A stretch of DNA of 64,000 bases from Actinoplanes sp. L3-i22 (GTDB taxonomy: Bacteria; Actinomycetota; Actinomycetes; Mycobacteriales; Micromonosporaceae): contig NZ_AP024745.1 of assembly GCF_019704555.1 (NCBI RefSeq), positions 4,038,501 to 4,102,500 of the forward strand. Direction: 5' to 3'. Of the stretch, positions 1 to 64,000 are shown piece after piece. Position numbers and translations under genes: made by a program. Numbering within the stretch: position 1 is the first letter of the stretch; each line of letters begins with the position of its first letter. The notes under the pieces were generated by a model. It worked only from the letters and a program-made list of their open reading frames with translations, did not search any database and had not been told where the DNA came from.

Positions 1-70
1 CGCTGGTGACCTCCTCCAGCGCCTGGTTCAGCACGTCGAGCCGGGTCTGCAGGATCAGGTCGGCGGGCAT
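1..70 (-). CDS. N-terminus of a gene cut by the window edge, unknown
   Basis: Only the first 23 codons are inside the window, reading leftward from an ATG at 68-70 (MPADLILQTRLDVLNQALEE...). A good ribosome-binding site (GGAAGGAG) sits just before the start on the minus strand. The gene begins 25 bases after the stop of the metalloprotease-like gene at 96-1238, so it is probably the third gene of the same leftward operon. No function can be given from so short a piece. Confidence 0.6.
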   Translation of the reverse strand, partial: MPADLILQTRLDVLNQALEEVTS

Positions 71-95
71 GGCGGGTCTCCTTCCCGGCTGCGGA

Positions 96-1238
96 TCAGA
101 TCAGGGCGCGCGCCCAGGTCTCCAGGTGCTCGGGGGCCGGGCGTGCGCCGGTGGCGTCCAGCCGGGACAGCCAGGCCACGGTGAGCACGTCACGGATCTG
201 ATAGCCGGTCTCGGTGTCCGGCTTGCCGCCCGCGGCGAGGGCCTGGTCCAGCTGCCGGAGTACGGCGTTGCGCCACTCGTAGCGCAGCGGCTGGGCCCGC
301 CGCCCCAGCAGGCCGAGGGTGCCGGTCACCTGGAGCCGGACGGTGGACTCCTGAGCGGTGGACAGCTTGGCGGACGCCGAGACGTGCTCGCGCAGGGCGT
401 TCCACGCCGAGGTCAGCTGCTCGTGGGCCATCCGGTAGCGCCCCTCGGCCGGTTCCCGCACGGTGAGCTGGTGCAGCGTCTCCAGCACGACGGCCGCCCG
501 GACCGCGTCCGGCGGGTGGGTCCCGGCCGGCCCGCCCGTCGCGTCGGAGACCGGATCCAGCCGGTGCAGGATCATGGTGCACGGGTACGCGGGCCCGGTC
601 GCGTAGGTGGCGAAGATGTCACAGAACAGCTCCTCGGCCTGCTGGGCGGAGTAGCCCGGCCAGGTCCCGAGCGCCTCCGCGCCCAGCGGCCGGGCGGTGT
701 TGGTCACCGGGTCGTAGAGGTCGAACTGCATGGTCAGCACGTGACCGAACTCGTGGGCCATCACCGGCAGGTCCCACACCCCGTGGTCGGGCACCCGCCG
801 GCGGATGACGTACGCGGCCCGGTGCAGGAACTCCACGTCGCCCGGCACGGTCGGCCGGGCCAGGCCGTTGTCGAGCCGGCCGGCCAGCTCGGCGATCAGT
901 CGATCCGCCTCGGTGCAGGCGCCGTCGTCGAGTCCCCAGCTGCGGGCCAGGGTCCCGGTGGCCAGCGCGAACGCCTCGTCGACCACCCGGGTGGTGGCTT
1001 CGGTCCGGGCGGCCGCCTCTTCCAGCCGGGCGGTGTTCACCCCGTAGCGGCGGGCCCGGCCGGCCAGCGCGTCCAGCTCGCCGTCGGCCTGCCCGATCGT
1101 GGTCATGATCTGCGGGTGCACGGCCCGGCCGAGGTCGGGCAGCTGCGCGAGCAGGCCGTCCATCGCCTGCCGGGCCCGTCGCAGCCGGTAGCGCTCACGC
1201 TCGATGCGCGCCAGCAGGACCTCGGTGTCGGTGGGCAT
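96..1238 (-). CDS. Protein with a HEFGH zinc-metalloprotease-like motif
   Basis: This is a 380-residue protein that I do not recognise as a named family. In the middle it carries VMAHEFGHVLTMQ, the HExxH-type signature of zinc metallopeptidases, followed some 40 residues later by an E-rich stretch (QQAEELFCDIFATY) that could supply the third ligand, as in gluzincins. The N-terminal 150 residues are helical, Arg/Ala/Glu-rich and probably coiled coil. There is no signal peptide, so it is probably cytoplasmic or exported by another route. ATG 1236-1238 was chosen because it starts 2 bases after the stop of the upstream gene (1241). The longer upstream extension only overlaps that gene. Peptidase activity is inferred from the motif alone. 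Confidence 0.6.
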   Translation of the reverse strand: MPTDTEVLLARIERERYRLRRARQAMDGLLAQLPDLGRAVHPQIMTTIGQADGELDALAGRARRYGVNTARLEEAAARTEATTRVVDEAFALATGTLARSWGLDDGACTEADRLIAELAGRLDNGLARPTVPGDVEFLHRAAYVIRRRVPDHGVWDLPVMAHEFGHVLTMQFDLYDPVTNTARPLGAEALGTWPGYSAQQAEELFCDIFATYATGPAYPCTMILHRLDPVSDATGGPAGTHPPDAVRAAVVLETLHQLTVREPAEGRYRMAHEQLTSAWNALREHVSASAKLSTAQESTVRLQVTGTLGLLGRRAQPLRYEWRNAVLRQLDQALAAGGKPDTETGYQIRDVLTVAWLSRLDATGARPAPEHLETWARALI

Positions 1239-1240
1239 GG

Positions 1241-2368
1241 CTAACCGCCGAGCGCCGGGGTGCCGGTGGCGTGGGCGACGACCAGGCGTACCCCCGGCAC
1301 CCGCTCGAACGGGACGCCGGTGTCCAGATAGTCGCGCCCGATCCAGACGGTGATGCCGAGCGCCGTCACCATGCCGCCCCCACCGGCGGCGAGGATCCAC
1401 GGTGCGATCGGCGGGAACGCCGCGGCCACCGGGGCGATCACCCGGCCCAGCGCCCGCACGATCCGGGCGAGGGCGTCGACGATCCGGCCGTGCCGCTGGT
1501 CCAGGTCCTTCAACCGGTCGGCGCCCTCGCGCAGCGAGCTGTCCAGGTCGGCGCGGAAGCGGGCCGCCTCGACCGCCCCGGCGATCCGGGCCTCCAGCTC
1601 GCCGACCGCCAGCACGCGCCGGGACAGCTGCTCGGCGATCGTGTCGGCGTGCCCGTCCCACCACTTGCGGGCCCAGCCGCTCACCTGGTCACGCAGGTTG
1701 TCCGGGACCAGCTGGGCCAGCGCCCGCAGCGCCCGCATGACGGCCCGCATCCCGGCGCGGGCCAGGGCGGCAATCTGGTCGCCGGTGTGCAGCAGGGCCT
1801 CGGCGGTGCTCAGCGCCGCGCCGAACAGTGGCTCGACCTGCGACACCGGAATGGTGGCCAGCCCGGCGACGGTGTCGGTGCCGACCGCCGCGGTACGCCG
1901 CACGACGCCGCCGACCGTGGCCGGCAGGTCGGTGAAGAACTCCAGCGGATCGGCGGTGGCGCCGCCGAACAGGTTGGTGACCGCGGACGAGCCGGCCTCC
2001 TGGAGCCGGTCGGCGGCGCTCAGCCCGTCCACCGCGCCGGCCAGCAGGCCGATCGAGCCCGGATCCGGTTCGTCCGGCATGGTCGCGGCGGCCGAGGTGA
2101 GCAGCACCTCGCCCACCTCGAGTTCGGTGAGCGCGAGGGTCAGCTCGTCCTCGGCGCTGGGCGCCGGCACTCCCTCGGCGGCCGGCGCGGCCTGCTCCTG
2201 GAAACCGGCCACCGCCCCGGCCGACTCCCGGGCCAGCGCGGCCGAGAGCAGGTCGCCGGCCAGGGCGTACACCTCGTTCTCGTCGCCCTTGCCGACGACC
2301 TCCTCGAGGTTGCGGGCGGCGATCAGGACGCCGCGGACGTTCTGCCGGTAGATGGGTGACGCGGACAT
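1241..2368 (-). CDS. Helical protein with C-terminal hydrophobic segments, unknown
   Basis: This 375-residue protein is not recognised. It is Ala-rich and mostly helical. Around residues 290-335 two hydrophobic stretches (including VIAPVAAAFPPIAPWILAAG) look like membrane-spanning or pore-type helices. The N-terminus (MSASPIYRQNVRGVL) has no signal peptide. It is the first visible gene of the leftward operon with 96-1238 and 1-70, and the spacing to the next gene is only 2 bases, so the products probably act together. A purine-rich GCGAGG stands in front of the ATG. The pairing of a possibly membrane-active helical protein with a HEFGH protein recalls secreted effector or injection systems, but this is only a guess. 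Confidence 0.6.
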   Translation of the reverse strand: MSASPIYRQNVRGVLIAARNLEEVVGKGDENEVYALAGDLLSAALARESAGAVAGFQEQAAPAAEGVPAPSAEDELTLALTELEVGEVLLTSAAATMPDEPDPGSIGLLAGAVDGLSAADRLQEAGSSAVTNLFGGATADPLEFFTDLPATVGGVVRRTAAVGTDTVAGLATIPVSQVEPLFGAALSTAEALLHTGDQIAALARAGMRAVMRALRALAQLVPDNLRDQVSGWARKWWDGHADTIAEQLSRRVLAVGELEARIAGAVEAARFRADLDSSLREGADRLKDLDQRHGRIVDALARIVRALGRVIAPVAAAFPPIAPWILAAGGGGMVTALGITVWIGRDYLDTGVPFERVPGVRLVVAHATGTPALGG

Positions 2369-2511
2369 GGGACCTCGCCTCGCTGCGGCTGACGTGGATG
2401 CCCCCGTGCGGCATTCAGCGAGTGTGCGGTGGCCGGGCCCGGCGGAACTGTCGGGTTGCGGTTTCTGTCAGAACGGACGCTCCGGGCAGCCGGCATGCCG
2501 CCGGATCCGGT

Positions 2512-3414
2512 CTATCGCGGGGTGAGGACCGTGCTGAAGGCGGCGCGGACCTGGTCACGCAGCCAGGCGTGGGCCGGGTCGGTGTCGTAGCGCTGGTGCC
2601 ATCCGCAGACGATCGGCGCCGCCGGCAACGGGACCGGCAGCGGGACCGTGACCAGGCCGAACGCGTCCAGCATCGGCCGGCAGGTCAGCTCCGGGGCGGT
2701 CAGCAGCGCGTCGCCGCGGGCGATCACGTTCGCCGCCGTGCCGGTGGTGCCGACCGAGGCCAGCACGCGCCGGTGCAGCCCGTGCGACTCCAGGATCGCG
2801 TCGACCGGATCGGTCAATCGACCGCGCCGAGAGATCAAAACATGAGATTCATCGGCGTACGAGATCAGATCGAGCCCACCCGCGTACCGATGCCCGCCCC
2901 GCATGACCACGACGAACCGATCGTTGCCCACGGCCTCGTGCCGGATCTCCGGCAGCGCCGGCACCGAGGCCCCGATCTCCAGGTCGACCCGTCCGTGCCG
3001 CAGCTCGTCGGTGTCGACCGCGGCCTCGGCCAGGAAGCGCAGCCGCACGCCCGGCGCCGCCGCGGCGATCCGGTCCAGCAGTGCCGGCGCGAGCGCGGTC
3101 GCCAGGCTGTCGTGGCACTGCAGGGTGAACACCCGGTCGAGCCCGTCCAGGTCGAGCTCGCGGCTCGGCGCGAGCACCCCCTGCGCCTGGCGCAGCAGCT
3201 CACCGACCTGCTCGCGGATCCGCAGCGCGTACGGCGTCGGCGTCATCGCCCGCCCGGTGCGCACCAGGATGTCGTCGCCGGTGAGCCGTCGCAGCCGGCC
3301 GAGACTGCGGCTGATCGCGGGGGAGGACAGGCGCAGCCGCTGGGCTGCCCCGGCCACGCTGCCCTCTTCGAGCAGCGCGTCGAGGACGGTGAGCAGATTC
3401 AGATCCAGTTGCAT
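2512..3414 (-). CDS. LysR-family transcriptional regulator
   Basis: This is a 300-residue LysR-type regulator of normal family length. Residues 1-60 form the winged helix-turn-helix (LNLLTVLDALLEEGSVAGAA...SSPAISRSLGRLRRLTGD). Residues 90-295 form the periplasmic-binding-protein-like effector domain. It is transcribed divergently from the phosphatase-like gene at 3481, with a 66-base shared upstream region, the classic LysR layout in which the regulator controls the divergent operon and itself. The likely targets are therefore the phosphatase-like and NAD-binding genes at 3481-4883. The inducer is unknown. Confidence 0.9.
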   Translation of the reverse strand: MQLDLNLLTVLDALLEEGSVAGAAQRLRLSSPAISRSLGRLRRLTGDDILVRTGRAMTPTPYALRIREQVGELLRQAQGVLAPSRELDLDGLDRVFTLQCHDSLATALAPALLDRIAAAAPGVRLRFLAEAAVDTDELRHGRVDLEIGASVPALPEIRHEAVGNDRFVVVMRGGHRYAGGLDLISYADESHVLISRRGRLTDPVDAILESHGLHRRVLASVGTTGTAANVIARGDALLTAPELTCRPMLDAFGLVTVPLPVPLPAAPIVCGWHQRYDTDPAHAWLRDQVRAAFSTVLTPR

Positions 3415-3480
3415 GACGGTAAATCGTACGGTAACAAGGTTGCATTGGACTTAATGGTCCGTCGCGGAGATAGTTACTGC

Positions 3481-4263
3481 ATGACCACTGAGCAGCAGTT
3501 ACTCGCCACCGTGACGACGACCGTGCACGCGGCGGCCGCGCGTGTCGTGCGGCCGGAGAAGACCCCCACCACCGCGCCGGAGCTGTTCGCGGCGCTCGGC
3601 GCCAACGACGAGGCGGTCACCGAGGTGCTGCGGCCGGCCCTGCTCGAGGCGCTGCCGGGCTCGCGATGGACCTCCGACGAGCACGGCTCGGGCCCGATGC
3701 CGGCCGGCGACTGGTGGGTCGTCGACCCGGTCGGCGGCAACATGAACGCGGTGCAGGGCATGCCGGACTGGAACGTCGGCGTCAGCCTGGTCCGCGACGG
3801 CGAGCCGGTGCTCGCGGTGCTCTACGCGCCGGTGGCCGACGAGACGTTCACCGCGATCGCCGGCGTCGGCACGTTCCTGAACGGCGTGCCGGTGCGGGCC
3901 TCGGCGAAGACCGACCTGTCGCTCGCGCTGACCGGAACCGGTCAGGCCAAGCCCAACCGCGACGCGGCCCACGCCGAGCGCGCCGGCGCCGCCGTCGGGG
4001 CGATGCTGCAGCACGCGCTGTACGTGCGGGCCTCGGTCCCGGTCGGGCACCAGCTCGCGCAGGTCGCGGCCGGGCGGATGGACGTGCACTGGCAGTTCGA
4101 CAACCTGCGCTCGCACATCGCGCCGGTCCTGCTCGCCCGGGAGGCCGGTGCGGTGGTGACCGATCTCGACGGCAAGCCGTGGGAGATCGCCAGCGACGGC
4201 TACCTGGCCGCCGCCCCCGGTGTCCACCAGGCCGCCCTCGACGTGCTGCGGGCGGTGCGTTGA
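3481..4263 (+). CDS. Inositol monophosphatase-family protein with altered metal site
   Basis: This 260-residue protein has the fold pattern of the inositol monophosphatase/FBPase/CysQ family. The best anchor is WWVVDPVGGNMNAV near residues 80-95, which aligns with the family motif WVIDPIDGTTNF. The second Asp of the DPxDGT metal-binding motif is Gly here, and the downstream WDxAA motif is replaced by NLRSHIAP. The usual GEE motif is also poorly preserved (TSDEH). The family normally hydrolyses sugar or nucleotide phosphates with two or three Mg ions, so this member may be inactive or may act on something else. It starts the operon with the NAD-binding gene at 4266, which follows 2 bases after its stop, and lies divergent from a LysR gene. 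Confidence 0.75.
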   Translation: MTTEQQLLATVTTTVHAAAARVVRPEKTPTTAPELFAALGANDEAVTEVLRPALLEALPGSRWTSDEHGSGPMPAGDWWVVDPVGGNMNAVQGMPDWNVGVSLVRDGEPVLAVLYAPVADETFTAIAGVGTFLNGVPVRASAKTDLSLALTGTGQAKPNRDAAHAERAGAAVGAMLQHALYVRASVPVGHQLAQVAAGRMDVHWQFDNLRSHIAPVLLAREAGAVVTDLDGKPWEIASDGYLAAAPGVHQAALDVLRAVR

Positions 4264-4265
4264 TC

Positions 4266-4883
4266 ATGGAGATCACCGTGCTGGCCGCGTCCGGGGCGAC
4301 CGGGCTGGAACTGACCCGTCAGGCCCTCGAGCGTGGGCACGAGGTGGTCGCGATCGCCCGTACGCCGGAAAAAATCGCCCTGCCGGACTCGCCCCGCCTG
4401 CGCAGGATCGCAGCGGATGTGCGAGATCCCGGCGGCATCGCCGCCGCCCTGGCCGGGCGCGCGATCGTGGTCTCCGGGCTGGGCATCGCGGGCCCCGACA
4501 GGCCGGGCGCGCTGACCGCGGGCGCCCGGGCGCTGGCCGCCGCCGGTCCGGAACGGGCGGTCTGGCTCGGCGCGTTCGGGACCGGGCCGTCCGCGCCGGC
4601 CGCGGGCTGGTTCACCCGCACCGTGCTGCGGATGCTCGGCGATCAGCTCGGCGACAAGGTGGCCGCCGACGCGATCATGCTGGCGGCCGGTGCGACCGTT
4701 TTCCACGCCGGTCCGCTGTCGGCCGGCGAGCTCAGCCCGACGCGCCGGACCGTCGGCCTGCGCGACGCGCCGCGCGGCCTGCTCCCGTCGCGGGTCAGCC
4801 GCGCGACGGTGGCCGCCGCGATGCTCGACGAGGCGGAGCAGCCCGGGTACGCGGGCGGGATCGCGCTCCCGCTGACGCGCTGA
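4266..4883 (+). CDS. NAD(P)-binding Rossmann protein, NmrA/atypical SDR type
   Basis: This 205-residue protein begins with a Rossmann nucleotide-binding motif (ITVLAASGATGLELTRQALERG, with the GATG glycine turn), followed by VVAIARTPEKI. That is the pattern of NAD(P)H-binding atypical short-chain dehydrogenases such as YwnB/BVR-B-like and NmrA-like proteins. There is no YxxxK catalytic pair in the standard place, so it may be a sensor or a reductase of unknown substrate. It is translationally coupled to the phosphatase-like gene (2-base gap) and ends before a strong hairpin at 4890-4917. Confidence 0.8.
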   Translation: MEITVLAASGATGLELTRQALERGHEVVAIARTPEKIALPDSPRLRRIAADVRDPGGIAAALAGRAIVVSGLGIAGPDRPGALTAGARALAAAGPERAVWLGAFGTGPSAPAAGWFTRTVLRMLGDQLGDKVAADAIMLAAGATVFHAGPLSAGELSPTRRTVGLRDAPRGLLPSRVSRATVAAAMLDEAEQPGYAGGIALPLTR

Positions 4884-4889
4884 CCCGGA

Positions 4890-4917
4890 ACGGGTGGACG
4901 AAGCGCCGTCCACCCGT
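4890..4917. terminator. Bidirectional terminator hairpin
   Basis: A perfect 11-bp inverted repeat (ACGGGTGGACG, six-base loop, CGTCCACCCGT) lies between the convergent stops at 4883 and 4928. There is no U-run, which is common in high-G+C actinomycetes. Confidence 0.75.
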
Positions 4918-4927
4918 CCGCCCGGCG

Positions 4928-5791
4928 CTAGCCGCCGATCCTGCTCAGCACGAAGTCCTCGGCGACCTTGTTGTACTTGCGGGTGTAGCTCAGGTGCACC
5001 GCGACGCTCGCCCCGCTCGCGCAGAACGTGTCACCGGTGTCGCAGTAGGACTGGGTGCGGTCCGCGAAGGCGTCCAGTGCCGCGTCGTTCCCCCGGGCGA
5101 AAAGGCCTTTGGTACGGGAGGTGCCGGCGTTGAACGACTTGCCCGGCACGTACCGTGGATCGCCCATCAGGATCACCGCGACCACCTTGTCGGACACGCC
5201 CGTGCCGATCGCCGCGCTCGGCGTGAACCCGGCCACTCGCCCGGTCCCGGCCAGCACGTCGCCGATCACGTGCGCGCCCTGCGAGTAGCCCATCACCACG
5301 ATCTTGGTAGCCGGGCAGTTGGTGGCCTCATTCGTCAGCTGCGCGGTCAGCGCCTGGGTCCCGGCCGCGACGCTCGGCGGGTACGGGTTGAGCGCCGCCG
5401 GATAGTCGGTCGCCTCGACCGTGATCGTCTGGTCGCTGGCCCGGGTGACCGCGGTCGCCAGCGAGCCGATGATCCCGGTGCCGGGCGCCTCGGTCGAGGC
5501 CCGGGTGACCACGATGTGCGCGTCCGGGCAGTTCCCGGCCTTGTCGCCGGTAGACGCGACCCGGGTGCTGCCGCCGATCCCGGCGAACCGCAGCCCACTG
5601 CCGGCGGCGCCGAACCCGGTCCCGGTCTGGGCGCCCTGGCGGGAAGCGCCCAACCCGGGAATCGTCGCGGCGAAGCTGTTCTGCACGATCAGCAGCGCGC
5701 CGACCGTCACGGCGGCGACCGCCGCCCCCAGCGCGACACGCTTGCGCGCCGACCGTGGGCCACTGCGTTTGCTCGACCTCCTGGGAGACAT
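4928..5791 (-). CDS. Secreted cutinase-family serine esterase
   Basis: A 287-residue exported protein. An Arg/Ser-rich N-terminus is followed by a hydrophobic helix (VALGAAVAAVTVGALLIVQ) and a likely signal cleavage before ATIPGL. The mature part matches the cutinase fold: CPDAHIVVTRASTEAPG at the start, the nucleophile motif GYSQGAH, and the distal Asp/Cys/His region (YCDTGDTFC, then VHLSY). Cutinases hydrolyse cutin, polyesters or lipids outside the cell. ATG 5789-5791 is preferred over the GTG two codons upstream because the AGGAG ribosome site is 7 bases before it and nearly touches the GTG. Two palindromes (5811-5829 and 5888-5903) lie upstream. Confidence 0.92.
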   Translation of the reverse strand: MSPRRSSKRSGPRSARKRVALGAAVAAVTVGALLIVQNSFAATIPGLGASRQGAQTGTGFGAAGSGLRFAGIGGSTRVASTGDKAGNCPDAHIVVTRASTEAPGTGIIGSLATAVTRASDQTITVEATDYPAALNPYPPSVAAGTQALTAQLTNEATNCPATKIVVMGYSQGAHVIGDVLAGTGRVAGFTPSAAIGTGVSDKVVAVILMGDPRYVPGKSFNAGTSRTKGLFARGNDAALDAFADRTQSYCDTGDTFCASGASVAVHLSYTRKYNKVAEDFVLSRIGG

Positions 5792-5810
5792 CGACACTCC
5801 TCTCGGCCTG

Positions 5811-5829
5811 TTTGCACTCGGTGTGCAAA
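5811..5829. promoter_or_regulatory. Inverted repeat upstream of the cutinase gene
   Basis: TTTGCAC-N5-GTGCAAA lies about 20 bases before the cutinase start, where a repressor could overlap the promoter or leader. The binding protein is unknown. Confidence 0.45.
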
Positions 5830-5887
5830 TACCTGCCCGTAGATACGGCCGCCTGTCGATATCGGTTGAATGCTTCCGAATATTTGA

Positions 5888-5903
5888 TCTACATCGATGT
5901 AGA
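5888..5903. promoter_or_regulatory. 16-bp perfect palindrome between cutinase and GH54 genes
   Basis: TCTACATCGATGTAGA is a perfect palindrome in the divergent region. Its position fits an operator controlling one or both genes. No regulator is encoded next to it. Confidence 0.45.
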
Positions 5904-5952
5904 AGATCGAGTCTGGCGTCGCCGGAACGGCGGCGAGCTTCGCGGGACGGTA

Positions 5953-5964
5953 GTTAGCGTTAAC
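5953..5964. promoter_or_regulatory. LacI-type operator-like site before the GH54 gene
   Basis: GTTAGCGTTAAC is nearly palindromic, with the central CG and TTA/TAA arms often seen in LacI-family operators that control arabinose and xylan genes. A further GTTAAC lies at 6008-6013, and a TTGACA -35-like hexamer sits between them at 5976-5981. This is inference from pattern only. Confidence 0.4.
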
Positions 5965-6073
5965 AAAGTTGCCTCTTGACATCCCCGAAACAGCCACGAA
6001 AATCGATGTTAACTTTCACATCTGTGGATCCCCAGGCGGTCAACCGCCCCACATGCACGCGAAAGGTTCCCCC

Positions 6074-7543
6074 ATGATCCGTCGATTTCTCGCGGTCGCG
6101 GCGACCGCCGTTCTGGCCGCCGCCGCCCTCGTCGCGGGCGGCGGTGCGGCCAATGCGGCCGGCACCCTGCCGTGTGACCTCTACGCCAGCGGCGGCACGC
6201 CCTGCGTCGCCGCGCACAGCACCACCCGCGCCCTGTTCGGCGCCTACAGTGGCTCGCTCTACCAGGTGAAACGCTGGTCGGACAGCGCCACCACCAACAT
6301 CGGCACGCTCGCCGCCGGTGGCTACGCCAACGCCGCCGCGCAGGACACGTTCTGCTCCGGGACGTACTGCACGATCGTCAAGATCTACGACCAGACGTCG
6401 AAGCACAACGACCTGACGATCGCTCCCGGCGGCGGCGCCAACCCGACCGCCGACCAGGGCGCGAACGCGGCTGCGCTGCCGGTGACGGCCGGCGGCCACA
6501 AGGTCTACGGCGTCTACATCTCGGCCGGCAACGGCTACCGCAACAACGCGACCAGCGGCATCGCCACCGGCAGCGCGGCCGAGGGCATGTACATGGTCAC
6601 CGAGGGCACGCACGTCAACGACCGGTGCTGTTTCGACTACGGCAACGCCGAGACGAACAACCTGGACACCGGCAACGGCGACATGGACGCGATCTACTTC
6701 GGCAACCTGTGCTGGTTCTCGCCCTGCGCGGCCGGCCCGCGGGTCGCCGCCGACCTGGAGAACGGCCTGTTCGCCGGCGGCAACGGCTCGAACACCGCGA
6801 ACACCGGCCGCAGCAGTGCGTTCGTCACCGCGGTGCTGAAGAACAACGGCACCTCGACGTACGCGATCAAGGACGGCAACGCGCAGTCCGGCAGCCTGGC
6901 GACCAGGTACAACGGGTCGCTGCCGACGCAGTCCGGGTACATCCCGATGACCAAGCAGGGCGCGATCATCCTGGGCATCGGCGGGGACAACAGCAACGGC
7001 TCGGTCGGCTCGTTCTTCGAGGGCGTGATGACCAGCGGCTACCCGAGCGACGCCACGGAGAACTCGGTCCAGGCGAACATCGTCTCGGTCGGCTACACCA
7101 AGAGCGTCACGTTCCCGGTCAGCGGCTCGACCTACCGGCTGACCAACGCGCAGAGCGGCAAGGTGCTCGACGCGGTCAACTGCGGCACCGCCAACGGCAC
7201 CGCGGTCGACCAGTGGGCGGCTCTGGGCAACACCTGCCAGCAGTGGAAGTTCACCAGCGTCGGCGCGAACAAGTGGACGCTGACCAACGTCAACGCCGGC
7301 AAGGTCCTCGACGCGGTGAACTGCGGACTGGCCCTGGGCACCGCGGTCGACCTGTGGCAGTCGCTGGGCAACACCTGCCAGCAGTGGGCGGTCATCCCGG
7401 CCGGCAACGGCAAGTACGAGCTCGTCGTCGAGAACAGCGGCATGGTCCTGGACGACCAGGACTGCGGCACCGCGAACGGCACCCCGGCCCGTCTCTGGAT
7501 GTGGCTGAACAACCCGTGCCAGCTCTGGAGCATCGCCTCGTAG
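6074..7543 (+). CDS. abfB: Secreted GH54 alpha-L-arabinofuranosidase with ricin-type CBM
   Basis: A 489-residue exported enzyme with a clear signal peptide (MIRRFLAVAATAVLAAAAL...ANAA). The mature part opens with PCDLYASGGTPCVAAHSTTRALFGAYSGSL, the diagnostic start of the GH54 (AbfB) catalytic domain, which continues to about residue 340. Residues 350-489 form a ricin-B-like trefoil (CBM13 style) with QQWKF, QQWAV and QLWSI repeats. It should release L-arabinose from arabinoxylan or arabinan outside the cell. ATG 6074 was chosen with the GAAAGG ribosome site in front. A possible LacI-type operator lies upstream. Confidence 0.93.
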   Translation: MIRRFLAVAATAVLAAAALVAGGGAANAAGTLPCDLYASGGTPCVAAHSTTRALFGAYSGSLYQVKRWSDSATTNIGTLAAGGYANAAAQDTFCSGTYCTIVKIYDQTSKHNDLTIAPGGGANPTADQGANAAALPVTAGGHKVYGVYISAGNGYRNNATSGIATGSAAEGMYMVTEGTHVNDRCCFDYGNAETNNLDTGNGDMDAIYFGNLCWFSPCAAGPRVAADLENGLFAGGNGSNTANTGRSSAFVTAVLKNNGTSTYAIKDGNAQSGSLATRYNGSLPTQSGYIPMTKQGAIILGIGGDNSNGSVGSFFEGVMTSGYPSDATENSVQANIVSVGYTKSVTFPVSGSTYRLTNAQSGKVLDAVNCGTANGTAVDQWAALGNTCQQWKFTSVGANKWTLTNVNAGKVLDAVNCGLALGTAVDLWQSLGNTCQQWAVIPAGNGKYELVVENSGMVLDDQDCGTANGTPARLWMWLNNPCQLWSIAS

Positions 7544-7553
7544 GAACGAACGC

Positions 7554-7577
7554 GGGGCCGCCGGCAACGGCGGTCCC
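7554..7577. terminator. Terminator hairpin between convergent genes
   Basis: GGGGCCGCCG, a GCAA tetraloop and CGGCGGTCCC pair over 10 bp with one G-U in RNA. The hairpin sits between the stops at 7543 and 7579. Confidence 0.7.
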
Positions 7578-7578
7578 G

Positions 7579-8136
7579 CTACGGCACGTCGCCCTGGAGC
7601 GCCGCCTGGGTGAACCAGTCGGCGCCGGCGGTCGGCACCCAGGTCGTCGTGGTCCAGAACTGGCGGATCCGGGTCTCCTGCTCGGGCGACGCCGCGGTCC
7701 CGGTGAGCCAGATCGAGGCGTGGGTGAGGCTGGGCGCTTCCGCGGTCGTGACGCCGACCTTGGTGTCCCGCAGGCACGTCTGGTCGCCGCACGGATGATC
7801 GCCCGGGTCGGCGGTGTACCGGACGACGACCTTCAGCTCACCGTACGAGTAGATGTCCGTCACGCCCTGCCAGTCCGGCCCTTCCACCGGCGCCAGCAGC
7901 ACCAACTCGGGTGGCAGCGCCTTCGGTACCACCGCGAAGTGCGTCGTCGCGCCGGTCCGGCGCTGGCGCTCGATCTCGGAGGCGGTCCGCTGCAACGGGG
8001 TGCGGGCGGCCCGCTTCTGCTCCTTGAGCTGCTCCAGATAGGTTTCCCGGTGATGCCGGCGCACCTGGCCGTAGACGCCGATCCCGCCGCACACCGCGAC
8101 GACGAGTACGACCAGGCCGGTCAGGGCACGCTTCAT
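7579..8136 (-). CDS. Membrane-anchored protein of unknown function
   Basis: A 185-residue protein. An N-terminal transmembrane or signal-anchor helix (ALTGLVVLVVAVCGGIGVYG) is followed by a charged coiled-coil-like stretch (RRHHRETYLEQLKEQKRAAR) and an extracellular domain of about 130 residues with a CGDQTC pair that probably forms a disulfide. It is not recognised as a named family. An alternative start lies at 8157, seven codons upstream. It is separated by 35 bases from the TetR gene on the same strand, so co-transcription is possible. Confidence 0.7.
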   Translation of the reverse strand: MKRALTGLVVLVVAVCGGIGVYGQVRRHHRETYLEQLKEQKRAARTPLQRTASEIERQRRTGATTHFAVVPKALPPELVLLAPVEGPDWQGVTDIYSYGELKVVVRYTADPGDHPCGDQTCLRDTKVGVTTAEAPSLTHASIWLTGTAASPEQETRIRQFWTTTTWVPTAGADWFTQAALQGDVP

Positions 8137-8171
8137 CACGATCCGGGACCCTAACATTCCCGCTGGTCGAT

Positions 8172-8834
8172 TCAGTCGTGCCGGGCGAGCAGCCCCGAGA
8201 TGGTCACTTCCAGCGACGACCGCAGGATGTCGGTGAACTCCATCCGCATCGCCCCCACCGCCGGGTCGGCGGCGTAGGCGGCGAGCAGCGCCTCGGACGG
8301 CTGGCTGTAGGGCCACGCCGCCGCCGTGATCAGGGTCGCCGTCGCGGCCAGCTGACTCGCCCCCGCCGCGCCGAGCTCGGGCACGCATCGCAGGAACAGC
8401 CGCATCTGCTCCTGGAAGGTCCGCCCGGTCGCCCGCTTGTGCGCCAGCGCGACCTCGGTGGAGATGTTGTGCTCCAGCACCCCGGCGTGCGCGCTGGCCA
8501 GGTCGCACAGCGCCGGCCGCTTGGCCAGGGACTCGGCCAGCACGGCGGCGAGCCGGTCCCCGCGCTCGCGGGGGGTGCCGTCGCCGGCCTCGAGGACGCC
8601 GTCCAGGTGGGCCAGCCACTCCCACTGCTCGACGTCGAGCAGTTCGAGCAGCACCGCCTCGCGGGACTCGAAGTAGCGCAGCACGTTCGACTTGGCCAGC
8701 CCGACGCGGCGGCTCAGCTCGTTGAGGCTCAGTTTCGCGACCGGCATCTCGGTCAGCATCGTGGCCGCGGTCGCCAGGATCCGCCGTCGCCGCTCCTCGC
8801 GCTGCTCGTCGGTCCGGGCGCGTTTGAACTCCAT
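8172..8834 (-). CDS. TetR-family transcriptional repressor
   Basis: A 220-residue TetR/AcrR regulator. The N-terminal helix-turn-helix runs over residues 18-64 (RRRILATAATMLTEMPVAKLSLNELSRRVGLAKSNVLRYFESREAVL, with the family's YFxSREAL ending). The remaining helices form the ligand-binding dimer domain. It is divergent from the SDR gene at 8919, and two similar palindromes in the shared 84-base region are its probable operators, giving repression of both genes that is relieved by an unknown ligand. Confidence 0.92.
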   Translation of the reverse strand: MEFKRARTDEQREERRRRILATAATMLTEMPVAKLSLNELSRRVGLAKSNVLRYFESREAVLLELLDVEQWEWLAHLDGVLEAGDGTPRERGDRLAAVLAESLAKRPALCDLASAHAGVLEHNISTEVALAHKRATGRTFQEQMRLFLRCVPELGAAGASQLAATATLITAAAWPYSQPSEALLAAYAADPAVGAMRMEFTDILRSSLEVTISGLLARHD

Positions 8835-8857
8835 GCCGTGAGCCTACCTTGTCGATT

Positions 8858-8870
8858 AGACCGGTGGTCT
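8858..8870. promoter_or_regulatory. TetR operator candidate 1
   Basis: AGACCGGTGGTCT has perfect 5-bp arms. It lies just upstream of the TetR start and pairs with the second site at 8892-8904, 34 bp centre to centre, about three helical turns. Confidence 0.7.
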
Positions 8871-8891
8871 GTTAGCTTGGTGGAAGCAAAC

Positions 8892-8904
8892 AGACCGCCG
8901 GTCT
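8892..8904. promoter_or_regulatory. TetR operator candidate 2
   Basis: AGACCGCCGGTCT has perfect 6-bp arms and lies 14 bases before the SDR start codon, next to its ribosome site (TTAGGAG). It shares the AGACC...GGTCT arms with site 1. Confidence 0.7.
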
Positions 8905-8918
8905 CTTAGGAGTGCGTC

Positions 8919-9836
8919 ATGTACCAGGTACCCGCTCAGCACGGCCGTCTCGCCGTCGTGACCGGCGCGAACAGCGGCACCGGCAAGGAGGCCGCCAAGC
9001 GCCTGGCCGGCGCCGGCGCGGACGTGATCCTCGCGGTGCGCACCCCGGCCAAGGGCGAGCAGGCCCGCGCCGAGATCCTCGCCGCCCACCCCGCGGCCAC
9101 CGTCCGGGTGCGCCGGCTCGACCTGGCCGACCAGTCCTCGGTCCGGGAGTTCGCCGACGGCCTGATCGCCGACGGCCGGCCGCTGGACCTGCTGCTCAAC
9201 AACGCCGGCGTGATGTGGCTGCCGCAGCGCACCGAGACCGCCGACGGCTTCGAGACGCAGCTGGCCAGCAACTATCTCGGCCCGTTCGCGCTGACCACCC
9301 GTCTGCTGCCGCTGCTGCTGGCCGCGCCCGCCCCGCGGGTGGCGACGATGAGCAGCGGCACCGCCGCCCAGGGCCGGATCAACCTCGACGACCTGCAGCA
9401 GCGCGAGCGGTACAGCCCGACCGGCGCCTACGCCCAGTCGAAGCTCGCCGACCTGATGCTGATGCTGCAGCTCGCCGACATCGCCGCCGAGCGCGGCTGG
9501 GCACTGCTGTCGACCGGCGCGCACCCCGGCTACACCCGGACCAATCTGCAGACCGCCGGCCCGAACCAGGGCGGTGACCGGGCGAGCCTGGCGATGCGGA
9601 TCGGCTTCAAGGTCGTCCCGAGCCAGGGGGTCGAGCAGGGCGCCGAGCCGCTGCTGTACGCGGCGACCAGCCCGGACGCGGTCGCCGGCGGCTACTACGG
9701 CCCGCGCTGGCTCTCGCTGGTCGGCCCGGCCGCGGTCGCCCGGCCGACCCGCCGCGCGCTCGACCGGCAGGTGCGCGCCCGCCTGTGGCGTGAATCGGAG
9801 CGGCTCACCGGGGTGACCGCGGCCGCGGCGGGATGA
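8919..9836 (+). CDS. Short-chain dehydrogenase/reductase
   Basis: A 305-residue classical SDR. The NAD(P)-binding motif is [17 protein letters not shown] (TGxxxGxG), NNAG is at about residue 90, and the catalytic YAQSK (YxxxK) is at about residue 170. The pattern fits the retinol-dehydrogenase/WW-oxidoreductase-like group (P23 proteins) that reduce or oxidise alcohols, aldehydes or xenobiotics. It is divergent from and probably repressed by the TetR gene. The ribosome site is AGGAG. A strong terminator follows at 9839-9874. Confidence 0.92.
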
Positions 9837-9838
9837 GA

Positions 9839-9874
9839 AAAGACCGGCTTCCTCCGTACGGGAAGCCGGTCTTT
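9839..9874. terminator. Strong intrinsic terminator
   Basis: Perfect 14-bp arms (AAAGACCGGCTTCC and GGAAGCCGGTCTTT) with an 8-base loop follow directly after the SDR stop. The arms begin with AAA and end with TTT, so the hairpin can work on both strands and serves the convergent gene at 9919 as well. Confidence 0.9.
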
Positions 9875-9885
9875 CCGATTTTGAT

Positions 9886-9927
9886 CTGTCTTTTGGGTTA
9901 GCGGACCTGTCTTTTTGGTTAGCGGAC
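9886..9927. repeat. 21-bp tandem duplication over a stop codon
   Basis: Two near-identical copies of CTGTCTTTTGGGTTAGCGGAC (9886-9906 and 9907-9927) lie end to end. The second carries the last two codons and the TAA of the minus-strand gene at 9919-10926, so the same Val-Arg-stop string is present twice. It looks like a recent slippage duplication. Confidence 0.9.
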
Positions 9928-10926
9928 CTGGATCCGGACCGCGTCCATGGCCGGGGTCTGGTTGGCCCGCTCCATCATCGGGATGCGGTGCGAGCCGTCA
10001 CCCGCCCAGGAGGCGCACTGCGCGGTGCCGGCCTGCGGCAGGCCAGGGACCTGGATGGTCACCGAGTCGGGCGTCTTGCCGCCCTTGCTGTCCTCGGTGG
10101 CCACGAAGAACGCGGGCACCGGGTCCGGCGCGGGGGCGGTGTTGGTGCTCTGCAGGATCCGGCACGCGGTGTGGAAGTGTCCGCGAACGATCCCGTTCTG
10201 CAGCACGCTCGACTCCACATAGTACCCGCCCTGGCCGGCCGCCAGGAAGCGGTCGCGGATCAGGTTCCGGGTGCTCACCGTCAGCGTGAACGCCTGGTTG
10301 ACGCGCACCTGGCGCGGCGCCGAGGTGATCAGCAGCGAGGCGTCGTTGGCCGCCGAGGCGACCTCGCCGAACTCGGTGGTGACGCAGCGGTCACCCTTCT
10401 GGAAACCGTCGTGCCGCGGCAGATTGCTCTTGTCGCAGTTGTTGGTGAGGATCCCGAGGTTGCCGCCGGGCGCGGTGGTCGCCGCCGCGGTGGTCGGCGC
10501 GGCCGTGGCCCCACCGCCGCCGTTCTGGTTCAGCGTGCAGGCCGCCAGGCCCTCCGCGTTCAGGTTCGGCTTCGCGGCGTTCCGGCCGATCGCGGTCTCG
10601 ATCCGGTTGATCGTGGCGAAGCGCTTGTCCTTCAGCGGGCCGAGGATCGCGTTCTGGATGAAGTTCGCGCCGCCCTGGCCGGTGCTCGACGCGATCCGCT
10701 TGTTGGCCTCGTCGATCTGCGTCTTGAGCAGGGTGAGGTTCTGGTTGACCTCGTTCTGCGCCTGCGCCGGGACGGCTACGGTGATCTTGACTTCGGGGCA
10801 GTTGACGGTCGGTGTGGACTCCGCCGCCGAGGCGACGCCGAGGCCGATGCCGGCCAGGGTCACGGCGACCCCGACCACCGCGACGATCTGCCAGCGCCGC
10901 GACTTGTTGATCTTTGACCGATACAT
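9919..10926 (-). CDS. Secreted protein of unknown function, possibly CebR-controlled
   Basis: A 335-residue exported protein. Positively charged residues and a hydrophobic helix (WQIVAVVGVAVTLAGIGLGVASAA) form the signal peptide. The mature part begins VNCPEVKITV, then a helical region, then a Thr/Ala linker (GGGATAAPTTAAATTAPGG), then a roughly 190-residue C-terminal domain starting NNCDKSNLPRHDGFQKGDRC. I recognise the type as a recurring actinobacterial secreted protein but know no function. ATG 10924-10926 is preferred, with GGGGAAGG about 9 bases before it. A CebR-like palindrome about 50 bases upstream links it to cellulose or plant-biomass regulation. The 3' end is tandem-duplicated. 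Confidence 0.75.
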   Translation of the reverse strand: MYRSKINKSRRWQIVAVVGVAVTLAGIGLGVASAAESTPTVNCPEVKITVAVPAQAQNEVNQNLTLLKTQIDEANKRIASSTGQGGANFIQNAILGPLKDKRFATINRIETAIGRNAAKPNLNAEGLAACTLNQNGGGGATAAPTTAAATTAPGGNLGILTNNCDKSNLPRHDGFQKGDRCVTTEFGEVASAANDASLLITSAPRQVRVNQAFTLTVSTRNLIRDRFLAAGQGGYYVESSVLQNGIVRGHFHTACRILQSTNTAPAPDPVPAFFVATEDSKGGKTPDSVTIQVPGLPQAGTAQCASWAGDGSHRIPMMERANQTPAMDAVRIQVR

Positions 10927-10974
10927 GGCCGGTGCCTTCCCCAATGGCATGAAAATGCGTTCCGGTCATCGATA

Positions 10975-10988
10975 CGGGAACGCTCCCA
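10975..10988. promoter_or_regulatory. CebR-like operator
   Basis: CGGGAACGCTCCCA matches the CebR consensus TGGGAGCGCTCCCA at 12 of 14 positions. It lies upstream of the secreted protein at 9919-10926. A perfect copy of the consensus occurs at 50748-50761. Confidence 0.6.
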
Positions 10989-11218
10989 CAAAGGATCAAC
11001 CCCTCGCACATCTTCTTCCCGCCCGTTTTTCGCCCGTCCCTCGGCCGGGCAAAACCAAGATCAACTTCGCTCCTTGGGTACGGCGTCAGCCCCCGCTCCC
11101 CATGCCGCGCCGCCTCGGCCACAGCCCCGGCTGTGTCCCCTTCTCGTGGGCTTTTCGGCCCGGCCTGACCGACTACAGTGCTGGATGTCGTTCTCCCCGA
11201 TGACTGCGAGGTGCCGCG

Positions 11219-12016
11219 ATGCCCCCGGAACCGGATATCAGCGGCCTGAACACCTCGCGCCGTTACAACCAGTGGCTGGGCGGCAAGGACAACTACTCCG
11301 CGGAACGCGAGTCCACCGCGACCATCATCAGCGTCCTCCCGAACATGATGGCGGCCGCCCGCGAAGGCCGAGCCGTAGTCATGCGAATCGTCCACCACCT
11401 GGTGGCCGACCACGGAATCCGGCAGATCCTCGACGTCGGAGCCGGCCGCCCGCTGTCACCCAACGTGCACGAGGTCGCCCAACAGGCAAACCCGAAAACC
11501 CGGATTGTGTACGTCGACAACGACCCCCTCGTCGGCGTCCAGCACCGAGGCACCACCGTCGGCAACCCACAGGGCGTCACCGAGTTCGTAGACGGCGACC
11601 TCCTGAACACCGCCCACCTACTCGCCGACGAGCACCTCCTGGAAGTGATCGACTTCAGCCGGCCGGTAGCCGTTCTGCTGGGCAGCGTCCTACACCTGAT
11701 CGACGACGACGAGCGCGCCTACGAGGCAGTCCGCACCGTGGTAGCGGCCCTGTCCCCGGGCAGCTACTTGGTGATCGTCCACGGCACGTTCGACACCCTG
11801 CCCGGCACCACCCAGCTCAAGGTCCGCGACCTGATCGGCAGCGGCCGGCACGGCACCTACCACGCCCGAACCCGAGCCGAGATATCCCACTTCTTCACCG
11901 GCCTGGACCTGCTACCCCCAGGCATAGTCTCCAGCGTCGAATGGCACCCCACCCCCGAAACAACCACCACCGTCCCCGACGCCATGTGCTGGACCGCCGT
12001 CGCCCGCATCCCTTAG
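11219..12016 (+). CDS. SAM-dependent methyltransferase, DUF574 family
   Basis: A 265-residue member of the DUF574 (Methyltransf_19) family, which is amplified in Streptomyces and relatives. It has the family opening (ISGLNTSRRYNQWLGGKDNY), the SAM-binding motif ILDVGAGRP at about residue 75, and VYVDNDPLV as the acidic motif 2. Family members methylate unknown substrates. Codon choice is slightly less G+C-biased than its neighbours (several CCA, CTA and ACC-CAC runs). It ends in front of a low-complexity tract. Confidence 0.9.
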   Translation: MPPEPDISGLNTSRRYNQWLGGKDNYSAERESTATIISVLPNMMAAAREGRAVVMRIVHHLVADHGIRQILDVGAGRPLSPNVHEVAQQANPKTRIVYVDNDPLVGVQHRGTTVGNPQGVTEFVDGDLLNTAHLLADEHLLEVIDFSRPVAVLLGSVLHLIDDDERAYEAVRTVVAALSPGSYLVIVHGTFDTLPGTTQLKVRDLIGSGRHGTYHARTRAEISHFFTGLDLLPPGIVSSVEWHPTPETTTTVPDAMCWTAVARIP

Positions 12017-12316
12017 CCGCCGCCTCGACTCGCCCCGCCTCGCCTCGCGCCGCGCCGCCTCGCCTCGCCTCGCCTCGCGCCGCGCCGCGCCGCCTCGCCT
12101 CGCCTCGCCTCGCGCCGCGCCGCGCCGCCTCGCCTCGCCTCGCGCCGCGCCGCCCCGTCGCCAGCCCGCCGGGCCGCCGCACGTCAGGCCGCAGAGCGCC
12201 GGTGCCGCGCCGTCAGCGCACCGTCTGGCCACCGGGTCGCATTTCCAGCCGCGCGCCGCGCCTCACCCGGTGCCTCGTGCTGAGGCCCCGCCGGACCGCA
12301 TCACCTCCGCACCCGA
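12017..12316. repeat. CGCCTCGC/CGCGCC simple repeat tract in a convergent gap
   Basis: From about 12020 to 12170 the sequence is an irregular tandem array of the words CGCCTCGCCTCG and CGCGCCGCGC. The remainder to 12316 has no recognisable gene. The tract separates the convergent methyltransferase and response-regulator genes. A related G-rich array occurs at 38831-38910. Confidence 0.8.
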
Positions 12317-12988
12317 TCACCCCTCCCGCACGCCGGCCCGGACCAGCCCGCACTCGTAGGAGAACACCACCGCCTGCACCCGATCCCGCAGTCCGATCTT
12401 GGCCAGGAGCCGGCTGACGTGCCCTTTCACCGTCCCCTCGCTGAGGAACAGCCGCCCGGCAATCTCCGCGTTGGACAGCCCGCGGGCGATCAGCTCCAGC
12501 ACGTCCCGTTCCCGCTCGGTGAGCGTGTCCAGCACCGCCGGGCTCTGTGTCATCGGATCGTCGGACGTACCGATGTGCCGCTCGATCAACCGCCGGGTGA
12601 CCGACGGCGCCACGATCGCGTCGCCCTTGGCCACCACCCGGATCGCGGACAGCAGGTCGGCGGCGAGGGTGTCCTTGAGCAGAAACCCGCTCGCCCCGGC
12701 CCGAAGCGCCGAATACACGTACTCATCGAGATCAAAAGTGGTCAGGACCAGAATCCGCGGCCCGTCGGGCATCTCCGCCCGAATACGCCGGGTCGCCTCC
12801 AGCCCATCGACCCCGGGCATCCGGATGTCCATCAGGACCACGTCAGGCTCGGTCGCCACCGCCAGCTCGGCAGCCGCGGCACCGTCGTCGGCCTCCCCGG
12901 CCACCACCATGTCACCGGCGTTCTCCAGGATCATCCGCAGACCAGCCCGGATCAGATCCTGATCGTCGACCAGCAGCACCCGGATCAC
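12317..12988 (-). CDS. NarL/LuxR-type response regulator
   Basis: A 223-residue two-component response regulator. The receiver domain is residues 1-120, with the acidic pair in LLVDDQD, the phosphorylated Asp in VVLMDIRMPG and Lys in FLLKDT. The LuxR-type helix-turn-helix is residues 150-215 (LTERERDVLELIARGLSNAEIA...EGTVKGHVSRLLAKIGLRDR). The start is GTG 12986-12988, overlapping the kinase stop by two bases (GTGA), so the pair is translationally coupled. Its target promoters are unknown. Confidence 0.93.
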   Translation of the reverse strand: MIRVLLVDDQDLIRAGLRMILENAGDMVVAGEADDGAAAAELAVATEPDVVLMDIRMPGVDGLEATRRIRAEMPDGPRILVLTTFDLDEYVYSALRAGASGFLLKDTLAADLLSAIRVVAKGDAIVAPSVTRRLIERHIGTSDDPMTQSPAVLDTLTERERDVLELIARGLSNAEIAGRLFLSEGTVKGHVSRLLAKIGLRDRVQAVVFSYECGLVRAGVREG

Positions 12989-14475
12989 GTGGCCTCCTCC
13001 GCCCGGTCGAGCGGGATCCGCGCCCGCACCACGTAGCCACCCTCCGGCCCGGGCCCGGCGTCCACCTCGCCGCCCAGCAGCGCCACCCGCTCCCGCATAC
13101 CGCGCAGCCCGTTGCCGCGTATCCCGCTGCCGTGCAGCCCATCGCCGTGCGGCCCGTTGCCCTGCAGCCCATCGCCGTGCGGCCCGTTTCCCTGCAGACC
13201 GTCGCCATGCGGGCTGTTGCCGCGAAGGGCACCGCCCTGCTGGCCGTTGCCGCGAAGGCCACCGCCGTGCAGCCCACTGCCGCGGTGGCCGGTGCCGGTG
13301 CCCTCGGCAGCTCTGTCCCCGATGCCGTTGTCGCTGGCGTCGATCTCCAGCTCCCCACTCCGATACGCCACCACGACCTGGGCGCAGGCGCCGGCCCCAC
13401 CGTGCTTCATCGTGTTGGTCAACGCCTCCTGCACGATCCGGTACGCCGACACGTCGACCGAGGTCGGCACCGGCCCCGGTGTCCCGTCGATGTGCAGCCG
13501 CACCGGGGTGCCCGCCTGCCGGACCTGCTCGACGAGCCGCGGAAGCTGCGCCAGGCCCGGCACCGGCCGCGTCCCGTCGTCGATCTGCCCGGCCGCGGAC
13601 AGCACCTGCCGCATGTCGGCGAGCGACGCCCGCCCGGTCGCCACGATGGTGTCCAGCGCGGCGAGCGTGTCCGCCGGCCGTTTCGCGAACGCCGCCGCGC
13701 CACCCTGCGCCTGCATCACGATCACCGCCAGGCCGTGTGCCACCACGTCGTGCAGCTCCCGGGTGATCCGCGCCCGCTCGGCCGCCACGGCCAGGGCGGC
13801 CTGCTGATCTCGTTCGCGCTCCAGGTCGCGGGCCCGTGCCTCGAGTTCGCCCAGGTAGGCCTGGCGACTCCGGATGCCCCACCCGACCGCCCACGCGACG
13901 ATCAGTAGCAGGCCGAGAACGAGGATGCCGCCCCAGTCCGTCGGCCCGAGCACCGTCTGCCCTGGCGGCCCGGCCGTATCCCCGCCGCGCCCGGGCCCGT
14001 CCGCGTCCTCCGAATCGCGGGCCTGCCCGCCGCTGGCGGCCTGCTCGAAGCGCCACCCGTCGAACGCCACATAGGCCGACCAGCTCACCGCCACGGTCAG
14101 CGTGACGCCGAGCAGAGCCAGCGACACCGCACGTCGTCGTTGCGCGGCGACCGCATAGAGCAGCACGGGAACCGCCACATCGGCGGCGACCGGCCCGGCC
14201 GCCGCGGCCATCTGGGCCACGGTGGCGACCGTCGCCACGGCCAGCGCCGGGATCGGCCACCTGCGGCCGACCGCCACGGCGGCGACGCACAGTCCGATCA
14301 GGAGCAGCCTGATCCGCGGCCAGGCCTCGGCGAGCGAACCGTCCAGCACCGGGGTCACGCCGGCGGCCCGTCCCGATCGGCCGCCGCCGAACGCGGGTGC
14401 GCTGGCGGCGAGCAGCAGGACGGCGAGGCCGGCATCCTGCCAACCCGCTCTGCGCACCGCATCCGTGAAGCTCAC
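12985..14475 (-). CDS. NarL-type sensor histidine kinase with repeat-expanded ATP lid
   Basis: A membrane histidine kinase of about 496 residues. Four or five hydrophobic helices fill residues 12-200, followed by a dimerisation helix with the phosphoacceptor in ITRELHDVVAHGLAVIV (HisKA_3 type, near residue 245) and a C-terminal HATPase. The ATPase is unusual. Between the N2 box (DNGIGDRAAEGTGTG) and the final GLRGMRERV, about 60 residues consist of Gly-rich repeats (HGDGLQGNGP and variants) that copy the GxGLxG lid motif several times. The usual family spacing here is about 10-15 residues. GTG 14473-14475 was chosen to avoid overlap with the divergent gene, and no strong ribosome site is visible, so the start is uncertain. 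Confidence 0.85.
   Translation of the reverse strand: MSFTDAVRRAGWQDAGLAVLLLAASAPAFGGGRSGRAAGVTPVLDGSLAEAWPRIRLLLIGLCVAAVAVGRRWPIPALAVATVATVAQMAAAAGPVAADVAVPVLLYAVAAQRRRAVSLALLGVTLTVAVSWSAYVAFDGWRFEQAASGGQARDSEDADGPGRGGDTAGPPGQTVLGPTDWGGILVLGLLLIVAWAVGWGIRSRQAYLGELEARARDLERERDQQAALAVAAERARITRELHDVVAHGLAVIVMQAQGGAAAFAKRPADTLAALDTIVATGRASLADMRQVLSAAGQIDDGTRPVPGLAQLPRLVEQVRQAGTPVRLHIDGTPGPVPTSVDVSAYRIVQEALTNTMKHGGAGACAQVVVAYRSGELEIDASDNGIGDRAAEGTGTGHRGSGLHGGGLRGNGQQGGALRGNSPHGDGLQGNGPHGDGLQGNGPHGDGLHGSGIRGNGLRGMRERVALLGGEVDAGPGPEGGYVVRARIPLDRAEEAT
13105..13290. repeat. 15/30-bp minisatellite inside the kinase gene
   Basis: Tandem units of about 15 bp alternate between CAGCCCATCGCCGTG-like and CGGCCCGTTGCCCTG-like forms, keeping the frame of the kinase. 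They encode the (H/Q)G(D/N)G(L/P) repeats of the ATP lid. The unit length is a multiple of three, so copy-number change would alter lid length without a frameshift. Confidence 0.85.
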
Positions 14476-14587
14476 GCGAAGAAACGTAAGCCCCGGCGCC
14501 GCCGCTCGGACACTGCCAAAAGTATGTATTGCAAACCAGACTTCAGGCAGATGCGCGCCGGGCCCGGCGCCGAGGAGCCTGGGCCGC

Positions 14588-15679
14588 ATGACGAGAACAC
14601 CGCTCATCCTGCTGGCGGTCCTGGCTCTGGTGCTGGCCGGCTGCAGGAGCACGAACACGGCGAGCACGGCGCTCACGGGCACGCACACGGCGATGGAGTG
14701 GACCCGGGTCGCCGCCCCGCAGGGCGATTGCCACTGCGCCGACGGCAGCCCCTTCGCCTTCTGGGAGAGGCGCGCCGACCCGACCAGAGTGGTCTTCTTC
14801 CTCAACGGCGGCGGCGTCTGCTGGTCCGCGGCGACCTGTGCCTTCACCAGCACCGACTCCGAGGGCGAGAACGACGACTACGCCTGGAATCTGAGCAGTG
14901 TCGACCCCGGGAACCGCAGCGGGATGTTCGACACCACCCACTCCGGCAACCCGTTCGCCGACTACTCGTTCCTCTACGTCAGCTCCTGCACCGGCGACGC
15001 GCACCTGGGAAAGTCCGTGCAGAAGTATTCGCCTCAGCTGACCGTCGATCACAACGGTCTCGCCAACGGCACGGCCGCGATCGACTATCTCGCCGCCCAC
15101 TATCCCGACGTCAAACAGGTCGTCGTCATCGGGAAGACGGCCGGCTCGGTCGCCGCGCCCCTCTACGGTGGCCTGATCGCCGACAAGCTCCCCAAGGCCC
15201 AGGTCGTCGTGTTCGGTGCACAGTCCGGCGCTTGGCCGGACAATGCGAAATTCAACACCGACATCTTGGGTACGACGTGGGGCGCCTACGCCGCGATGCC
15301 CGGCTGGGCGATCCAGGGGCTGACCGTCGACCGATGGGCCGTGCCCACGTTCTGGATCCAGGCCGGCCGGCACGACCCCGAGCTGGTCCTGGCCCGCTTC
15401 GACTTCGCCTACGACCCGCACGCGTATGTGGAGGTGACCAACTGGACGCATGGCGACCCGACCGGCCTGCTGGCGCTGACCGACGCCAACGAGAAGGCGA
15501 TCGAGGCCGCCGGGATAACCCTGCACAGCTACACCGCGCCGGGCGCCGACCACCAGATCTTCGAGCCCGACAAGTTCTACTCCCTGGCGGTGAACGGCGT
15601 TCATCTCTCCGACTGGCTCGGCAAGCTGGTCACCGATGATCCGCCCGCCGACGTCCACTGCACACAGTGCGGGCCGTGA
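14588..15679 (+). CDS. Pectinacetylesterase-like lipoprotein with changed nucleophile motif
   Basis: A 363-residue lipoprotein. The signal peptide ends in the lipobox LVLAGC. The body matches the pectinacetylesterase/NOTUM family: CHCADGSPFAFW, then FFLNGGGVCWSAATC, and the C-terminal APGADHQIF with the catalytic His region. The nucleophile motif is usually G-x-S-A-G, but here the segment reads VVIGKTAGSVAAPLYGG, with Thr in place of the catalytic Ser. It may be inactive or a Thr-type variant. The family deacetylates pectin or related glycans outside the cell, which fits the plant-polymer theme. It is divergent from the two-component system. Confidence 0.8.
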   Translation: MTRTPLILLAVLALVLAGCRSTNTASTALTGTHTAMEWTRVAAPQGDCHCADGSPFAFWERRADPTRVVFFLNGGGVCWSAATCAFTSTDSEGENDDYAWNLSSVDPGNRSGMFDTTHSGNPFADYSFLYVSSCTGDAHLGKSVQKYSPQLTVDHNGLANGTAAIDYLAAHYPDVKQVVVIGKTAGSVAAPLYGGLIADKLPKAQVVVFGAQSGAWPDNAKFNTDILGTTWGAYAAMPGWAIQGLTVDRWAVPTFWIQAGRHDPELVLARFDFAYDPHAYVEVTNWTHGDPTGLLALTDANEKAIEAAGITLHSYTAPGADHQIFEPDKFYSLAVNGVHLSDWLGKLVTDDPPADVHCTQCGP

Positions 15680-15683
15680 GATG

Positions 15684-16232
15684 TCACCGCAACGCTGCTG
15701 CCAGCAGGTCATACGTCTGCTGCACCGCGTCCTCCGCGGAGAGGATCACGACCGTTGCCGGGCGCAGGCGCACGACGTCCATCAGGTTGTCGTACATCCC
15801 GCCGAGCACGACCGGCCCGCCGGCCGCCTCGACGAGGTGGTGATGGTGCCGGATCCACGGGTCGTCACTGTCCCGGGCCCGGCGGCCGAACCGCTCGATC
15901 GCCGCGTCCCGGTCGTCGACCAGCACGACCGTGCGGAAGTCGGCTCCGTGCTCGTGGGCGAGCTTCTCGAACCCGGCGATCTCGTCGTCGGTGGCGACGA
16001 ACTGCGGCAGGATCACGTCGTGCCCGCCGTCCAGATGGGTCGCCACCATCGCCCGGACCAGCGCCCACACGGCCGGCCAGGTGTCGGTCTCCTCGCTCTG
16101 CCACCCGCCGATCAGGTGGTGCAGGGTGTCGACGTCGAGGTTCAGGGCGCCGGGGTTCCGGCCGGCCCAGAGCGCCGACAGGGTGGACTTACCGATTCCC
16201 GGCGGGCCGTTCAGGTGTACGAATCGGGGCAT
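15684..16232 (-). CDS. P-loop nucleotide-binding kinase-like protein
   Basis: A 182-residue protein starting MPRFVHLNGPPGIGKSTLSAL, a textbook Walker A motif (GPPGIGKST) at residues 9-17. The size and the later Arg-rich region (AIERFGRRARDSD) resemble small AAA_33-type kinases and chloramphenicol-phosphotransferase-like ATPases. The substrate is unknown. Its stop lies only 4 bases from the stop of the convergent esterase gene. Confidence 0.8.
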   Translation of the reverse strand: MPRFVHLNGPPGIGKSTLSALWAGRNPGALNLDVDTLHHLIGGWQSEETDTWPAVWALVRAMVATHLDGGHDVILPQFVATDDEIAGFEKLAHEHGADFRTVVLVDDRDAAIERFGRRARDSDDPWIRHHHHLVEAAGGPVVLGGMYDNLMDVVRLRPATVVILSAEDAVQQTYDLLAAALR

Positions 16233-16325
16233 CCCGTCACGCTATCGAAAACGGTCGCCGATCCTGACGGGTCGCGCCCGATGCTCGGCCCGATCCCGCC
16301 AGGAGCGGCTACCTTCCGCCGTACC

Positions 16326-18512
16326 TCAGAAGGCTTTGAATTCCAGCAGGCCGACCGAGGAGGTGCCGCTGGCGGTGAGCGCGACCCGCAGCCGTGTCGT
16401 GCTGACCGCGGTGAAGGTCACCGTGTTGTAGCCGTTGGCCGCGACCGGATATCCGCCCGCCCCGGGCACGTCGGCGTAGGCGCTGCCGGTCCAGTACTGG
16501 AGCTTCCAGGACGCGGGCAGCCGCACCCCGTCGTTGTCGTCGAACAGGTAGACCTGCGCCTTCTTGACGGTGACCGGGTTCGGCCAGGTCAGCTCGGCCC
16601 ACTGCGCGCCGCTGTTCGGCCAGGTGCCCCACCGCGGGTTGACGGTGTCGTTGGAACTGGCGGGCTCGACCCCGTCGTTGATCGCGGCCAGCGATTCCCA
16701 CGGCGAAGTGTAGGACGCGGCCGGGGTCGCGGAACGGGCCAGGTTGGTCTCGGCCGGCGTGGTGGTGCCGTCGATGGCCAGATCAGCGCTGGCGAATGTG
16801 CCGTGCGACGGGTTGACGTCCGACTCGCCACCGGCGCCGTCGCAGCCGCGGTCCGGGTTGAACTGGAGATATGTTCCGGAGCTGCACGAGATGGCGAGCT
16901 CGGCGTCACCGCCGACCACGATGTTGCCGGAGAGATTCGCGCCGCCCTGGATCAGGGCGTTGTCCTTGACCACCGCGTTGCCGCCGACAGTGCCGCCGTT
17001 GACCCAGCCCAGCCCCTCGATGCGGGCGTTGCCGCTGACCGTCCCGGCGTAAACGGCCGCTTTCGGGCCGACATAGGCGGTCGACGCGACGCTGGCGCTG
17101 CCGGAGACCCAGCCGCCGCCGTTGCTGTGCCAGTGACCGCCGTTGGTCGCGGCCGGTTTCACGTAACCGGGCTCGAAGCCCGACGGTGTGGCGCCGGTGA
17201 GGCGGAACTCGTACGGGAAGCGCCGTGCCTTGGTGTATCCGTCGAGGAACGCGTAGTGCGGCACCGCGCTGGGCGTCGCGGTCACCACCAGCCACGCCTC
17301 GGTCTCGCCGGCCTGCAGCTGGAAGTCGAGGCGCCCGTCGGTGCCGGTCACCAGCGTGGAGTAACGGGCGGTGCCGCTGCTGTTCTTCGCGACCAGGCCG
17401 AACGTCCAGCCGGTCGCGCCGGTCTCGCTGTGGCCCTTGAGCCGCAGCTTGATCAGCGCGCCGCTGCTGGCCGGCACCAGTTTGATCTTGTTGAAGCCGT
17501 AGTCCGCGGGCGCCATCCGGTCGTTGATGCGGTAGTGGCCGAGGCTCTGGTCGACGGCCTCGACGCCACCGCCGTTGTAGGCGTTGTTGAGGAACCCGGC
17601 GCCGTAGACGTTGGTGATGAACGGCATCAGCGTCGACCGGTTGCCGAAGTCGTAGGTGACCGTCCGGGTGGCGTATTCACCGACCCGGCGGTTGAGCTCG
17701 GCCTGGGTGATCCCGGCGATCCGGCGGTAGGTCTCGAGCGGGTGTTCGTTGCTGCGCGCCTCGTTCCAGATCCGGTTGAACATCGCGAGCCCGTCGCGGT
17801 CCTTGATGTATTGCGCCAGCATCCAGTTGCCGTAGTGGTGCCGGCTGGAGCTGTAGTACAGGTTCTCCGAGCGCAGCCACCGGGACAGGTCGCCGGCCGC
17901 GGTGGTGGGCAGCGCCTGCATCGCCATGAACTCGGCGCTGGTCTCCCAGAACGTGCCCGCGGACGCGTCGGTGAAGCCGTATCCGGAGCGCCCCAGGAAC
18001 GTGTAGTTCTGGAACACGTGTCCCAGCTCGTGGGCAAGCCCCCAGGAGCCGGGCAGCGCCGCCCGGGGGTCGATGTTGATCACGCCGACCGTGCCGTCGA
18101 CCGAGCCGCCGGTGGCCCAGGCGTTCAGCTCGGCGCGGTTCCAGGTGTTCGTGACGATCACGATGATCTTGTATTGGGCGAGCAGCCCGGTCTCCGGGGT
18201 GAACTGCATGGTGTTCACGTAGAACGAGTACAGGTTCTCGAGCTGCGTGATGATGCTGTTCGGGTCGAAGTTGTACGGCGATGGCGCGCTGGTCGGGCTG
18301 GTCCCGGACTTCTCACCCCAGAGCAGGATGAAGTTGTTCGACTGCTGACTGCGGCTCGACGACCACGGGACCTCGCCGGTCTGGGTCCAGTAAGCGGGGA
18401 TGTAGACGGACTTGGTGGCCGCGGACGCCGGGGATTGCGGCGCGACCAGACTGACGCCCAGCAGGGCGAACACCATCGCGAACGCGAGGCGCCAGGTGCG
18501 GGGATGGCTCAC
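16326..18512 (-). CDS. Secreted DUF6055/Svx-like metalloprotease with CBM32
   Basis: An exported protein of about 728 residues. After the signal peptide (LAFAMVFALLGVSLVAPQ...ASAA), residues 35-330 form a DUF6055-type domain with the zinc motif LAHELGHVFQNY (HELGH) and a downstream WETSAEFMA glutamate. Residues 470-570 carry hexapeptide-like repeats (SGSASVAS, AVYAGTVSGNARIEG, GGNAVVKDNA) that suggest a left-handed beta-helix. Residues 600-728 are a discoidin-type CBM32 (NLARSATPAASYTSPWES...LRVALTAS). The family includes secreted virulence-type proteins (Svx/AvrXca). The substrate is unknown and is perhaps plant glycoprotein. GTG 18510-18512 was chosen because AGGTGAG stands before it. An upstream GTG at 18521 would overlap that site. 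Confidence 0.85.
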   Translation of the reverse strand: MSHPRTWRLAFAMVFALLGVSLVAPQSPASAATKSVYIPAYWTQTGEVPWSSSRSQQSNNFILLWGEKSGTSPTSAPSPYNFDPNSIITQLENLYSFYVNTMQFTPETGLLAQYKIIVIVTNTWNRAELNAWATGGSVDGTVGVINIDPRAALPGSWGLAHELGHVFQNYTFLGRSGYGFTDASAGTFWETSAEFMAMQALPTTAAGDLSRWLRSENLYYSSSRHHYGNWMLAQYIKDRDGLAMFNRIWNEARSNEHPLETYRRIAGITQAELNRRVGEYATRTVTYDFGNRSTLMPFITNVYGAGFLNNAYNGGGVEAVDQSLGHYRINDRMAPADYGFNKIKLVPASSGALIKLRLKGHSETGATGWTFGLVAKNSSGTARYSTLVTGTDGRLDFQLQAGETEAWLVVTATPSAVPHYAFLDGYTKARRFPYEFRLTGATPSGFEPGYVKPAATNGGHWHSNGGGWVSGSASVASTAYVGPKAAVYAGTVSGNARIEGLGWVNGGTVGGNAVVKDNALIQGGANLSGNIVVGGDAELAISCSSGTYLQFNPDRGCDGAGGESDVNPSHGTFASADLAIDGTTTPAETNLARSATPAASYTSPWESLAAINDGVEPASSNDTVNPRWGTWPNSGAQWAELTWPNPVTVKKAQVYLFDDNDGVRLPASWKLQYWTGSAYADVPGAGGYPVAANGYNTVTFTAVSTTRLRVALTASGTSSVGLLEFKAF

Positions 18513-18520
18513 GGAACTCA

Positions 18521-18552
18521 CCTGCCATAGATCGGGGGATATCTATGGCAGG
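18521..18552 (-). promoter_or_regulatory. 12-bp perfect inverted repeat covering the ribosome site
   Basis: Arms CCTGCCATAGAT (18521-18532) and ATCTATGGCAGG (18541-18552) are separated by 8 bases, directly upstream of the DUF6055 gene. In the mRNA the 3' arm contains GGCAGG, part of the ribosome-binding region, so the hairpin could block translation. As DNA it could equally be an operator. Confidence 0.6.
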
Positions 18553-18566
18553 CCACGCTCGGGCAT

Positions 18567-18578
18567 GAAAACGGTTTC
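18567..18578. promoter_or_regulatory. LacI-type operator candidate
   Basis: GAAAACGGTTTC resembles LacI-family half-sites around a central CG. It lies upstream of the DUF6055 gene and between it and the end of the LacI gene. Similarity to the perfect site at 19733-19746 suggests control by the neighbouring LacI protein. Confidence 0.45.
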
Positions 18579-18657
18579 GGCAAGGTTTCCCGTCGATTAA
18601 TTTCAGCGAGTGAAGAAAGTCCGGGACGGCAATCGGCCGCGCCCGGACCGCGTGAGC

Positions 18658-19692
18658 TCAGGACGACGACTCGCGGATGACCAGCCGGCAGTCCACCTTC
18701 TCCACCCCGCCGGCCAGCTTGCCGTCGATCGCCGCGAACAGGCGTTGCGCGGCGAGCCGGCCAAGTTGCTCCAGGTTCATGTCCACGGTCGACAGCGGCG
18801 GCCGGGCGTTCGCCGCGAGGATGTTCCAGTTGTCGAAGCCGATCACCGCGACCTGCCCCGGCACGTCAAGTCCTTCCTGGTGGAGCGCGTCGAGGACACC
18901 CCGGGCGATCTCGTCCGAGCCGGCGAAGATCGCGTCGATGTCCGGGCTGCGCTGCAGCACCATCCGGGTCGCCCCGCGGCCCCAGGCCTCCGACCAGGAA
19001 CCGAACCAGACCTGATCGCCGGCCAGTTCCAGCCCCTCCTCGTCCAGCCGCGACAGCGCGCCCCGCGCCCGGTCCTGCGCCGCGCCGTAGGTGGCGTCGC
19101 CGGTGACGTGCGCGATCCGTCGCCGCCCGTGCCGGATCAGATGGTCCACCGCCAGCCGCCCCCCGCCCACGTTGTCGGTGACCAGCGAAAGGTCGCCGGG
19201 GTCGTCCGAGGGGGAGTAGGCGTAGATCACCGGCACAGGAAGGTCGCGCCCGAGCGACGGCCGGGCGTCCGGTCGCGCTCCCACGACAATCAGCCCGTCC
19301 ACCTTGCGCGAGAGCAGCGCCCGCAGGTGGTGCTTCTCCCGGACGGTGTCCCCGCGCGCGTCGCAGAGAAACACCGAGGTCTGGTCCGATCCGAACGCGT
19401 CCTCGGCGCCCATCAGGATCGGTATGGAGAATCGGCCCTCCAGATCGGACGTCAGCAGCCCGACTGTCCCGCTACGCTGCGTGATCAATCCTTGGGCCAG
19501 CGTGTTCGGTGAGAACGACAACTGCTCGGCTGCCTTGATCACCCGGGCTCGCGTCTCGGCCCGGACCTGCGGCTGATTGTTCAGGGCCTTCGACGCGGTC
19601 GCGATCGAGACGCCGGCGAGCTTCGCGACATCACGCAGGGTGACGGCTCGGTTGGCGCTCTGCGGCGGTTCCGGCCCGGTCGACGGGTCCAT
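18658..19692 (-). CDS. LacI-family regulator of the glycan locus
   Basis: A 344-residue LacI/GalR repressor. The helix-turn-helix is VTLRDVAKLAGVSIATASKALNNQ at residues 17-40, followed by the hinge region and a periplasmic-binding-type effector domain (SGTVGLLTSDLEGRFSIPILMGAEDAF...). ATG 19690-19692 keeps the normal family length. It is divergent from the sugar-binding lipoprotein gene, with a perfect 14-bp palindrome in between. This suggests repression of the importer and glycosidase operon, released by an imported arabinoside. Confidence 0.93.
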   Translation of the reverse strand: MDPSTGPEPPQSANRAVTLRDVAKLAGVSIATASKALNNQPQVRAETRARVIKAAEQLSFSPNTLAQGLITQRSGTVGLLTSDLEGRFSIPILMGAEDAFGSDQTSVFLCDARGDTVREKHHLRALLSRKVDGLIVVGARPDARPSLGRDLPVPVIYAYSPSDDPGDLSLVTDNVGGGRLAVDHLIRHGRRRIAHVTGDATYGAAQDRARGALSRLDEEGLELAGDQVWFGSWSEAWGRGATRMVLQRSPDIDAIFAGSDEIARGVLDALHQEGLDVPGQVAVIGFDNWNILAANARPPLSTVDMNLEQLGRLAAQRLFAAIDGKLAGGVEKVDCRLVIRESSS

Positions 19693-19732
19693 CGAAGCTC
19701 TTGACAACGGTTTTTCCTCCGTATTACGTTCT

Positions 19733-19746
19733 CGAAAACGTTTTCG
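19733..19746. promoter_or_regulatory. Perfect LacI-type operator
   Basis: CGAAAACGTTTTCG is a perfect 14-bp palindrome between lacI and the importer operon. A weaker copy (ACAACGGTTTTT) lies at about 19704-19715, so the repressor may bind two sites. Confidence 0.75.
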
Positions 19747-19881
19747 GCTGCGCGGTGAGCAAGCCGCCCAGCTCAATCTCCGCTGTTCAACGAGCAGTTC
19801 AACGTCTTCTCCCTGAGGGAGGAGGCTAACCGAAACATACCAGTACCGAAAACCCCGAAAATCCCTGACTGGGAGGCTGTT

Positions 19882-21183
19882 TTGCGTACCCGGATGGTCC
19901 GGCGGGTGATCGCCGGCGTGGCCGCGATCGGCCTGGCGGTGGCGATGGCCGCCTGCGGCGGAAGCGACGACAGCAAGACCGAGGCACCCACCGCGGCCGG
20001 CGTCGACGGCGTCGACGACGGCGCGGAACTGACATTGTGGACCCGGGCGCCGCTGGAGTTCCAGGCGAAGGCGCTGGTCGACGCGTACAACAAGGCGCAC
20101 AAGAACCAGGTCAAGCTGACCATCGTCCCGAACGACGACTACGTCGCGAAGGTCGGCGCCGCGGCCGGTGCCGGCCAACTGCCCGACCTGTTCGCGGCGG
20201 ACATCGTCTACGTGCCGAACTGGACCAAGGCCGGCCTGTTCTCCGACCTGACCGACAGCATCGGCAAGCTCCCGTACGCCGACAAGATCAACCAGGGGCA
20301 TCTGCAGGCCGGCACCTACGAGGGCAAGAAGTACGTGCTCCCGTTCGTGCTCGACCTGTCGGTGATCTTCTGGAACAAGAAGCTCTACAAGGAGGCCGGC
20401 CTCGACCCGGAGAAGGGCCCGACCACCCTCGACGAATTCAAGCAGCAGGCCCTCGCCGTGCAGAAGCTGAACAAGCCGGGCGTCTACGGCAGCTACTTCG
20501 GCGGCAACTGCGGCGGCTGCAACGTCTTCACCTGGTTCCCGATGATCTGGGCCTCGGGCGAGGAGGTGATGAACCCGGAGGGCACCTCGTCGCTGCTCAA
20601 CGGACCCGCCGCGCAGAAGGTCTACAGCACCTGGCGGGACCTGCAGACCGCCGGCGCGCTCGCGCCCGGCTCCAAGGACGAGACCGGCGCCACCTGGGTC
20701 GCCGCGTTCCAGCAGAACAAGATCGGCGTGATGCCGTACCCGGCGACGTTGCTTTCCACCGCGGCGAAAACTGTCGACGTCGGCGTCACCGCGATCCCCG
20801 GCGTCAGCGGCGGCAGCTCCACCTTCGTCGGCGGTGACGGCATCGGCATCTCGAAGGACTCCAAGAAGGCCCAGCAGTCCTGGAACTTCATGTCCTGGCT
20901 GATGTCCGAGGACGCGCAGGTCAACGTGCTCGCCGCGAACAACAGCAGCGTCGCGCGCACCGACCTGTCCGACAATCAGTACGCCGCCAAGGACCCGCGC
21001 CTGGTCACGATCAACAAGGCCGCGGCGTCCCCGCAGAGCAAGACGCCGGTGTCGGTTAATTTCCAACAGGCCTTCAACGCCCCCGGCAGCCCGTGGGTCA
21101 CCCTGCTGCGCAACCAGGTCTACGGCGACGCCGGCGCCCTCGAGAAGGACAACCAGGCGCTGACGCAGGTGCTGGGTCAGTGA
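19882..21183 (+). CDS. ABC sugar transporter, solute-binding lipoprotein
   Basis: A 433-residue extracytoplasmic sugar-binding protein (family 1). The N-terminal signal peptide ends in the lipobox AMAAC, so it is membrane-anchored. The mature part shows the typical ELTLWTRAPLEFQAKALVDAYNKAH start and the FAADIVYVPNWTKAGLFSDLT and EGKKYVLPFVLDLSVIFWNKKLY segments. The start is TTG 19882, five bases after GGGAGG. An ATG four codons later is the alternative. It leads the importer operon with the two permeases. Given the GH127 genes downstream, the ligand is probably an arabino-oligosaccharide or arabinose-containing sugar. Confidence 0.92.
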   Translation: MRTRMVRRVIAGVAAIGLAVAMAACGGSDDSKTEAPTAAGVDGVDDGAELTLWTRAPLEFQAKALVDAYNKAHKNQVKLTIVPNDDYVAKVGAAAGAGQLPDLFAADIVYVPNWTKAGLFSDLTDSIGKLPYADKINQGHLQAGTYEGKKYVLPFVLDLSVIFWNKKLYKEAGLDPEKGPTTLDEFKQQALAVQKLNKPGVYGSYFGGNCGGCNVFTWFPMIWASGEEVMNPEGTSSLLNGPAAQKVYSTWRDLQTAGALAPGSKDETGATWVAAFQQNKIGVMPYPATLLSTAAKTVDVGVTAIPGVSGGSSTFVGGDGIGISKDSKKAQQSWNFMSWLMSEDAQVNVLAANNSSVARTDLSDNQYAAKDPRLVTINKAAASPQSKTPVSVNFQQAFNAPGSPWVTLLRNQVYGDAGALEKDNQALTQVLGQ

Positions 21184-21206
21184 CCGCGCTGCAGAGCCAG
21201 GGCGAG

Positions 21207-22073
21207 ATGGCAATGACGAAAAAATTCAACACCAAGAGGCGGACGTACGGCCATGGCTGGGTCTACGCCGTACCGACCGCGGTGTTCGTGTTGATATTTT
21301 TCGTCATCCCGATCGGGATCGTCGGGCGGATGTCGGTCTCCGACTGGGGACTGTTCGCCGGCTATCGCGGCATCAACGCCCCGGAGAACTTCCAGGACGT
21401 GCTCGACGACCGGCTGTTCTGGCCGGCCGTCGGGTTCACGGTCAAGTACACCCTGGTCACGACCGTGATCCTGCTGGCTCTCGCCCTCGGCCTGGCTCTG
21501 CTGGTGCAGGAATCAAACCGATGGACCGGATTCCTGCGTACGTCGTTCCTGATCCCGTCCGCACTGGGCCTGGCCTCGGCGTCGCTGCTGTTCTACGCGC
21601 TCTACTCACCGCAGAGCAGCCCGTTCGGCGAGATCTCGTTCCTCGGCACGCCGAGTTCGGCGCTCTGGTCCACCGTCGCCCTGATCGTCTGGCGGTACGC
21701 CGGCTTCTACATGCTCCTGCTGCTGGTCGGGCTGCAGGGCATCCCCGGCGACGTGTACGAGGCCGCCCGCCTCGACGGCGCCGGCCGGTTCCAGACGTTC
21801 TGGCACGTCACCGTCCCACTGATCCGCTCGTCGCTGGCGCTGTGCACGATCCTGTGCGTCACCGGCTCGCTGCTGGCCTTCGACCAGTTCTACATCCTCA
21901 CCAAGGGCGGCCCGGACAACAGCACGATCACCATCGTCCAGCTGATCTACAACATGGCGTTCCAGGGACAGAACAACCTCGGCCGGGCCGCCGCGCTGTC
22001 GATCCTGGTGCTGGCCGCTCTGCTGGTGCTCAACCTCGCGCAGTTCCGGGGCCTTCGCGGAAAGGAGAGCTGA
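21207..22073 (+). CDS. ABC sugar transporter permease 1
   Basis: A MalF-type permease of about 288 residues with six predicted membrane helices (first WVYAVPTAVFVLIFFVIPIG). The EAA loop near residue 185 (EAARLDGAGRFQTFWHVTVPLI) contacts the ATPase. ATG 21207 or 21213 is likely, with AGGGCGAG upstream. A GTG at 21180 would overlap the previous stop. No ATPase gene follows in this operon, so a shared MsiK-type ATPase encoded elsewhere is expected, as is usual in actinomycetes. Confidence 0.92.
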   Translation: MAMTKKFNTKRRTYGHGWVYAVPTAVFVLIFFVIPIGIVGRMSVSDWGLFAGYRGINAPENFQDVLDDRLFWPAVGFTVKYTLVTTVILLALALGLALLVQESNRWTGFLRTSFLIPSALGLASASLLFYALYSPQSSPFGEISFLGTPSSALWSTVALIVWRYAGFYMLLLLVGLQGIPGDVYEAARLDGAGRFQTFWHVTVPLIRSSLALCTILCVTGSLLAFDQFYILTKGGPDNSTITIVQLIYNMAFQGQNNLGRAAALSILVLAALLVLNLAQFRGLRGKES

Positions 22074-22879
22074 TGCTCCGTACGCCGAAATTCGTTCTGA
22101 CCGGAGGTCTGGCTCTTCTGTTTCTCTTCCCGATGGCGTGGGCCTCGGTCGCGTCGGTCAGCCCGCAGGCCGGCACCCGGCAGGTCACCGGCTGGGGCTT
22201 CGGCAACTACACCACGCTGGCCCACTACCAGGCCGGGATCTGGCAGTACCTGCTCAACTCGGTGGCGGTCTCGGGGATGACGGTAATTTTCACCCTCGCC
22301 GTGTCGCTGCTCGGCGGCTACGCCTTCGCGAACTTCGCGTTCCCCGGCAAGAACATTCTTTTCCTGGTCACCCTCGCGATCCTGATGGTGCCCTACGCGA
22401 CCCTGCTGATCCCGCTCTACGTGCTGCTCAACCAGCTCGGGCTGCAGAACTCGCTGGTCGGGCTGTCGCTGGTGCTGACCATGTTCCAGCTGCCGTTCGC
22501 CACGTTCCTGATGCGCATCTCGTTCGAGGCCGTACCGAAGGATCTCGCCGAGTCCGCGCAGGTCGACGGCTGCGGAAGCTTCCGCACGCTGCGGCACATC
22601 CTGGTGCCCGCGGTGAAACCCGGCCTGATCACCGTCGGGCTGTTCGCGTTCCTGGCCGCTTGGAACGATTTCATCACCCCGCTGGTCCTGATCAGCGACT
22701 CCGCCAAGCTGCCCCTCCCGCTGGCCGTGGCCAACATGCGCCAGCAGGTGATGGGCATCGTCGACTACGGCGCCACCGAAGCCGGCGTGGTCGTGCTCGC
22801 GCTTCCCTGCATCGTCCTGTTCCTCGCACTGCAGCGGCACTACGTCCGCGGCTTCATGTCCGGCGCACTCAAGGGCTGA
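22073..22879 (+). CDS. ABC sugar transporter permease 2
   Basis: A 268-residue MalG-type permease with six membrane helices and the EAA motif ESAQVDGCGSFRTLRHILVPAVKPG. The start ATG overlaps the stop of permease 1 by one base (TGATG), and AAAGGAG is a strong ribosome site. It is followed 9 bases later by the cytoplasmic GH127 gene, so import and cleavage are co-expressed. Confidence 0.92.
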   Translation: MLRTPKFVLTGGLALLFLFPMAWASVASVSPQAGTRQVTGWGFGNYTTLAHYQAGIWQYLLNSVAVSGMTVIFTLAVSLLGGYAFANFAFPGKNILFLVTLAILMVPYATLLIPLYVLLNQLGLQNSLVGLSLVLTMFQLPFATFLMRISFEAVPKDLAESAQVDGCGSFRTLRHILVPAVKPGLITVGLFAFLAAWNDFITPLVLISDSAKLPLPLAVANMRQQVMGIVDYGATEAGVVVLALPCIVLFLALQRHYVRGFMSGALKG

Positions 22880-22887
22880 TCGTCAAC

Positions 22888-24807
22888 GTGACCATTGAAG
22901 AAGCACTGACCACCGCGGAGTCCCGGACCTGGATCGAGCGTGGCGGCACCCCCGCCGCGCCCGGAAACGGCCGGCTGCGACCGCTGGGCCTGCGCGAGGT
23001 GACCCTGCGCGACGGCTTCTGGCGGCAGCGCCAGCAGACCAACCGGGCGAAAAGTTTCGCCCACATCGAGTACTGGCTGGAGAAAGCCGGCTGGCTGAAC
23101 AATTTCTCCGCCCCGCCGGAGGAACGCAGCGGGCGGGAATTCTCCGACACCGAGGTCTACAAGTTCCTCGAGGCGATGGCCTGGGAGTACGGCCGCACCC
23201 GTGACCCCGCGGTGGAGCAGCGGTACCGGCGCATCGTCGCCCGGGTCGTGGCCGCCCAGCAGCCCGACGGCTACCTCAACACCAACTTCGGGCGGCCCGG
23301 TCAGCAGCCGCGCTACACCGACCTGGAATGGGGCCACGAGCTCTACTCCTTCGGCCACTTCATCCAAGCCGGGGTGGCCGCGGCGCGCACGTTCGGCGAC
23401 GACGAACTCGTCGCCGCGGCGGTGCGCGCCGCCGACCACGTCTGCGACGTCTTCGGCCCGGGCGGCATCGCCTCGGTCTGCGGGCACGCCGAGATCGAGC
23501 CGGCGCTCGCCGAGCTCTACCGGGTCACCGGCAACCGCCGCTACCTCGACCAGGCGAAACTTTTCGTCAACCGGCGCGGGCACAAGACGCTGGCCGACAT
23601 CGAGTTCGGCCGGGCGTACTTCCAGGACGACGTGCCGATCCGCGAGGCCACGTCGCTGCGCGGGCACGCCGTGCGCGCCGTCTATCTCGCCGCGGGCGCC
23701 GTCGACGTCGCGGTGGAGACCGGCGACGGCGAGCTGCTCGGCGCGGTCGCCCGGCAGTGGCGCCACGCCGTGGCCCGGCGTACCTACCTGACCGGCGGCA
23801 TCGGGTCGCGGCATCAGGACGAGGCGTTCGGCGAAGATTTCTTTCTTCCGCCGGACCGCGCCTACTCGGAGACCTGCGCCAGCGTCGGTTCGGTCATGCT
23901 GGCCTGGCGGCTGCTGCTCGCGCAGGGCGACCCCCGCTACGCCGACCTGATCGAGCGGATCCTGTTCAACGTCATCGCCACCTCGCCGGCCGACGACGGC
24001 ACCCGGTTCTTCTACGCCAACACCCTGCACCAGCGGGTTCTCGGCACCGAGCCGTCCGCCGACACCCAGGTGCCGCGCGCGGCGTCCACCCTGCGCGCCT
24101 CCTGGTTCGAGGTTTCCTGCTGCCCGACCAACTTGGCGAGAACTTTCGCCAGCCTCGCCGCCTACGTCGCCACCACCGACGACGACGGCGTGCAGATCCA
24201 CCAGTACACCCCGTCGAGCATCACCACCACGCTGCCCGACGGCCGCGAGATCGGCCTGGAGATCGACACCGAGTACCCGGCCGACGGGCGCATCACGATC
24301 CGCGTCGTGACCAGCCCGGACACGCCATGGACGCTGTCGCTGCGGGTACCGGACTGGGCCGCCGGAGCCACCCTGGACGGTCTCGCGATCACCCGCGGTC
24401 TGGTCCAGTCCCGGCGCCGTTTCACGGCCGGCGACACGCTGGTGCTCCAGCTCCCGGTCCGCCCACGGTTGGTCGCTGCCGACGACCGGATCGATTCGGT
24501 ACGGGGTCAGGTCGCTCTCGTGCGCGGCCCGGTCGTCTACTGCCTGGAGTCCGTCGACGTGCCCCGGGGCGTCGACTTCGGGTCCCTGCGCCTGGACCCG
24601 CACACCGAGCCGGTCGACCGGGACGGCGCGGTCGTCGTGGGTTGCCGCTCCGCGACCCCGGCCGATCACGACTGGCCGTACCAGCCGGTGGCCGCCGCCC
24701 CCGGGACCGGGCCCCTGCTGAAGATTCCGCTGCGGCCCTACCACCGGTGGGCCCGCCGCGGACCGTCCACCATGCGCGTCTGGATGCCCTTAACGTCCGA
24801 AAGGTGA
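22888..24807 (+). CDS. GH127 beta-L-arabinofuranosidase, cytoplasmic
   Basis: A 639-residue enzyme of the GH127 (former DUF1680) family without a signal peptide. It has the (alpha/alpha)6 catalytic core and the metal/nucleophile residues known from Bifidobacterium HypBA1: the Glu and Cys of YSETCASVG and the Cys pair of VSCCPTN, one of which is the nucleophile. The family releases beta-linked L-arabinofuranose, for instance from hydroxyproline-rich plant glycoproteins. It is placed right after the permeases, so it probably hydrolyses imported oligosaccharide. GTG 22888 was chosen, with AAGGG 12 bases before it. At about 23043-23060 the coding sequence contains the long palindrome GGGCGAAAAGTTTCGCCC. 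Confidence 0.92.
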   Translation: MTIEEALTTAESRTWIERGGTPAAPGNGRLRPLGLREVTLRDGFWRQRQQTNRAKSFAHIEYWLEKAGWLNNFSAPPEERSGREFSDTEVYKFLEAMAWEYGRTRDPAVEQRYRRIVARVVAAQQPDGYLNTNFGRPGQQPRYTDLEWGHELYSFGHFIQAGVAAARTFGDDELVAAAVRAADHVCDVFGPGGIASVCGHAEIEPALAELYRVTGNRRYLDQAKLFVNRRGHKTLADIEFGRAYFQDDVPIREATSLRGHAVRAVYLAAGAVDVAVETGDGELLGAVARQWRHAVARRTYLTGGIGSRHQDEAFGEDFFLPPDRAYSETCASVGSVMLAWRLLLAQGDPRYADLIERILFNVIATSPADDGTRFFYANTLHQRVLGTEPSADTQVPRAASTLRASWFEVSCCPTNLARTFASLAAYVATTDDDGVQIHQYTPSSITTTLPDGREIGLEIDTEYPADGRITIRVVTSPDTPWTLSLRVPDWAAGATLDGLAITRGLVQSRRRFTAGDTLVLQLPVRPRLVAADDRIDSVRGQVALVRGPVVYCLESVDVPRGVDFGSLRLDPHTEPVDRDGAVVVGCRSATPADHDWPYQPVAAAPGTGPLLKIPLRPYHRWARRGPSTMRVWMPLTSER

Positions 24808-24817
24808 TTCCCAGACA

Positions 24818-27800
24818 ATGATCGACAACTCGATGTCCCGTCGTCGGCTGATGCAGTCCGCGGCCGTCGTCGCCGGCACCACCGTGGCCGGTTCGATGGT
24901 GAATGTTTCCGCCGCGGTCGCCTCCCCAGGTCTTGCTTCCGCAGGTGTGGCCGCCAGCCCCCGCGTCAACGGCCTGCCCGTTCCGTCCTCCTGGCGGGCG
25001 GTGCCGTTCAACCTCGACCAGGTCACTCTGCAGCCGAGCATCTTCACCGAGAAGCGCGACCGGATCCTCGCCTACGCCCGCGCCTACCCGGCGGATCGGA
25101 TCCTCAGCAACTTCCGGGCCGCCGCCGGCCTGGACACTCTCGGCGCCCAGCCGCCCGGCGGGTGGGATGACGCCACCGGCAACCTGCGCGGGCACTACAG
25201 CGGGCACTTCATCTCGATGCTGGCCCAGGCATGGGCGGGCACCGGTGAGGCCGTCTTCAAGGACAAGCTCGACTACGTCGTGGGCGCGCTCAAGCAGTGC
25301 CAGGACACGTGGACCGCGCAGGTCGGCGTGCCCGGCACGCCGCCACCGGCGCCGACCTGGGCCGGTGGGCTGGTGCTCTCCGGCGACGGCCAGTACGTCG
25401 GCCTGCCGGACGCCACCGTCGACGGGTTGAAAGAAATCACCATCGCGATCCGGGTGCAGCTTTCCGAGCTCCGCACCTGGTCGAGAGTCTTCGACTTCGG
25501 CACCGGGACCACGGTCAACATGTTCCTGACCGTGGACGCCGGCAGCGGACCACGATTCGCCATCACCACCGGCGGCAGCGGCAACGAGCAGCGGATCAGC
25601 GGGACCACGCCGCTGCCGGAGAACCAGTGGGTCCATCTGGCGGTCACCCTCGGCGGCGGTGTCGGCACCCTGTACGTGGACGGCGCGGTTGCCGGCACCA
25701 ACACCGCGATGACCCTGACGCCGGCCGACCTGGGCGCCCCGAAGAACAACTGGATCGGCCGCTCCCAGTACGGCGACGCCCTGCTCAAGGGCACCGTCGA
25801 CGAGTTCCACCTGTTCGACCGCGCCCTGACCGCGGCGGACATCACCACCCTGGCCACCACCCCAACCGGTGCCGGCAGCGCCATCGCCCCGGCCGTCATC
25901 TCAGGCGGCGCCGGCAACGCCCCGGGCACCACCTCAGGCGGCGCTGGGAGCCGCACTTCGGCCGTCGCTTCAGCCGCCATCCCGGCCGGTGCCGGCAGCG
26001 CCACCTTGGCCGCCGCTTCAGTCGGCGCCGGGAGCGCCACCCTGGCCGCCGCTTCAGTCGGCGCCGGGAGCGCCACCCCGGCGGCCGTTTCAGCCGGCGG
26101 CGGCAGCGCCGCCCCGGCCGCGGATGACGGCGTGCACGGAAACCTTGCCTGGTACCGGTTCGACGAGACGTCCGGCACCGTCGTTGCGGACTCCTCCGGC
26201 CGGCACTGGGACGCGGCGGTCGTCACCGGCCCGGGCGGCGCGCCCGGCCCGAGCCACGCCGGCTTCCTCGCGGCGTACCCGGAAACGCAGTTCATCCAGC
26301 TCGAGCAGTACACGACCTACCCGGCGATCTGGGCGCCCTACTACACCTGCCACAAGATCATGCGGGGCCTGCTGGACGCGCACACCCTGACCGGCAACGC
26401 GGTCGCCCTGGAGATCGCCCGCGGCATGGGCGACTGGGTGCACAGCCGCCTGTCGGTGCTGCCCCGCGAACAGCTCGACCGGATGTGGGCGCTCTACATC
26501 GCCGGCGAGTACGGCGGCATGAACGAGGTGATGGCGGATCTTTTCGCCCTCACCGGCGACGAAAAGTTCCTTCAGACCGCCCGCTGCTTCGACAACACCG
26601 CGCTGCTCGCCGCGTGCGTGGCCAGCACCGACGCCCTCGACGGTCGGCACGCCAACCAGCACATCCCGCAGTTCCTCGGCTACCTGCGGATGTACGAGAA
26701 CGGCGACGGCCGGGACTACCGCACGGCGGCGAAGAACTTCTTCGGCATGGTCGTGCCGCACCGCACCTACGTGCACGGCGGAACCGGCCAGGGTGAGGTG
26801 TTCCGCAAGCGCGACGCGATCGCCGCGACCATCGTGACCAGCACGAACGCCGAGTCCTGCGCGGCGTACAACATGCTCAAGGTGGCGCGTAACCTGTTCC
26901 TGCACGCGCCGGACGCGGACTTCTTCGACTACTACGAGAAGGCGCTGGTCAACCAGATCCTCGCGTCCCGCCGGGACGCCGAGAGCACCACGAACCCGCT
27001 GGTCACCTACATGGTGCCGGTCGGTCCCGGTGCCCGCCGCGACTACGGCAACATCGGTACCTGCTGTGGTGGCACCGGGTTGGAGAACCACACCAAGTAC
27101 CAGGACTCCATCTACTTCGCCTCACCCCGTGGCGACGTGCTCTACGTCAATCTGTACATACCGTCCACATTGGACTGGAAAGCGCGCGGCCTCACTGTCA
27201 CCCAGGCCGGTGACTATCCACGCGCCGAGAGCAGCACGCTGACCATCACCGGCCACGGCCGGCTCGACCTGCGGCTGCGTGTGCCGTCCTGGGCCGCCGC
27301 CGGGTTCGCCGTGAAGATCAACGGCCGCGCGGTGAAGGCGTCCGGATGCGGCTCCGACGGGTACCTCAGTCTCGCGCGGACCTGGCGTTCCGGCGACCGG
27401 GTGGAGATTTCCTTCCCCTATGCGCTGCACGTCGAGAAGGCCCTGGACGACCCGACCCTGCAAGCCCTGATGAACGGCCCGATCGCGCTGATCGCCAAGT
27501 CGGCGCAGACCGATTACGTGTCCCGGTCCTGGTACTCGTCGCTGCCGCTGTCCGGCGACCTGACCCCGGTCGCGGGCGGGTTCACGCCGTTCCACTCCGG
27601 CGACACCGATGCCTACCACGCGTACTTCCGCCGCGCGGAACCACGGATCGTCTTCGACGGCCAGGACTCCGGCGTCCCCAACCGCGCCGACTCCGCGGGC
27701 ACGACGTTCCTGGACCGGCTCTGGGCGGGCGCGCCGTTCGCCGACCGGCGGGCCTTCGAGCGAGCGGTCAACTCCACCGCCCGCGTGTGGTCCAAGAGCG

Positions 27801-27862
27801 GTCTGCTCAGCCGTACCGAAATCTCCGAAGTCTCCGCAGCCGCCGGAAGGGCCTATCGGTGA
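24818..27862 (+). CDS. Secreted GH127-type arabinofuranosidase with inserted LamG module
   Basis: A 1014-residue protein with a Tat-type signal (SRRRLMQSAAVVAG). Catalytic sequence of the DUF1680/GH127 type begins at about residue 58 (FNLDQVTLQPSIFTEKRD) and is interrupted after ALKQCQDTW. Residues 175-345 are a LamG/concanavalin-like domain, followed by a 90-residue Ala/Gly/Ser repeat linker. The catalytic part resumes at about residue 480 (FLAAYPETQFIQLEQY...YYTCHKIMRGLLDAH) and contains the SCAAYNMLKVARNLF and GTCCGGTGLENH motifs with the Cys pair. The segment LAWYRFDETSGTVVADSSG, usually the first strands of LamG, comes after the linker, so the module looks permuted. It probably trims arabinose from plant glycans outside the cell. 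Confidence 0.88.
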   Translation: MIDNSMSRRRLMQSAAVVAGTTVAGSMVNVSAAVASPGLASAGVAASPRVNGLPVPSSWRAVPFNLDQVTLQPSIFTEKRDRILAYARAYPADRILSNFRAAAGLDTLGAQPPGGWDDATGNLRGHYSGHFISMLAQAWAGTGEAVFKDKLDYVVGALKQCQDTWTAQVGVPGTPPPAPTWAGGLVLSGDGQYVGLPDATVDGLKEITIAIRVQLSELRTWSRVFDFGTGTTVNMFLTVDAGSGPRFAITTGGSGNEQRISGTTPLPENQWVHLAVTLGGGVGTLYVDGAVAGTNTAMTLTPADLGAPKNNWIGRSQYGDALLKGTVDEFHLFDRALTAADITTLATTPTGAGSAIAPAVISGGAGNAPGTTSGGAGSRTSAVASAAIPAGAGSATLAAASVGAGSATLAAASVGAGSATPAAVSAGGGSAAPAADDGVHGNLAWYRFDETSGTVVADSSGRHWDAAVVTGPGGAPGPSHAGFLAAYPETQFIQLEQYTTYPAIWAPYYTCHKIMRGLLDAHTLTGNAVALEIARGMGDWVHSRLSVLPREQLDRMWALYIAGEYGGMNEVMADLFALTGDEKFLQTARCFDNTALLAACVASTDALDGRHANQHIPQFLGYLRMYENGDGRDYRTAAKNFFGMVVPHRTYVHGGTGQGEVFRKRDAIAATIVTSTNAESCAAYNMLKVARNLFLHAPDADFFDYYEKALVNQILASRRDAESTTNPLVTYMVPVGPGARRDYGNIGTCCGGTGLENHTKYQDSIYFASPRGDVLYVNLYIPSTLDWKARGLTVTQAGDYPRAESSTLTITGHGRLDLRLRVPSWAAAGFAVKINGRAVKASGCGSDGYLSLARTWRSGDRVEISFPYALHVEKALDDPTLQALMNGPIALIAKSAQTDYVSRSWYSSLPLSGDLTPVAGGFTPFHSGDTDAYHAYFRRAEPRIVFDGQDSGVPNRADSAGTTFLDRLWAGAPFADRRAFERAVNSTARVWSKSGLLSRTEISEVSAAAGRAYR
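25880..26115. repeat. 36-bp tandem repeat in the GH127-LamG linker
   Basis: Copies of a unit near GGCGCCGGGAGCGCCACC followed by TTGGCCGCCGCTTCAGTC repeat in frame and encode (V)GAGSATLAAAS-type peptides. Unit length is a multiple of three. The repeat builds a flexible linker between the LamG insert and the rest of the catalytic domain. Confidence 0.85.
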
Positions 27863-30800
27863 GAAAGTTTCCTTTGGTCGTGGCGGCAGGTTTGTTGCTG
27901 ACCGTCCTGTCGCCGGTGGCCGCGGACGCGGCGCCGAACGCCGACACCCCCTATCCCACCTTCAAGGGCGCCGCTGACCCGGTGCCGGACGAGCGCACCG
28001 GCTACCACGTCCGCAACCAGCTGCAGGCGATCTTCGACGCCGACGTCGCGGCCGGCGCCGGATCGAGCACCGACGACGACTTCTGGATCGACCGGATGCT
28101 GGCCCGCACCGGCAACGCGCCCGGCGGCTCCAACGGCGACGCGAACCAGTACCTGTTCAGCCGCGGTCGCGCGGTGTTCATGAAGACCCACCAGCCCGGC
28201 ACGCTCGGGTTCGGCGGCGAGGTCGCCTACATCGAGACGATCGCCGGCGGACAGGGTGCCTACACGATCACCGCCTCGGTCGGCGGCGCCGACGTGTCGC
28301 TCGCCGAGGACGCCGCGCAGCGCAAGCAGACGCCGAGCTACTGGCGCGGTGTGTTCACCGGCGGCGGGCTCAAGGTGGTGGAGACCAAGTACCTCACCGA
28401 CGACAATGTCGCGGTCACCGGCCTGGACCTGACCAGCACGACCGGGTCCGCGAAGGACGTCACGCTGACGGCGACATCTTCCTTCGCCAAGACGGCGGCC
28501 GACGGCAACGAGCTCACCGGCGCGGCCCGTGCGTTCAACCAGCTGACCACGGTCTTCCCGCGGTTCTCCGGGGACGGCTTCGCGCCGGTGGACGGGACGC
28601 TGCGCCGTACCGTCGCGGTTCCGGCCGAGGGAACCGCCCGGACCAAGGTGCAGCTCGGCTTCGTGACCAGGGAGAACCCGGGGGCGGGGACCGAGTACGA
28701 GCACTACCGCGATCTCACGCCGGGCGCGGCGTACTCCGAGCACGTCACGGCCTACAACCGGTGGTGGGCCGACAACGTGCCCTACCTGGACACGCCGGAG
28801 AACAACATCGACAAGACGCTGTTCTACCGCTGGTGGCTGATGCGCTACAACTTCCTCGACGCCGACCTGCCCGGCAACGACTACCAGTTCCCGACGTCGA
28901 TGGAGGGCGTGCTCGGCTACAACAACGCGATCGTGCTGACCACCGGCATGTTCGTCGACGACCTCAAGTACTTCCGCGACCCGGTCTACTCCTATGGCCC
29001 GTGGGTGTCCGCCGGCGAGGTGGCGAAAAGTTCCAAATACGTCGACAACCCCGGCGACCCGGCGAACTGGTCCAACAGCTACACCGAGTACATCTCCGAG
29101 GCGGCGTGGCGGTCCTACCAGCTGCACGGCGGGCCGGCGGCGATCGCCGGCAACCTGGCCAGGTACGCCGAGAACGACGTCAAGGGACTGCAGCAGGCCT
29201 ACGACTTCGACGGCAACGGCCTGATCGAGTACAACTGGGGCGCGATGACCGGCAACGACGCCGACGCGGTGTCGTTCCACTGGAAACCCGGCTACATGGA
29301 CCGCACCGAGAACGCCTACCTCTACTCAAACGCGCTCGCCTCGGCGAACGCCTACCGGACCGCGGGGAACACCGCGAAGGCCGCCGAGATGGAAAGTTTC
29401 GCCGCGAGCATCAAGGCCGCGGTCCTGAAGTACCTGTGGGAACCCAAGCGCAGCGCCCCGGACCAGATGGGCCTGGACGGCAACCTGCTCAAGCACCGGT
29501 TGGTTTCCTCCAACGAACTGGTCCCGTGGAAGGAAATCAACAACTACTACCCGTTCTCGGTCGGCCTGATGCCCAAGCCCGGCGACGCCGACTACACCCA
29601 GCCCTACGTCGAGGCGCTGCGCCTGTTCGCCGACGACACGCAGTACCCGATCTTCCCGTTCACCACGGCCAACCAGGCCGACAAGGCCGCCGCGGCGGCC
29701 GCCGGTGAGCCCGGCAGCAACAACTTCTCGATCATCAACTCGACCGTGACGTTCCGGATGCTCTCCTCGGTGCTGCGCAACTACCCGAACCAGTACATCG
29801 ACGCCGAGTGGTACAAGAAGCTGCTCTACTGGAACGCCTGGGCCCAGTACCAGGGCAACGGCGACAACCGGTACCCGGACCAGAACGAGTTCTGGGCCGA
29901 CGGCTCACCCGCGAACGGCGGGAGCGTCGACTACCGCTCGTGGATCCACCACACCATCCTCGGCGCCACCAACTTCACCATGATCGAGGACGCGATGGGC
30001 CTGCGCCCGCGCGACGACGCCAAGGTGGAGCTCGACCCGATCGACATCGGCTGGGACCACTTCACCGCCAACAACATCCGCTACCGCGACAAGGACCTGA
30101 CGATCGTCTGGGACAAGCCCGGTGGCACCCGCCACTACGGCGCCGACGTCCCCGAGGGCTACTCGGTCTACCTCGACGGCAAGCTCGCCTTCACCGCCGA
30201 CAAGCTGGGCAAACTCGTCTACGACCCGGCCACCGGCGAGGTTCAGGCGGCCGCCGGGGTGACCGTCACGTCCACGGCGAAAATTTCCGTCAAGGCGCCG
30301 GCCGACGTGCGGTTCGCGGCCGACGACCGGATCGTCGACGTGATGGCGAAGGCGGGCGCCGACATCGCGCCGGAAAGCACCGGCAGCGCCGACGTCGCCC
30401 AGGGCCGCCCGGCCACCGCCACCTTCTCGGCCGCGGGCCGGGCACCGCAGGGCGCGGTCGACGGCACCACCGTCAACGAGCCGTTCTGGGGCACCGCCGG
30501 CTCACCGAACGCCACCGACGCGATCGACCTCGATCTGCAGGGCGAACGCGACATCGACGACGTGCGCGTGTACTTCTACAACACCTCGACCAGCGCCACC
30601 GTCGCCGGCTACGCGCCACCCGCGCAGTTCACGGTCGGCTACGACGACGGCGACGGCTGGAAGACCGTGCCCGGCCAGAGCCGCAGCCCGGCCTACCCGC
30701 GCGGCAACCTCAACCGGATCCGCTTCCCGTCGCTGAAGGCCACCAAGCTGCGGATCACCGTCCAGCACGCGCCCGGGGCCAAAACCGGAATCAAAGAAAT

Positions 30801-33351
30801 CCAGGCTTACGGTACGGGCGTTGCCGCGCCCGCCGCGAGCGACAAGCCGCCCCTGGCCGACGCGTGGCTCGACTCGAGCTACAACCAGGCCGGATCCGCC
30901 CGCCTGATCGGGCTCGCCCAGGACGACGGGAACCCCGGCGGGAACCTGACCGTGGCCTGGTCCGTTGTGGACGCCCCGGACGGCGGCGCGGTCGCCTTCG
31001 ACCCGGCGAGCACGCCCACCACGGTTGCCCGGTTCACCAAGTCCGGCCGCTACACGCTGCGGCTGAGCGTCACCAGCGGGGACCAGACGGCGTACCAGGA
31101 CGTCGTGGTCAACGGCACCGCACTGGCCGAGGGGCAGATCAACGTGGCGGCCACCGCCACCGCGTCGGCCAGCTTCACGGCCGGCTGGAACGCGGTCGGC
31201 GCGGTCAACGACGGCAAGCCGGCGCTGTTCACCGGCGGCGCGCAGACCGATCTGTGGGGCACCTGGACCGGGAGCGAGCCGGCGACCCGCTGGCTGCAGT
31301 ACGACTTCCCGTCCGCGGTGCGCGTCGACCGTGCCTCGATCGACTTCTGGTCGGACAGCACCACCGGAGGCAGCGGCGTCTCGGTCCCGAAGTCCTGGAA
31401 ACTCCAGTACTGGGACGGGACCACCTTCAAGGACGTGACCGGTGCGAACGGGTTCGATCCGGCGGTCCGGGGCAGCACCAACCAGGTGTCGTTCGACCCG
31501 GTCACCACCACCCGGCTGCGGGCCACGTTCAACGCGCTGCCGAACGCGGCCGGGACCGCGTACTCCGCGGTCGGCGTCTCCGAATGGCGGGTGTTCGCCT
31601 CGGCCGCCTCGTCGATCGCCGGATATGACGCGCGTACCCAGGTCGGCGTCCTGCCCACGCTGCCCGCGACGGTCGAGGTGACCTACGCGGACGGCGCCCG
31701 GCTGCCGATGGCGGTCGCGTGGGGGACAGTTTCCGCCGACCAGGTCAAGGCGGTGGGAGATTTCACCGTCGCCGGCTTCGTGGCCGGCACCACGCTGACC
31801 GCGACCGCACACGTCTGGGTCCGGGGCAGCGATCCGGTGCAGATCAACACGGTCGACCCGGTGGCGGTCGCCACCGCGGTCGGCGTTGCGCCGGTGCTCC
31901 CCGCCGGGGTGACGGTGGGCTACAACGACGGGTCGCGCCAGAGCGGGATCGCGGTCACCTGGGCCACCATCGATCCGGCGAAATATTCCGCCGCGGGCAC
32001 GTTCGACGTGGCCGGAACCGTTGCCGGCACGGACAAGCCGGCCACCGCGACCGTCACGGTCGGGGCCGGCGGGCCCTCGGACAGCTCGCCACCGGTCGCC
32101 GCGGTGACTCTGGATCCCGATCCGGCCAGTGGCTGGGCCCGCACCGACGTGAAGGTTTCGGTCAGCGCCACCGACAACCGCGACGACAGCCCGAAGCTGG
32201 AGGTTTCCGTCGGCACCGGGGACTGGCAGAACTACACCGCGCCGGTCACCGTGACGACGGAAGGTTCCACCACGGTCAAGGGGCGGGCCACCGATGACGC
32301 CGGCAACGTCTCGGCGGTCACCGACCGTACCGTCAGAATTGATCGGACCGCGCCCACCGCGAACGCCGCGCTGAACGCCGCGACCCGGACCGTCACCATC
32401 ACCGGGACCGACGCGCTCTCCGGCATCGGCGCCGCCCAGTACCGGCTGACCGTCGGCGGCGTCGTCACCCAGGACTGGACCGCCGCGAGCGGCGGCGTGC
32501 CGATCGGCTCGGCGGCGACCACGGTCGGCTACCGGACGGTCGACCTGGCCGGCAACGTCTCCACCGAGGGCAGTCTGGACGTGGCGGCCGGGCAGGCGCC
32601 GGTGAACGTGGCCCGGACCGGCACGGCGTCCGCGTCCTACACGCCGGGCTGGCTCACCGCCGACAACCTCGCCGACGGCGTCCAGCCGACCGGCGCGACC
32701 GGGCCGAACACCGACGTCTGGAACACCTGGCCGCAGGTCGGTGAGCAGTGGATCCAGCTCGACTGGGGGTCGCCGGTGACCGTCGACCACAGCCGGATCT
32801 GGTTCACCCAGGACCTCGACGACTCGGGCGCCGGGGTCGCGCCACCCCAGTCGTGGAAGCTGCAGTACTGGGCGGCCGACGGCACCTGGCAGGACGTGGC
32901 GGAACCTTCCGCCTACGGCACGTCGGCCACGGCGTGGAACACGGTGAATTTTTCCGCCGTCACCACGACCAAGCTGCGGGCGCTGCTGACGGCCAGCGGG
33001 ACCGAGGAGGGCAAGGGCGCTCCGGGGGTGCAGGAGTGGGAGGTCTACGACGTCCCGGGCATGCCGCAGCCGCAGTTCAAGGTGAACGTCGAGGCGAAGA
33101 CGCAGTGCCTGGCCGGTAAGGCGTATGTCGCGGTCAACGCCGTGAACGCGGACGACAAGTCGCTGGAGATAGGCCTGAGCACGTCCTACGGCTCGCGGAA
33201 GGCGGCGGCGATCGCCCCGGGCAAGGCCGCCTACCAGTCGTTCAACAGCCGCACGGCCGTCATCCAGGCGGGCGCGGCGACGGTGACGGTCACGAGCGGC
33301 TCGACCACGGAGACACTGACGGCCCCATACGGCGCCATCAGCTGTTCCTGA
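27859..33351 (+). CDS. Giant secreted multidomain (alpha/alpha)6 glycoside hydrolase
   Basis: An exported enzyme of 1830 residues. A signal peptide (FPLVVAAGLLLTVLSPVAADA) leads into an MGH1/GH63-like (alpha/alpha)6 catalytic region over about residues 30-770 (DYQFPTSMEGVLGYNNA, YDFDGNGLIEYNWGAM, NNFSIINSTVTFRMLSS). After it come a discoidin domain (840-990), a PKD-like domain, a CBM32-like domain (about 1100-1240), two bacterial Ig-like domains (Big_4), two chitobiase/Ig-like repeats, another CBM32-like domain and an 85-residue Cys-flanked C-terminal domain shared with the GH43 protein downstream. GTG 27859 overlaps the previous stop (GTGA). The substrate is probably a plant or microbial glycan; specificity is not visible. 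Several GAAA-N-TTTC palindromes lie inside. Confidence 0.85.
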   Translation: MRKFPLVVAAGLLLTVLSPVAADAAPNADTPYPTFKGAADPVPDERTGYHVRNQLQAIFDADVAAGAGSSTDDDFWIDRMLARTGNAPGGSNGDANQYLFSRGRAVFMKTHQPGTLGFGGEVAYIETIAGGQGAYTITASVGGADVSLAEDAAQRKQTPSYWRGVFTGGGLKVVETKYLTDDNVAVTGLDLTSTTGSAKDVTLTATSSFAKTAADGNELTGAARAFNQLTTVFPRFSGDGFAPVDGTLRRTVAVPAEGTARTKVQLGFVTRENPGAGTEYEHYRDLTPGAAYSEHVTAYNRWWADNVPYLDTPENNIDKTLFYRWWLMRYNFLDADLPGNDYQFPTSMEGVLGYNNAIVLTTGMFVDDLKYFRDPVYSYGPWVSAGEVAKSSKYVDNPGDPANWSNSYTEYISEAAWRSYQLHGGPAAIAGNLARYAENDVKGLQQAYDFDGNGLIEYNWGAMTGNDADAVSFHWKPGYMDRTENAYLYSNALASANAYRTAGNTAKAAEMESFAASIKAAVLKYLWEPKRSAPDQMGLDGNLLKHRLVSSNELVPWKEINNYYPFSVGLMPKPGDADYTQPYVEALRLFADDTQYPIFPFTTANQADKAAAAAAGEPGSNNFSIINSTVTFRMLSSVLRNYPNQYIDAEWYKKLLYWNAWAQYQGNGDNRYPDQNEFWADGSPANGGSVDYRSWIHHTILGATNFTMIEDAMGLRPRDDAKVELDPIDIGWDHFTANNIRYRDKDLTIVWDKPGGTRHYGADVPEGYSVYLDGKLAFTADKLGKLVYDPATGEVQAAAGVTVTSTAKISVKAPADVRFAADDRIVDVMAKAGADIAPESTGSADVAQGRPATATFSAAGRAPQGAVDGTTVNEPFWGTAGSPNATDAIDLDLQGERDIDDVRVYFYNTSTSATVAGYAPPAQFTVGYDDGDGWKTVPGQSRSPAYPRGNLNRIRFPSLKATKLRITVQHAPGAKTGIKEIQAYGTGVAAPAASDKPPLADAWLDSSYNQAGSARLIGLAQDDGNPGGNLTVAWSVVDAPDGGAVAFDPASTPTTVARFTKSGRYTLRLSVTSGDQTAYQDVVVNGTALAEGQINVAATATASASFTAGWNAVGAVNDGKPALFTGGAQTDLWGTWTGSEPATRWLQYDFPSAVRVDRASIDFWSDSTTGGSGVSVPKSWKLQYWDGTTFKDVTGANGFDPAVRGSTNQVSFDPVTTTRLRATFNALPNAAGTAYSAVGVSEWRVFASAASSIAGYDARTQVGVLPTLPATVEVTYADGARLPMAVAWGTVSADQVKAVGDFTVAGFVAGTTLTATAHVWVRGSDPVQINTVDPVAVATAVGVAPVLPAGVTVGYNDGSRQSGIAVTWATIDPAKYSAAGTFDVAGTVAGTDKPATATVTVGAGGPSDSSPPVAAVTLDPDPASGWARTDVKVSVSATDNRDDSPKLEVSVGTGDWQNYTAPVTVTTEGSTTVKGRATDDAGNVSAVTDRTVRIDRTAPTANAALNAATRTVTITGTDALSGIGAAQYRLTVGGVVTQDWTAASGGVPIGSAATTVGYRTVDLAGNVSTEGSLDVAAGQAPVNVARTGTASASYTPGWLTADNLADGVQPTGATGPNTDVWNTWPQVGEQWIQLDWGSPVTVDHSRIWFTQDLDDSGAGVAPPQSWKLQYWAADGTWQDVAEPSAYGTSATAWNTVNFSAVTTTKLRALLTASGTEEGKGAPGVQEWEVYDVPGMPQPQFKVNVEAKTQCLAGKAYVAVNAVNADDKSLEIGLSTSYGSRKAAAIAPGKAAYQSFNSRTAVIQAGAATVTVTSGSTTETLTAPYGAISCS

Positions 33352-33752
33352 TCAGGTGGCGGCGTCCTCGACCCCCTCGGGGCGCCGCCACCGCTCACCT
33401 CCCCGTCCGCGTTCACCACCAGCTGCGATGCGGTTGCCGACAACCGTTTGTTGCCGAGCGTCAGTCGCCCAGCGGGACCGCCCGGTGGCAGCGCTGACCT
33501 GCAGTTACTCGTGACCGACCCTTGCCGACCAGCGATCCGGCCGCGCCGTCGGCCACCGACTGCTCGCACCGCTCATCGCCGGGCGACCCAGCCACTGCCA
33601 TCGCCTTCTGACCCCGTCCGGCTGCGTCCGGTGCCGCGCACGTCGCGTCGCCCGGCGCGCTTCGTGCCAGCCCCATCCGAACTCGTTCCTACGGCTGTCC
33701 GTCGCGTCCCACCCCGCTGGGCGCCGCTTCTGTCCCCGAGGAGATCAGCACG
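33352..33752. other. 401-base gap with terminator and promoter region
   Basis: It begins with a hairpin (33355-33392, listed separately). The middle has no convincing gene. A TTGCCGACAACCGTTTGTTGCC element at about 33434-33455 has imperfect dyad symmetry and could be an operator. The end carries GAGGAG before the GH43 start. The gap makes independent transcription of the GH43-surface protein genes likely. Confidence 0.5.
33355..33392 (+). terminator. Terminator after the giant hydrolase gene
   Basis: GGTGGCGGCG and CGCCGCCACC form a perfect 10-bp stem around an 18-base loop, directly after the stop at 33351. Confidence 0.7.
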
Positions 33753-36700
33753 ATGAGAGCCATTCGCAGCGCGGTTGTCGCCGTGCTGGTCGCGGCGGGA
33801 ATTTTCGCCGTGCCGGCCGGGGCGGCGCTTGCTGCTGATTCCATCACCTTCACGCACCAGGGCAATCCGATCCTGGCCGACGGCAGCTACTACTCGGCCG
33901 ACCCGGCGCCGCTCGTGGCCGGGAGCCAGCTGTACATCTACACCGGGCACGACGAGGCCGGACCCGCGGTCAACGACTTCGTCATGAACGAGTGGGGCGC
34001 GTTCCGTACCGGAAATGTCGCCGCAGGCGAATGGTCGCATTTTCCTTCGCTCATGCGTCCGGAGAATGTCTTCGCCTGGGCCTCGACCGGGCGCGCCTAC
34101 GCCGGCCAGGTCGTCCAAGGACCTGACGGAAAGTTCTACTGGTACGTCCCGGTCAGCGAGAAGGAAAGCACCGCCGCCGACAAGTTCGCCATCGGCGTCG
34201 CCGTCTCGAGCACCCCGACCGGGCCGTGGACCGACTACCTCGGCGGCCCGCTGATCTCGCAGCGGGTGCCGACCGCCAACACGATCCAGAACATCGACCC
34301 GACGATCCTGGTCGAGGGTCAGCGGGTCTTCCTCTACTGGGGGACATTCGGGCAGCTCAGATACCTGGAACTGCAGGCCGACATGAGGACCCCGGTCGGC
34401 ACCCAGACGTCGATCACCGGCTTGCCCGGCTACTTCGAGGCGCCGTGGATCTTCAAGCGGGGGAGCACGTACTACCTGGCCTACGCCGGTAACAACGCCG
34501 GACCGGCCTCGGCGTGCACGCCGGCGAACTACCACGCCTGCATCGCCTACGCGACCGCCCCGGCGCCGCAGGGCCCGTGGACCTACCGCGGCACCGTGCT
34601 CACGCCGGTCTCGTCGACCACCAGCCATCCGGGAATCGTCGAGTTCGACGGGCAGTGGTACCTCACCTACCACACCGCGGACGCCGTCGGCGGTGGACAT
34701 TTCCGCCGCTCGGTCGCGATCGACAAGGTCGAGTGGGACGACACCCAGTCGCCGCCGCGGATGAAACAGGTCGTGCAGACACCGGTCAAGCAGCGCGATC
34801 GCACCCCGCGGCCCAACATCGCCCAGGAGGCGGCGGTAACGGTTTCCAACGACCCGGTGCCGACGCAGTACTGGGTGAAAGCGCTCAACGACGAGATCGT
34901 GCGCGCCAACCCGCTGCCGCCGGACATGTGGGGGACCTGGACCGGCAGCAACCCGGCGCAGCAGTGGGTCCAGTACACCTGGGACCAGCCGATGCGGATC
35001 GGCGGCTCGCAGATCGACTTCTGGAACGATCAGCCGCAGGGCAGCGGGGTAGGTGTGGCCGCGCCGACGAAGTGGCGCATCCAGTACTGGGACCCCACCG
35101 CCGCGAAGTGGGCGGACGTCGCCAACGCGTCCGGCTATCCGACCGGCACCCAGGGCCTGCAGAGCACCACCTTCGATCCGGTGACGACCACGCAGGTCCG
35201 GGCGGTCTTCGACGCGTCGACCAACGGGAGTACGTACTCGGCGGTCGCGGTCGAGGAATGGAAGGTTCTTTCCGCCCAACCGTCGTCGATCAGCTCGCCG
35301 GCGGTCACCGTCGAGGTCGGGGAGACGGAGCTGCCCGCCACGGTGGCGGTTTCCTACGACGGCGACATTCTTCAGGTGCCGGTCTACTGGGACCCGGTCA
35401 CCGCCGCCGATGTGGCCGCACCCGGGCACCTCACCGTCCGGGGCACTGTGCTCGGCTACGCCGCCGCCCAGATCTCCGCGCAGGTCACGGTCATCTCGCC
35501 GGAGGACACCGAGGGCGACAGCACCGCGCCGGCACTGACCCTCACGCCCAGCGGCAGCGCCGGCACCGCCGGTTGGTTCCGCTCCGCGGTGAAGGTCCGG
35601 GCGGCTGCCACCGACGACCGCGGCGGCCGGATGAAACTTTCCACCAAGGTGGACGGCGGCGAGCCGGTCGTCGCGAACCCGGTCCGCTACACGGACGTGA
35701 CCGTCTCCGGGGACGGCAGGCACACCGTCACCGCTACCGCGACCGACCGCGCCGGCAACGTCTCGACAGCCGCGAACCTGCCGGTCGACATCGACACCAC
35801 CGCGCCGACCACCAGCGCCGCCGTCGGTGACGACCGCGCGGTGACGGTCACCGGGACCGATGCGACCTCCGGGCTGTCCGGGATCGAGTACGCCATCGAC
35901 ACCGGCGCCTGGCAGACCTACGCCGGCCCGGTCACGGCACCGGATGCGGCCAGGCACACGGTGTCCTACCGGGCCACCGACCGGGCCGGCAACGTCGCCA
36001 CCAGTAAGAGCGTCACTGTCCCGGCTGACCTGTCCGCGCCGCTGACCGGCAACGTCGGGCCGATCGGGACGGCCACCGCGTCGTACACCGCGGGCTGGAA
36101 CAGCGTGGCCGCGCTCAACGACGACGCCGACCCGGCGAACCCGGCGCAGGCGCAGATCTGGGGCACCTGGTCCGGCACGCGCCCGGCCACGCAGTGGATC
36201 CAGTACGACTGGGCGCGTCCGATCAGGATCACCAGCGCCGAGCTCAAGTTCTGGCGCGACTCGGACCGGGGCACCGGCGACGGGGTCGCCGAGCCGGACG
36301 GCTGGAAGCTGCAGTACTGGGACGGCACGGCGTGGCAGGACGTCAGCGGCGCCTCCGCGTACGGCACCAGCAGCACCGCCTTCAACCAGGTCACGTTCGA
36401 CCCGGTCACGACGTCCCGGCTGCGGGCGACGATCAGCGCCAACGGGAACGGGAGCACCTACTCCGCGGTCGCTGTCACCGAATGGCGGGTTCTCGCCGAC
36501 GAGGCATCGGCCCCGGTGACCGTCACCGCCCAGGCCAGGTGCATCGCCGGGAAGGCGTATGTCGCGGTCCAGGCCGGCAACGAGGGGAGCTCGGCGCTCG
36601 ACGTCACGTTGCTGACGCCGTACGGAAGCAGAAATTTTCCTTCGGTTGCCCCCGGCGCGAATGCTTACCAGTCCTTTCCGGTCCGCGCCGGGTCGGTCCC

Positions 36701-36770
36701 GGCCGGCACCGCCACCGCACGGTCCGGATCCAGTTCCGTGACCGCCGCCTATCCCGCCCTCACCTGCTAG
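33753..36770 (+). CDS. Secreted GH43 arabinosidase/xylosidase-type enzyme with CBMs
   Basis: A 1005-residue exported enzyme. The signal peptide (AVVAVLVAAGIFAVPAGAALA) is followed by a five-bladed propeller of the GH43 type: catalytic base Asp in YYSADPAPLVAGSQLY, the pKa-modulating Asp in NIDPTILVEGQRVFLYWG, and the acid Glu in GYFEAPWIFKRGSTYYLAYA. Residues 350-500 are a CBM32-like module, then a Big_4 domain, two Ig-like chitobiase-type repeats, a second CBM32-like module and the same Cys-flanked C-terminal domain as the giant hydrolase. It probably removes arabinofuranosyl or xylosyl residues from plant polysaccharide. The ATG has GAGGAG in front. The surface-protein pair follows 8 bases later. 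Confidence 0.9.
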   Translation: MRAIRSAVVAVLVAAGIFAVPAGAALAADSITFTHQGNPILADGSYYSADPAPLVAGSQLYIYTGHDEAGPAVNDFVMNEWGAFRTGNVAAGEWSHFPSLMRPENVFAWASTGRAYAGQVVQGPDGKFYWYVPVSEKESTAADKFAIGVAVSSTPTGPWTDYLGGPLISQRVPTANTIQNIDPTILVEGQRVFLYWGTFGQLRYLELQADMRTPVGTQTSITGLPGYFEAPWIFKRGSTYYLAYAGNNAGPASACTPANYHACIAYATAPAPQGPWTYRGTVLTPVSSTTSHPGIVEFDGQWYLTYHTADAVGGGHFRRSVAIDKVEWDDTQSPPRMKQVVQTPVKQRDRTPRPNIAQEAAVTVSNDPVPTQYWVKALNDEIVRANPLPPDMWGTWTGSNPAQQWVQYTWDQPMRIGGSQIDFWNDQPQGSGVGVAAPTKWRIQYWDPTAAKWADVANASGYPTGTQGLQSTTFDPVTTTQVRAVFDASTNGSTYSAVAVEEWKVLSAQPSSISSPAVTVEVGETELPATVAVSYDGDILQVPVYWDPVTAADVAAPGHLTVRGTVLGYAAAQISAQVTVISPEDTEGDSTAPALTLTPSGSAGTAGWFRSAVKVRAAATDDRGGRMKLSTKVDGGEPVVANPVRYTDVTVSGDGRHTVTATATDRAGNVSTAANLPVDIDTTAPTTSAAVGDDRAVTVTGTDATSGLSGIEYAIDTGAWQTYAGPVTAPDAARHTVSYRATDRAGNVATSKSVTVPADLSAPLTGNVGPIGTATASYTAGWNSVAALNDDADPANPAQAQIWGTWSGTRPATQWIQYDWARPIRITSAELKFWRDSDRGTGDGVAEPDGWKLQYWDGTAWQDVSGASAYGTSSTAFNQVTFDPVTTSRLRATISANGNGSTYSAVAVTEWRVLADEASAPVTVTAQARCIAGKAYVAVQAGNEGSSALDVTLLTPYGSRNFPSVAPGANAYQSFPVRAGSVPAGTATARSGSSSVTAAYPALTC

Positions 36771-36778
36771 GAGCTGAT

Positions 36779-37438
36779 ATGAGACCCCGCATCCAACCTC
36801 GCATCGACCGGCCGGGCGGTGGAATGTTCCGCCCCGCGGCCGTGGCGCTGACCGCGACCGTGGCCGTCGCGGTGGGCCTGCCGGCCGCGGCGCTCGCCGA
36901 TCCCGGTGACACCGCCGGCGTCCAGGTGACCGTGGACATCACCGAGATCAAGGAGCCCGGCGTGCTCGCACTGACCGTCGCCGGCAACGCCGTCAGTCTG
37001 AAGGAGAACGGCTCCGACCTGCTGGTCCGGCAGTTCACCGGCACGCTGCCGACGGTGACCGTCACCGACACCCGGACCGCGGCGGAAATTCCCGCCGGCT
37101 CGAGCTGGGCGGTGCTCGGCAGCTCCAGCGACTTCACCGGCGACGCCGGCCAGGCACCGATCTCGGCCGGCAACCTCGGCTGGAAACCGCGCCTGATCAA
37201 CGGCGGCAGCACCGGTGAGGTGACCGAGGGGGAGGAGGTCGTGACCGTTCTTGACGATCCGACCCAGCCCGGGAACAACGTCGGCCTCACCGACCAGGAG
37301 TTGCTGGTCTCCACATACGACTCCGCGACGGTGACCGGCGGCGCCTACTCGGTCGACGCGAACCTGTTCCTGCGGGCTCCGGCCGCTGTCGCCGCCGGTT
37401 CCTACCATTCCACCCTGACCCTCTCGCTGTTCGAATGA
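36779..37438 (+). CDS. Secreted WxL-like surface protein
   Basis: A 219-residue exported protein with a signal peptide (AAVALTATVAVAVGLPAAALA) and an all-beta body starting VQVTVDITEIKEPGVLALTVAGN. The C-terminus (AAGSYHSTLTLSLFE) resembles the final strand of WxL cell-surface domains, though the Trp of the motif is not present there. It overlaps the DUF916-like gene (ATGA), the usual partner of WxL proteins in Gram-positive bacteria. It could anchor or organise the enzymes on the cell wall. AGGAG precedes the ATG. Confidence 0.7.
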   Translation: MRPRIQPRIDRPGGGMFRPAAVALTATVAVAVGLPAAALADPGDTAGVQVTVDITEIKEPGVLALTVAGNAVSLKENGSDLLVRQFTGTLPTVTVTDTRTAAEIPAGSSWAVLGSSSDFTGDAGQAPISAGNLGWKPRLINGGSTGEVTEGEEVVTVLDDPTQPGNNVGLTDQELLVSTYDSATVTGGAYSVDANLFLRAPAAVAAGSYHSTLTLSLFE

Positions 37439-38694
37439 AACGGCTGCTCCTCGCGGTTGTCGTCGCGGCGCTCGGCATCGGTGCCGAGCCCACGGCGGCG
37501 ACCGCCGCACCCGCTTCCCTCACCAGGGCGGTCGAGCCGGCCGTCGCCGCTGCACCTGCCCCGTATGCCTGGGCGGCCGAGCCGGTTACTGCTGCCACAC
37601 CTGCCACGCGTGCCCGAGCCGTCGCTGCCGTGGCCGCCTCGCGTGCCCGGGCCGTCGCTTCCGTCGCCGCCTTCCCTGCCTGGCGGGTCGAGTCGACCGT
37701 GGCTGCCGCGCCTGCCTCCCTCACCTGGACCGTGCAGCCGGCCACTGCTGCCGGCCCGGACGGGCGTCGCTGGATCGAGCGCACCCTCGACCCGGGCCAG
37801 CAGGTCACCGAGTACCTGGCCGTGCGGAACTTCAGCGACGTCGCCGGGACGTTCGCGCTGAAGGCTGCCGACGGCTACCTGACCGAAAATGGTCGCTTCA
37901 ACATGCTTCCGTCGAGCACTCCGTCGAAGGACGGCGGAACCTGGATCAAGGTGCCGGCGAAAATTTCCGTCGCCGCGAAGGCGACAGCGTTGGTGCCTTT
38001 CACCATCACCGTGCCCCAGGGCGCTGCGCCGGGTGATCACCCGGCCGGGATCGCCGCCACGGTTCTCAGTAACAGCGGCACGGTCCAGGTCGAGAGCCGC
38101 GTCGGCTTCCGGGTACTCCTACGAGCCAGCGGCGCCGTTCGAAGGGAACTTTCCGCCACTTCCGTCAGCGTGCACTACAAGCGCTCCTGGAATCCGCTGC
38201 GCCCTGGCCGGATGGAGATTTCCTACACAACGATCAACAGCGGAAACATCCAAGTGGACGGCCAAGCCCGGGTGAAAGTTTCCACCCCGTTCGGCAGCAC
38301 GGCCACCGAAACGAACCTCGGCCCGATGTTGCCTGGCAACACCCGCACCATCCAGGCCGAGATCACCAAGGTTTGGGCAGTCGGTCGTGTCCGCACAACG
38401 CTGAGCCTCGTCCCGGCCACTGCGGCCGCAGCCACCACTACAGCCGATGGCGCAGCCACCGCTGCATCCGCTGACGCAGCCAACACCACAGCTGCTGACG
38501 CAACCGCGCTCGCCGGCGCAGCCGCGACCGTCACGACCTGGGTCATGCCGTGGCCGCAGTTGCTGCTGTTGGGAGCAGCGATCGGCCTGCTCCTGCTGCT
38601 GCGCCGGGTTATCCGTCAACGTCGAGCGCGCCTTCACCGCCTGCTCGAACAGGCCCGGCTCGAAGGGCGCCGCTCAGCCACTGACCCCGCCTGA
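37435..38694 (+). CDS. DUF916/WxL-interacting-type membrane surface protein
   Basis: A 419-residue protein with a signal peptide, then a low-complexity Ala/Val/Arg segment (residues 25-100), then a beta-sandwich domain beginning LTWTVQPATAAGPDGRRWIERTLDPGQQVTEYLAVRN, which matches the DUF916/WxL-protein peptidoglycan-binding pattern. A second beta domain follows (about 230-320). A transmembrane helix near the C-terminus (LLLLGAAIGLLLLL) precedes a basic cytoplasmic tail. The topology and overlap with the WxL-like gene fit a surface receptor pair. The low-complexity insert is encoded by imperfect tandem repeats (about 37520-37720). Confidence 0.8.
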   Translation: MKRLLLAVVVAALGIGAEPTAATAAPASLTRAVEPAVAAAPAPYAWAAEPVTAATPATRARAVAAVAASRARAVASVAAFPAWRVESTVAAAPASLTWTVQPATAAGPDGRRWIERTLDPGQQVTEYLAVRNFSDVAGTFALKAADGYLTENGRFNMLPSSTPSKDGGTWIKVPAKISVAAKATALVPFTITVPQGAAPGDHPAGIAATVLSNSGTVQVESRVGFRVLLRASGAVRRELSATSVSVHYKRSWNPLRPGRMEISYTTINSGNIQVDGQARVKVSTPFGSTATETNLGPMLPGNTRTIQAEITKVWAVGRVRTTLSLVPATAAAATTTADGAATAASADAANTTAADATALAGAAATVTTWVMPWPQLLLLGAAIGLLLLLRRVIRQRRARLHRLLEQARLEGRRSATDPA

Positions 38695-38830
38695 GACGCC
38701 GACGGATCGATCGGCCTACCGCGAACGACCGCGCCGATGGTATTCGCGGGCTGGGTCGGTCGATGGGCTGAAGGCTGAACGGATTGATCCTGCGGCGAGG
38801 GGGATCGAAGGATGAAACGGGGAGGGCCGA

Positions 38831-38910
38831 GGCGAGGCGGGGCGAGGCGGGGCGAGGCGGGGCGAGGCGGGGCGAGGCGGGGCGAGGCGGGGCGAGGCGG
38901 GGCGAGGCGA
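38831..38910. repeat. Tandem GGCGAGGCGG array
   Basis: Seven perfect consecutive 10-bp units GGCGAGGCGG cover 38831-38900. An eighth with the last base changed follows to 38910. The G-rich strand could form a quadruplex or phase DNA bending. Copy number is likely to vary between strains. Confidence 0.95.
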
Positions 38911-39044
38911 GGGCTGGGGTGAGGCGGGTCCACGGGCGTGGCGGTGTGAGGTGTGGCGGTGTGAGGCGAGGCGGTACGAGGTGTGGGCCGGTTGGTAGGA
39001 CAAATCGGTAGGGCTGCCGGAGGTGGGCCGAAACGGCGGCCGGG

Positions 39045-39072
39045 CTCAGCCCGGGGACGGATCTTCCGATAG
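39045..39072 (+). promoter_or_regulatory. Sigma-28 (FliA)-like promoter of the chemoreceptor
   Basis: CTCA at 39045-39048, 16 bases of spacer and TCCGATAG at 39065-39072 fit the motility-sigma pattern (CTCA, about 15-17 bases, GCCGATA-like). It lies 37 bases before the start of a methyl-accepting chemotaxis gene, a common FliA target in zoospore-forming Actinoplanes. Confidence 0.55.
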
Positions 39073-39108
39073 GGCGACCGGAGTCCCGAAAACGGAAGGA
39101 GCTCAGCG

Positions 39109-40740
39109 ATGGCATCGTTGCCTGCTGCCGAGCCGCGTCGTCCCGGCGTTCTGAGCTTCTTCAGCGACCTCCGGGTCGGGGTGAAGATAACTTTCGCCGT
39201 TGCCGTGGCGCTGCTCGCCGGGGTCGCGGTGGCGGTCGCCGGGCTGGTCGGGCTGAGCGCCGCGGACCACCATGCCCGGGCGATCTACGAGGAGAACCTG
39301 CAGCCGTCGCAGACGCTCGCCGCCGCCCAGGGTGCGTTCGACGATGAGCTGCTCGACCTGGCCCGGATGAACATCGCGGTCGCCGACGCCGATACCGAGC
39401 GGTTCCGGCAGGCGGCCCTCGCGGCGCACGACCTCGCCGCGCAGGGTGTCCAGTCGTACGCCGGGCTCGGCCTGGCCGACGCGCAGCAGAGCGCCGTCGG
39501 CCAGATCACCGACGGGCTCACGCAACTTGTCGACGTCCGGGACAAGCAGCTGGTCGCCGCCGCGCGGGCGAGCAACAACGCGGTGTACGCGGCGGCCTAC
39601 AACACGAGCGCCGAGCCGATCGTCGGCCGGATCAACGCCGGGTTCGACGCGTTGAGCGACTACGAGGCGACCAGTGCCGGCGCGGCCGCCCGGGCCAACA
39701 CGGACTCCTACCATCACAGCCGTACCCTCATGTTTCTGATCTTGATCGTGGGTTTTCTGATCGCGGCGCTGCTCGGGTGGGCTACGGTGCGCCGGATCAC
39801 CCGCCCGCTCGCCGCGGTCAACGACACCCTCGCCCAGGTCGCCGGCGGGGATCTGACCGGGATCGTCGTGGTCCGGTCGCGGGACGAGGTCGGCGCCATG
39901 GGCAGTGCGCTGAACCGGGCCACCGCCAACATGCGCGGCACCGTCGAGGCGCTCGGCACCGCCTCGCAGTCGCTGGCCGCCGCGGCCGAGCAGCTCTCGG
40001 TCACCAGCGGCCAGATCGCCGAGAACGCCGGGCAGGCGAACGCGCAGGCCGGCACGGTCGCCTCCGCTGCCGAGGACGTGCGCCGCAACGTCGACACCGT
40101 CTCGGCGGGCTCGGAGGAGATGGGCGCCTCGATCCGGGAGATCTCGCAGAACGCCAACCAGGCCGCGGCGGTGGCGGGCGAGGCCGTGTCGATGGCGGAA
40201 AGCACCAACCGGACCGTCACACAGCTCGGTGTCTCCTCCGCCGAGATCGGCGACGTGATCAAGTTGATCACCAGCATCGCCGAGCAGACCAACCTGCTGG
40301 CGCTGAACGCCACCATCGAAGCGGCACGCGCCGGCGACCTGGGGAAAGGTTTCGCCGTCGTCGCCAGCGAGGTGAAAGATCTCGCCCAGGAGACCGCGAA
40401 GGCGACCGAGGACATCGGCTCCCGGGTCGCCGCGATCCAGGCCGACACCGGCACGGCGATCACCGCGATCGGGGAGATCGGCGAGATCATCGCGCGGATC
40501 AGCGACTACCAGACCACGATCGCGGCCGCGGTCGAGGAGCAGACGGCGACCACCGGCGAGATGAACCGCGGCGTCAGCGAGGCCGCCGGCGGGGTCCGCG
40601 AGATCGCCGACGGGATCGAGGCCCTGGCCACGGCCACCCGCCTCACCAACGAGAACGTCGCCGACGCCCAGCGCGCGGCGGCCGAGCTGGCGCAGATGTC
40701 CGGCGACCTGCGCACCCTGGTCGGCACTTTCCGCGTCTGA
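39109..40740 (+). CDS. Methyl-accepting chemotaxis protein
   Basis: A 543-residue chemoreceptor. TM1 is at about residues 26-50 ([20 protein letters not shown]), a four-helix-bundle sensor domain spans about 50-200, TM2 is at about 204-225 ([17 protein letters not shown]), HAMP at about 226-280, and the signalling domain has the conserved hairpin tip ([30 protein letters not shown]). It would relay an unknown extracellular stimulus to CheA/CheW and the flagella. Ribosome site GGAAGGA. The preceding promoter looks sigma-28 dependent. No other chemotaxis genes are near, so it is an orphan receptor, perhaps tuned to plant-glycan products. Confidence 0.95.
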
Positions 40741-40926
40741 CGCCGGCCAGCCGGAGCGAACGCCGGCCCGCCGGAGCGACCGTCGAACGGCCGCCCGCCG
40801 GAGCGACCGTCTGACGGCGGCCGGCCGGAGCGAGGGTCCGGCGGCAGTCCGCCAGAGCGCCGATTTGACGGTGGCAGGCCAGAGCGACCGCCGGGCGGCG
40901 GCCTGCCTGGACGGCGGAAATTTCCT
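40741..40926. repeat. Six degenerate ~27-bp repeats between convergent genes
   Basis: The core GCCGGCCGGAGCGACCGTC-like word recurs six times (CCGGAGCG or CCAGAGCG at about 40751, 40771, 40798, 40826, 40852 and 40879). The region ends with the palindrome GGAAATTTCC at about 40916-40925. No gene is visible. It separates the chemoreceptor and PucR stops. Confidence 0.8.
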
Positions 40927-42204
40927 TCAAGGCCGCTGATCGCCGATTCGGCTTTCGAGAGGACGAGCGGGACCGCGACGAGCAGGAGTGCTCTCGCCCC
41001 GCCAGCGCAGGATCTCCAGAGCCGCCGCCACGGCCAGCAGGTTCTCGGCGAGAGGCCGGGGGAGCAGCCGGTCGGCGCGAGCCAGGCGGCGGACCACGGT
41101 GTTGCGATGCGTGAAGAGCCGCTCCGCCGTACGCAGGGTGTTGCACTGCTCGCCGACATAGACCGCCACCGTCTCGCGAGTCTCCGCGTCCGCGTGCAGC
41201 AGCTCGCCAAGGGTCTCGGCAAGGAACTCCTCGCTCTGCGCCGGGTCGGCGGTGAGCAGCGCGGCCAACTGGATGTCCCGGTAGTGGGCGATCCGCTGCG
41301 CCGACGTGAGCCGGGTCAGCATGCGTTGAGTGGCCAGCGCGTCCAGGTGGCTGCCGCGGAAACCGGCGATGTCGCTGCCCGGCCGGCCGATCGCGACCCG
41401 TACCTCCGGATCGATCCCGTCGGCGGCGGGCGTCCTGGTGAGAGTGGCGGGCAACCAGAGCCACAATGCGGTCGGGCCGGCGAGAACCGTCAGGCGACGG
41501 GTGGCGCCGGCGATCCGCGTCAGGGTCTCGGCGGCGGCTTCCAGGGGCGCGGACGCGGACGTCGTCCAGACGATCGCCGCGGTGTGCGGGCCGGTCAGCC
41601 GGTAACCCAGCTGCGCCTCCGCCCGTGCCCGGCTGATCGGCGCGCCCTCCAGCAACAAGGTCACCGCCGCTCGCCGCTCCGCGTGGGCGCCACGGGTCAG
41701 CTCGGCGTGCTCGACCTCCATCCGCGCGGACACCGCCGCGATGGTGTCCTCGATGAACGCCGAGATCGACAGCAACGAGACGTCGAGCAGTGCCCGCAGT
41801 TCGCCCGGCGTCGCGCCGAGGTCGAAACAAATCTCCATCCAGCGCCGCCAGGCGACGGTCTGCCCGGTCCGGTACGAGTCGAGCGCCCGCTGATCGAGCC
41901 CGCGCCGCACCATGTCGCGCGCGGTTTCGAGAACTTCCGGCCCGAGGTTCGCCGGCACCCGCCGGCCCGGATGCCGGACGTTGGCCTCGGCCCATTGCCG
42001 CAGGTTGGCCAGGTTGCTGCGGCGGACCGCCGCGGCCAGCACCGGGTCGTCGGCGACCGGGCGCATCCGTTCGCCGCTGAGCGACGCCGCGTGCAGGCCC
42101 TCGATCCAGTCGGCCGGCGGGTCGAGCGCGGCCCGCGCGCCGAGCCGGAAGAGTTCCGCGATCCGCGGCGGGACGGCCGGCCAGGCGGCGACATTCTGCA
42201 CCAT
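40927..42204 (-). CDS. PucR/CdaR-family transcriptional regulator
   Basis: A 425-residue regulator. The N-terminal half is a helical sensor region. A GGDEF-like CdaR domain follows (about residues 180-320), and the C-terminus has the PucR helix-turn-helix (VYVGEQCNTLRTAERLFTHRNTVVRRLARADRLL). This domain order is typical of PucR regulators in actinomycetes. It is divergent from the EthA-type monooxygenase with only 65 bases between the starts, so it probably controls that gene. The ligand is unknown. Confidence 0.9.
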   Translation of the reverse strand: MVQNVAAWPAVPPRIAELFRLGARAALDPPADWIEGLHAASLSGERMRPVADDPVLAAAVRRSNLANLRQWAEANVRHPGRRVPANLGPEVLETARDMVRRGLDQRALDSYRTGQTVAWRRWMEICFDLGATPGELRALLDVSLLSISAFIEDTIAAVSARMEVEHAELTRGAHAERRAAVTLLLEGAPISRARAEAQLGYRLTGPHTAAIVWTTSASAPLEAAAETLTRIAGATRRLTVLAGPTALWLWLPATLTRTPAADGIDPEVRVAIGRPGSDIAGFRGSHLDALATQRMLTRLTSAQRIAHYRDIQLAALLTADPAQSEEFLAETLGELLHADAETRETVAVYVGEQCNTLRTAERLFTHRNTVVRRLARADRLLPRPLAENLLAVAAALEILRWRGESTPARRGPARPLESRIGDQRP

Positions 42205-42269
42205 GAATCCGATGATGATGGTGCGTTTCGCGCTAGCGCAACCGGACCCGGGGACGGATCCTTGACGGC

Positions 42270-43715
42270 GTGGAGCACATGGACGTCCTGATCGTCGGTG
42301 CCGGGATCTCCGGCATCGGCGCCGCGCGGTACTTGAAGACCGAGCTTCCGGCGAAAACTTTCGCCATCCTGGAGGCCCGGGCCGCCTCCGGCGGCACCTG
42401 GGACCTGTTCCGCTATCCGGGCATCCGCTCCGACTCCGACCTGCACACCTTCGGGTACGAGTTCAAGCCCTGGCGCGACGAGCAGTCGATCGCCGACGCG
42501 CCGCGCATCCTGGAGTACCTGCGCGAGACCGTGACCGAGAATGATCTGGATCGGCACATCCGTTTCCACCACCGGGTGCTCGCCGCGTCGTGGTCGAGCG
42601 GCGACGCCCGCTGGACCGTCGAGGTGCAGCGGGCCGACACCGGCGAGCGGATCACGCTGACCTGCGGCTGGATCTTCTGTGCCAGTGGCTACTACCGCTA
42701 CGACGAGGGCTTCACGCCGGAGTTCCCCGGTCGTGAGCTGTTCGGCGGCACGATTGTGCATCCGCAGCACTGGCCGGACGATCTCGATCACCGCGGCAAG
42801 CGGGTCGTGGTGATCGGCAGCGGCGCGACCGCGGTCACCATCGTCCCGGCGATGGCCGGCGACGCGGCGCACGTGACGATGCTGCAGCGCACCCCGACCT
42901 ACATCATGCCGGTCGGCCGGAAGGACCCGGTCGCGAACGCGCTCAAGAAGTACCTCGGCCCGGAGCGCGGCTACGCCTGGACCCGGCGCAAGAACATCGC
43001 CCAGCAGAAGGCGGTCTGGACGTTCTGCCGGCGCTGGCCGTCGGCCGCGCGAAAGATCATCCGGTGGGTCAATGCCCGGCAGCTACCCGCCGGCTTCCCG
43101 GTGGACGAGCACTTCCATCCCCCGTACGACCCGTGGGACCAGCGGTTGTGTGCCGTCCCCGACGGCGACCTGTTCAAGGCGATTCGTCGCGGCCAGGCGT
43201 CGGTGGTTACCGCCAGGATCGCCGGCTTCACCGAAAAAGGAATCCAACTGGAGTCCGGCGAGCATCTCGACGCGGACATCATCGTCACCGCCACCGGCCT
43301 GAACGTGCAGGCGTTCGGCGGTGTGCCGGTCACCGTCGACGGTGCCGAGGTCAAGCTGCCCGAGACGGTCTCCTACAAGGGCATGATGCTCTCCGGCGTG
43401 CCGAACTTCGCCTACGCCATCGGATACACCAACTCGTCCTGGACGTTGAAGATCGGCCTGCTCTGCGAGCACTTCTGCCGACTGCTCAAACACATGCAGG
43501 ACCAGGGGTACGACATCTGCCGTCCCGAGGTGGCCGATCCGTCGATGCCGACCCGGCCGTTCCTGGACTTCGGCGCCGGCTACATCCGGCGGGCCGTCGG
43601 CCAACTGCCCCGCCAGGGCGACCGCATGCCGTGGCTGACCTCGATGAACTACCAGTCGGACGTGAAGCTGCTGCGCGCCGACGACGTGACCGATCCGGAA
43701 CTGCACTTCGCATGA
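42270..43715 (+). CDS. ethA: EthA-type Baeyer-Villiger flavin monooxygenase
   Basis: A protein of about 481 residues closely resembling mycobacterial EthA. The FAD motif is VLIVGAGISGIGAARYL, followed by GGTWDLFRYPGIRSDSDLHTFG, the Baeyer-Villiger fingerprint-like HPQHWPEDL-type segment (IVHPQHWPDDLDH) and a second Rossmann motif VVVIGSGATAVT for NADPH. The C-terminal part keeps YKGMMLSGVPNFAYAIGYTNSSWTLK. It inserts oxygen next to ketones or oxidises sulfur compounds, using FAD, NADPH and O2. The start may be GTG 42270 or ATG 42279. Unlike in mycobacteria, the divergent neighbour is a PucR rather than a TetR (EthR) regulator. The symbol reflects sequence similarity only. Confidence 0.92.
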   Translation: MEHMDVLIVGAGISGIGAARYLKTELPAKTFAILEARAASGGTWDLFRYPGIRSDSDLHTFGYEFKPWRDEQSIADAPRILEYLRETVTENDLDRHIRFHHRVLAASWSSGDARWTVEVQRADTGERITLTCGWIFCASGYYRYDEGFTPEFPGRELFGGTIVHPQHWPDDLDHRGKRVVVIGSGATAVTIVPAMAGDAAHVTMLQRTPTYIMPVGRKDPVANALKKYLGPERGYAWTRRKNIAQQKAVWTFCRRWPSAARKIIRWVNARQLPAGFPVDEHFHPPYDPWDQRLCAVPDGDLFKAIRRGQASVVTARIAGFTEKGIQLESGEHLDADIIVTATGLNVQAFGGVPVTVDGAEVKLPETVSYKGMMLSGVPNFAYAIGYTNSSWTLKIGLLCEHFCRLLKHMQDQGYDICRPEVADPSMPTRPFLDFGAGYIRRAVGQLPRQGDRMPWLTSMNYQSDVKLLRADDVTDPELHFA

Positions 43716-43819
43716 TCTCTATGTGATGAAATAAGGCGATATGCCCGCGCGGCTCGCGGCCGCTGCTCCTCGAAGTTTCGACACTTGACCTGTTCAGGCA
43801 GGGTCGACGAGGAGAGTGC

Positions 43820-44605
43820 ATGCGAGAACGACCAGGCGAGACGATCTCGTGGTGGCAGGCCGTCCGCGCCCCGGTGGGTCTGATGGGGCTGGCCTGCGCG
43901 ATGGCCTTCGGCGGCTACCTGCTGACCGGTCCGGCCCAGGTGCGGGCGGAGCCGGCCGCGGCCGGCATCGCCGAGGCGGAGCAGATCGGCCGGGCGCTGA
44001 CCGCGACCCGCCCGCCGCTGCCGGCCGGGATGCCGACCGGGCGCCCGGCACGGCTCGGCAAGCCGTTCGACGCGCTGACGGCCGGCGAGATCGGCTACGC
44101 CCGGTGGCTCGCGGTGCGGCACCAGCGGAACCCGGGCCGGCGGGTGGACGGCTCGCCCGGCTACGAGTTCCTGTCCGCCACGCTCCCCGCCGACCAGGCC
44201 GGGCGCCGGGTCGCCGTCACCTCCTACGACTACGCCGCGAACGCCCAGGTCCTGCAGGTCGTCGACCTCGCCGCCGGCACGGTCACCGAGCGCAGCGCCC
44301 GCGGCGTGCAGGCGCCACCGTCGGAGACCGAGAAGATCCACGCGCTGCACCTGCTGATCGGCTCGCCGGCCGCGGCGCCGATCCGCGGCGCCTACCGCAC
44401 GGCGACCGGACGTGAGCTGACCAGCCCGGCGCAGCTCGACGTGAACGCGGGCGCCCTGCTCAACCCGCCGGCGACCGGGGACGGCGCGGCGTGCGCGATC
44501 GACCGGTGCGTCACGTTCCAGGGCCGGGCCCGCGACGGCGTCTGGCTCTACTTCGGAAACCTCGCCGTGGACCTGACCGCCAGGACCGTCCGGACGTTGT
44601 CGTGA
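43820..44605 (+). CDS. N-terminal (N2/N3) part of a split copper amine oxidase
   Basis: A 261-residue membrane-anchored or exported protein (hydrophobic helix APVGLMGLACAMAFGGYLL). The segment GKPFDALTAGEIGYARWLAVR, then VTSYDYAANAQVLQVVDLAAGTVTERSARGVQAPPSETE, matches the small alpha/beta N-terminal domains of copper amine oxidases (pattern HPLDPLTxEEI... ending VQPP). The catalytic domain is encoded by the next gene, which overlaps by 4 bases (GTGA). The two would form one enzyme from two chains, or this is an ancient gene split. A CACRAC-type pair of cysteines (CAIDRC) may form a disulfide. Confidence 0.7.
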   Translation: MRERPGETISWWQAVRAPVGLMGLACAMAFGGYLLTGPAQVRAEPAAAGIAEAEQIGRALTATRPPLPAGMPTGRPARLGKPFDALTAGEIGYARWLAVRHQRNPGRRVDGSPGYEFLSATLPADQAGRRVAVTSYDYAANAQVLQVVDLAAGTVTERSARGVQAPPSETEKIHALHLLIGSPAAAPIRGAYRTATGRELTSPAQLDVNAGALLNPPATGDGAACAIDRCVTFQGRARDGVWLYFGNLAVDLTARTVRTLS

Positions 44606-46227
44606 GGCGGAAACTTGCCGCCGTGGCCGCTGCGCTGCTGGTCACGCTGGGCCCGGCCGGGCGGCCGGCGTCCGCCGAGGCGGTCTCCACCTACTGCTCC
44701 GGTGATTCCCTGGTCAGCAGGAAACTTTCCGCCGGCACCACGTGGCAGTTGTGCTGGCACATCGACGACTTCAAGGGCCTGGTCCTGGACAAAATTTCCT
44801 TCCAGGGTACGAAGGACGCGGTGCCCGTGCCGGTGCTCAACTCGATCGCCCCGGTGCAGATGCAGGTCCCCTACGACATCGGCACCGCCGAGTTCGAGGA
44901 CCTGATCGGGTTCGGCTTCGGCCGGCACGCCAGCGACATGACCAAGGCGGAGTGCCCCGGCGGCCGGATCGTGAGCACCCACCGCGCGTACACCGACATG
45001 GAGGGGCGCTGGGTGGAGAAGGACCAGCCGGTGCTGTGCGTGCGGGAGATGAGCAAGGGCCTGGCCTACCGCTCGATGTGGCACACCGGCGAAGGCCGGC
45101 CGCTGGTCACCGCGCAGGGCACGGTCCTGGCGGTCAGCTTCATCGCGGCGGTCGGCAACTACGAGTACGAGACGAACTACCAGTTCGCCGACAACGGGCA
45201 GATCGACGTGGCGATGGGCGCGACCGGCGAGGTCAACCCGAGCATGTGGGCCGACGGCGGGACGGACGCGCAGGCGCGCGACTACGGCTGGCCGATCGGC
45301 GAGGGCGACCGGGACTACTCCGCCTCGCACTACCACAGCGCGGTGTGGCGGGTGGATTTCGGCATCGGCGGCCGGTCCGACCTCAAGGTCGAGCAGAGCG
45401 ACACCGCCTGGACCGGCAAGCGCGGCGGCCAGTCCGCGGTGCTGGTGACCAAACGCCGGACGATCGGCACCGAGTCACTGGTGAACATCGCCGACCGGCG
45501 CGAGTGGCGGGTCTACAGCCCGTCCAGCCGCAACAGCGACGGGCATCCGCGCGGCTACGACATCGTCTTCGGCAAGAACGACGTGTATCCGGCGCATCCG
45601 AGCCTGCGCAACGCGCTCGCCTTCACCCGGCGCAAGCCCTGTGAGCAGCTGCCGATGTACAACAACGACGTCTCGTGCGCCAACGAGACGGTGATGGACT
45701 ACGCCGACGGGGAGAAACTTGTCGACCCGATCGCGTGGGTCAACGTCGGTTTCCACCACATCGTCCGCGACGAGGACCAGAGCCCGATGCCGGTGCACTG
45801 GCAGGGCTTCACGCTGTACCCGCACGACTTCTCCGCGCAGTCACCGATCACGCCGCCGAACCGGGCCACCCGCAACGGCTTCGTCGCCGCCGAGAACGAG
45901 CAGGCGCGCGGCGTCACCCGCAGCCAGGGCTCGACGACCACGCTGCGGCTGGCCGAGTCCGCGGTCGTCGCCGGCCGGCGGGCGACGATCACGGTCCGGG
46001 TGACGCCGAAGGATCCCGGGCAGATCGCCGCCGGGGTGCTGACCGTCCGGGACGGGCGCCGGACGCTGGTCGTCTCCGACATCCGCAAGACCGACCACGG
46101 GAGCAGGGCGATCACGTTGCCCGCGCTGCCGGCCGGGCAGCACGCGCTGACTGTGGCCTACGGCGGATCGGCGCAGGTCGACACCAGCACGTCGGCGGCG
46201 GCGATCCTGACGGTCGGCAAGCCGTGA
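44602..46227 (+). CDS. Secreted copper amine oxidase catalytic subunit with Ig-like tail
   Basis: A 541-residue exported protein. After the signal peptide (AAVAAALLVTLGPAGRPASA), residues 30-425 match the copper amine oxidase catalytic domain. The cofactor motif is VGNYEYE, whose Tyr should become topaquinone, and copper ligands appear as the HxH pair in ASHYHSAVW and the distal His in LYPHDF. The C-terminal 100 residues are an Ig-like (Big_3) domain. It would oxidise primary amines to aldehyde, ammonia and peroxide outside the cell. It starts by GTGA overlap with the N2/N3-type gene and is followed by a GTGA-coupled DUF305 lipoprotein. Confidence 0.88.
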   Translation: MRRKLAAVAAALLVTLGPAGRPASAEAVSTYCSGDSLVSRKLSAGTTWQLCWHIDDFKGLVLDKISFQGTKDAVPVPVLNSIAPVQMQVPYDIGTAEFEDLIGFGFGRHASDMTKAECPGGRIVSTHRAYTDMEGRWVEKDQPVLCVREMSKGLAYRSMWHTGEGRPLVTAQGTVLAVSFIAAVGNYEYETNYQFADNGQIDVAMGATGEVNPSMWADGGTDAQARDYGWPIGEGDRDYSASHYHSAVWRVDFGIGGRSDLKVEQSDTAWTGKRGGQSAVLVTKRRTIGTESLVNIADRREWRVYSPSSRNSDGHPRGYDIVFGKNDVYPAHPSLRNALAFTRRKPCEQLPMYNNDVSCANETVMDYADGEKLVDPIAWVNVGFHHIVRDEDQSPMPVHWQGFTLYPHDFSAQSPITPPNRATRNGFVAAENEQARGVTRSQGSTTTLRLAESAVVAGRRATITVRVTPKDPGQIAAGVLTVRDGRRTLVVSDIRKTDHGSRAITLPALPAGQHALTVAYGGSAQVDTSTSAAAILTVGKP

Positions 46228-46838
46228 CCGCGGCCGGTGCGCTGCGGGCGGTCATCGGCGTGGTGACGGTGCTGGCGCTGGCGGCGTGCGACCCGCCTGC
46301 GCCGCCGGCCGGCACGCCGATGACCAGGCCGCCGGTTTCCGTGCCGATCGCCCCGGACGCCGATGAGCTCGCCTACCTGGCTCACATGATCGAACATCAT
46401 CGACAGGCACTGCGGATGGCGGCGATGCTTTGCGGAGACGGCCAGGTGCCGTACCGGATAAAAAATATCGCCGACCACATGGCGGCGACGCAGGCCGCCG
46501 AGATCACGGACATGACGGAGTTCCTGAATGCGTGGGCCAAGCCGGTGCGCGTGCACCCGGGCGGCATGCTGACCGAGGCGCAGCTGAGTTCGTTGAAAGT
46601 TTCCTCCGGTCCGGCCGCCGGCCGGCGCTTCCTCGAACTCATGATCATTCACCATGAGGACGCCGCCGAGATGTCCGTGGCGATGCTGCCGCAAGCGCGC
46701 AACCCGTGGGTGATCAGCCTGGCCCGGCACGTCATCGCCGATCAGCGGCCCGAGATCGCCACCATGCGCCGAGTCCTGACCGCCGGCGGCGGCGCGGCTC
46801 CCGCTCCGGGAAAGGTGGTCCGACCAGGTGTCGCGTGA
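46224..46838 (+). CDS. DUF305-family lipoprotein
   Basis: A 204-residue lipoprotein with lipobox VLALAAC. The body is a DUF305 (ferritin-like four-helix) domain with the paired motifs MIEHHRQALRMAAML and MIIHHEDAAEMSVAML. These His-rich helices are often linked to metal, especially copper, handling. GTG 46224 overlaps the oxidase stop, so translation is coupled. This suggests a helper for copper supply or protection of the amine oxidase, by inference. Confidence 0.88.
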   Translation: MTAAGALRAVIGVVTVLALAACDPPAPPAGTPMTRPPVSVPIAPDADELAYLAHMIEHHRQALRMAAMLCGDGQVPYRIKNIADHMAATQAAEITDMTEFLNAWAKPVRVHPGGMLTEAQLSSLKVSSGPAAGRRFLELMIIHHEDAAEMSVAMLPQARNPWVISLARHVIADQRPEIATMRRVLTAGGGAAPAPGKVVRPGVA

Positions 46839-46887
46839 GGCCCAGGGCCATTGCCAGCTGCTTCATAGGGCGAATGTAGAAATTCGC

Positions 46888-46907
46888 TGGTCCATCGATA
46901 TAGTCCA
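46888..46907 (+). promoter_or_regulatory. Direct repeat operator of the MocR gene
   Basis: TGGTCCA (46888-46894) and TAGTCCA (46901-46907) are direct repeats 13 bp apart, just before the MocR start at 46913. MocR/PdxR proteins typically bind direct repeats near their own promoters. There is no clear ribosome site, so the mRNA may be nearly leaderless. Confidence 0.45.
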
Positions 46908-46912
46908 GTTGT

Positions 46913-48292
46913 ATGCCGGATCAATGGGCCAGTAGCGGTCTGGATCTTCATCTCGTCGTCGATCGGGCGCACGGTCTTCGGGCCGGCCTGGAGCGGGCCC
47001 TTCGCGAGGCGATCCGCGAGGGCCGGCTCACGCCCGGCGACGCGCTGCCCTCCTCCCGCGCGCTGGCGCACCAGCTCGGCGTGGCCCGCGGCACGGTCAC
47101 CCAGGTGTTCGAGCAGCTCACCGCGGAGGGTCACCTGGTGTCGCGGCCGCGTTCCGGGGTACGGGTCGCGCCGCGGACCCCGGCTGCGGCGGCGCCGGTC
47201 CTGGCGCCGGCGCCGGCGTTCCGGCCGGCGACGGACGGCTTCGACCTTCGTCCCGGCCTGCCGGACCTGTCGATGTTTCCGCGCCGCCAGTGGCTTGCGG
47301 CCACCCGCCACGTCCTGCAGAAAATTCCCAACACCGCTTTGGCGTACGGGGATCCGACCGGCGACCTGGCGCTGCGCACCGCACTGGCCGACTACCTCGG
47401 CCGGTCCCGCGGCGTGATCACCACCCCGGAGCACCTCGTCGTCTGCGCCGGATACACCCACGCCCTGCGCATCATCTGCCAGGCGCTGCAGGGCACGATC
47501 GCGTTCGAGGACCCGACCCTGCAGGACTATCCGGCGCTCGCCGCGCGGCTGGGCCTGCGGGTCAGCCGGATCCCGGTCGACGGCGACGGCCTGGTCGCCG
47601 GCCAGCTCACCGACGAGGCGGCCGCCGTGATCACCCCGGCCCACCAGTTCCCGATGGGCGTCACGCTCAGCCCGCAGCGGCGCCGTGAGCTGCTGGACTG
47701 GGCGCGGCGCACCGGCGCGGTGGTCATCGAGGACGACTACGACGGCGAGTTCCGCTACGACCGCCAGCCGGTCGGCGTGCTGCAGGGACTGGGACCCGAG
47801 CAGGTCGTCTACACCGGGACGGTCAGCAAGACGATCGCCCCGGCGCTGCGGATCGCGTGGATCGCCGCGCCCACCCGGCTCGTCCCGATGCTGCGCTCGG
47901 CGCTGGCCTTCGACGAGGCCTACGTCAACGTCATCGACCAGTTGGTGCTCGCCCACCTGATCCGCCACGGCGAGCTCGACCGGCACCTGCGCCGCTGCCG
48001 GAGCCGGTACCGGCAGCGGCGCGACCGGCTCGGCCGGGCCGTGGCCGAGCATCTGCCGGGCGCCCGGCTCTCCGGCATCGCGGCGGGCCTGCACGCGGTG
48101 CTGCACGTCCCCGGCGCCACCGAGGCGGACCTGCTCGGCCGGCTGGCCGCGCGCGGCGTGGCGGTGGACGGTCTCAGCCGCTTCTATCAGGATCCGCGGG
48201 CGGCGCCGCCCGGTGTCGTCGTCGGTTACGCCACGCCGGCGCAGCACGCCTTCGACGGCGCGATCGGCGAACTGGTCGCCGCGCTGGTCTGA
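46913..48292 (+). CDS. MocR-family GntR/aminotransferase regulator
   Basis: A 459-residue regulator. The GntR winged helix is at residues 20-85 (LREAIREGRLTPGDALPSSRALAHQLGVARGTVTQVFEQL). A fold-type I aminotransferase domain fills the rest, with the PLP-binding Lys in YTGTVSKTIAPALRIAW and the Asp/Tyr site in VIEDDYDGEFRYD. Such PdxR-like proteins sense PLP or amino compounds. The target is unknown. No PLP-synthesis genes are adjacent, and the closest candidate is the upstream copper amine oxidase operon on the same strand. Confidence 0.92.
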   Translation: MPDQWASSGLDLHLVVDRAHGLRAGLERALREAIREGRLTPGDALPSSRALAHQLGVARGTVTQVFEQLTAEGHLVSRPRSGVRVAPRTPAAAAPVLAPAPAFRPATDGFDLRPGLPDLSMFPRRQWLAATRHVLQKIPNTALAYGDPTGDLALRTALADYLGRSRGVITTPEHLVVCAGYTHALRIICQALQGTIAFEDPTLQDYPALAARLGLRVSRIPVDGDGLVAGQLTDEAAAVITPAHQFPMGVTLSPQRRRELLDWARRTGAVVIEDDYDGEFRYDRQPVGVLQGLGPEQVVYTGTVSKTIAPALRIAWIAAPTRLVPMLRSALAFDEAYVNVIDQLVLAHLIRHGELDRHLRRCRSRYRQRRDRLGRAVAEHLPGARLSGIAAGLHAVLHVPGATEADLLGRLAARGVAVDGLSRFYQDPRAAPPGVVVGYATPAQHAFDGAIGELVAALV

Positions 48293-48477
48293 CCTGCGCT
48301 TACTCGGCCGTCTGCGGGGTGTTGGAAAGTTTCTGCCGCGACGCCGGGTGCGCCTGCTCTCGGCGGCGGAAGGTTTCTGTCGCGACGACGGCGGGCCTGC
48401 TCTGCACGGCGGAAAGTTTCTGCTCTGCGCGGCGGAATGTTTCTGCCGCACCGCACTCCGTCCGGGACGGCTGACCG
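48293..48477. repeat. Array of four GGAAnGTTTCTG repeats in a convergent gap
   Basis: Four copies of GGAAAGTTTCTGCCGCGAC or close variants lie at 48324-48342, 48368-48386, 48411-48429 and 48434-48452. Spacing is 44, 43 and 23 bp, with similar CGCCTGCTCT spacers. Each contains the GAAA-N-TTTC palindrome or a one-base variant. No gene is visible here. Confidence 0.9.
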
Positions 48478-49032
48478 TTACACCTGGCGGGCGGCTTTGC
48501 GGGCGCGGTACTCCCGGGCCTTGACCCGGTTGCCGCACTCGGCCATGCCGCACCAGGACCGGGTGCCGGCCCGGGAACGATCGACGAAGACGCGGGTGCA
48601 CTCGGGGCGTTCACATTCCCGTACCCGAAGCGGGGTTGGTTTTCGCATTTCGTCGAGGAAGGAAATTGCCGACCGGGCCACTTCGGCGGTCACCGCGTCC
48701 AGGGTGCCGGCGCGGTGGGCGCCGTGCGCGGTCAGGGTCAGCGCGGGCAGCGGCCGGTTCGCCGCGGCGTTGAGTATGCCCAGGTCAGAACCAGGACCAT
48801 CGGCTCCGGTCCGGGCCGCTTCGACCAGACGATAAATCGCTTCCCGTACGGCGATGAGCCGCGCGAAATCGTCCGCGTCCCCGGGCGGCGCCTGACTGAG
48901 CAGGCCGGCGTCGACCGCCCACCGCCCCGCCTCGGCCGGTGTGAGCAGGCCTTCCTCGGGGCGGGTGCGGCGCCACTTGAGGGTGCCGAGCAGGTCCAGG
49001 GCGAGGTTGCCGCTGACGAAGACGAACTCCAC
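48478..49032 (-). CDS. CGNR zinc-finger (ABATE) regulator
   Basis: A 184-residue protein. The N-terminal ABATE-type domain (FVSGNLALDLLGTLKWR) is followed by a C-terminal CGNR zinc finger: CERPECTRVFVDRS, then RSWCGMAECGNRVKAREYRARK, with four Cys for zinc and the CGNR signature. Such proteins are putative transcription factors in actinomycetes. GTG 49030-49032 follows AAGGTGG at good spacing. It is divergent from the DinB gene, and twin inverted repeats in between are its likely binding sites. Confidence 0.92.
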   Translation of the reverse strand: MEFVFVSGNLALDLLGTLKWRRTRPEEGLLTPAEAGRWAVDAGLLSQAPPGDADDFARLIAVREAIYRLVEAARTGADGPGSDLGILNAAANRPLPALTLTAHGAHRAGTLDAVTAEVARSAISFLDEMRKPTPLRVRECERPECTRVFVDRSRAGTRSWCGMAECGNRVKAREYRARKAARQV

Positions 49033-49054
49033 GTCACCACCTTGACAGGTGACG
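49032..49054. promoter_or_regulatory. Inverted repeat CGTCACC-N9-GGTGACG, copy 1
   Basis: It starts at the GTG of the CGNR gene and covers its ribosome site. An identical pair of arms occurs 46 bp away (49078-49100). Confidence 0.7.
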
Positions 49055-49077
49055 GGGTGATTCGGCAAGGTCCACCA

Positions 49078-49100
49078 CGTCACCTGCTGAGGGGGTGACG
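49078..49100. promoter_or_regulatory. Inverted repeat CGTCACC-N9-GGTGACG, copy 2
   Basis: The arms and spacer length are the same as copy 1. It ends 2 bases before the DinB start codon, so a bound protein would block both divergent genes. Confidence 0.7.
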
Positions 49101-49102
49101 GA

Positions 49103-49612
49103 ATGGAGGATGTGGACGTGATCGCCAAGGACGACTACCTGTACTTCGCGCAGCGGGCGCTCGACGAGATGGCCGGCATCGTGGCCGGGCTCGGCGACGA
49201 GCTGGCCAACACGCGGCCCGCACTGCCCGGGGCGAACTCGCCGTTCGCGCTGCTCACCCACTGTGTGGGCGTGATCGACTACTGGTCCGGCACGCTTGTC
49301 GCCGGGCGGCGGAGCGACCGGGACCGGGCGGCCGAGTTCGTCGCGGCCGGGCCGATCGCGCCGCTGCTGGACGAGGTGGCGGCGGTCCGCGCGCGGCTCG
49401 CGGACGACGTGCGCGAGGCGTCCGGCGACGCGCCGCTGCGGGCCGAGCCGGACCGGTCGTTTCAAGGGCCGGGCCGTGGTCTGACCTGCGGCGGGGCGCT
49501 GCTGCACGTCTACGAGGAACTGGCCCAGCACCACGGTCAGATGCAGATCCTGCGCGACGTGATCCGGGCCGGGTCCACCAAAGTTCGGGCCGAGCCCGGG
49601 GCGGCGTCGTGA
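49103..49612 (+). CDS. DinB-like protein (DUF664 type)
   Basis: A 169-residue four-helix-bundle protein of the DinB/DUF664 superfamily. It has the metal-ligand pattern of the family: His in FALLTHCVGVIDYW and HxxxH-like LAQHHGQMQILRD near the C-terminus. In actinomycetes many relatives are mycothiol-dependent transferases or isomerases. It is coupled by GTGA overlap to the PatB-type gene. Control by the divergent CGNR protein is likely. Confidence 0.88.
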   Translation: MEDVDVIAKDDYLYFAQRALDEMAGIVAGLGDELANTRPALPGANSPFALLTHCVGVIDYWSGTLVAGRRSDRDRAAEFVAAGPIAPLLDEVAAVRARLADDVREASGDAPLRAEPDRSFQGPGRGLTCGGALLHVYEELAQHHGQMQILRDVIRAGSTKVRAEPGAAS

Positions 49613-50727
49613 CCGCGGCTTTCGACTCGCGGGTCGATATCGGGCGGTTGCGCTCCGGGCACGGCGTGAAGTGGGGCGCGCTGCCGCCCGGCACGCTCGG
49701 CGCCTGGGTGGCCGACATGGACTTCCCGGTCGCGCCGGCGATCCTGGCCCGGCTGCGAGCGGTGACCGATTTCGGGTATCCGCACTGGCCGGGCGGCGAT
49801 CCGGTGGTGGCCGCGTTCGAGGAGCGGATGGCGCACCGGCACGGCTGGTCGCCGGAACCCGGGCGGACCAGGGTGTTCACCGATCTGATCCAGGTGTTGC
49901 AGGTGATGATCGAGACGGCCACCGCGCCCGGCGACGGCATCGCCGTGCACGTGCCGAACTATCCGCCGTTTCTGGCCAGCATCGTCCGGGCCGGGCGCCG
50001 GATCGTGCCGCTGGACCCGGACGCCTTCGACCCGGGTGCGCTGCGTGACTGCACGATGCTGGTGCTGGTCAATCCGCACAACCCGACCGGCCGGGTGTTC
50101 CGCCCGGAGGAACTTTCCGCCATGGCCGAGGCCGCGCGCGAGCACGACGTGACGGTGCTTTCCGACGAGATCCACGCCGACCTGGTCTACGCCGGGCACC
50201 GGCACATCCCGTTCGCCTCGCTCGGCCCGGACGCGGCGGCGCGCACCGTCACCACCACGTCGGCGACGAAAAGTTTCAACATCGCCGGGCTGCGCTGCGC
50301 GGTGGCGCACATCGGCCCGGATCGGATCCGGGCGGCGCTGGACCGGCAGCCGCTGGACATCTTCGGCCAGCCGGGCACGCCGGGCCGGGTCGCCACGGTC
50401 GCCGCCTGGCGCGAGGCCGACGACTGGCTCGACGGACTGCTCGGCACCCTGGCCGCGAACCGCGACCGGGTGACGCGGTGGGTGGCCACGCTGCCCTGGG
50501 ACAGCGGGTTCCGCGCGCCGGAGGGCACCTATCTGGCCTGGCTGGACTGCGCGGGCGGGCCGTTCGGCCCGGATCCGGCCGCATTCCTGGAGAAGGCCGC
50601 CGGCGTACGGCTCGGGCGCGGCGCCGAGTTCGCCGAGCACACCGCGTCGTACGTCCGGATCAACTTCGCCACCAGCCCGCAGGTGCTCACCGAGATCCTG
50701 GAGCGAATCACCGGTGCATTGACATGA
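49609..50727 (+). CDS. PatB/MalY-type PLP C-S lyase
   Basis: A 372-residue fold-type I PLP enzyme. The N-terminus (FDSRVDIGRLRSGHGVKWG...WVADMDFPVAPAI) is diagnostic for PatB/MalY cystathionine beta-lyases. The PLP Lys lies in TTTSATKSFNIAGLRCA, with VNPHNPTGRVF and LSDEIHADLVY as cofactor contacts. It would cleave cystathionine, cysteine or cysteine-S-conjugates. Coupling with a mycothiol-type DinB protein hints at processing of thiol adducts, by inference. GTG 49609 overlaps the DinB stop. Confidence 0.92.
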   Translation: MTAAFDSRVDIGRLRSGHGVKWGALPPGTLGAWVADMDFPVAPAILARLRAVTDFGYPHWPGGDPVVAAFEERMAHRHGWSPEPGRTRVFTDLIQVLQVMIETATAPGDGIAVHVPNYPPFLASIVRAGRRIVPLDPDAFDPGALRDCTMLVLVNPHNPTGRVFRPEELSAMAEAAREHDVTVLSDEIHADLVYAGHRHIPFASLGPDAAARTVTTTSATKSFNIAGLRCAVAHIGPDRIRAALDRQPLDIFGQPGTPGRVATVAAWREADDWLDGLLGTLAANRDRVTRWVATLPWDSGFRAPEGTYLAWLDCAGGPFGPDPAAFLEKAAGVRLGRGAEFAEHTASYVRINFATSPQVLTEILERITGALT

Positions 50728-50741
50728 TTCTCTGCCTGGCC

Positions 50742-50767
50742 GGATAGTGGGAGCGCTCCCACTATCC
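50742..50767. promoter_or_regulatory. CebR operator within a 26-bp perfect palindrome
   Basis: The core TGGGAGCGCTCCCA (50748-50761) equals the CebR consensus of cellulose-regulated genes. The symmetry extends six more bases on each side (GGATAG...CTATCC). It lies 21 bases before the start of the CBM2 enzyme gene, overlapping its likely promoter, so cellobiose-relieved repression is expected. Confidence 0.9.
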
Positions 50768-50787
50768 CCGTCCTCGTGGAGACCCCC

Positions 50788-52833
50788 ATGTATGTCTCGC
50801 TCACCCGGCGAGCCGTCGCGAGCACCGTCCTGCTCGCGCTGGTCACCGCCGTCGCCGGCACCCCACCGGCCGCCCAGGCGGCCGCGGCCGCCACCGATGT
50901 CCGCGTCGACGTCGACGCCCGCGCCGGCCTGGCCACCGTCGGGTCCACCGCCCTCGGTGTCAACCACGCCATCTGGGACTCCCAGCTGGGCACCCCCGCC
51001 GTCACCGGCCTGCTGAAGGACGCCGGGGTGCAGATGGTCCGCTACCCCGGCGGCTCCTACGCCGACATCTACCACTGGAAGGACCACACCGCGCCCGGCG
51101 GCTACGTCGCGCCCAACACCGACTTCGACACGTTCATGGCCGGCGCCCAGCGGACGGGGGCGTCGCCGATGATCATCGCGAACTACGGCACCGGGACCGC
51201 GCAGGAAGCCGCCGACTGGGTGCGCTACGCCAACGTCACCAAGGGCTACGGCGCCAAGTACTGGACCATCGGCAACGAGAACTACGGCAACGGGCACTAC
51301 GGCTCCGCATGGGAGGCCGACGACCACGCGGACAAGAGCCCGAAGGAATATTCCGACAACGTGATCGCCTACGCCAAGGCGATGAAGGCCGTGGACCCGA
51401 GCGTCAAGATCGGCGCGGTGCTGACCATGCCCGGGAACTGGCCGGACGGCATCGTCGCGGCCGGCGACTCCGGCACCTGGAACCAGGAGGTGCTCACCCG
51501 GGCCGGGTCGGCCATCGACTTCGTCGATGTTCACTGGTACCCCGGCGGCGCCGGCCCGGCCGAGACCCTCGGCAAGACCGCGCAGCTGCAGGATGCGGCC
51601 TACTTGCTGCGGCGGCAGATTTCGACGTACGGCGGGGACAGCGCCGGCCGGATCGGCATCAGCATGACCGAGACGAACGTCGACGCCGGACGCAACACCC
51701 AGCCGGGCGCGCTGTTCCTCGCCGACGCCTACAGCGGCCTGCTCGCCCAGGGCGTGTTCACCGTGCAGTGGTGGAACGTGCACAACGGGCCGGACAAGGC
51801 GAGCACCGTGGCCGGGCAGACCGACTACAACGACTTCGGGCTGCTCTCGAGCGGGACCTGCACCGCCGACGGCAGCGCCTGCGAGCCGCCGTTGAACACG
51901 CCGTTCGCGCCGTACCACGCGTTGTCGCTGATGGGCGACTTCGCGCGGACCGGGGATCAGTTCGTCGGGACCGGCAGTGACAACGCGCTGGTCGGCGCGC
52001 ACGCCGTGCGCCGGGCCGACGGCGACCTGGCGGTCCTGCTGATCAACAAGGACCCGGACGCGGCGCACACGGTCGCGCTCAACTACCAGGGCTTCACGGC
52101 GGGAACGGCGGTTCCGGTCGTCGAGACGTTCACCAACGGGGCTGCCGGGCTGGTCACGGCGCCGGGCGGGACCGCGGCGGCGCAGACGCTCGCGCCGTAC
52201 TCGATCGCGCTGGTCACGCTGCATCCCGACCATGTCGTGGCGGGCGCGCCGAAAGCGCCCGGTCAGCCCACCGCGACGGTGACCGACCGGACGGCGAAGA
52301 TCTCCTGGCCGTCCGCCGGGGCCGGGCTCAAGTACGAGGTGTACCGGCAGAACGGCGGGATCAGCGAGCAGCTCGGCGAGACCACCGGTACCTCGCTGAC
52401 CGTCGGAAACCTTCTGCCGGGGCAGCGGTACACGGTCAATGTGCTCGCGCGCGACGGCGCCGGGCGGGTCTCCAGCGCGTCGCCGCCGTTGACGTTCACC
52501 ACCGGGACGCCGGCGAGCTCATCGTGCACGGTCACGTTGCGGGACACCAACGACTGGGGCAGCGGGTACGTCGGGTCGATCGACATCACCAACAACGGTG
52601 CCGGGGCGATCGGCGGATGGACGCTGGCCTTCACCTGGCCGACCGGGTGGCAGAGCCTGGGCAGCGGGTGGGGCGCCACCTGGGAGCAGAGCGGGCGCAC
52701 GGTTCGGGTCACCAGTGACACCGCGCTGGCCGCCGGGGCGTCGACGAACGTCGGGTTCGTCGGCAACTACAGCGGGCCCAACGTGCTGCCGGCGGTGTTC
52801 ACGCTGAACGGCACGGTCTGCACGAGCGCGTAG
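50788..52833 (+). CDS. Secreted clan-A arabinofuranosidase-like enzyme with FN3 and CBM2
   Basis: A 681-residue exported enzyme. The signal peptide (RRAVASTVLLALVTAVAG...AQAA) is followed by a TIM-barrel of the GH51/GH39-like clan A (about residues 45-350). The acid/base Glu is in YWTIGNENYGNGHYG and the nucleophile Glu in ISMTETNVDAG. A beta domain follows, then an FN3 domain (about 485-570), then a C-terminal CBM2 (CTVTLRDTNDWGSGYVGSIDITNNG...WQSLGSGWGATW), a cellulose or xylan binder. The CebR palindrome upstream ties it to cellulose response. ATG 50788 was chosen over GTG 50776 because GGAG lies 6 bases before it. Exact substrate is uncertain. Confidence 0.88.
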   Translation: MYVSLTRRAVASTVLLALVTAVAGTPPAAQAAAAATDVRVDVDARAGLATVGSTALGVNHAIWDSQLGTPAVTGLLKDAGVQMVRYPGGSYADIYHWKDHTAPGGYVAPNTDFDTFMAGAQRTGASPMIIANYGTGTAQEAADWVRYANVTKGYGAKYWTIGNENYGNGHYGSAWEADDHADKSPKEYSDNVIAYAKAMKAVDPSVKIGAVLTMPGNWPDGIVAAGDSGTWNQEVLTRAGSAIDFVDVHWYPGGAGPAETLGKTAQLQDAAYLLRRQISTYGGDSAGRIGISMTETNVDAGRNTQPGALFLADAYSGLLAQGVFTVQWWNVHNGPDKASTVAGQTDYNDFGLLSSGTCTADGSACEPPLNTPFAPYHALSLMGDFARTGDQFVGTGSDNALVGAHAVRRADGDLAVLLINKDPDAAHTVALNYQGFTAGTAVPVVETFTNGAAGLVTAPGGTAAAQTLAPYSIALVTLHPDHVVAGAPKAPGQPTATVTDRTAKISWPSAGAGLKYEVYRQNGGISEQLGETTGTSLTVGNLLPGQRYTVNVLARDGAGRVSSASPPLTFTTGTPASSSCTVTLRDTNDWGSGYVGSIDITNNGAGAIGGWTLAFTWPTGWQSLGSGWGATWEQSGRTVRVTSDTALAAGASTNVGFVGNYSGPNVLPAVFTLNGTVCTSA

Positions 52834-53243
52834 CCGGGCTCGCGTCGCGGCCGCCTGCTCGGCCGGCGTCAGCCCGCCGAGACGTCGGCCGGGGCGGGAC
52901 AAGCGGCCTGGTAGCGCCCACCGCGCGGTTCGTGCGGTGGGCGCCCCGCGCCGGGCCCGGACTTTGTCGCGCCCGGCCTTGGATCTGTCGGGCCGGCCTC
53001 GGGTCTTTTGGGGTAACCGTGCCCACCCGCGGACATCGCCCTTGTGGGATTCGCGTTCTGGGCGCCCCGGCGCCCTTGCGAAGCCCGCAAGGGTCCCCGC
53101 GGGAGCGGCGGTCTGTACCCCGGCGGACGTCGGACATCGATTTCTGGAATTTGATGTTGATCTTCCGGATTCGCCCGTTCGGTGCCGATGTGCGGCATCG
53201 CGGGGGATGGCGGCGTCGATGGCCGGCTCGTAGTCTGCGCGGC
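52834..53243. other. 410-base gap with terminator, no gene seen
   Basis: Apart from the hairpin at 52914-52944, I see no conserved coding pattern. An open frame runs through to the hydrolase gene, but its composition before 53244 (Arg/Pro-rich) does not look like protein. The segment around 53140-53170 is A+T-richer (TTTCTGGAATTTGATGTTGATC) and may contain the hydrolase promoter. Confidence 0.5.
52914..52944 (+). terminator. Terminator hairpin after the CBM2 enzyme gene
   Basis: GCGCCCACCGC and GCGGTGGGCGC form a perfect 11-bp stem with a 9-base loop, 80 bases after the stop at 52833. Confidence 0.75.
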
Positions 53244-54029
53244 GTGCGGGGATTCGGGGCGGTGCTGGCGGTAACTTTCCTGCTGGTGGCGGGATGTGGT
53301 GCCGGGCCGCGGGCGCACGCCGCCGCGGTGGGGGGTGGACCGCGGGTGCTCAGCCGCGTCGTGCAGTTGGCGCGAGCGAAGGACCGTCCGATTCCGACCA
53401 CGGTCTGGTTTCTCAGTGGGCCGGCCGGCACCGGCATGGCGGCCGGGCGGCACCCGATCGTGCTGTTCAGCCATGGGCTCGGCGGGCTGCCCGAGCAGTT
53501 CACGCCGCTGGCGACCGGCTGGGCGGAGGCGGGCTACGTCGTCGCGGCGCCCACCTATCCGCGCACGAACGGGCACGTGAAGCAACCCGACGCCGGCGAC
53601 ATCCACAACCAGCCCGCGGACGCGGCATATGTGCTGCGCAAACTCGTCGGCGGCACGCTGGCGCCGCATTTGGACGGTGAGCACGTCGCGGTCGTCGGAT
53701 TCTCGGCCGGCGCCACCACCACGCTCGGAATGTTCCGCAAGGGGCACTCGCCGTCGCTGCGAGCGGCCGTCTCGATCGCCGGGCGCCGGCCGTCCACCGG
53801 CTTCGGCGGGCCGGCGGCGCCGATGCTCTTCCTGCACGGCGACGAGGATCCGGTCGTGCCGATCGAGGCCGGCCGCGCCGCCTACGATGCCGTCCCGTGG
53901 CCGAAAACGTTCATCCCGGTGCACGGCGCGGGCCACGGCCAGTACCTGAACCCGGGCCACCCGGACTACCCGGCGACCTCCGCCCGGATCCTGGACTTCC
54001 TCGAGGCGAACGTGCCCGTGCCTCGGTGA
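53244..54029 (+). CDS. Alpha/beta-hydrolase lipoprotein, PAF-acetylhydrolase-like
   Basis: A hydrolase of about 261 residues with a lipoprotein-type signal (AVLAVTFLLVAGC). The fold motifs are IVLFSHGLGGLPEQFTPL (oxyanion region), the nucleophile elbow VGFSAGATTTLG, the Asp in FLHGDEDPVVP and the His in VHGAGHGQYL, a complete catalytic triad. It resembles actinobacterial dienelactone/PAF-acetylhydrolase-type secreted esterases. GTG 53244 is the most likely start but lacks a clear ribosome site. It ends 4 bases from the convergent toxin-like gene. Confidence 0.85.
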   Translation: MRGFGAVLAVTFLLVAGCGAGPRAHAAAVGGGPRVLSRVVQLARAKDRPIPTTVWFLSGPAGTGMAAGRHPIVLFSHGLGGLPEQFTPLATGWAEAGYVVAAPTYPRTNGHVKQPDAGDIHNQPADAAYVLRKLVGGTLAPHLDGEHVAVVGFSAGATTTLGMFRKGHSPSLRAAVSIAGRRPSTGFGGPAAPMLFLHGDEDPVVPIEAGRAAYDAVPWPKTFIPVHGAGHGQYLNPGHPDYPATSARILDFLEANVPVPR

Positions 54030-54033
54030 GTGC

Positions 54034-54612
54034 TCAGTGCCAGGGGTGGTAGTTCGGGTTGTCCCGGCAGTCGCTCATGATCTCGGTCTTGGTGGTCTTG
54101 TCGACCGGGCAGACGCCGATGACGTATTCGCGCCGGATCCCGCCGGGGAATGCGACCTCCAACTGGTCGGCGTATTTGTGCTTGCTGCCGATCGTCTTGT
54201 TGACGTCCACGCCGCCGGGCGCGTCGATGTAGTAGTTGAATCCGGACTTGTACCAGGATTTGTAGAGGTCGTGGTCGTAGGTGGTGGAGACGTAGGGGGA
54301 GGGCTGGTTGACCAGGACGTACTGGGCGACGTCGTATTGGCCGTGGTCGACGTCCTTGGCGCTGAACCCTTGCTCGAAAATGGTCTCCGGCCCGCGGCTG
54401 TCGCTGCGGTAAAGGGTGCCGCAGCTCTTGCGCCAGACCGGCTTCGGCGTGATCCGGTCGAGGTGCACGTCGTGGTCGGTGGCTGCCTGCACCCGGTCCT
54501 TGACCAGCGGACACGCCGGCGCGGCGGCGGTCGCGGTGGTCGGCGTGGAGGCCGAGGTCGCGAGGGCGGCGCCGAGGGTGAGCACGGCGGCAGCGAGTCG
54601 CTTAGTGATCAT
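54034..54612 (-). CDS. Secreted scabin/pierisin-like mono-ADP-ribosyltransferase
   Basis: A 192-residue exported protein. The signal peptide (RLAAAVLTLGAALATSAS...ATAAA) is followed by an ADP-ribosyltransferase fold of the pierisin/scabin type. The NAD-binding Arg is in TLYRSDSRGPETIF, the STS-like motif is PYVSTTYDHDLY, the conserved NYYIDAPGGVDVN strand follows, and the catalytic Q-x-E is in ADQLEVAFPGGI. Four cysteines probably form two disulfides. Known relatives in Streptomyces scabies and insects ADP-ribosylate guanine in DNA or nucleosides. Secretion suggests a toxin aimed at other cells. It lies downstream of murQ on the same strand but 257 bases away. Confidence 0.85.
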   Translation of the reverse strand: MITKRLAAAVLTLGAALATSASTPTTATAAAPACPLVKDRVQAATDHDVHLDRITPKPVWRKSCGTLYRSDSRGPETIFEQGFSAKDVDHGQYDVAQYVLVNQPSPYVSTTYDHDLYKSWYKSGFNYYIDAPGGVDVNKTIGSKHKYADQLEVAFPGGIRREYVIGVCPVDKTTKTEIMSDCRDNPNYHPWH

Positions 54613-54869
54613 GGCCAGAACGATGGCGGGCGGCCCGCGAGCCGCGCTGAATCCTCACTCCATCAGTGGCGTGTCCTGCGGTTTCTCGGTCGGGGTGACC
54701 GTTGGTGTGGCAGCGGGCGAACTCAGAGAGGGACGGGCGGGAGTCGGCGGAGGAATATTTCCGCCGCCTGCGCCGCCCGTCCGCCGAGACCACGCCGTGC
54801 CGTCAGGCGCAGCACCGTCTGAAGAAAACTTTCCCACCGTCCGCAGGCACCCCGGCGCGGCTCGGCGCC
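54613..54869 (-). promoter_or_regulatory. 257-base gap upstream of the ADP-ribosyltransferase
   Basis: No gene is seen. It contains GGAATATTTCC (54752-54762) flanked by GGCGGA/GCCGCC symmetry, and GAAAACTTTCCC (about 54827-54838), two members of the dispersed palindrome family, in the likely promoter region of the toxin-like gene. Confidence 0.5.
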
Positions 54870-55778
54870 TCAGTCGGCCTGGTGGTCCAGCAGGCGTAGC
54901 GCCTGATGGACGTGGCCATCGGTTTCGGCCAAGGCGTGCCCGGCCGCCTGCACCGTCGCTCCGGAGATCAGCGTGACCAGCGCGACCTTGGCGTCCCCGC
55001 CGGTGGCCAGCAGCACCTGCCGGCACTGCGCCGGATCCGCCCCGGTCGCCTCGGACAGGATCCGCAGCTGCCGGTCGCGCAACTTGGCGTTGCTGGCCAG
55101 CATGTCGGTCATCAGGTTGGAGTAGGTCCGGCCCAGGCGCACCATCGTCGCCGTCGAGAAGGCGTTGAGCACCAGCTTCTGCGCCGTGCCCGCCTTCATC
55201 CGGGTGGACCCGGTGACCACCTCGGGCCCGGTGTCCGGTGCGACGTGCACGTCCACCCCGGACGCGATCGGCGAGGCCGGGTTCGCCGAGACCAGGACCG
55301 TGTGGGCGCCGCGGGCCCGGGCGGTGACCAGGGCGGCGCGCACATACGGCGTACGCCCGCTGGCGGTGACCCCGACCGCGACGTCGCCGGCGGCCACGTC
55401 GCCGGCCGCCGCCGCACCGGCGGTCTCGTCGTCCTCCGCGTCCTCCGACGGGTTGGTCAGCGACCGCGACCCACCGGCGATGTGCGCGACCACCCGCCCC
55501 GGTTCCAGGCCGAACGTCGGGATCAGCTCGGCCGCGTCGAGCACCGCGATCCGCCCGGAGGTCCCGGCGCCGAAGTAGTGCACGCGGCACCCGGCGGAAA
55601 GCGCCGCCACCGCCAGGTCGACCGCGACGGAAAGTTCCGGCAGCACGTCCGCGACCGCGTCCGGAACCTGCCGGTCCTCGGTGTTGATCAGGCGGAGCAG
55701 GTCCAGCGTGGGCATCCGGTCGATCGCGGCGCTGCGCGGGTTGCGCTGCTCGGTGCGCGAGAGCGGCGCCTCGTCCAC
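54870..55778 (-). CDS. murQ: N-acetylmuramic acid 6-phosphate etherase MurQ
   Basis: A 302-residue SIS-domain etherase. It begins TEQRNPRSAAIDRMPTLDLLRLINTEDR, has VHYFGAGTSGRIAVLDAAELIPTFG for substrate binding, and ends with a small helical domain (ALRLLDHQAD). It cleaves the lactyl ether of MurNAc-6-phosphate to give GlcNAc-6-phosphate and D-lactate in peptidoglycan recycling. GTG 55776-55778 follows 5 bases after the stop of the RpiR regulator, forming an operon. A short Ala/Gly-rich insert (GAAAAGDVAAGDVAVG) lies near residue 130. Confidence 0.95.
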   Translation of the reverse strand: MDEAPLSRTEQRNPRSAAIDRMPTLDLLRLINTEDRQVPDAVADVLPELSVAVDLAVAALSAGCRVHYFGAGTSGRIAVLDAAELIPTFGLEPGRVVAHIAGGSRSLTNPSEDAEDDETAGAAAAGDVAAGDVAVGVTASGRTPYVRAALVTARARGAHTVLVSANPASPIASGVDVHVAPDTGPEVVTGSTRMKAGTAQKLVLNAFSTATMVRLGRTYSNLMTDMLASNAKLRDRQLRILSEATGADPAQCRQVLLATGGDAKVALVTLISGATVQAAGHALAETDGHVHQALRLLDHQAD

Positions 55779-55783
55779 GGGCC

Positions 55784-56770
55784 TCACCCGCGCCGCCGGG
55801 CGGTGCTGCTGCTGCTGCTGGTGGTCGTCGGCGAAGACTTTCTTCGGGCGGGCGGCGCCACGCGGCGCCCACGGACCGCCTCGTAGGTCGCGTCCAGCGC
55901 CGTCCGGGTCTCCTGATAGGTGCGCTGGGCGACGCCGACGAACACGCAGTCGATCACGGTGAGCTGGGCGAGCCGGCTGGCCATCGCGCCGGACCGGAAC
56001 GTCGTCTCCCGCGCGGCGGTGGTCAGCACCAGGTCGGCGACCTTGGCGATCGGCGACTTCGGGAAGTTGGTCAGCGCGACGGTGACCGCGCCGTGCCGCT
56101 TGGCCTCGGTGAACGCCTCGATGGTGTCGGTGGTCGTGCCGGTGTGCGAGATGCCGAACGCCACGTCGCGTTTGTCGAGCAGGGCGGCGCTGGTCAGGGC
56201 CCGGTGCATGTCGCTCCACGCGTACGAGATCCGGCCGATGCGGTGCAGTTTCTGCTGGAAGTCGTCGGCGACGAAGGCACTGGCGCCCACGCCGTAGATG
56301 TCCACCCGCCGGGAGTCGGCCACCACCTCGACGACGTGCTCGAGGACCGCGATGTCGATCTGTGCGGCGGTGTCCTCGACCGCGCGGGCGTCGGCGAAGG
56401 CAATTTTCTTCACCACCTGGGCGAGGTCGTCGCCCGGGCTGATGTCGCTGCCCACCGGCGTGTCGTCGGCGCCGGCCTCGGCGGCCCGCCCGGCCTCGGC
56501 GGCGAGGGTCAGGCGCAGCTGGGGGTAGCCGGTGAAGCCCATCGCCCGGCAGAATCTGATTACCGTGGTCTCGCTGGACGCGGCCCGTTCGGCCAGCTCG
56601 GTGATGGTGAGCCGGGCCGCGGTGGCGGCCTGGTCGATGATCACCTGGGCCACCCGCCGCTCGGCGGGCGACAGCGCCGGCAGCAGGCCCCGCGCCCGGA
56701 CCACCGTCTCGGCCAGTGGCGGGCCGGCCGGTGGCGGCGGGGGTGGGGTGGTGCGTTTGCGGCTCGTCAT
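55784..56770 (-). CDS. RpiR-family regulator (MurR-like)
   Basis: A 328-residue regulator. The RpiR helix-turn-helix lies at residues 30-90 (ALSPAERRVAQVIIDQAATAARLTITELAERAASSETTVIRFCRAMGFTGYPQLR). A SIS phosphosugar-binding domain fills about 140-270 (VDIYGVGASAFVADDFQQKLHRIG). The C-terminus ends in a Ser/Thr/Arg-rich tail (SSPTTTSSSSSTARRRG). In the operon with murQ and divergent from the kinase, it fits the MurR role of sensing MurNAc-6-P or GlcNAc-6-P. GGAGG stands 7 bases before the ATG. Confidence 0.92.
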   Translation of the reverse strand: MTSRKRTTPPPPPPAGPPLAETVVRARGLLPALSPAERRVAQVIIDQAATAARLTITELAERAASSETTVIRFCRAMGFTGYPQLRLTLAAEAGRAAEAGADDTPVGSDISPGDDLAQVVKKIAFADARAVEDTAAQIDIAVLEHVVEVVADSRRVDIYGVGASAFVADDFQQKLHRIGRISYAWSDMHRALTSAALLDKRDVAFGISHTGTTTDTIEAFTEAKRHGAVTVALTNFPKSPIAKVADLVLTTAARETTFRSGAMASRLAQLTVIDCVFVGVAQRTYQETRTALDATYEAVRGRRVAPPARRKSSPTTTSSSSSTARRRG

Positions 56771-56794
56771 GAAGAGAGCCTCCGGCCAGTCATG

Positions 56795-56812
56795 GAGAAA
56801 AGTTTCCTTTGC
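56795..56812. promoter_or_regulatory. Candidate MurR-like operator 1
   Basis: The reverse strand reads GCAAAGGAAACTTTTCTC, matching the site at 61467-61484 in 14 of 18 positions. It lies between the divergent RpiR and kinase genes. It also belongs to the dispersed GAAA-TTTC palindrome family, so its specificity is uncertain. Confidence 0.45.
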
Positions 56813-56841
56813 TTGCTGCGGACGGTCAATATTCTTCACCC

Positions 56842-57858
56842 ATGGGTGCAGCCATGGTGATCGGCGTCGACGCGGGGGCGACGACCACGCGGTGTGTGCT
56901 CGCCACCCTCGGCGGAGTGGTGGTGGGCCGGGGTACGGCCGGCGGAGCGAACCGTAACAGCAGTGCGGGCAAGGTCGCCGAGACCCTGTGGACAGCGCTC
57001 ACCGAGGCCCTGGGGAAAACCGACCGGGCCGCGGTGGGCTTGGGAATGCTGGGCGGCGCGGGTTCGTCCGGGGCCGGGCGAGAGGCTTTCCGTACGGCGG
57101 CGCAGCGCGCCTGGCAGGACGCCGGACTGCGCGGCGAGGTGGTGACCGTGACCGATCTCGAGGTCGCGTACGCGGCCGGCACCGCCGCCCCGGACGGTGT
57201 CCTGCTGCTGTCCGGCACCGGTGCTCTCGCCGCCCGTTTCAGCGGCGGTGAGCTGCGAAAACGCTGCGACGGATACGGGTGGCTGCTGGGCGACGAGGGC
57301 TCCGCGGTGTGGATCGGGGTGCGGGCGCTCCGTGCGGTCCTGGCCGCTCTCGACGGTCGCGGCGAGCCGACGAGCCTGGTCGAGGCGGCCCGCCGGCATT
57401 TCCACGTGGCCGCGTCGCTGCCGGCCGAGGACACGGCGCAGGCTCTGCTGGCGGCCGCGTTCGCCGTCGCACCGGCGGAACTGGGGCGGCTGGCGCCCAC
57501 GATAAGCGCCGCCGCCGACGAGGAGAAAGACCCGATCGCCGTACGGATTTGTGCCGCGGCCGCCGACCGCCTGCTGCATACGTTCGACAGCGTCCAGCCG
57601 CCGCCGGGCGCGGTGCCGGTGTTGGCCGGCTCGGTACTGCTCAACGATGGACCGGTCAGCCGGGCGGTGCGCGCCGGTCTCCTGGCACGCACCGGCACCG
57701 AGCCACGCCCGGCACGCGACGGCGCCGCCGGCGCTGCCGCGTTGGCCATAGCCCGGGTCACCGGCGCCCCCGTGTCGCCGGTGGTGCACTCCCGGCTGAC
57801 CGGCAGTCTTGTTCCAACCTCCGCCGAAACCCCCACCCCGCCACCTGGGATCGGCTAG
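56842..57858 (+). CDS. BadF/BadG-family amino-sugar kinase (MurK/NagK-like)
   Basis: A 338-residue ASKHA-fold kinase. The phosphate-1 loop is IGVDAGATTTRCVLA, followed by GGANRNSSAG and the adenosine region LLLSGTGALAARF, with GYGWLLGDEGSAVWIG, which is diagnostic of N-acetylglucosamine kinases of the BadF/BadG/BcrA family. Relatives include human GlcNAc kinase and Clostridium MurK, which phosphorylates MurNAc and GlcNAc at O6. Next to murQ and an NgcE-like importer it would supply MurNAc-6-P or GlcNAc-6-P. ATG 56842 or 56854. It is divergent from the RpiR gene. Confidence 0.9.
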   Translation: MGAAMVIGVDAGATTTRCVLATLGGVVVGRGTAGGANRNSSAGKVAETLWTALTEALGKTDRAAVGLGMLGGAGSSGAGREAFRTAAQRAWQDAGLRGEVVTVTDLEVAYAAGTAAPDGVLLLSGTGALAARFSGGELRKRCDGYGWLLGDEGSAVWIGVRALRAVLAALDGRGEPTSLVEAARRHFHVAASLPAEDTAQALLAAAFAVAPAELGRLAPTISAAADEEKDPIAVRICAAAADRLLHTFDSVQPPPGAVPVLAGSVLLNDGPVSRAVRAGLLARTGTEPRPARDGAAGAAALAIARVTGAPVSPVVHSRLTGSLVPTSAETPTPPPGIG

Positions 57859-58322
57859 CCCGCCGACCTCATCCGGCGCCGGCCGGCCCTGATCCGGGAC
57901 CCGACGGCGCCGCGTCCCCGGATTGTCCCCACGCTTCCTGCACGAAGCGGCAATCCTCGCCGGGCGGTTACCGGCAGCGCGGTGCTGCCGGCATTCGCCG
58001 GATGGGTCGGCGGTCGTGCGGTGGCGGCTGGTGGCGTCCCTGCTCTGCCTGCGGTCGTAGGGTGTCTCGGTGGTCTTGCCGCGGCGATCGCCGGCGCCCC
58101 CTCGCCGCCGGCGATCGCCGCGTAGATCGGCCGTCACGGTGTGGCTCCGGCTACCGTTTCGGCGGGGATTGCCGCATCGGCCTGACTTGTCGTGCCGGGC
58201 GCAATCGCCGTGCCGATGGCGCCCGTGCGGCTGGTCGGCGGCCCGCTCCGGGAGCACCGCCGACGACGGTTCGACCGCCGTGACCCGGGGACAGGCACGG
58301 CGGGCGCGGATGGTCGGGGCTC
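57859..58322. other. 464-base convergent gap with a strong hairpin
   Basis: No gene is recognised. The only clear structure is the 16-bp inverted repeat at 58081-58121. The rest is G+C-rich sequence without codon-position bias that I can detect by eye. Confidence 0.6.
58081..58121. terminator. 16-bp perfect inverted repeat, bidirectional terminator
   Basis: GCGGCGATCGCCGGCG (58081-58096) and its exact complement (58106-58121) enclose a 9-base loop. Each arm itself contains the palindrome GGCGATCGCC. It lies between convergent stops at 57858 and 58323. Confidence 0.7.
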
Positions 58323-59672
58323 TCATGCGCCGGGCCGCGGGTAGAGCAGGTAGGGCCGCCGCCGCTGCTCGAAGGCGGCGAGCTCCGCGGACCACGCTCC
58401 GACGACCTCGGCGGCCGAGGCGCCGGCGTCGACCATTGTGCGGAGCCGGGCCGAGCCGGTGAGCAGGTCGATCCAGTAGCGGGCACCGTCCAGCCGCCAG
58501 GCGAAGGACGTTTCCTTCCGGGCCTCGACCAGCATCGACACCGCGGTGCTGATCGGGTCGTAGCGGCTCTGGTCGGAAACTTTCACCTCGATCCCGGCAC
58601 ACGGCCGGCCGGCGAACTTGTTGAACGTCGGCGTGAAGTACGCCTCGCGGAACTGCGCACCCGGCAGCTTCAGCGCCGCCATCCGGTCGCACCAGTGGTA
58701 GTCGAGGCCCGGTCCGCCGATCAGCTCGAACGGGCGGGTGGTGCCGCGCCCCTCGGACAGCGACGACACACCCTCGAACAGGCCGGTGCCGGGATAGACG
58801 ACCGCGGTGTCCGGGGTGGGCATGTTCGGGCTCGGCAGCACCCAGGGAAGGTCGGTGTCGCCGGCGAACAGGTGCCCGTGCCATCCGCTGCAGGAAATTA
58901 CCTTCAGGTCGGCCTTGCGTCCCGCGTCGGTGGGTAGGAATTCTCCGTTGTAGAAGCGCGCCAGTTCGCCGACCGTCATACCGTGCTGCTGGACGATCTT
59001 CAGGCGGCCCACGCCGGAGGTGTAGCCGTCGGTCATCATCGGTCCGTACGCGCGCCCGCCGATCGGGTTCGGCCGGTCCAGGACCAGGTAGCGCAGGCCG
59101 AGCCGGGCGGCCGCGGCCATCGAGTCGTAGAGCGTGTAGATGTAGGTGTAGAACCGGGCGCCGACGTCCTGAATGTCGAACACGACGGTCTGCACGCCGG
59201 CAGCGGTGAAGATTTGCTTCCACCTGTCCTGGGTCGCGCCGTAGGCGTCGTAGACGGTCAGCCCGGTGCGCGCGTCGATGCCGGTGCCCTCGCTGCCGCC
59301 GGCCTGCGCGGAACCACGGAAGCCGTGCTCGGGGCCGAAGACGCCACCGATGGTGACCCCGGCGGCGTGCATCCGGTCGACCAGGTGCCGGTACTCCCGG
59401 TCCACCCCGGTCGGGTTGGAGACCACGCCGATGCGCTCACCCTTGATCGCGTCCCAGCCGCTGGCGGCGAGCTTGTCCATCCCGGTCCGGATCGGGATGC
59501 GGGGGAGCAGGCCGGGCTTTCCGGCTGCGGGTACGGCACCGGCTGCCCCGGCGGCCGGTCCTCGGGCACCGCCGGCCACGTCCGCTGCGCGCGACGCGGG
59601 CGAGCTCAGCCCGGCGCCGGTCATCCCGGCCGCGCCGGCCACACCCGCTGCGAGCAGAGCGCGCCGGTTCAT
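58323..59672 (-). CDS. namZ: Secreted exo-beta-N-acetylmuramidase NamZ (DUF1343, GH171)
   Basis: A 449-residue exported protein with a signal peptide (RRALLAAGVAGAAGMTGAG, possibly Tat-type). The DUF1343 body shows GVVSNPTGVDREYRHLVDRM, FGPEHGFRG, VFDIQDVGARFYTYIYTL, VLDRPNPIGG and SLSEGRGTTRPFELIG, all characteristic. The B. subtilis homologue NamZ (YbbC) removes terminal MurNAc from peptidoglycan fragments. Its ATG overlaps the nagZ stop (ATGA), so GlcNAc- and MurNAc-releasing exo-enzymes are made together, as in Bacillus. Confidence 0.92.
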   Translation of the reverse strand: MNRRALLAAGVAGAAGMTGAGLSSPASRAADVAGGARGPAAGAAGAVPAAGKPGLLPRIPIRTGMDKLAASGWDAIKGERIGVVSNPTGVDREYRHLVDRMHAAGVTIGGVFGPEHGFRGSAQAGGSEGTGIDARTGLTVYDAYGATQDRWKQIFTAAGVQTVVFDIQDVGARFYTYIYTLYDSMAAAARLGLRYLVLDRPNPIGGRAYGPMMTDGYTSGVGRLKIVQQHGMTVGELARFYNGEFLPTDAGRKADLKVISCSGWHGHLFAGDTDLPWVLPSPNMPTPDTAVVYPGTGLFEGVSSLSEGRGTTRPFELIGGPGLDYHWCDRMAALKLPGAQFREAYFTPTFNKFAGRPCAGIEVKVSDQSRYDPISTAVSMLVEARKETSFAWRLDGARYWIDLLTGSARLRTMVDAGASAAEVVGAWSAELAAFEQRRRPYLLYPRPGA

Positions 59673-61405
59673 GGGACCCGCCAGGTGAGACCGTAGCCGT
59701 ACGGGTAGTGGCCGGGAATTTCCACCGGAAGCTTGCCGCGCGGTGGTACGGCGCCCAGCAGCACCTTGGCCAGCGACTTCATGGACACTTCCGTGTAGCT
59801 GTAGGTGGCCAGATAGGTGGTGACCCCGGGAAGGCTCGCGAGGTCGTACGGATCGCGAACCGCCACCACTACCACCGGTCTACCCGTTGCGATCAGTGCT
59901 TTCACGAGAGCTTGCTGCCGGCCACCCGGATCGGTGACAGTGGTGTCCCACGCTTTGCTGGTCAGCACCACGGTGAGGTCGACTGCCGAGGCCGCGGTCA
60001 CCGCCTCGGCGATCTTCTTGTCGTCCGGCAGATTGGTGATCAGCGAGGTGGCGCCGAGCTCCCTGGCCAGCACCGGAACCGTGTTGTAGGCGCTGGAGTT
60101 CCAGCCGGTGACGAAAATCTTCTTTCCCGCCGCGGCGTAGGGCAGCAGACCGGTGTCGTTGCGGATCGCGGTGACGGTGCGGTCGGTGACCGACTGGGCC
60201 ACTCGCAGGTGCTCGGCCGATCCGACGGAAAGCTCCGCCGCCGCCGGATCCACCGGGGTCCAGCTCAGCAGTCCGCGCTTCTGCTTGAGCGCGAGAACGC
60301 GCCGGACCGACTCGTCGATGCGCGCCTCGGTGAGCTCGCCGGAGGCGACCGCGCCGAGCACCGCGTCGAACGCGACCTGCGGATCCGGCGGCATCAGCAG
60401 CATGTCGACCCCGGCCTTGAGCGCCAGCACCGGCACCCGGTCGTCGCCGTATTTCTGCCGAACCCCCGCCATTTCGAGGGAATCGCTGACGATCACCCCG
60501 CGGTAGCCGAGCTCGCCGCGCAACAGTCCAGTGATGATCGGCTTGGACAGGGTGGCCGGGTCGCCGGCCGGATCGAGCGCCGGCACCACGATGTGCGCGC
60601 TCATGATGGCGTCGACCCCGGCCGCGATCGCGGCCTTGAACGGGGGTGCGTCGATGCGCTGCCACTGCTCGCGGGTGTGCGTGATGACCGGCAGACCGGT
60701 GTGACTGTCCGTGGCGGTGTCGCCGTGGCCGGGGAAGTGCTTGGCGGCGGCCGACGTGTTGGCGCCGAGCTGGAAGCCGAGCACCTGACTGGCCGTCAGC
60801 GAGGCGACCAGACCGGGGTCGCTGCCGAACGAGCGCACTCCGATGACTGGATTCGCCGGGTTCACATTGACGTCGGCGTCCGGCGCCCAGGCCTGGGTGA
60901 TGCCGACCGCGCGCAGTTCGGCGCCGGTGACCTGCCCGGTGCGGTAGGCATCGGCCGGGTTGCGCCCGGCGCCGAGCGCCATGCCGCCGGGGAACTGGGT
61001 GGCCGGCGCCGGCATCCGGGAGACCACGCCGTGTTCCTGGTCGGTGGAGATTTCCAACGGGACGCCGGTGGCGGCGGTGGCGGCGGCCTGAAGCCCGTTG
61101 CTGAGCGCCGCGATCTGCCGCGGGTTCTGCAGGCTGTTCGTCCAGGTGAAGTAGATGACGCCGCCGAGGTGGTACTTCGCGACGACCTCGGCCGGGGTGT
61201 CGACGCCGTACAGCCGGCGGTTGTCGGCCGAAGCCGTGGTCGCGTCGCTGCCGTAGACGTAGCCGGTGAACAACTGGCCGACCTTCTCCGGCAGCGTCAT
61301 CCGCCGCAGGATCTTGTCGACCGGCGATGCGGCGGCGGCCGGCGCGGCGAACAGGGTGCCACCCAGCGCGGCGAGAGCGAGAAGAGCGACGGAACGCGTT
61401 CGCAT
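59669..61405 (-). CDS. nagZ: Secreted GH3 beta-N-acetylglucosaminidase NagZ-type
   Basis: A 578-residue exported GH3 enzyme. The signal peptide (SVALLALAALGGTLFAAPAAAA) precedes a TIM barrel with the NagZ signature KHFPGHGDTATDSH (the His/Asp acid-base dyad) and the nucleophile Asp in GVIVSDSLEM. A C-terminal alpha/beta sandwich domain (about 400-578) as in B. subtilis NagZ follows. It removes GlcNAc from GlcNAc-MurNAc fragments. ATG 61403-61405 begins the signal peptide. It is divergent from the serine hydrolase gene and coupled to namZ. Confidence 0.93.
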   Translation of the reverse strand: MRTRSVALLALAALGGTLFAAPAAAASPVDKILRRMTLPEKVGQLFTGYVYGSDATTASADNRRLYGVDTPAEVVAKYHLGGVIYFTWTNSLQNPRQIAALSNGLQAAATAATGVPLEISTDQEHGVVSRMPAPATQFPGGMALGAGRNPADAYRTGQVTGAELRAVGITQAWAPDADVNVNPANPVIGVRSFGSDPGLVASLTASQVLGFQLGANTSAAAKHFPGHGDTATDSHTGLPVITHTREQWQRIDAPPFKAAIAAGVDAIMSAHIVVPALDPAGDPATLSKPIITGLLRGELGYRGVIVSDSLEMAGVRQKYGDDRVPVLALKAGVDMLLMPPDPQVAFDAVLGAVASGELTEARIDESVRRVLALKQKRGLLSWTPVDPAAAELSVGSAEHLRVAQSVTDRTVTAIRNDTGLLPYAAAGKKIFVTGWNSSAYNTVPVLARELGATSLITNLPDDKKIAEAVTAASAVDLTVVLTSKAWDTTVTDPGGRQQALVKALIATGRPVVVVAVRDPYDLASLPGVTTYLATYSYTEVSMKSLAKVLLGAVPPRGKLPVEIPGHYPYGYGLTWRVP

Positions 61406-61466
61406 GGTGCCCGAAGGTAGCCGGGTCGCCGAGTCATGGCAATAACCTTCGCTCCCCTTGCGAGTC

Positions 61467-61484
61467 GCGAAGGAAACATTCATC
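61467..61484. promoter_or_regulatory. Candidate MurR-like operator 2
   Basis: GCGAAGGAAACATTCATC matches the reverse strand of the site at 56795-56812 in 14 of 18 positions. It lies in the divergent region between nagZ and the serine hydrolase gene, which suggests a shared regulator for the recycling genes. Confidence 0.45.
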
Positions 61485-61514
61485 CTCTACCAATCGACGT
61501 ATGGAGAGGCGTTG

Positions 61515-63380
61515 ATGATCAGTCTGCTGTTTTACGTGGTCGCGGGCCTGGCTGTCCTGCCGGTGGCCGTTCCGGGGCGCGCCGGGTCACCGACACCGGA
61601 CCCTGGGATCGGTGATCTGTCAGCGGGCGTTTCGCGCTTCGAGGCCTTTCCCGTGGTCACGCCGACCGACATCGTGTTCCGACAGGACGTGCTGCGCCCG
61701 GGCACCGCGCGCCAGGCCGGCCTGGTCCCGAAAGATATTTCCGCCCTGCCCGGCATCGCCGCGTCCTACCTGCGGCCCACGCCGGATCATCCCGGACATC
61801 CGGCGTACGCCGGTGCCACCGTGCTGGCCGCACACCACGGGATCGTGGTGTCGCGGTTCGCGGTCGGCGACGCGGTCCGCTACACCGCCGGCGCCACCGG
61901 AATCGTCGAGCTGCCCCCGGAGCAGCGCATTCCGGCCCGCACCGACACCCTGTGGGATCTCGCCTCGATCTCGAAGCTGTTCACCACGATCGTGGTGCTG
62001 CAGCAGGTCGAGGCCGGCCGGGTCGCTCTGGACGCGCCGGTCGCCACCTACGTGCCGGAGTTCGCCGCGGGCGGCAAGGCTTCGGTGACGGTCCGGAACC
62101 TGCTCACCCACACCTCCGGGCTGCCGGCGTTCCTGCCGCTGTACTCCACCTATCCGACCCCGCAGCAGCGGCTCGCGGCGGCCCTGAGCACGCCGGTCGT
62201 CGCCGGGAGCACACCGGGCGGGCAGTACGTCTACTCCGACATCGGGCTGATCGCGCTCGGCGTGCTGATCCAGCGGGTCACCGGAAAGCCGCTCGCCGAC
62301 GCCGTGCGCGACGCGGTGACCGGCCCGCTCGGCATGCGCGACACCGGCTACAACCCGGCGCCGTCACTGCGCAGCCGGACCGCCGCGACCGAGTACGAAC
62401 CGTACGTGAACCGGGGGATGGTCTGGGGCTCGGTGCACGACGAGAACTCCTGGGCCCTGGGCGGCGCCGCCGGGCACGCGGGCGTCTTCTCCACCGCGGA
62501 TGACCTGGCGATTCTCTGCCAGACGCTGCTCAACGGGGGCAGGTACCGCCACCACCGGATCCTGTCCGAAGACATGGTTCGCCAGGCGCTGGTCAACTAC
62601 AACGCGGAGCTGCTGCCGGCGTTCCCGGACAGCGCCCGCGGACTCGGCTTCGAGCTGGCCAGGTACCGGTACATGGACGCGATGACCTCACCGGTCACCT
62701 TCGGGCACACCGGCTTCACCGGTACGTCGGTTGTGATCGACCCACTGGGCCAGTCGTTCCTGATCCTGCTCAGCAACCGGGTCCACCCGGATCGCGCCTG
62801 GGGCACCAACGACGTCGCTCGCAACGCTCTGGCCCGGACATTCGCGGCCGCCCACCCCATCGGCATCCCGCCGGGCAGCGGAGAAGTGTGGCGCACCGAG
62901 CTGCGCGACAGCGCCGTGATGAGCCTGATCGCCCCGCTGGCTCGCCCGGTCGGCGAGAAGGCGAAAGGTTCCTTCCGCATCTGGTACGACACCGAGCCGC
63001 TGCACGACACGCTGCGCCTGGAGTCCTCCTCGGACGGCCAGACCTGGATCCCGGTGCCGATGACACTGCGCCCTGCCAAGGACACGTCCTCGAACGAGGC
63101 GCCGGGCGGCGCCGGGCCGGACCGCGGCGATCCGGGCGCGTATGTCGTGCAAGCGGGCGACGGCGTGCTCACCGGATTCGGTGGGCGTCGGTGGTGGTCG
63201 GCCGGTGTGAACCTGCCGACCGGTACGACGCGGCTGCGCTTCACCTATCGGACCGACGGCGCCGCGCAGGGGCGGGGTGTCCTGCTCGGCCGCCTGCGGG
63301 TGGCCGACGCCGGCGGGACTCTCGTCGACGGCAGCACGGCCTTGGCCACCGACGGCTGGAATCCCTACGAGAACACATAA
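61515..63380 (+). CDS. Secreted beta-lactamase-fold hydrolase, AmiE/YbbE-like
   Basis: A 621-residue exported serine hydrolase. The class C/PBP4*-like domain has the SxxK motif in LASISKLFTTIVVLQQ, the Tyr motif YSDIGLIALGVLIQ and the third motif HTGFTGTSVVIDP. An extra C-terminal beta region of about 150 residues (from FRIWYDTEPLHDTLRLESS) follows, which is unlike the short B. subtilis AmiE. In Bacillus the equivalent gene lies in the same cluster and encodes an N-acetylmuramyl-L-alanine amidase. ATG 61515 has GGAGAGG 5 bases before it. It is followed 14 bases later by the importer gene. Confidence 0.88.
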   Translation: MISLLFYVVAGLAVLPVAVPGRAGSPTPDPGIGDLSAGVSRFEAFPVVTPTDIVFRQDVLRPGTARQAGLVPKDISALPGIAASYLRPTPDHPGHPAYAGATVLAAHHGIVVSRFAVGDAVRYTAGATGIVELPPEQRIPARTDTLWDLASISKLFTTIVVLQQVEAGRVALDAPVATYVPEFAAGGKASVTVRNLLTHTSGLPAFLPLYSTYPTPQQRLAAALSTPVVAGSTPGGQYVYSDIGLIALGVLIQRVTGKPLADAVRDAVTGPLGMRDTGYNPAPSLRSRTAATEYEPYVNRGMVWGSVHDENSWALGGAAGHAGVFSTADDLAILCQTLLNGGRYRHHRILSEDMVRQALVNYNAELLPAFPDSARGLGFELARYRYMDAMTSPVTFGHTGFTGTSVVIDPLGQSFLILLSNRVHPDRAWGTNDVARNALARTFAAAHPIGIPPGSGEVWRTELRDSAVMSLIAPLARPVGEKAKGSFRIWYDTEPLHDTLRLESSSDGQTWIPVPMTLRPAKDTSSNEAPGGAGPDRGDPGAYVVQAGDGVLTGFGGRRWWSAGVNLPTGTTRLRFTYRTDGAAQGRGVLLGRLRVADAGGTLVDGSTALATDGWNPYENT

Positions 63381-63394
63381 AACGGGAGCGGATC

Positions 63395-64000
63395 ATGCAT
63401 AGATTGAGCCGGCGCGGATTACTCCAAGGCGCGGCGGGCGTCGCCGCCACGGGGGCGCTCGGCGGCTGCGCCATGGGTGGTGACGACGCCAAGGGCGACA
63501 GTGCCAAGGGCGCGACCAGCGCGAACAATCCGCTCGGCGTCAAGGAGGACGCGCCGCTCGAGGTGGTCATCTTCAACGGTGGCTTCGGCGAGGAGTACGC
63601 CAAGGCCCACGAGGCGCTGTACCAGCAGCGCTACCCGAAGGCCGAGATCAAGCACTCGGCGACCCAGCAGATCGCCGAGACCCTGCAGCCCCGGTTCGTC
63701 GCCGGCGACCCGCCGGACGTGATCGACAACTCGGGCGGCAGCCAGATCGACTTCAACGGCCTGGTCTCCCAGGGCGCGCTGACCGACCTCGGTGAGCTGC
63801 TCGACGCGCCCAGCCTCGACGACCCGAACAAGAAGGTCCGCGACACGCTGCTGCCGGGAATCGTCGACGTAGGCACGTACGACGGAAAGTTTCTGACCTT
63901 GAACTACGCCTACTCGGCGTACGGCATCTGGTACTCGAAGAAACTTTTCGACGCGAAGGGCTGGCAGTACCCGAAGACCTGGGACGAGATGATCGCCCTC
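63395..64000 (+). CDS. ngcE: NgcE-like ABC amino-sugar-binding lipoprotein (truncated by window)
   Basis: The first 202 residues of a solute-binding lipoprotein. The Tat/lipo signal (RRGLLQGAAGVAATGALGGC) is followed by NPLGVKEDAPLEVVIFNGGFGEEYAKAHEALY, a start highly characteristic of NgcE, the GlcNAc/chitobiose-binding protein of Streptomyces, then PPDVIDNSGGSQIDF and YAYSAYGIWYSKKLFDAKGW. Permease genes should follow to the right. Placed with murQ, namZ, nagZ and a MurK-like kinase, its ligand may be MurNAc or GlcNAc-MurNAc rather than chitobiose. It contains two GAAA-TTTC family palindromes at 63885-63893 and about 63942. Confidence 0.88.
   Translation, partial: MHRLSRRGLLQGAAGVAATGALGGCAMGGDDAKGDSAKGATSANNPLGVKEDAPLEVVIFNGGFGEEYAKAHEALYQQRYPKAEIKHSATQQIAETLQPRFVAGDPPDVIDNSGGSQIDFNGLVSQGALTDLGELLDAPSLDDPNKKVRDTLLPGIVDVGTYDGKFLTLNYAYSAYGIWYSKKLFDAKGWQYPKTWDEMIAL

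Follow-up and report, generated by a model that had tools for sequence, protein, structure and literature searches.

The window analysed here is a 64,000-nucleotide stretch of the chromosome of the soil bacterium Actinoplanes sp. L3-i22 (12,014,766 bp; coded G000 in our comparisons). Among its genes are two for GH127 enzymes, one for a GH43 enzyme, one for a chemoreceptor and one for NamZ. From 20763 to its end at 64000 it is densely marked by a short palindrome and forms part of a larger island of sites, island I, which holds 82 of the 84 sites in the window (score >12). The earlier note had reported exact copies of GAAANTTTC at 13 positions, and all 13 were confirmed. Its estimate of about 0.06 expected copies also agrees with our null, since 100 dinucleotide-preserving shuffles gave a mean of 0.06 and a maximum of 1. 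The G+C content of the window was put too high, at about 72%, and measured 70.6%. Copies with 0, 1, 2, 3, 4, 5, 6 and 7 central bases number 1, 13, 8, 0, 3, 0, 1 and 0, respectively, which shows that the variants with other centres listed in the note are real; their positions were correct to within 3 bases. GAAA-N4-TTTC is also present at 18567 and 19734, in both cases with CG in the centre; these two copies represent a different motif and resemble operators belonging to the LacI gene next to them. The near absence of copies before about 21 kb was also borne out: there are no spacer-1 or spacer-2 sites before 23 kb, and the full motif occurs twice before 20.7 kb (4364 and 18592).

Exact GAAANTTTC and the variants with 0- and 2-base centres are forms of one 16-bp palindrome, GRMGRAAA/TTTYCKYC (consensus GRMGRAAATTTYCKYC). 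Expectation-maximisation from spacer-0 and from spacer-2 seeds led to this same palindrome, while a spacer-1 seed yielded a mixture of shifted versions of it. Island I was used to fit the scoring matrix (islands II were included in the first fit), and a site is defined by a score >12. Refits made separately on two G000 zones, on the genome G066 and on that of A. liguriensis (G031) gave a near-identical consensus each time, except that the second A of the core varies between A and G in G066 and G031. A half-site test (G..GRAA, then TTYC..C), independent of the scoring matrix and of symmetrisation, found pairs at offset 2 for 112 of 570 half-sites in island I (56 palindromes) and 114 of 804 in islands II, compared with 2 of 313 in a 126-kb control. 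The corresponding counts for island I, islands II and control were 28, 32 and 2 at offset 1, and 10, 6 and 0 at offset 3. The half-site spacing therefore varies, being mainly 16 bp and in a minority 15 bp.

Close to the left edge, GACGAAAAAATTCAAC (21215..21230, score 20.3) is a member of the first strong pair; GTTGATATTTTTCGTC (21290..21305, score 21.2) and GACGGTAATTTTCACC (22279..22294, score 21.5) follow. One GH127 gene carries two sites, at 23046..23061 (spacer-2 palindrome at 23049, score 19.1) and 23553..23568 (spacer-2 palindrome at 23556, score 22.1), and the second GH127 gene carries GACGAAAAGTTCCTTC (26558..26573, score 22.8). Copies of GAAAGTTTC at 27863 (intergenic) and 29392 lie in the 16-bp frames 27860..27875 (score 13.2) and 29388..29403 (score 20.0). 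A full match to the consensus surrounds GAAAATTTC at 30279 (30276..30291, score 25.5), and the same holds for GAAAATTTC at 37959 (37956..37971, score 23.8) and for the spacer-0 copy GAAATTTC at 40917 (40913..40928, score 25.0). Between these are GAAACTTTC at 35633 in the GH43 gene (35630..35645, score 20.9), GAAATTTTC at 36631 (36628..36643, score 20.6), GAAAGTTTC at 38274 (38271..38286, score 17.7), GAAGATAACTTTCGCC (39183..39198, score 20.6) and, in the chemoreceptor gene, a spacer-2 palindrome at 40344 (40341..40356, score 15.8). Further spacer-2 palindromes lie at 42353 (42350..42365, score 22.2), 50268 (50265..50280, score 23.1), 54824 (54821..54836, score 14.4) and 56797 (56794..56809, score 15.6). 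Twelve of the 13 sites reported earlier score >12, the exception being GAAACTTTC at 44721..44729, whose best score is 11.6. GAAAGTTTC recurs at 46595 (46592..46607, score 21.1) and, outside gene calls, at 48325 (48321..48336, score 18.3) and 48412 (48408..48423, score 18.6). Other sites are GGAGGAACTTTCCGCC (50106..50121, score 20.9), GAAGGCAATTTTCTTC (56396..56411, score 21.5), GAAACTTTC at 58576 in the NamZ gene (58572..58587, score 18.3) and GCAGGAAATTACCTTC (58890..58905, score 20.5). Near the end of the window, GAAAGTTTC at 63885 (63881..63896, score 15.3) and a spacer-2 palindrome at 63940 (63937..63952, score 22.9) lie in an aligned stretch. In the alignment the 9-mer at 63885 is identical in G031 and has one mismatch in G066; it is broken in G014, G068, G067, G086, G084 and G023, and in G068, G067, G086 and G084 the differences fall at third codon positions only.

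Island I has sharp edges and extends from about 20.8 to about 121.6 kb in window coordinates (20763 to 121617, the latter being position 4,160,117 of G000), with about 1.7 sites/kb. Per 5-kb bin there are 0-1 sites at 4.005-4.055 Mb and 0-4 beyond 4.160 Mb; of the 20 bins at 4.060-4.160 Mb, 19 hold 5-14 sites. The phenomenon is thus real and larger than first reported. More islands were found between 3.5 and 7.8 Mb, some as small as single operons, several of which look catabolic by eye; in the sampled DNA between islands the site density is near chance. Base-by-base reading covered about 1.2 of the 12.0 Mb of G000, and a large part of this was picked because site matches pointed there. Counts from genome searches are complete, and positions are those among the matches listed. 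Exact GAAANTTTC occurs 101 times in G000 compared with 10 for its reversed control, and 82 of the 101 fall between 3.5 and 7.8 Mb. In many relatives GAAAGTTTC by itself modestly outnumbers its reversed control, and some of the genome-wide count is thus ordinary background. Arrays of sites also occupy DNA free of constraint, for instance a spacer made of 30-bp units near 5.908 Mb and the linker of an enzyme.

The known islands, at 3.5-7.8 Mb, face the parS cluster across the chromosome (near 12.00 Mb), a location that would suit sites for a MatP-, Noc- or SMC-loader-like organiser of the terminus half of the chromosome. We regard such domain marks as improbable. The coverage is discontinuous, with long gaps and islands down to operon size, and 64 of 67 Actinoplanes genomes have background counts although they have a chromosome of the same kind to segregate. 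matS sites lie tens of kb apart, whereas here a site occurs about every 600 bp, a far higher density. Canonical parS (GTTTCACGTGAAAC) differs from the island motif, and 12 of its 15 matches lie at 11.79-12.01 Mb. The segregation site that the earlier note had offered is therefore unlikely, the islands being many and operon-sized, 64 of 67 genomes being at background and canonical parS lying elsewhere.

Codon usage was ruled out as the cause of the site excess by shuffling synonymous codons within genes. Island I has 144 sites in 85 kb of CDS compared with 16.2 +- 3.2 after shuffling, far above the null, so that the first of the two outcomes that the earlier note had named as counting against it was not obtained. 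Outside the islands there are 27 sites compared with 22.8 (502 kb of CDS sampled), and in other Actinoplanes 10 compared with 11.7. At lower thresholds the DNA outside the islands is slightly high (79 against 65.0, sd 7.6, at threshold 10) or slightly low (335 against 379, sd 18.7, at threshold 6). The claim that all three frames are used stood for exact GAAANTTTC, whose 27 copies in island I divide into 7, 2 and 7 per frame and 11 outside gene calls, the last above the 18% non-coding share of the island. The full 16-bp motif is frame-biased, with its first G at codon position 3 in 120 of 145 coding sites. The favoured frame is the one needing fewest A/T third positions, and this bias leaves the excess unexplained. 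For the full motif, spacers are not preferred (33 of 178 sites are intergenic, the non-coding share being 18%). Genes were called with a home-made GC-frame caller that misses some, for example a 419-residue open frame at 37435-38694, so that "intergenic" is approximate. Sites are uniformly distributed along genes (KS p 0.21), and their spacing is near-Poisson, with helical phasing absent.

This placement bears on a further reading, in which the sites are operators or road-blocks inside genes and belong to an ordinary regulator whose catabolic regulon is unusually large. A published construct carries TTAGGAAACTTTCCTAA (PMC3048496), which by our own reading is the operator of the ROK-family regulator CsnR; its core, GGAAA-N-TTTCC, resembles the island motif. 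A related palindrome is bound by a known regulator, and several small islands are single catabolic-looking operons. The CsnR operator, however, overlaps the transcription start of a chitosanase gene and is not a dense intragenic array. In the islands there are many sites per operon, uniform in genes and with spacers not preferred, and site-bearing segments of G031 have site-free counterparts in G000. An ordinary regulator therefore seems to us a poor prospect. The stoperators of L5-type mycobacteriophages likewise silence a region through numerous copies of a single repressor site. Those are asymmetric, transcription-oriented 13-mers in promoters and short intergenic spaces of a phage, whereas the island sites are symmetric, chromosomal and mostly intragenic (145 of 178 in coding sequence).

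A further candidate is a motif that, like HIP1 (GCGATCGC) of cyanobacteria, would be linked to methylation, repair or recombination of DNA. HIP1 is likewise a short palindrome of very high density and unsettled function, described as highly iterated and associated with methyltransferases (PMC4390886); no paper on selection for HIP1 was found in a literature search restricted to open-licence PMC papers. HIP1 is, however, an 8-mer frequent across cyanobacterial genomes and tied to methyltransferases, whereas the island motif, a degenerate 16-mer, is restricted to islands, so far in three Actinoplanes genomes, and in the sampled CDS outside the islands it stays close to the codon-shuffled number given above. 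Degenerate outer positions and a half-site spacing of 16 or 15 bp are unlike a methyltransferase target and make the methyltransferase site of the earlier note unlikely; a HIP1-like role we consider very improbable.

Genome searches of 67 Actinoplanes genomes gave 184 matches in L3-i22, 112 in A. liguriensis and 30 in G066, with 4-24 in the others; the first two are clearly above the rest, G066 barely, and all three carry the island. Exact matches to the consensus number 30 in G000 and at most 4 in any other of 394 sampled genomes of the class (G000 included); they are present in 21 other Actinoplanes genomes and number zero in G066. Islands were sought around matches in 13 of these 21 genomes and in syntenic stretches of G022 and G080 (20 stretches in all), and none was found, with 1-5 sites per stretch; G021 came nearest to an island, with 4 sites grouped in about 330 bp. 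The earlier suggestion of a recently acquired segment is unsupported for the main island, which is common to two other species at about 84-85% identity, its left edge being identical in one. An old acquisition or a transfer between species is possible.

Sites are retained above their neighbours between the island-bearing species. The codon-matched odds ratio for retention is 1.82 in G066 and 2.11 in G031, with moderate z-values of 2.8 and 3.7, respectively, and is not significant in G010, G014, G086 and G073. Loss is therefore slower than that of neighbouring codons, and the opposite result, which the earlier note had named as grounds for giving up its idea, was not obtained. Of the G000 sites with an aligned counterpart, 44 of 92 score >12 in G066 and 42 of 87 in G031, compared with 1 of 27 in G086, 3 of 20 in G014, 2 of 20 in G010 and 2 of 20 in G073. 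On one A. liguriensis contig (G031:C84), 6 sites align to G000 DNA outside the islands, and G000 lacks all of them; another 6 align to island DNA, and 4 of these score >12 in both genomes. This one contig suggests that the sites may depend on place rather than gene. Across whole accessory operons, in genes and between them, evolution thus appears to tend to keep the sites, in hundreds of copies.

Islands could also be relics of horizontal transfer, in which a donor genome carried the palindrome throughout, as an uptake or repair signal or a methylation site, and the islands keep a fading mark. Sharp edges and the finding of islands only at 3.5-7.8 Mb so far are in keeping with this, as are the orthologues for only parts of island I in the examined stretches of G086, G014, G010 and G073, the weaker sites of G066 and G031 compared with G000, and a site-bearing G031 operon that is xenologue-like, at 77% identity to its site-free G000 counterpart. 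Genomes equally close in core DNA also lack islands. At one core locus the distance to G000 is about the same for G080, G014 and G066, and in a core tree G000 is unresolved beside G014, with deep forks open; G080, G015 and G018 stood there on a very long branch, most likely from opposite-strand loci, and their placement was left unused. Since G014 and G080 are close to G000 but have counts at background, losses or island transfer must be assumed. However, a donor with genome-wide coverage was not seen among the 394 class genomes, where 4 exact matches is the maximum outside G000, or among the 67 Actinoplanes; an unsampled donor is possible. The site density is similar in the three species (1.68, 1.50 and 1.35 per kb) despite the sharing of 48-78% of aligned sites, the sites are kept above codon-matched neighbours, and in an operon tree of 17 rows the three site-bearing copies form one clade nested inside the genus. 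A relic is, on balance, unlikely.

Of the options offered earlier, a site for a nucleoid or chromatin protein fits best, given the degenerate 16-bp palindrome, the near-Poisson spacing and the island-wide cover of genes and spacers. Lsr2/CgpS, H-NS, MvaT and Rok likewise act on marked accessory DNA, but these proteins recognise AT-rich DNA (CgpS in addition a 10-nt AT-rich motif), whereas the mark of the islands, for a putative nucleoid protein, is a specific palindrome. The G+C content of island I is 0.700-0.714 per 20 kb and that of its flanks 0.700-0.736; at this scale it shows no GC drop and equals that of several neighbouring stretches, unlike the AT-rich targets of xenogeneic silencers. 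In the island stretch of G031 the G+C content is 0.707 of called bases. Gbn, the GATC-binding nucleoid protein of Streptomyces, is similar in being a sequence-specific actinobacterial protein with thousands of sites. In the available part of its description, Gbn binds GATCWT in >2,800 regions along the chromosome and islands are not described; the GATCWT core is absent from the island consensus. Annotation of 29 proteins, from island I and in some cases from outside it, turned up several regulators, none being a convincing binder. Matches to the domain of Lsr2, the silencer already known from actinobacteria, number 4 in G000, 4 in G066, 3 in G031, 3 in G014 and 4 in G010; these counts reveal no clade-specific paralogue in the five genomes and no expansion specific to the three island genomes, and they do not support an Lsr2 expansion as the cause. 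The Fis-type domain HTH_8 (PF02954) was found in 0 of 8 Actinoplanes and 9 of 14 control genomes, with 150 of the 215-290 first-look candidates per genome scored. No earlier description of such palindrome islands was found among the papers listed by the literature search, which was restricted to open-licence PMC papers.

The palindrome looks like a sequence-coded address for a putative DNA-packaging or silencing protein. One dimeric, sequence-specific protein of nucleoid or chromatin type would bind the 16-bp (sometimes 15-bp) site, packed at about 1.7 per kb over whole accessory operons, within and between genes. Such dense binding would coat the marked operons or bridge them into a closed domain, and the closed domain would silence or condition their expression, by analogy with Lsr2 and H-NS on AT-rich DNA but with a specific site placed in coding DNA through synonymous changes. 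From the pattern of sites we infer that the palindrome is bound by protein, that the binder oligomerises and that its effect is silencing; we put the chance of the reading as a whole at about even, and the putative binder, if present, is probably a silencer of accessory operons. The more specific proposal, that operon-sized silent domains are set by a dense operator evolved synonymously into coding DNA, with genes marked inside a domain and unmarked outside it, is more tentative.

Silencing of accessory genes in bacteria is currently viewed as a reading of AT-richness. If the proposal is true, chromatin-like domains can be encoded by synonymous sites in protein-coding DNA, some rare-codon clusters in high-GC genomes would be explained, and silent metabolism in actinomycetes would become easier to get hold of. 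The islands supply a clear bait and a clear prediction, and the related segments of sister species, with and without sites, serve as natural controls.

All 13 exact GAAANTTTC sites that the earlier note had listed in the window were confirmed, where shuffled sequence has a mean of 0.06. Spacers of 0, 1 and 2 bases between GAAA and TTTC occur there 1, 13 and 8 times, and spacers of 3, 4, 5, 6 and 7 bases 0, 3, 0, 1 and 0 times. The chromosome of Actinoplanes sp. L3-i22 (G000; 12,014,766 bases, of which 4,038,501-4,102,500 form the window), a soil isolate whose best GTDB match is A. liguriensis with 87.6% ANI (PMC8530027), has 101 exact sites vs 10 for the reversed pattern. They are dense at 4.06-4.16 and 6.88-7.25 Mb, with small groups besides, and 82 of the 101 fall within 3.5-7.8 Mb. 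Of 60 relatives, many show a mild excess of GAAAGTTTC alone over its reversed form, so some isolated copies are ordinary.

Expectation-maximisation from spacer-0 and spacer-2 seeds gave the same 16-bp palindrome, and the spacer-1 seed a blend of two shifted forms; we read spacer 1 as a version of this palindrome in which the degenerate R position is G once and A once. The refit consensus is (C)GRMGRAAA-TTTYCKYC(G) in island I (~20.8 to ~121.6 kb in window coordinates, extending past the end of the window), islands II (6.88-7.25 Mb), A. liguriensis (G031) and another Actinoplanes genome, G066, these refits all beginning from one matrix and not being independent discoveries; the second core A is A or G in the G066 and G031:C137 refits. 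Since the matrix was symmetrised, palindromy was tested without it, using the half-site G..GRAA and its partner TTYC..C. In island I the partner lies at offset 2 for 112 of 570 half-sites; the count is 114 of 804 in islands II and 2 of 313 in control DNA. Offset 1 has 28, 32 and 2 and offset 3 has 10, 6 and 0, so the main form is 16 bp long and a minor one 15 bp.

With the final matrix (score >12), each 5-kb bin at 4.005-4.055 Mb has at most 1 site, the next bin has 4, 19 of the 20 bins at 4.060-4.160 Mb have 5-14 (the remaining one has 1), and those beyond have 0-4. The window has 84 sites, 82 of which start at or after 20763, and the island I genes in it include GH127, GH43, a chemoreceptor, a copper amine oxidase, NamZ and GH3. 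Similar zones lie at 6.885-6.900, 6.950-7.085, 7.12-7.16 and 7.22-7.25 Mb. About 1.2 of the 12.0 Mb was examined base by base. Small islands span single operons or genes, whose functions were judged by eye from sequence and not by family search: an ammonia-lyase/flavoprotein/ligase group (3.833-3.838 Mb), sugar-nucleotide genes (4.329-4.331 Mb), an acyltransferase linker (5.193-5.194 Mb), an ABC/hydrolase group (5.220-5.226 Mb), an aldehyde-dehydrogenase/aminotransferase group with a spacer array (5.904-5.909 Mb), a urea-carboxylase-like operon (6.541-6.552 Mb) and a 4094-residue synthase (7.756-7.764 Mb). The spacer (L055 18335-18888; 5,908,335-5,908,888) contains tandem 30-bp units, with 10 palindrome sites in ~560 bp. 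In the linker of the apparent dehydrogenase-complex acyltransferase (L142 3284-4332; 5,193,284-5,194,332), repeated short peptides encode palindrome copies, as though a protein region free of constraint had been co-opted for carrying sites.

Codon usage was rejected as the cause of the island sites: 144 were observed vs 16.2 +- 3.2 after within-gene synonymous-codon shuffling, and 89 vs 3.5 at threshold 16. At threshold 12 there are 27 vs 22.8 shuffled outside the islands (502 kb of CDS) and 10 vs 11.7 in other Actinoplanes (252 kb of CDS). Non-island counts waver around the shuffle across thresholds (335 vs 379, sd 18.7, at 6; 79 vs 65.0, sd 7.6, at 10), indicating neither strong excess nor avoidance. 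In island I, 145 of 178 sites are coding and 33 intergenic, in agreement with the 82% coding fraction, and 120 of the 145 use the frame requiring fewest A/T third positions. The 27 exact GAAANTTTC sites divide 7, 2 and 7 by frame with 11 outside gene calls, so perfect copies are commoner without coding constraint, or genes were missed by our home-made caller. Sites are spread evenly along genes (quintiles 30, 31, 28, 36 and 20; KS p 0.21), spacing is near Poisson (18 of 177 gaps <=60 bp vs 17.3 expected), and no 10-11-bp phasing was found beyond the coding period of 3.

Among 67 Actinoplanes genomes, the relaxed pattern GNNGRAANNTTYCNNC occurs 184 times in G000, 112 in G031, 30 in G066 and 4-24 in the other 64, with reversed controls at 2-11; exact consensus matches number 30, 11, 0 and 0-5, respectively. 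G066 has only a slight genome-wide excess, yet its 60-kb island stretch carries 1.50 sites per kb. Across 394 sampled genomes of the class, exact matches are <=4 except in G000 (30). In 15 other Actinoplanes genomes, 20 stretches were inspected, 18 of them picked around an exact consensus match; each holds 1-5 sites and none an island, and G021 has 4 sites inside ~330 bp.

The island I copies G066:C24 and G031:C137 are syntenic but rearranged, and in G066 the sites end in the segment that corresponds to the island's left boundary at about 21 kb of the window. Aligned G000 sites still score >12 in 44/92 cases in G066 and 42/87 in G031, vs 1/27 in G086, 3/20 in G014, 2/20 in G010 and 2/20 in G073, at comparable overall identity (0.838 and 0.849 vs 0.80-0.83). 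Third-position A/T is retained more inside sites than outside, with codon-matched odds ratios of 1.82 (z 2.8) in G066 and 2.11 (z 3.7) in G031, and not significantly in G010 (0.70), G014 (1.18), G086 (2.14, z 1.0) and G073 (0.49). The palindrome at 63885, common to G031, shows only third-codon-position differences against four relatives, with an inferred direction of change. Sharing is unequal: the proportion is 48% for G000 sites recovered in G066/G031 and 64-71% for the reverse comparison, with stronger sites in G000. Either G000 has acquired or strengthened sites, or the other two have weakened. In the operon tree (17 rows) the three site-bearing copies form one group (100/99) within the genus. 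The core-locus tree makes G031 and G066 sisters (98/99) and leaves G000 unresolved beside G014; G080 and G014, with background site counts, are about as near G000 as G066 is. This disagreement indicates that island loss or transfer has occurred.

On G031:C84, 6/6 sites aligned to non-island G000 DNA (7.198-7.216 Mb) are missing in G000 (e.g. scores of 25.6 vs -20.9). Scores exceed 12 in both genomes for 4/6 aligned to island DNA (7.137-7.139 Mb) and for 1/7 aligned close to where the next island borders (7.223-7.232 Mb). Site presence on this contig would depend on place, not gene, although the two copies of the first segment are 77% identical and a different source is possible.

GAAA-N4-TTTC palindromes with central CG (18567-18578 and 19734-19745) flank a LacI-family gene (18658-19692); they differ from the island motif and look like operators of that gene itself. 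Isolated GAAANTTTC sites outside islands (L003 1497-1512 and L006 1501-1607) adjoin apparent secreted-hydrolase genes and could simply be operators of the ordinary ROK or LacI type; that of L003 (TTAGGAAACTTTC) resembles the palindrome of a published CsnR construct (PMC3048496). An extra Lsr2-domain open frame of 147 residues (L170; 6,730,014) is found in L3-i22, and three further copies look common to relatives. A canonical parS cluster (11,793,942-12,010,225) near the contig end places the origin there.

As judged from sequence, the site pattern is that of a putative protein-binding site selected for coverage, not position. The nearest known kinds include HIP1 (PMC4390886), AT-reading silencers (PMC7002338), Gbn (PMC9239103), stoperators (PMC9283540) and the CsnR operator (PMC3048496), none of which was seen to combine the same features. 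A binder would occupy the sites, oligomerise and silence. For the motif, islands, excess, distribution and retention observed here, the best-supported explanation is a sequence-specific nucleoid-type protein closing or conditioning accessory operons.
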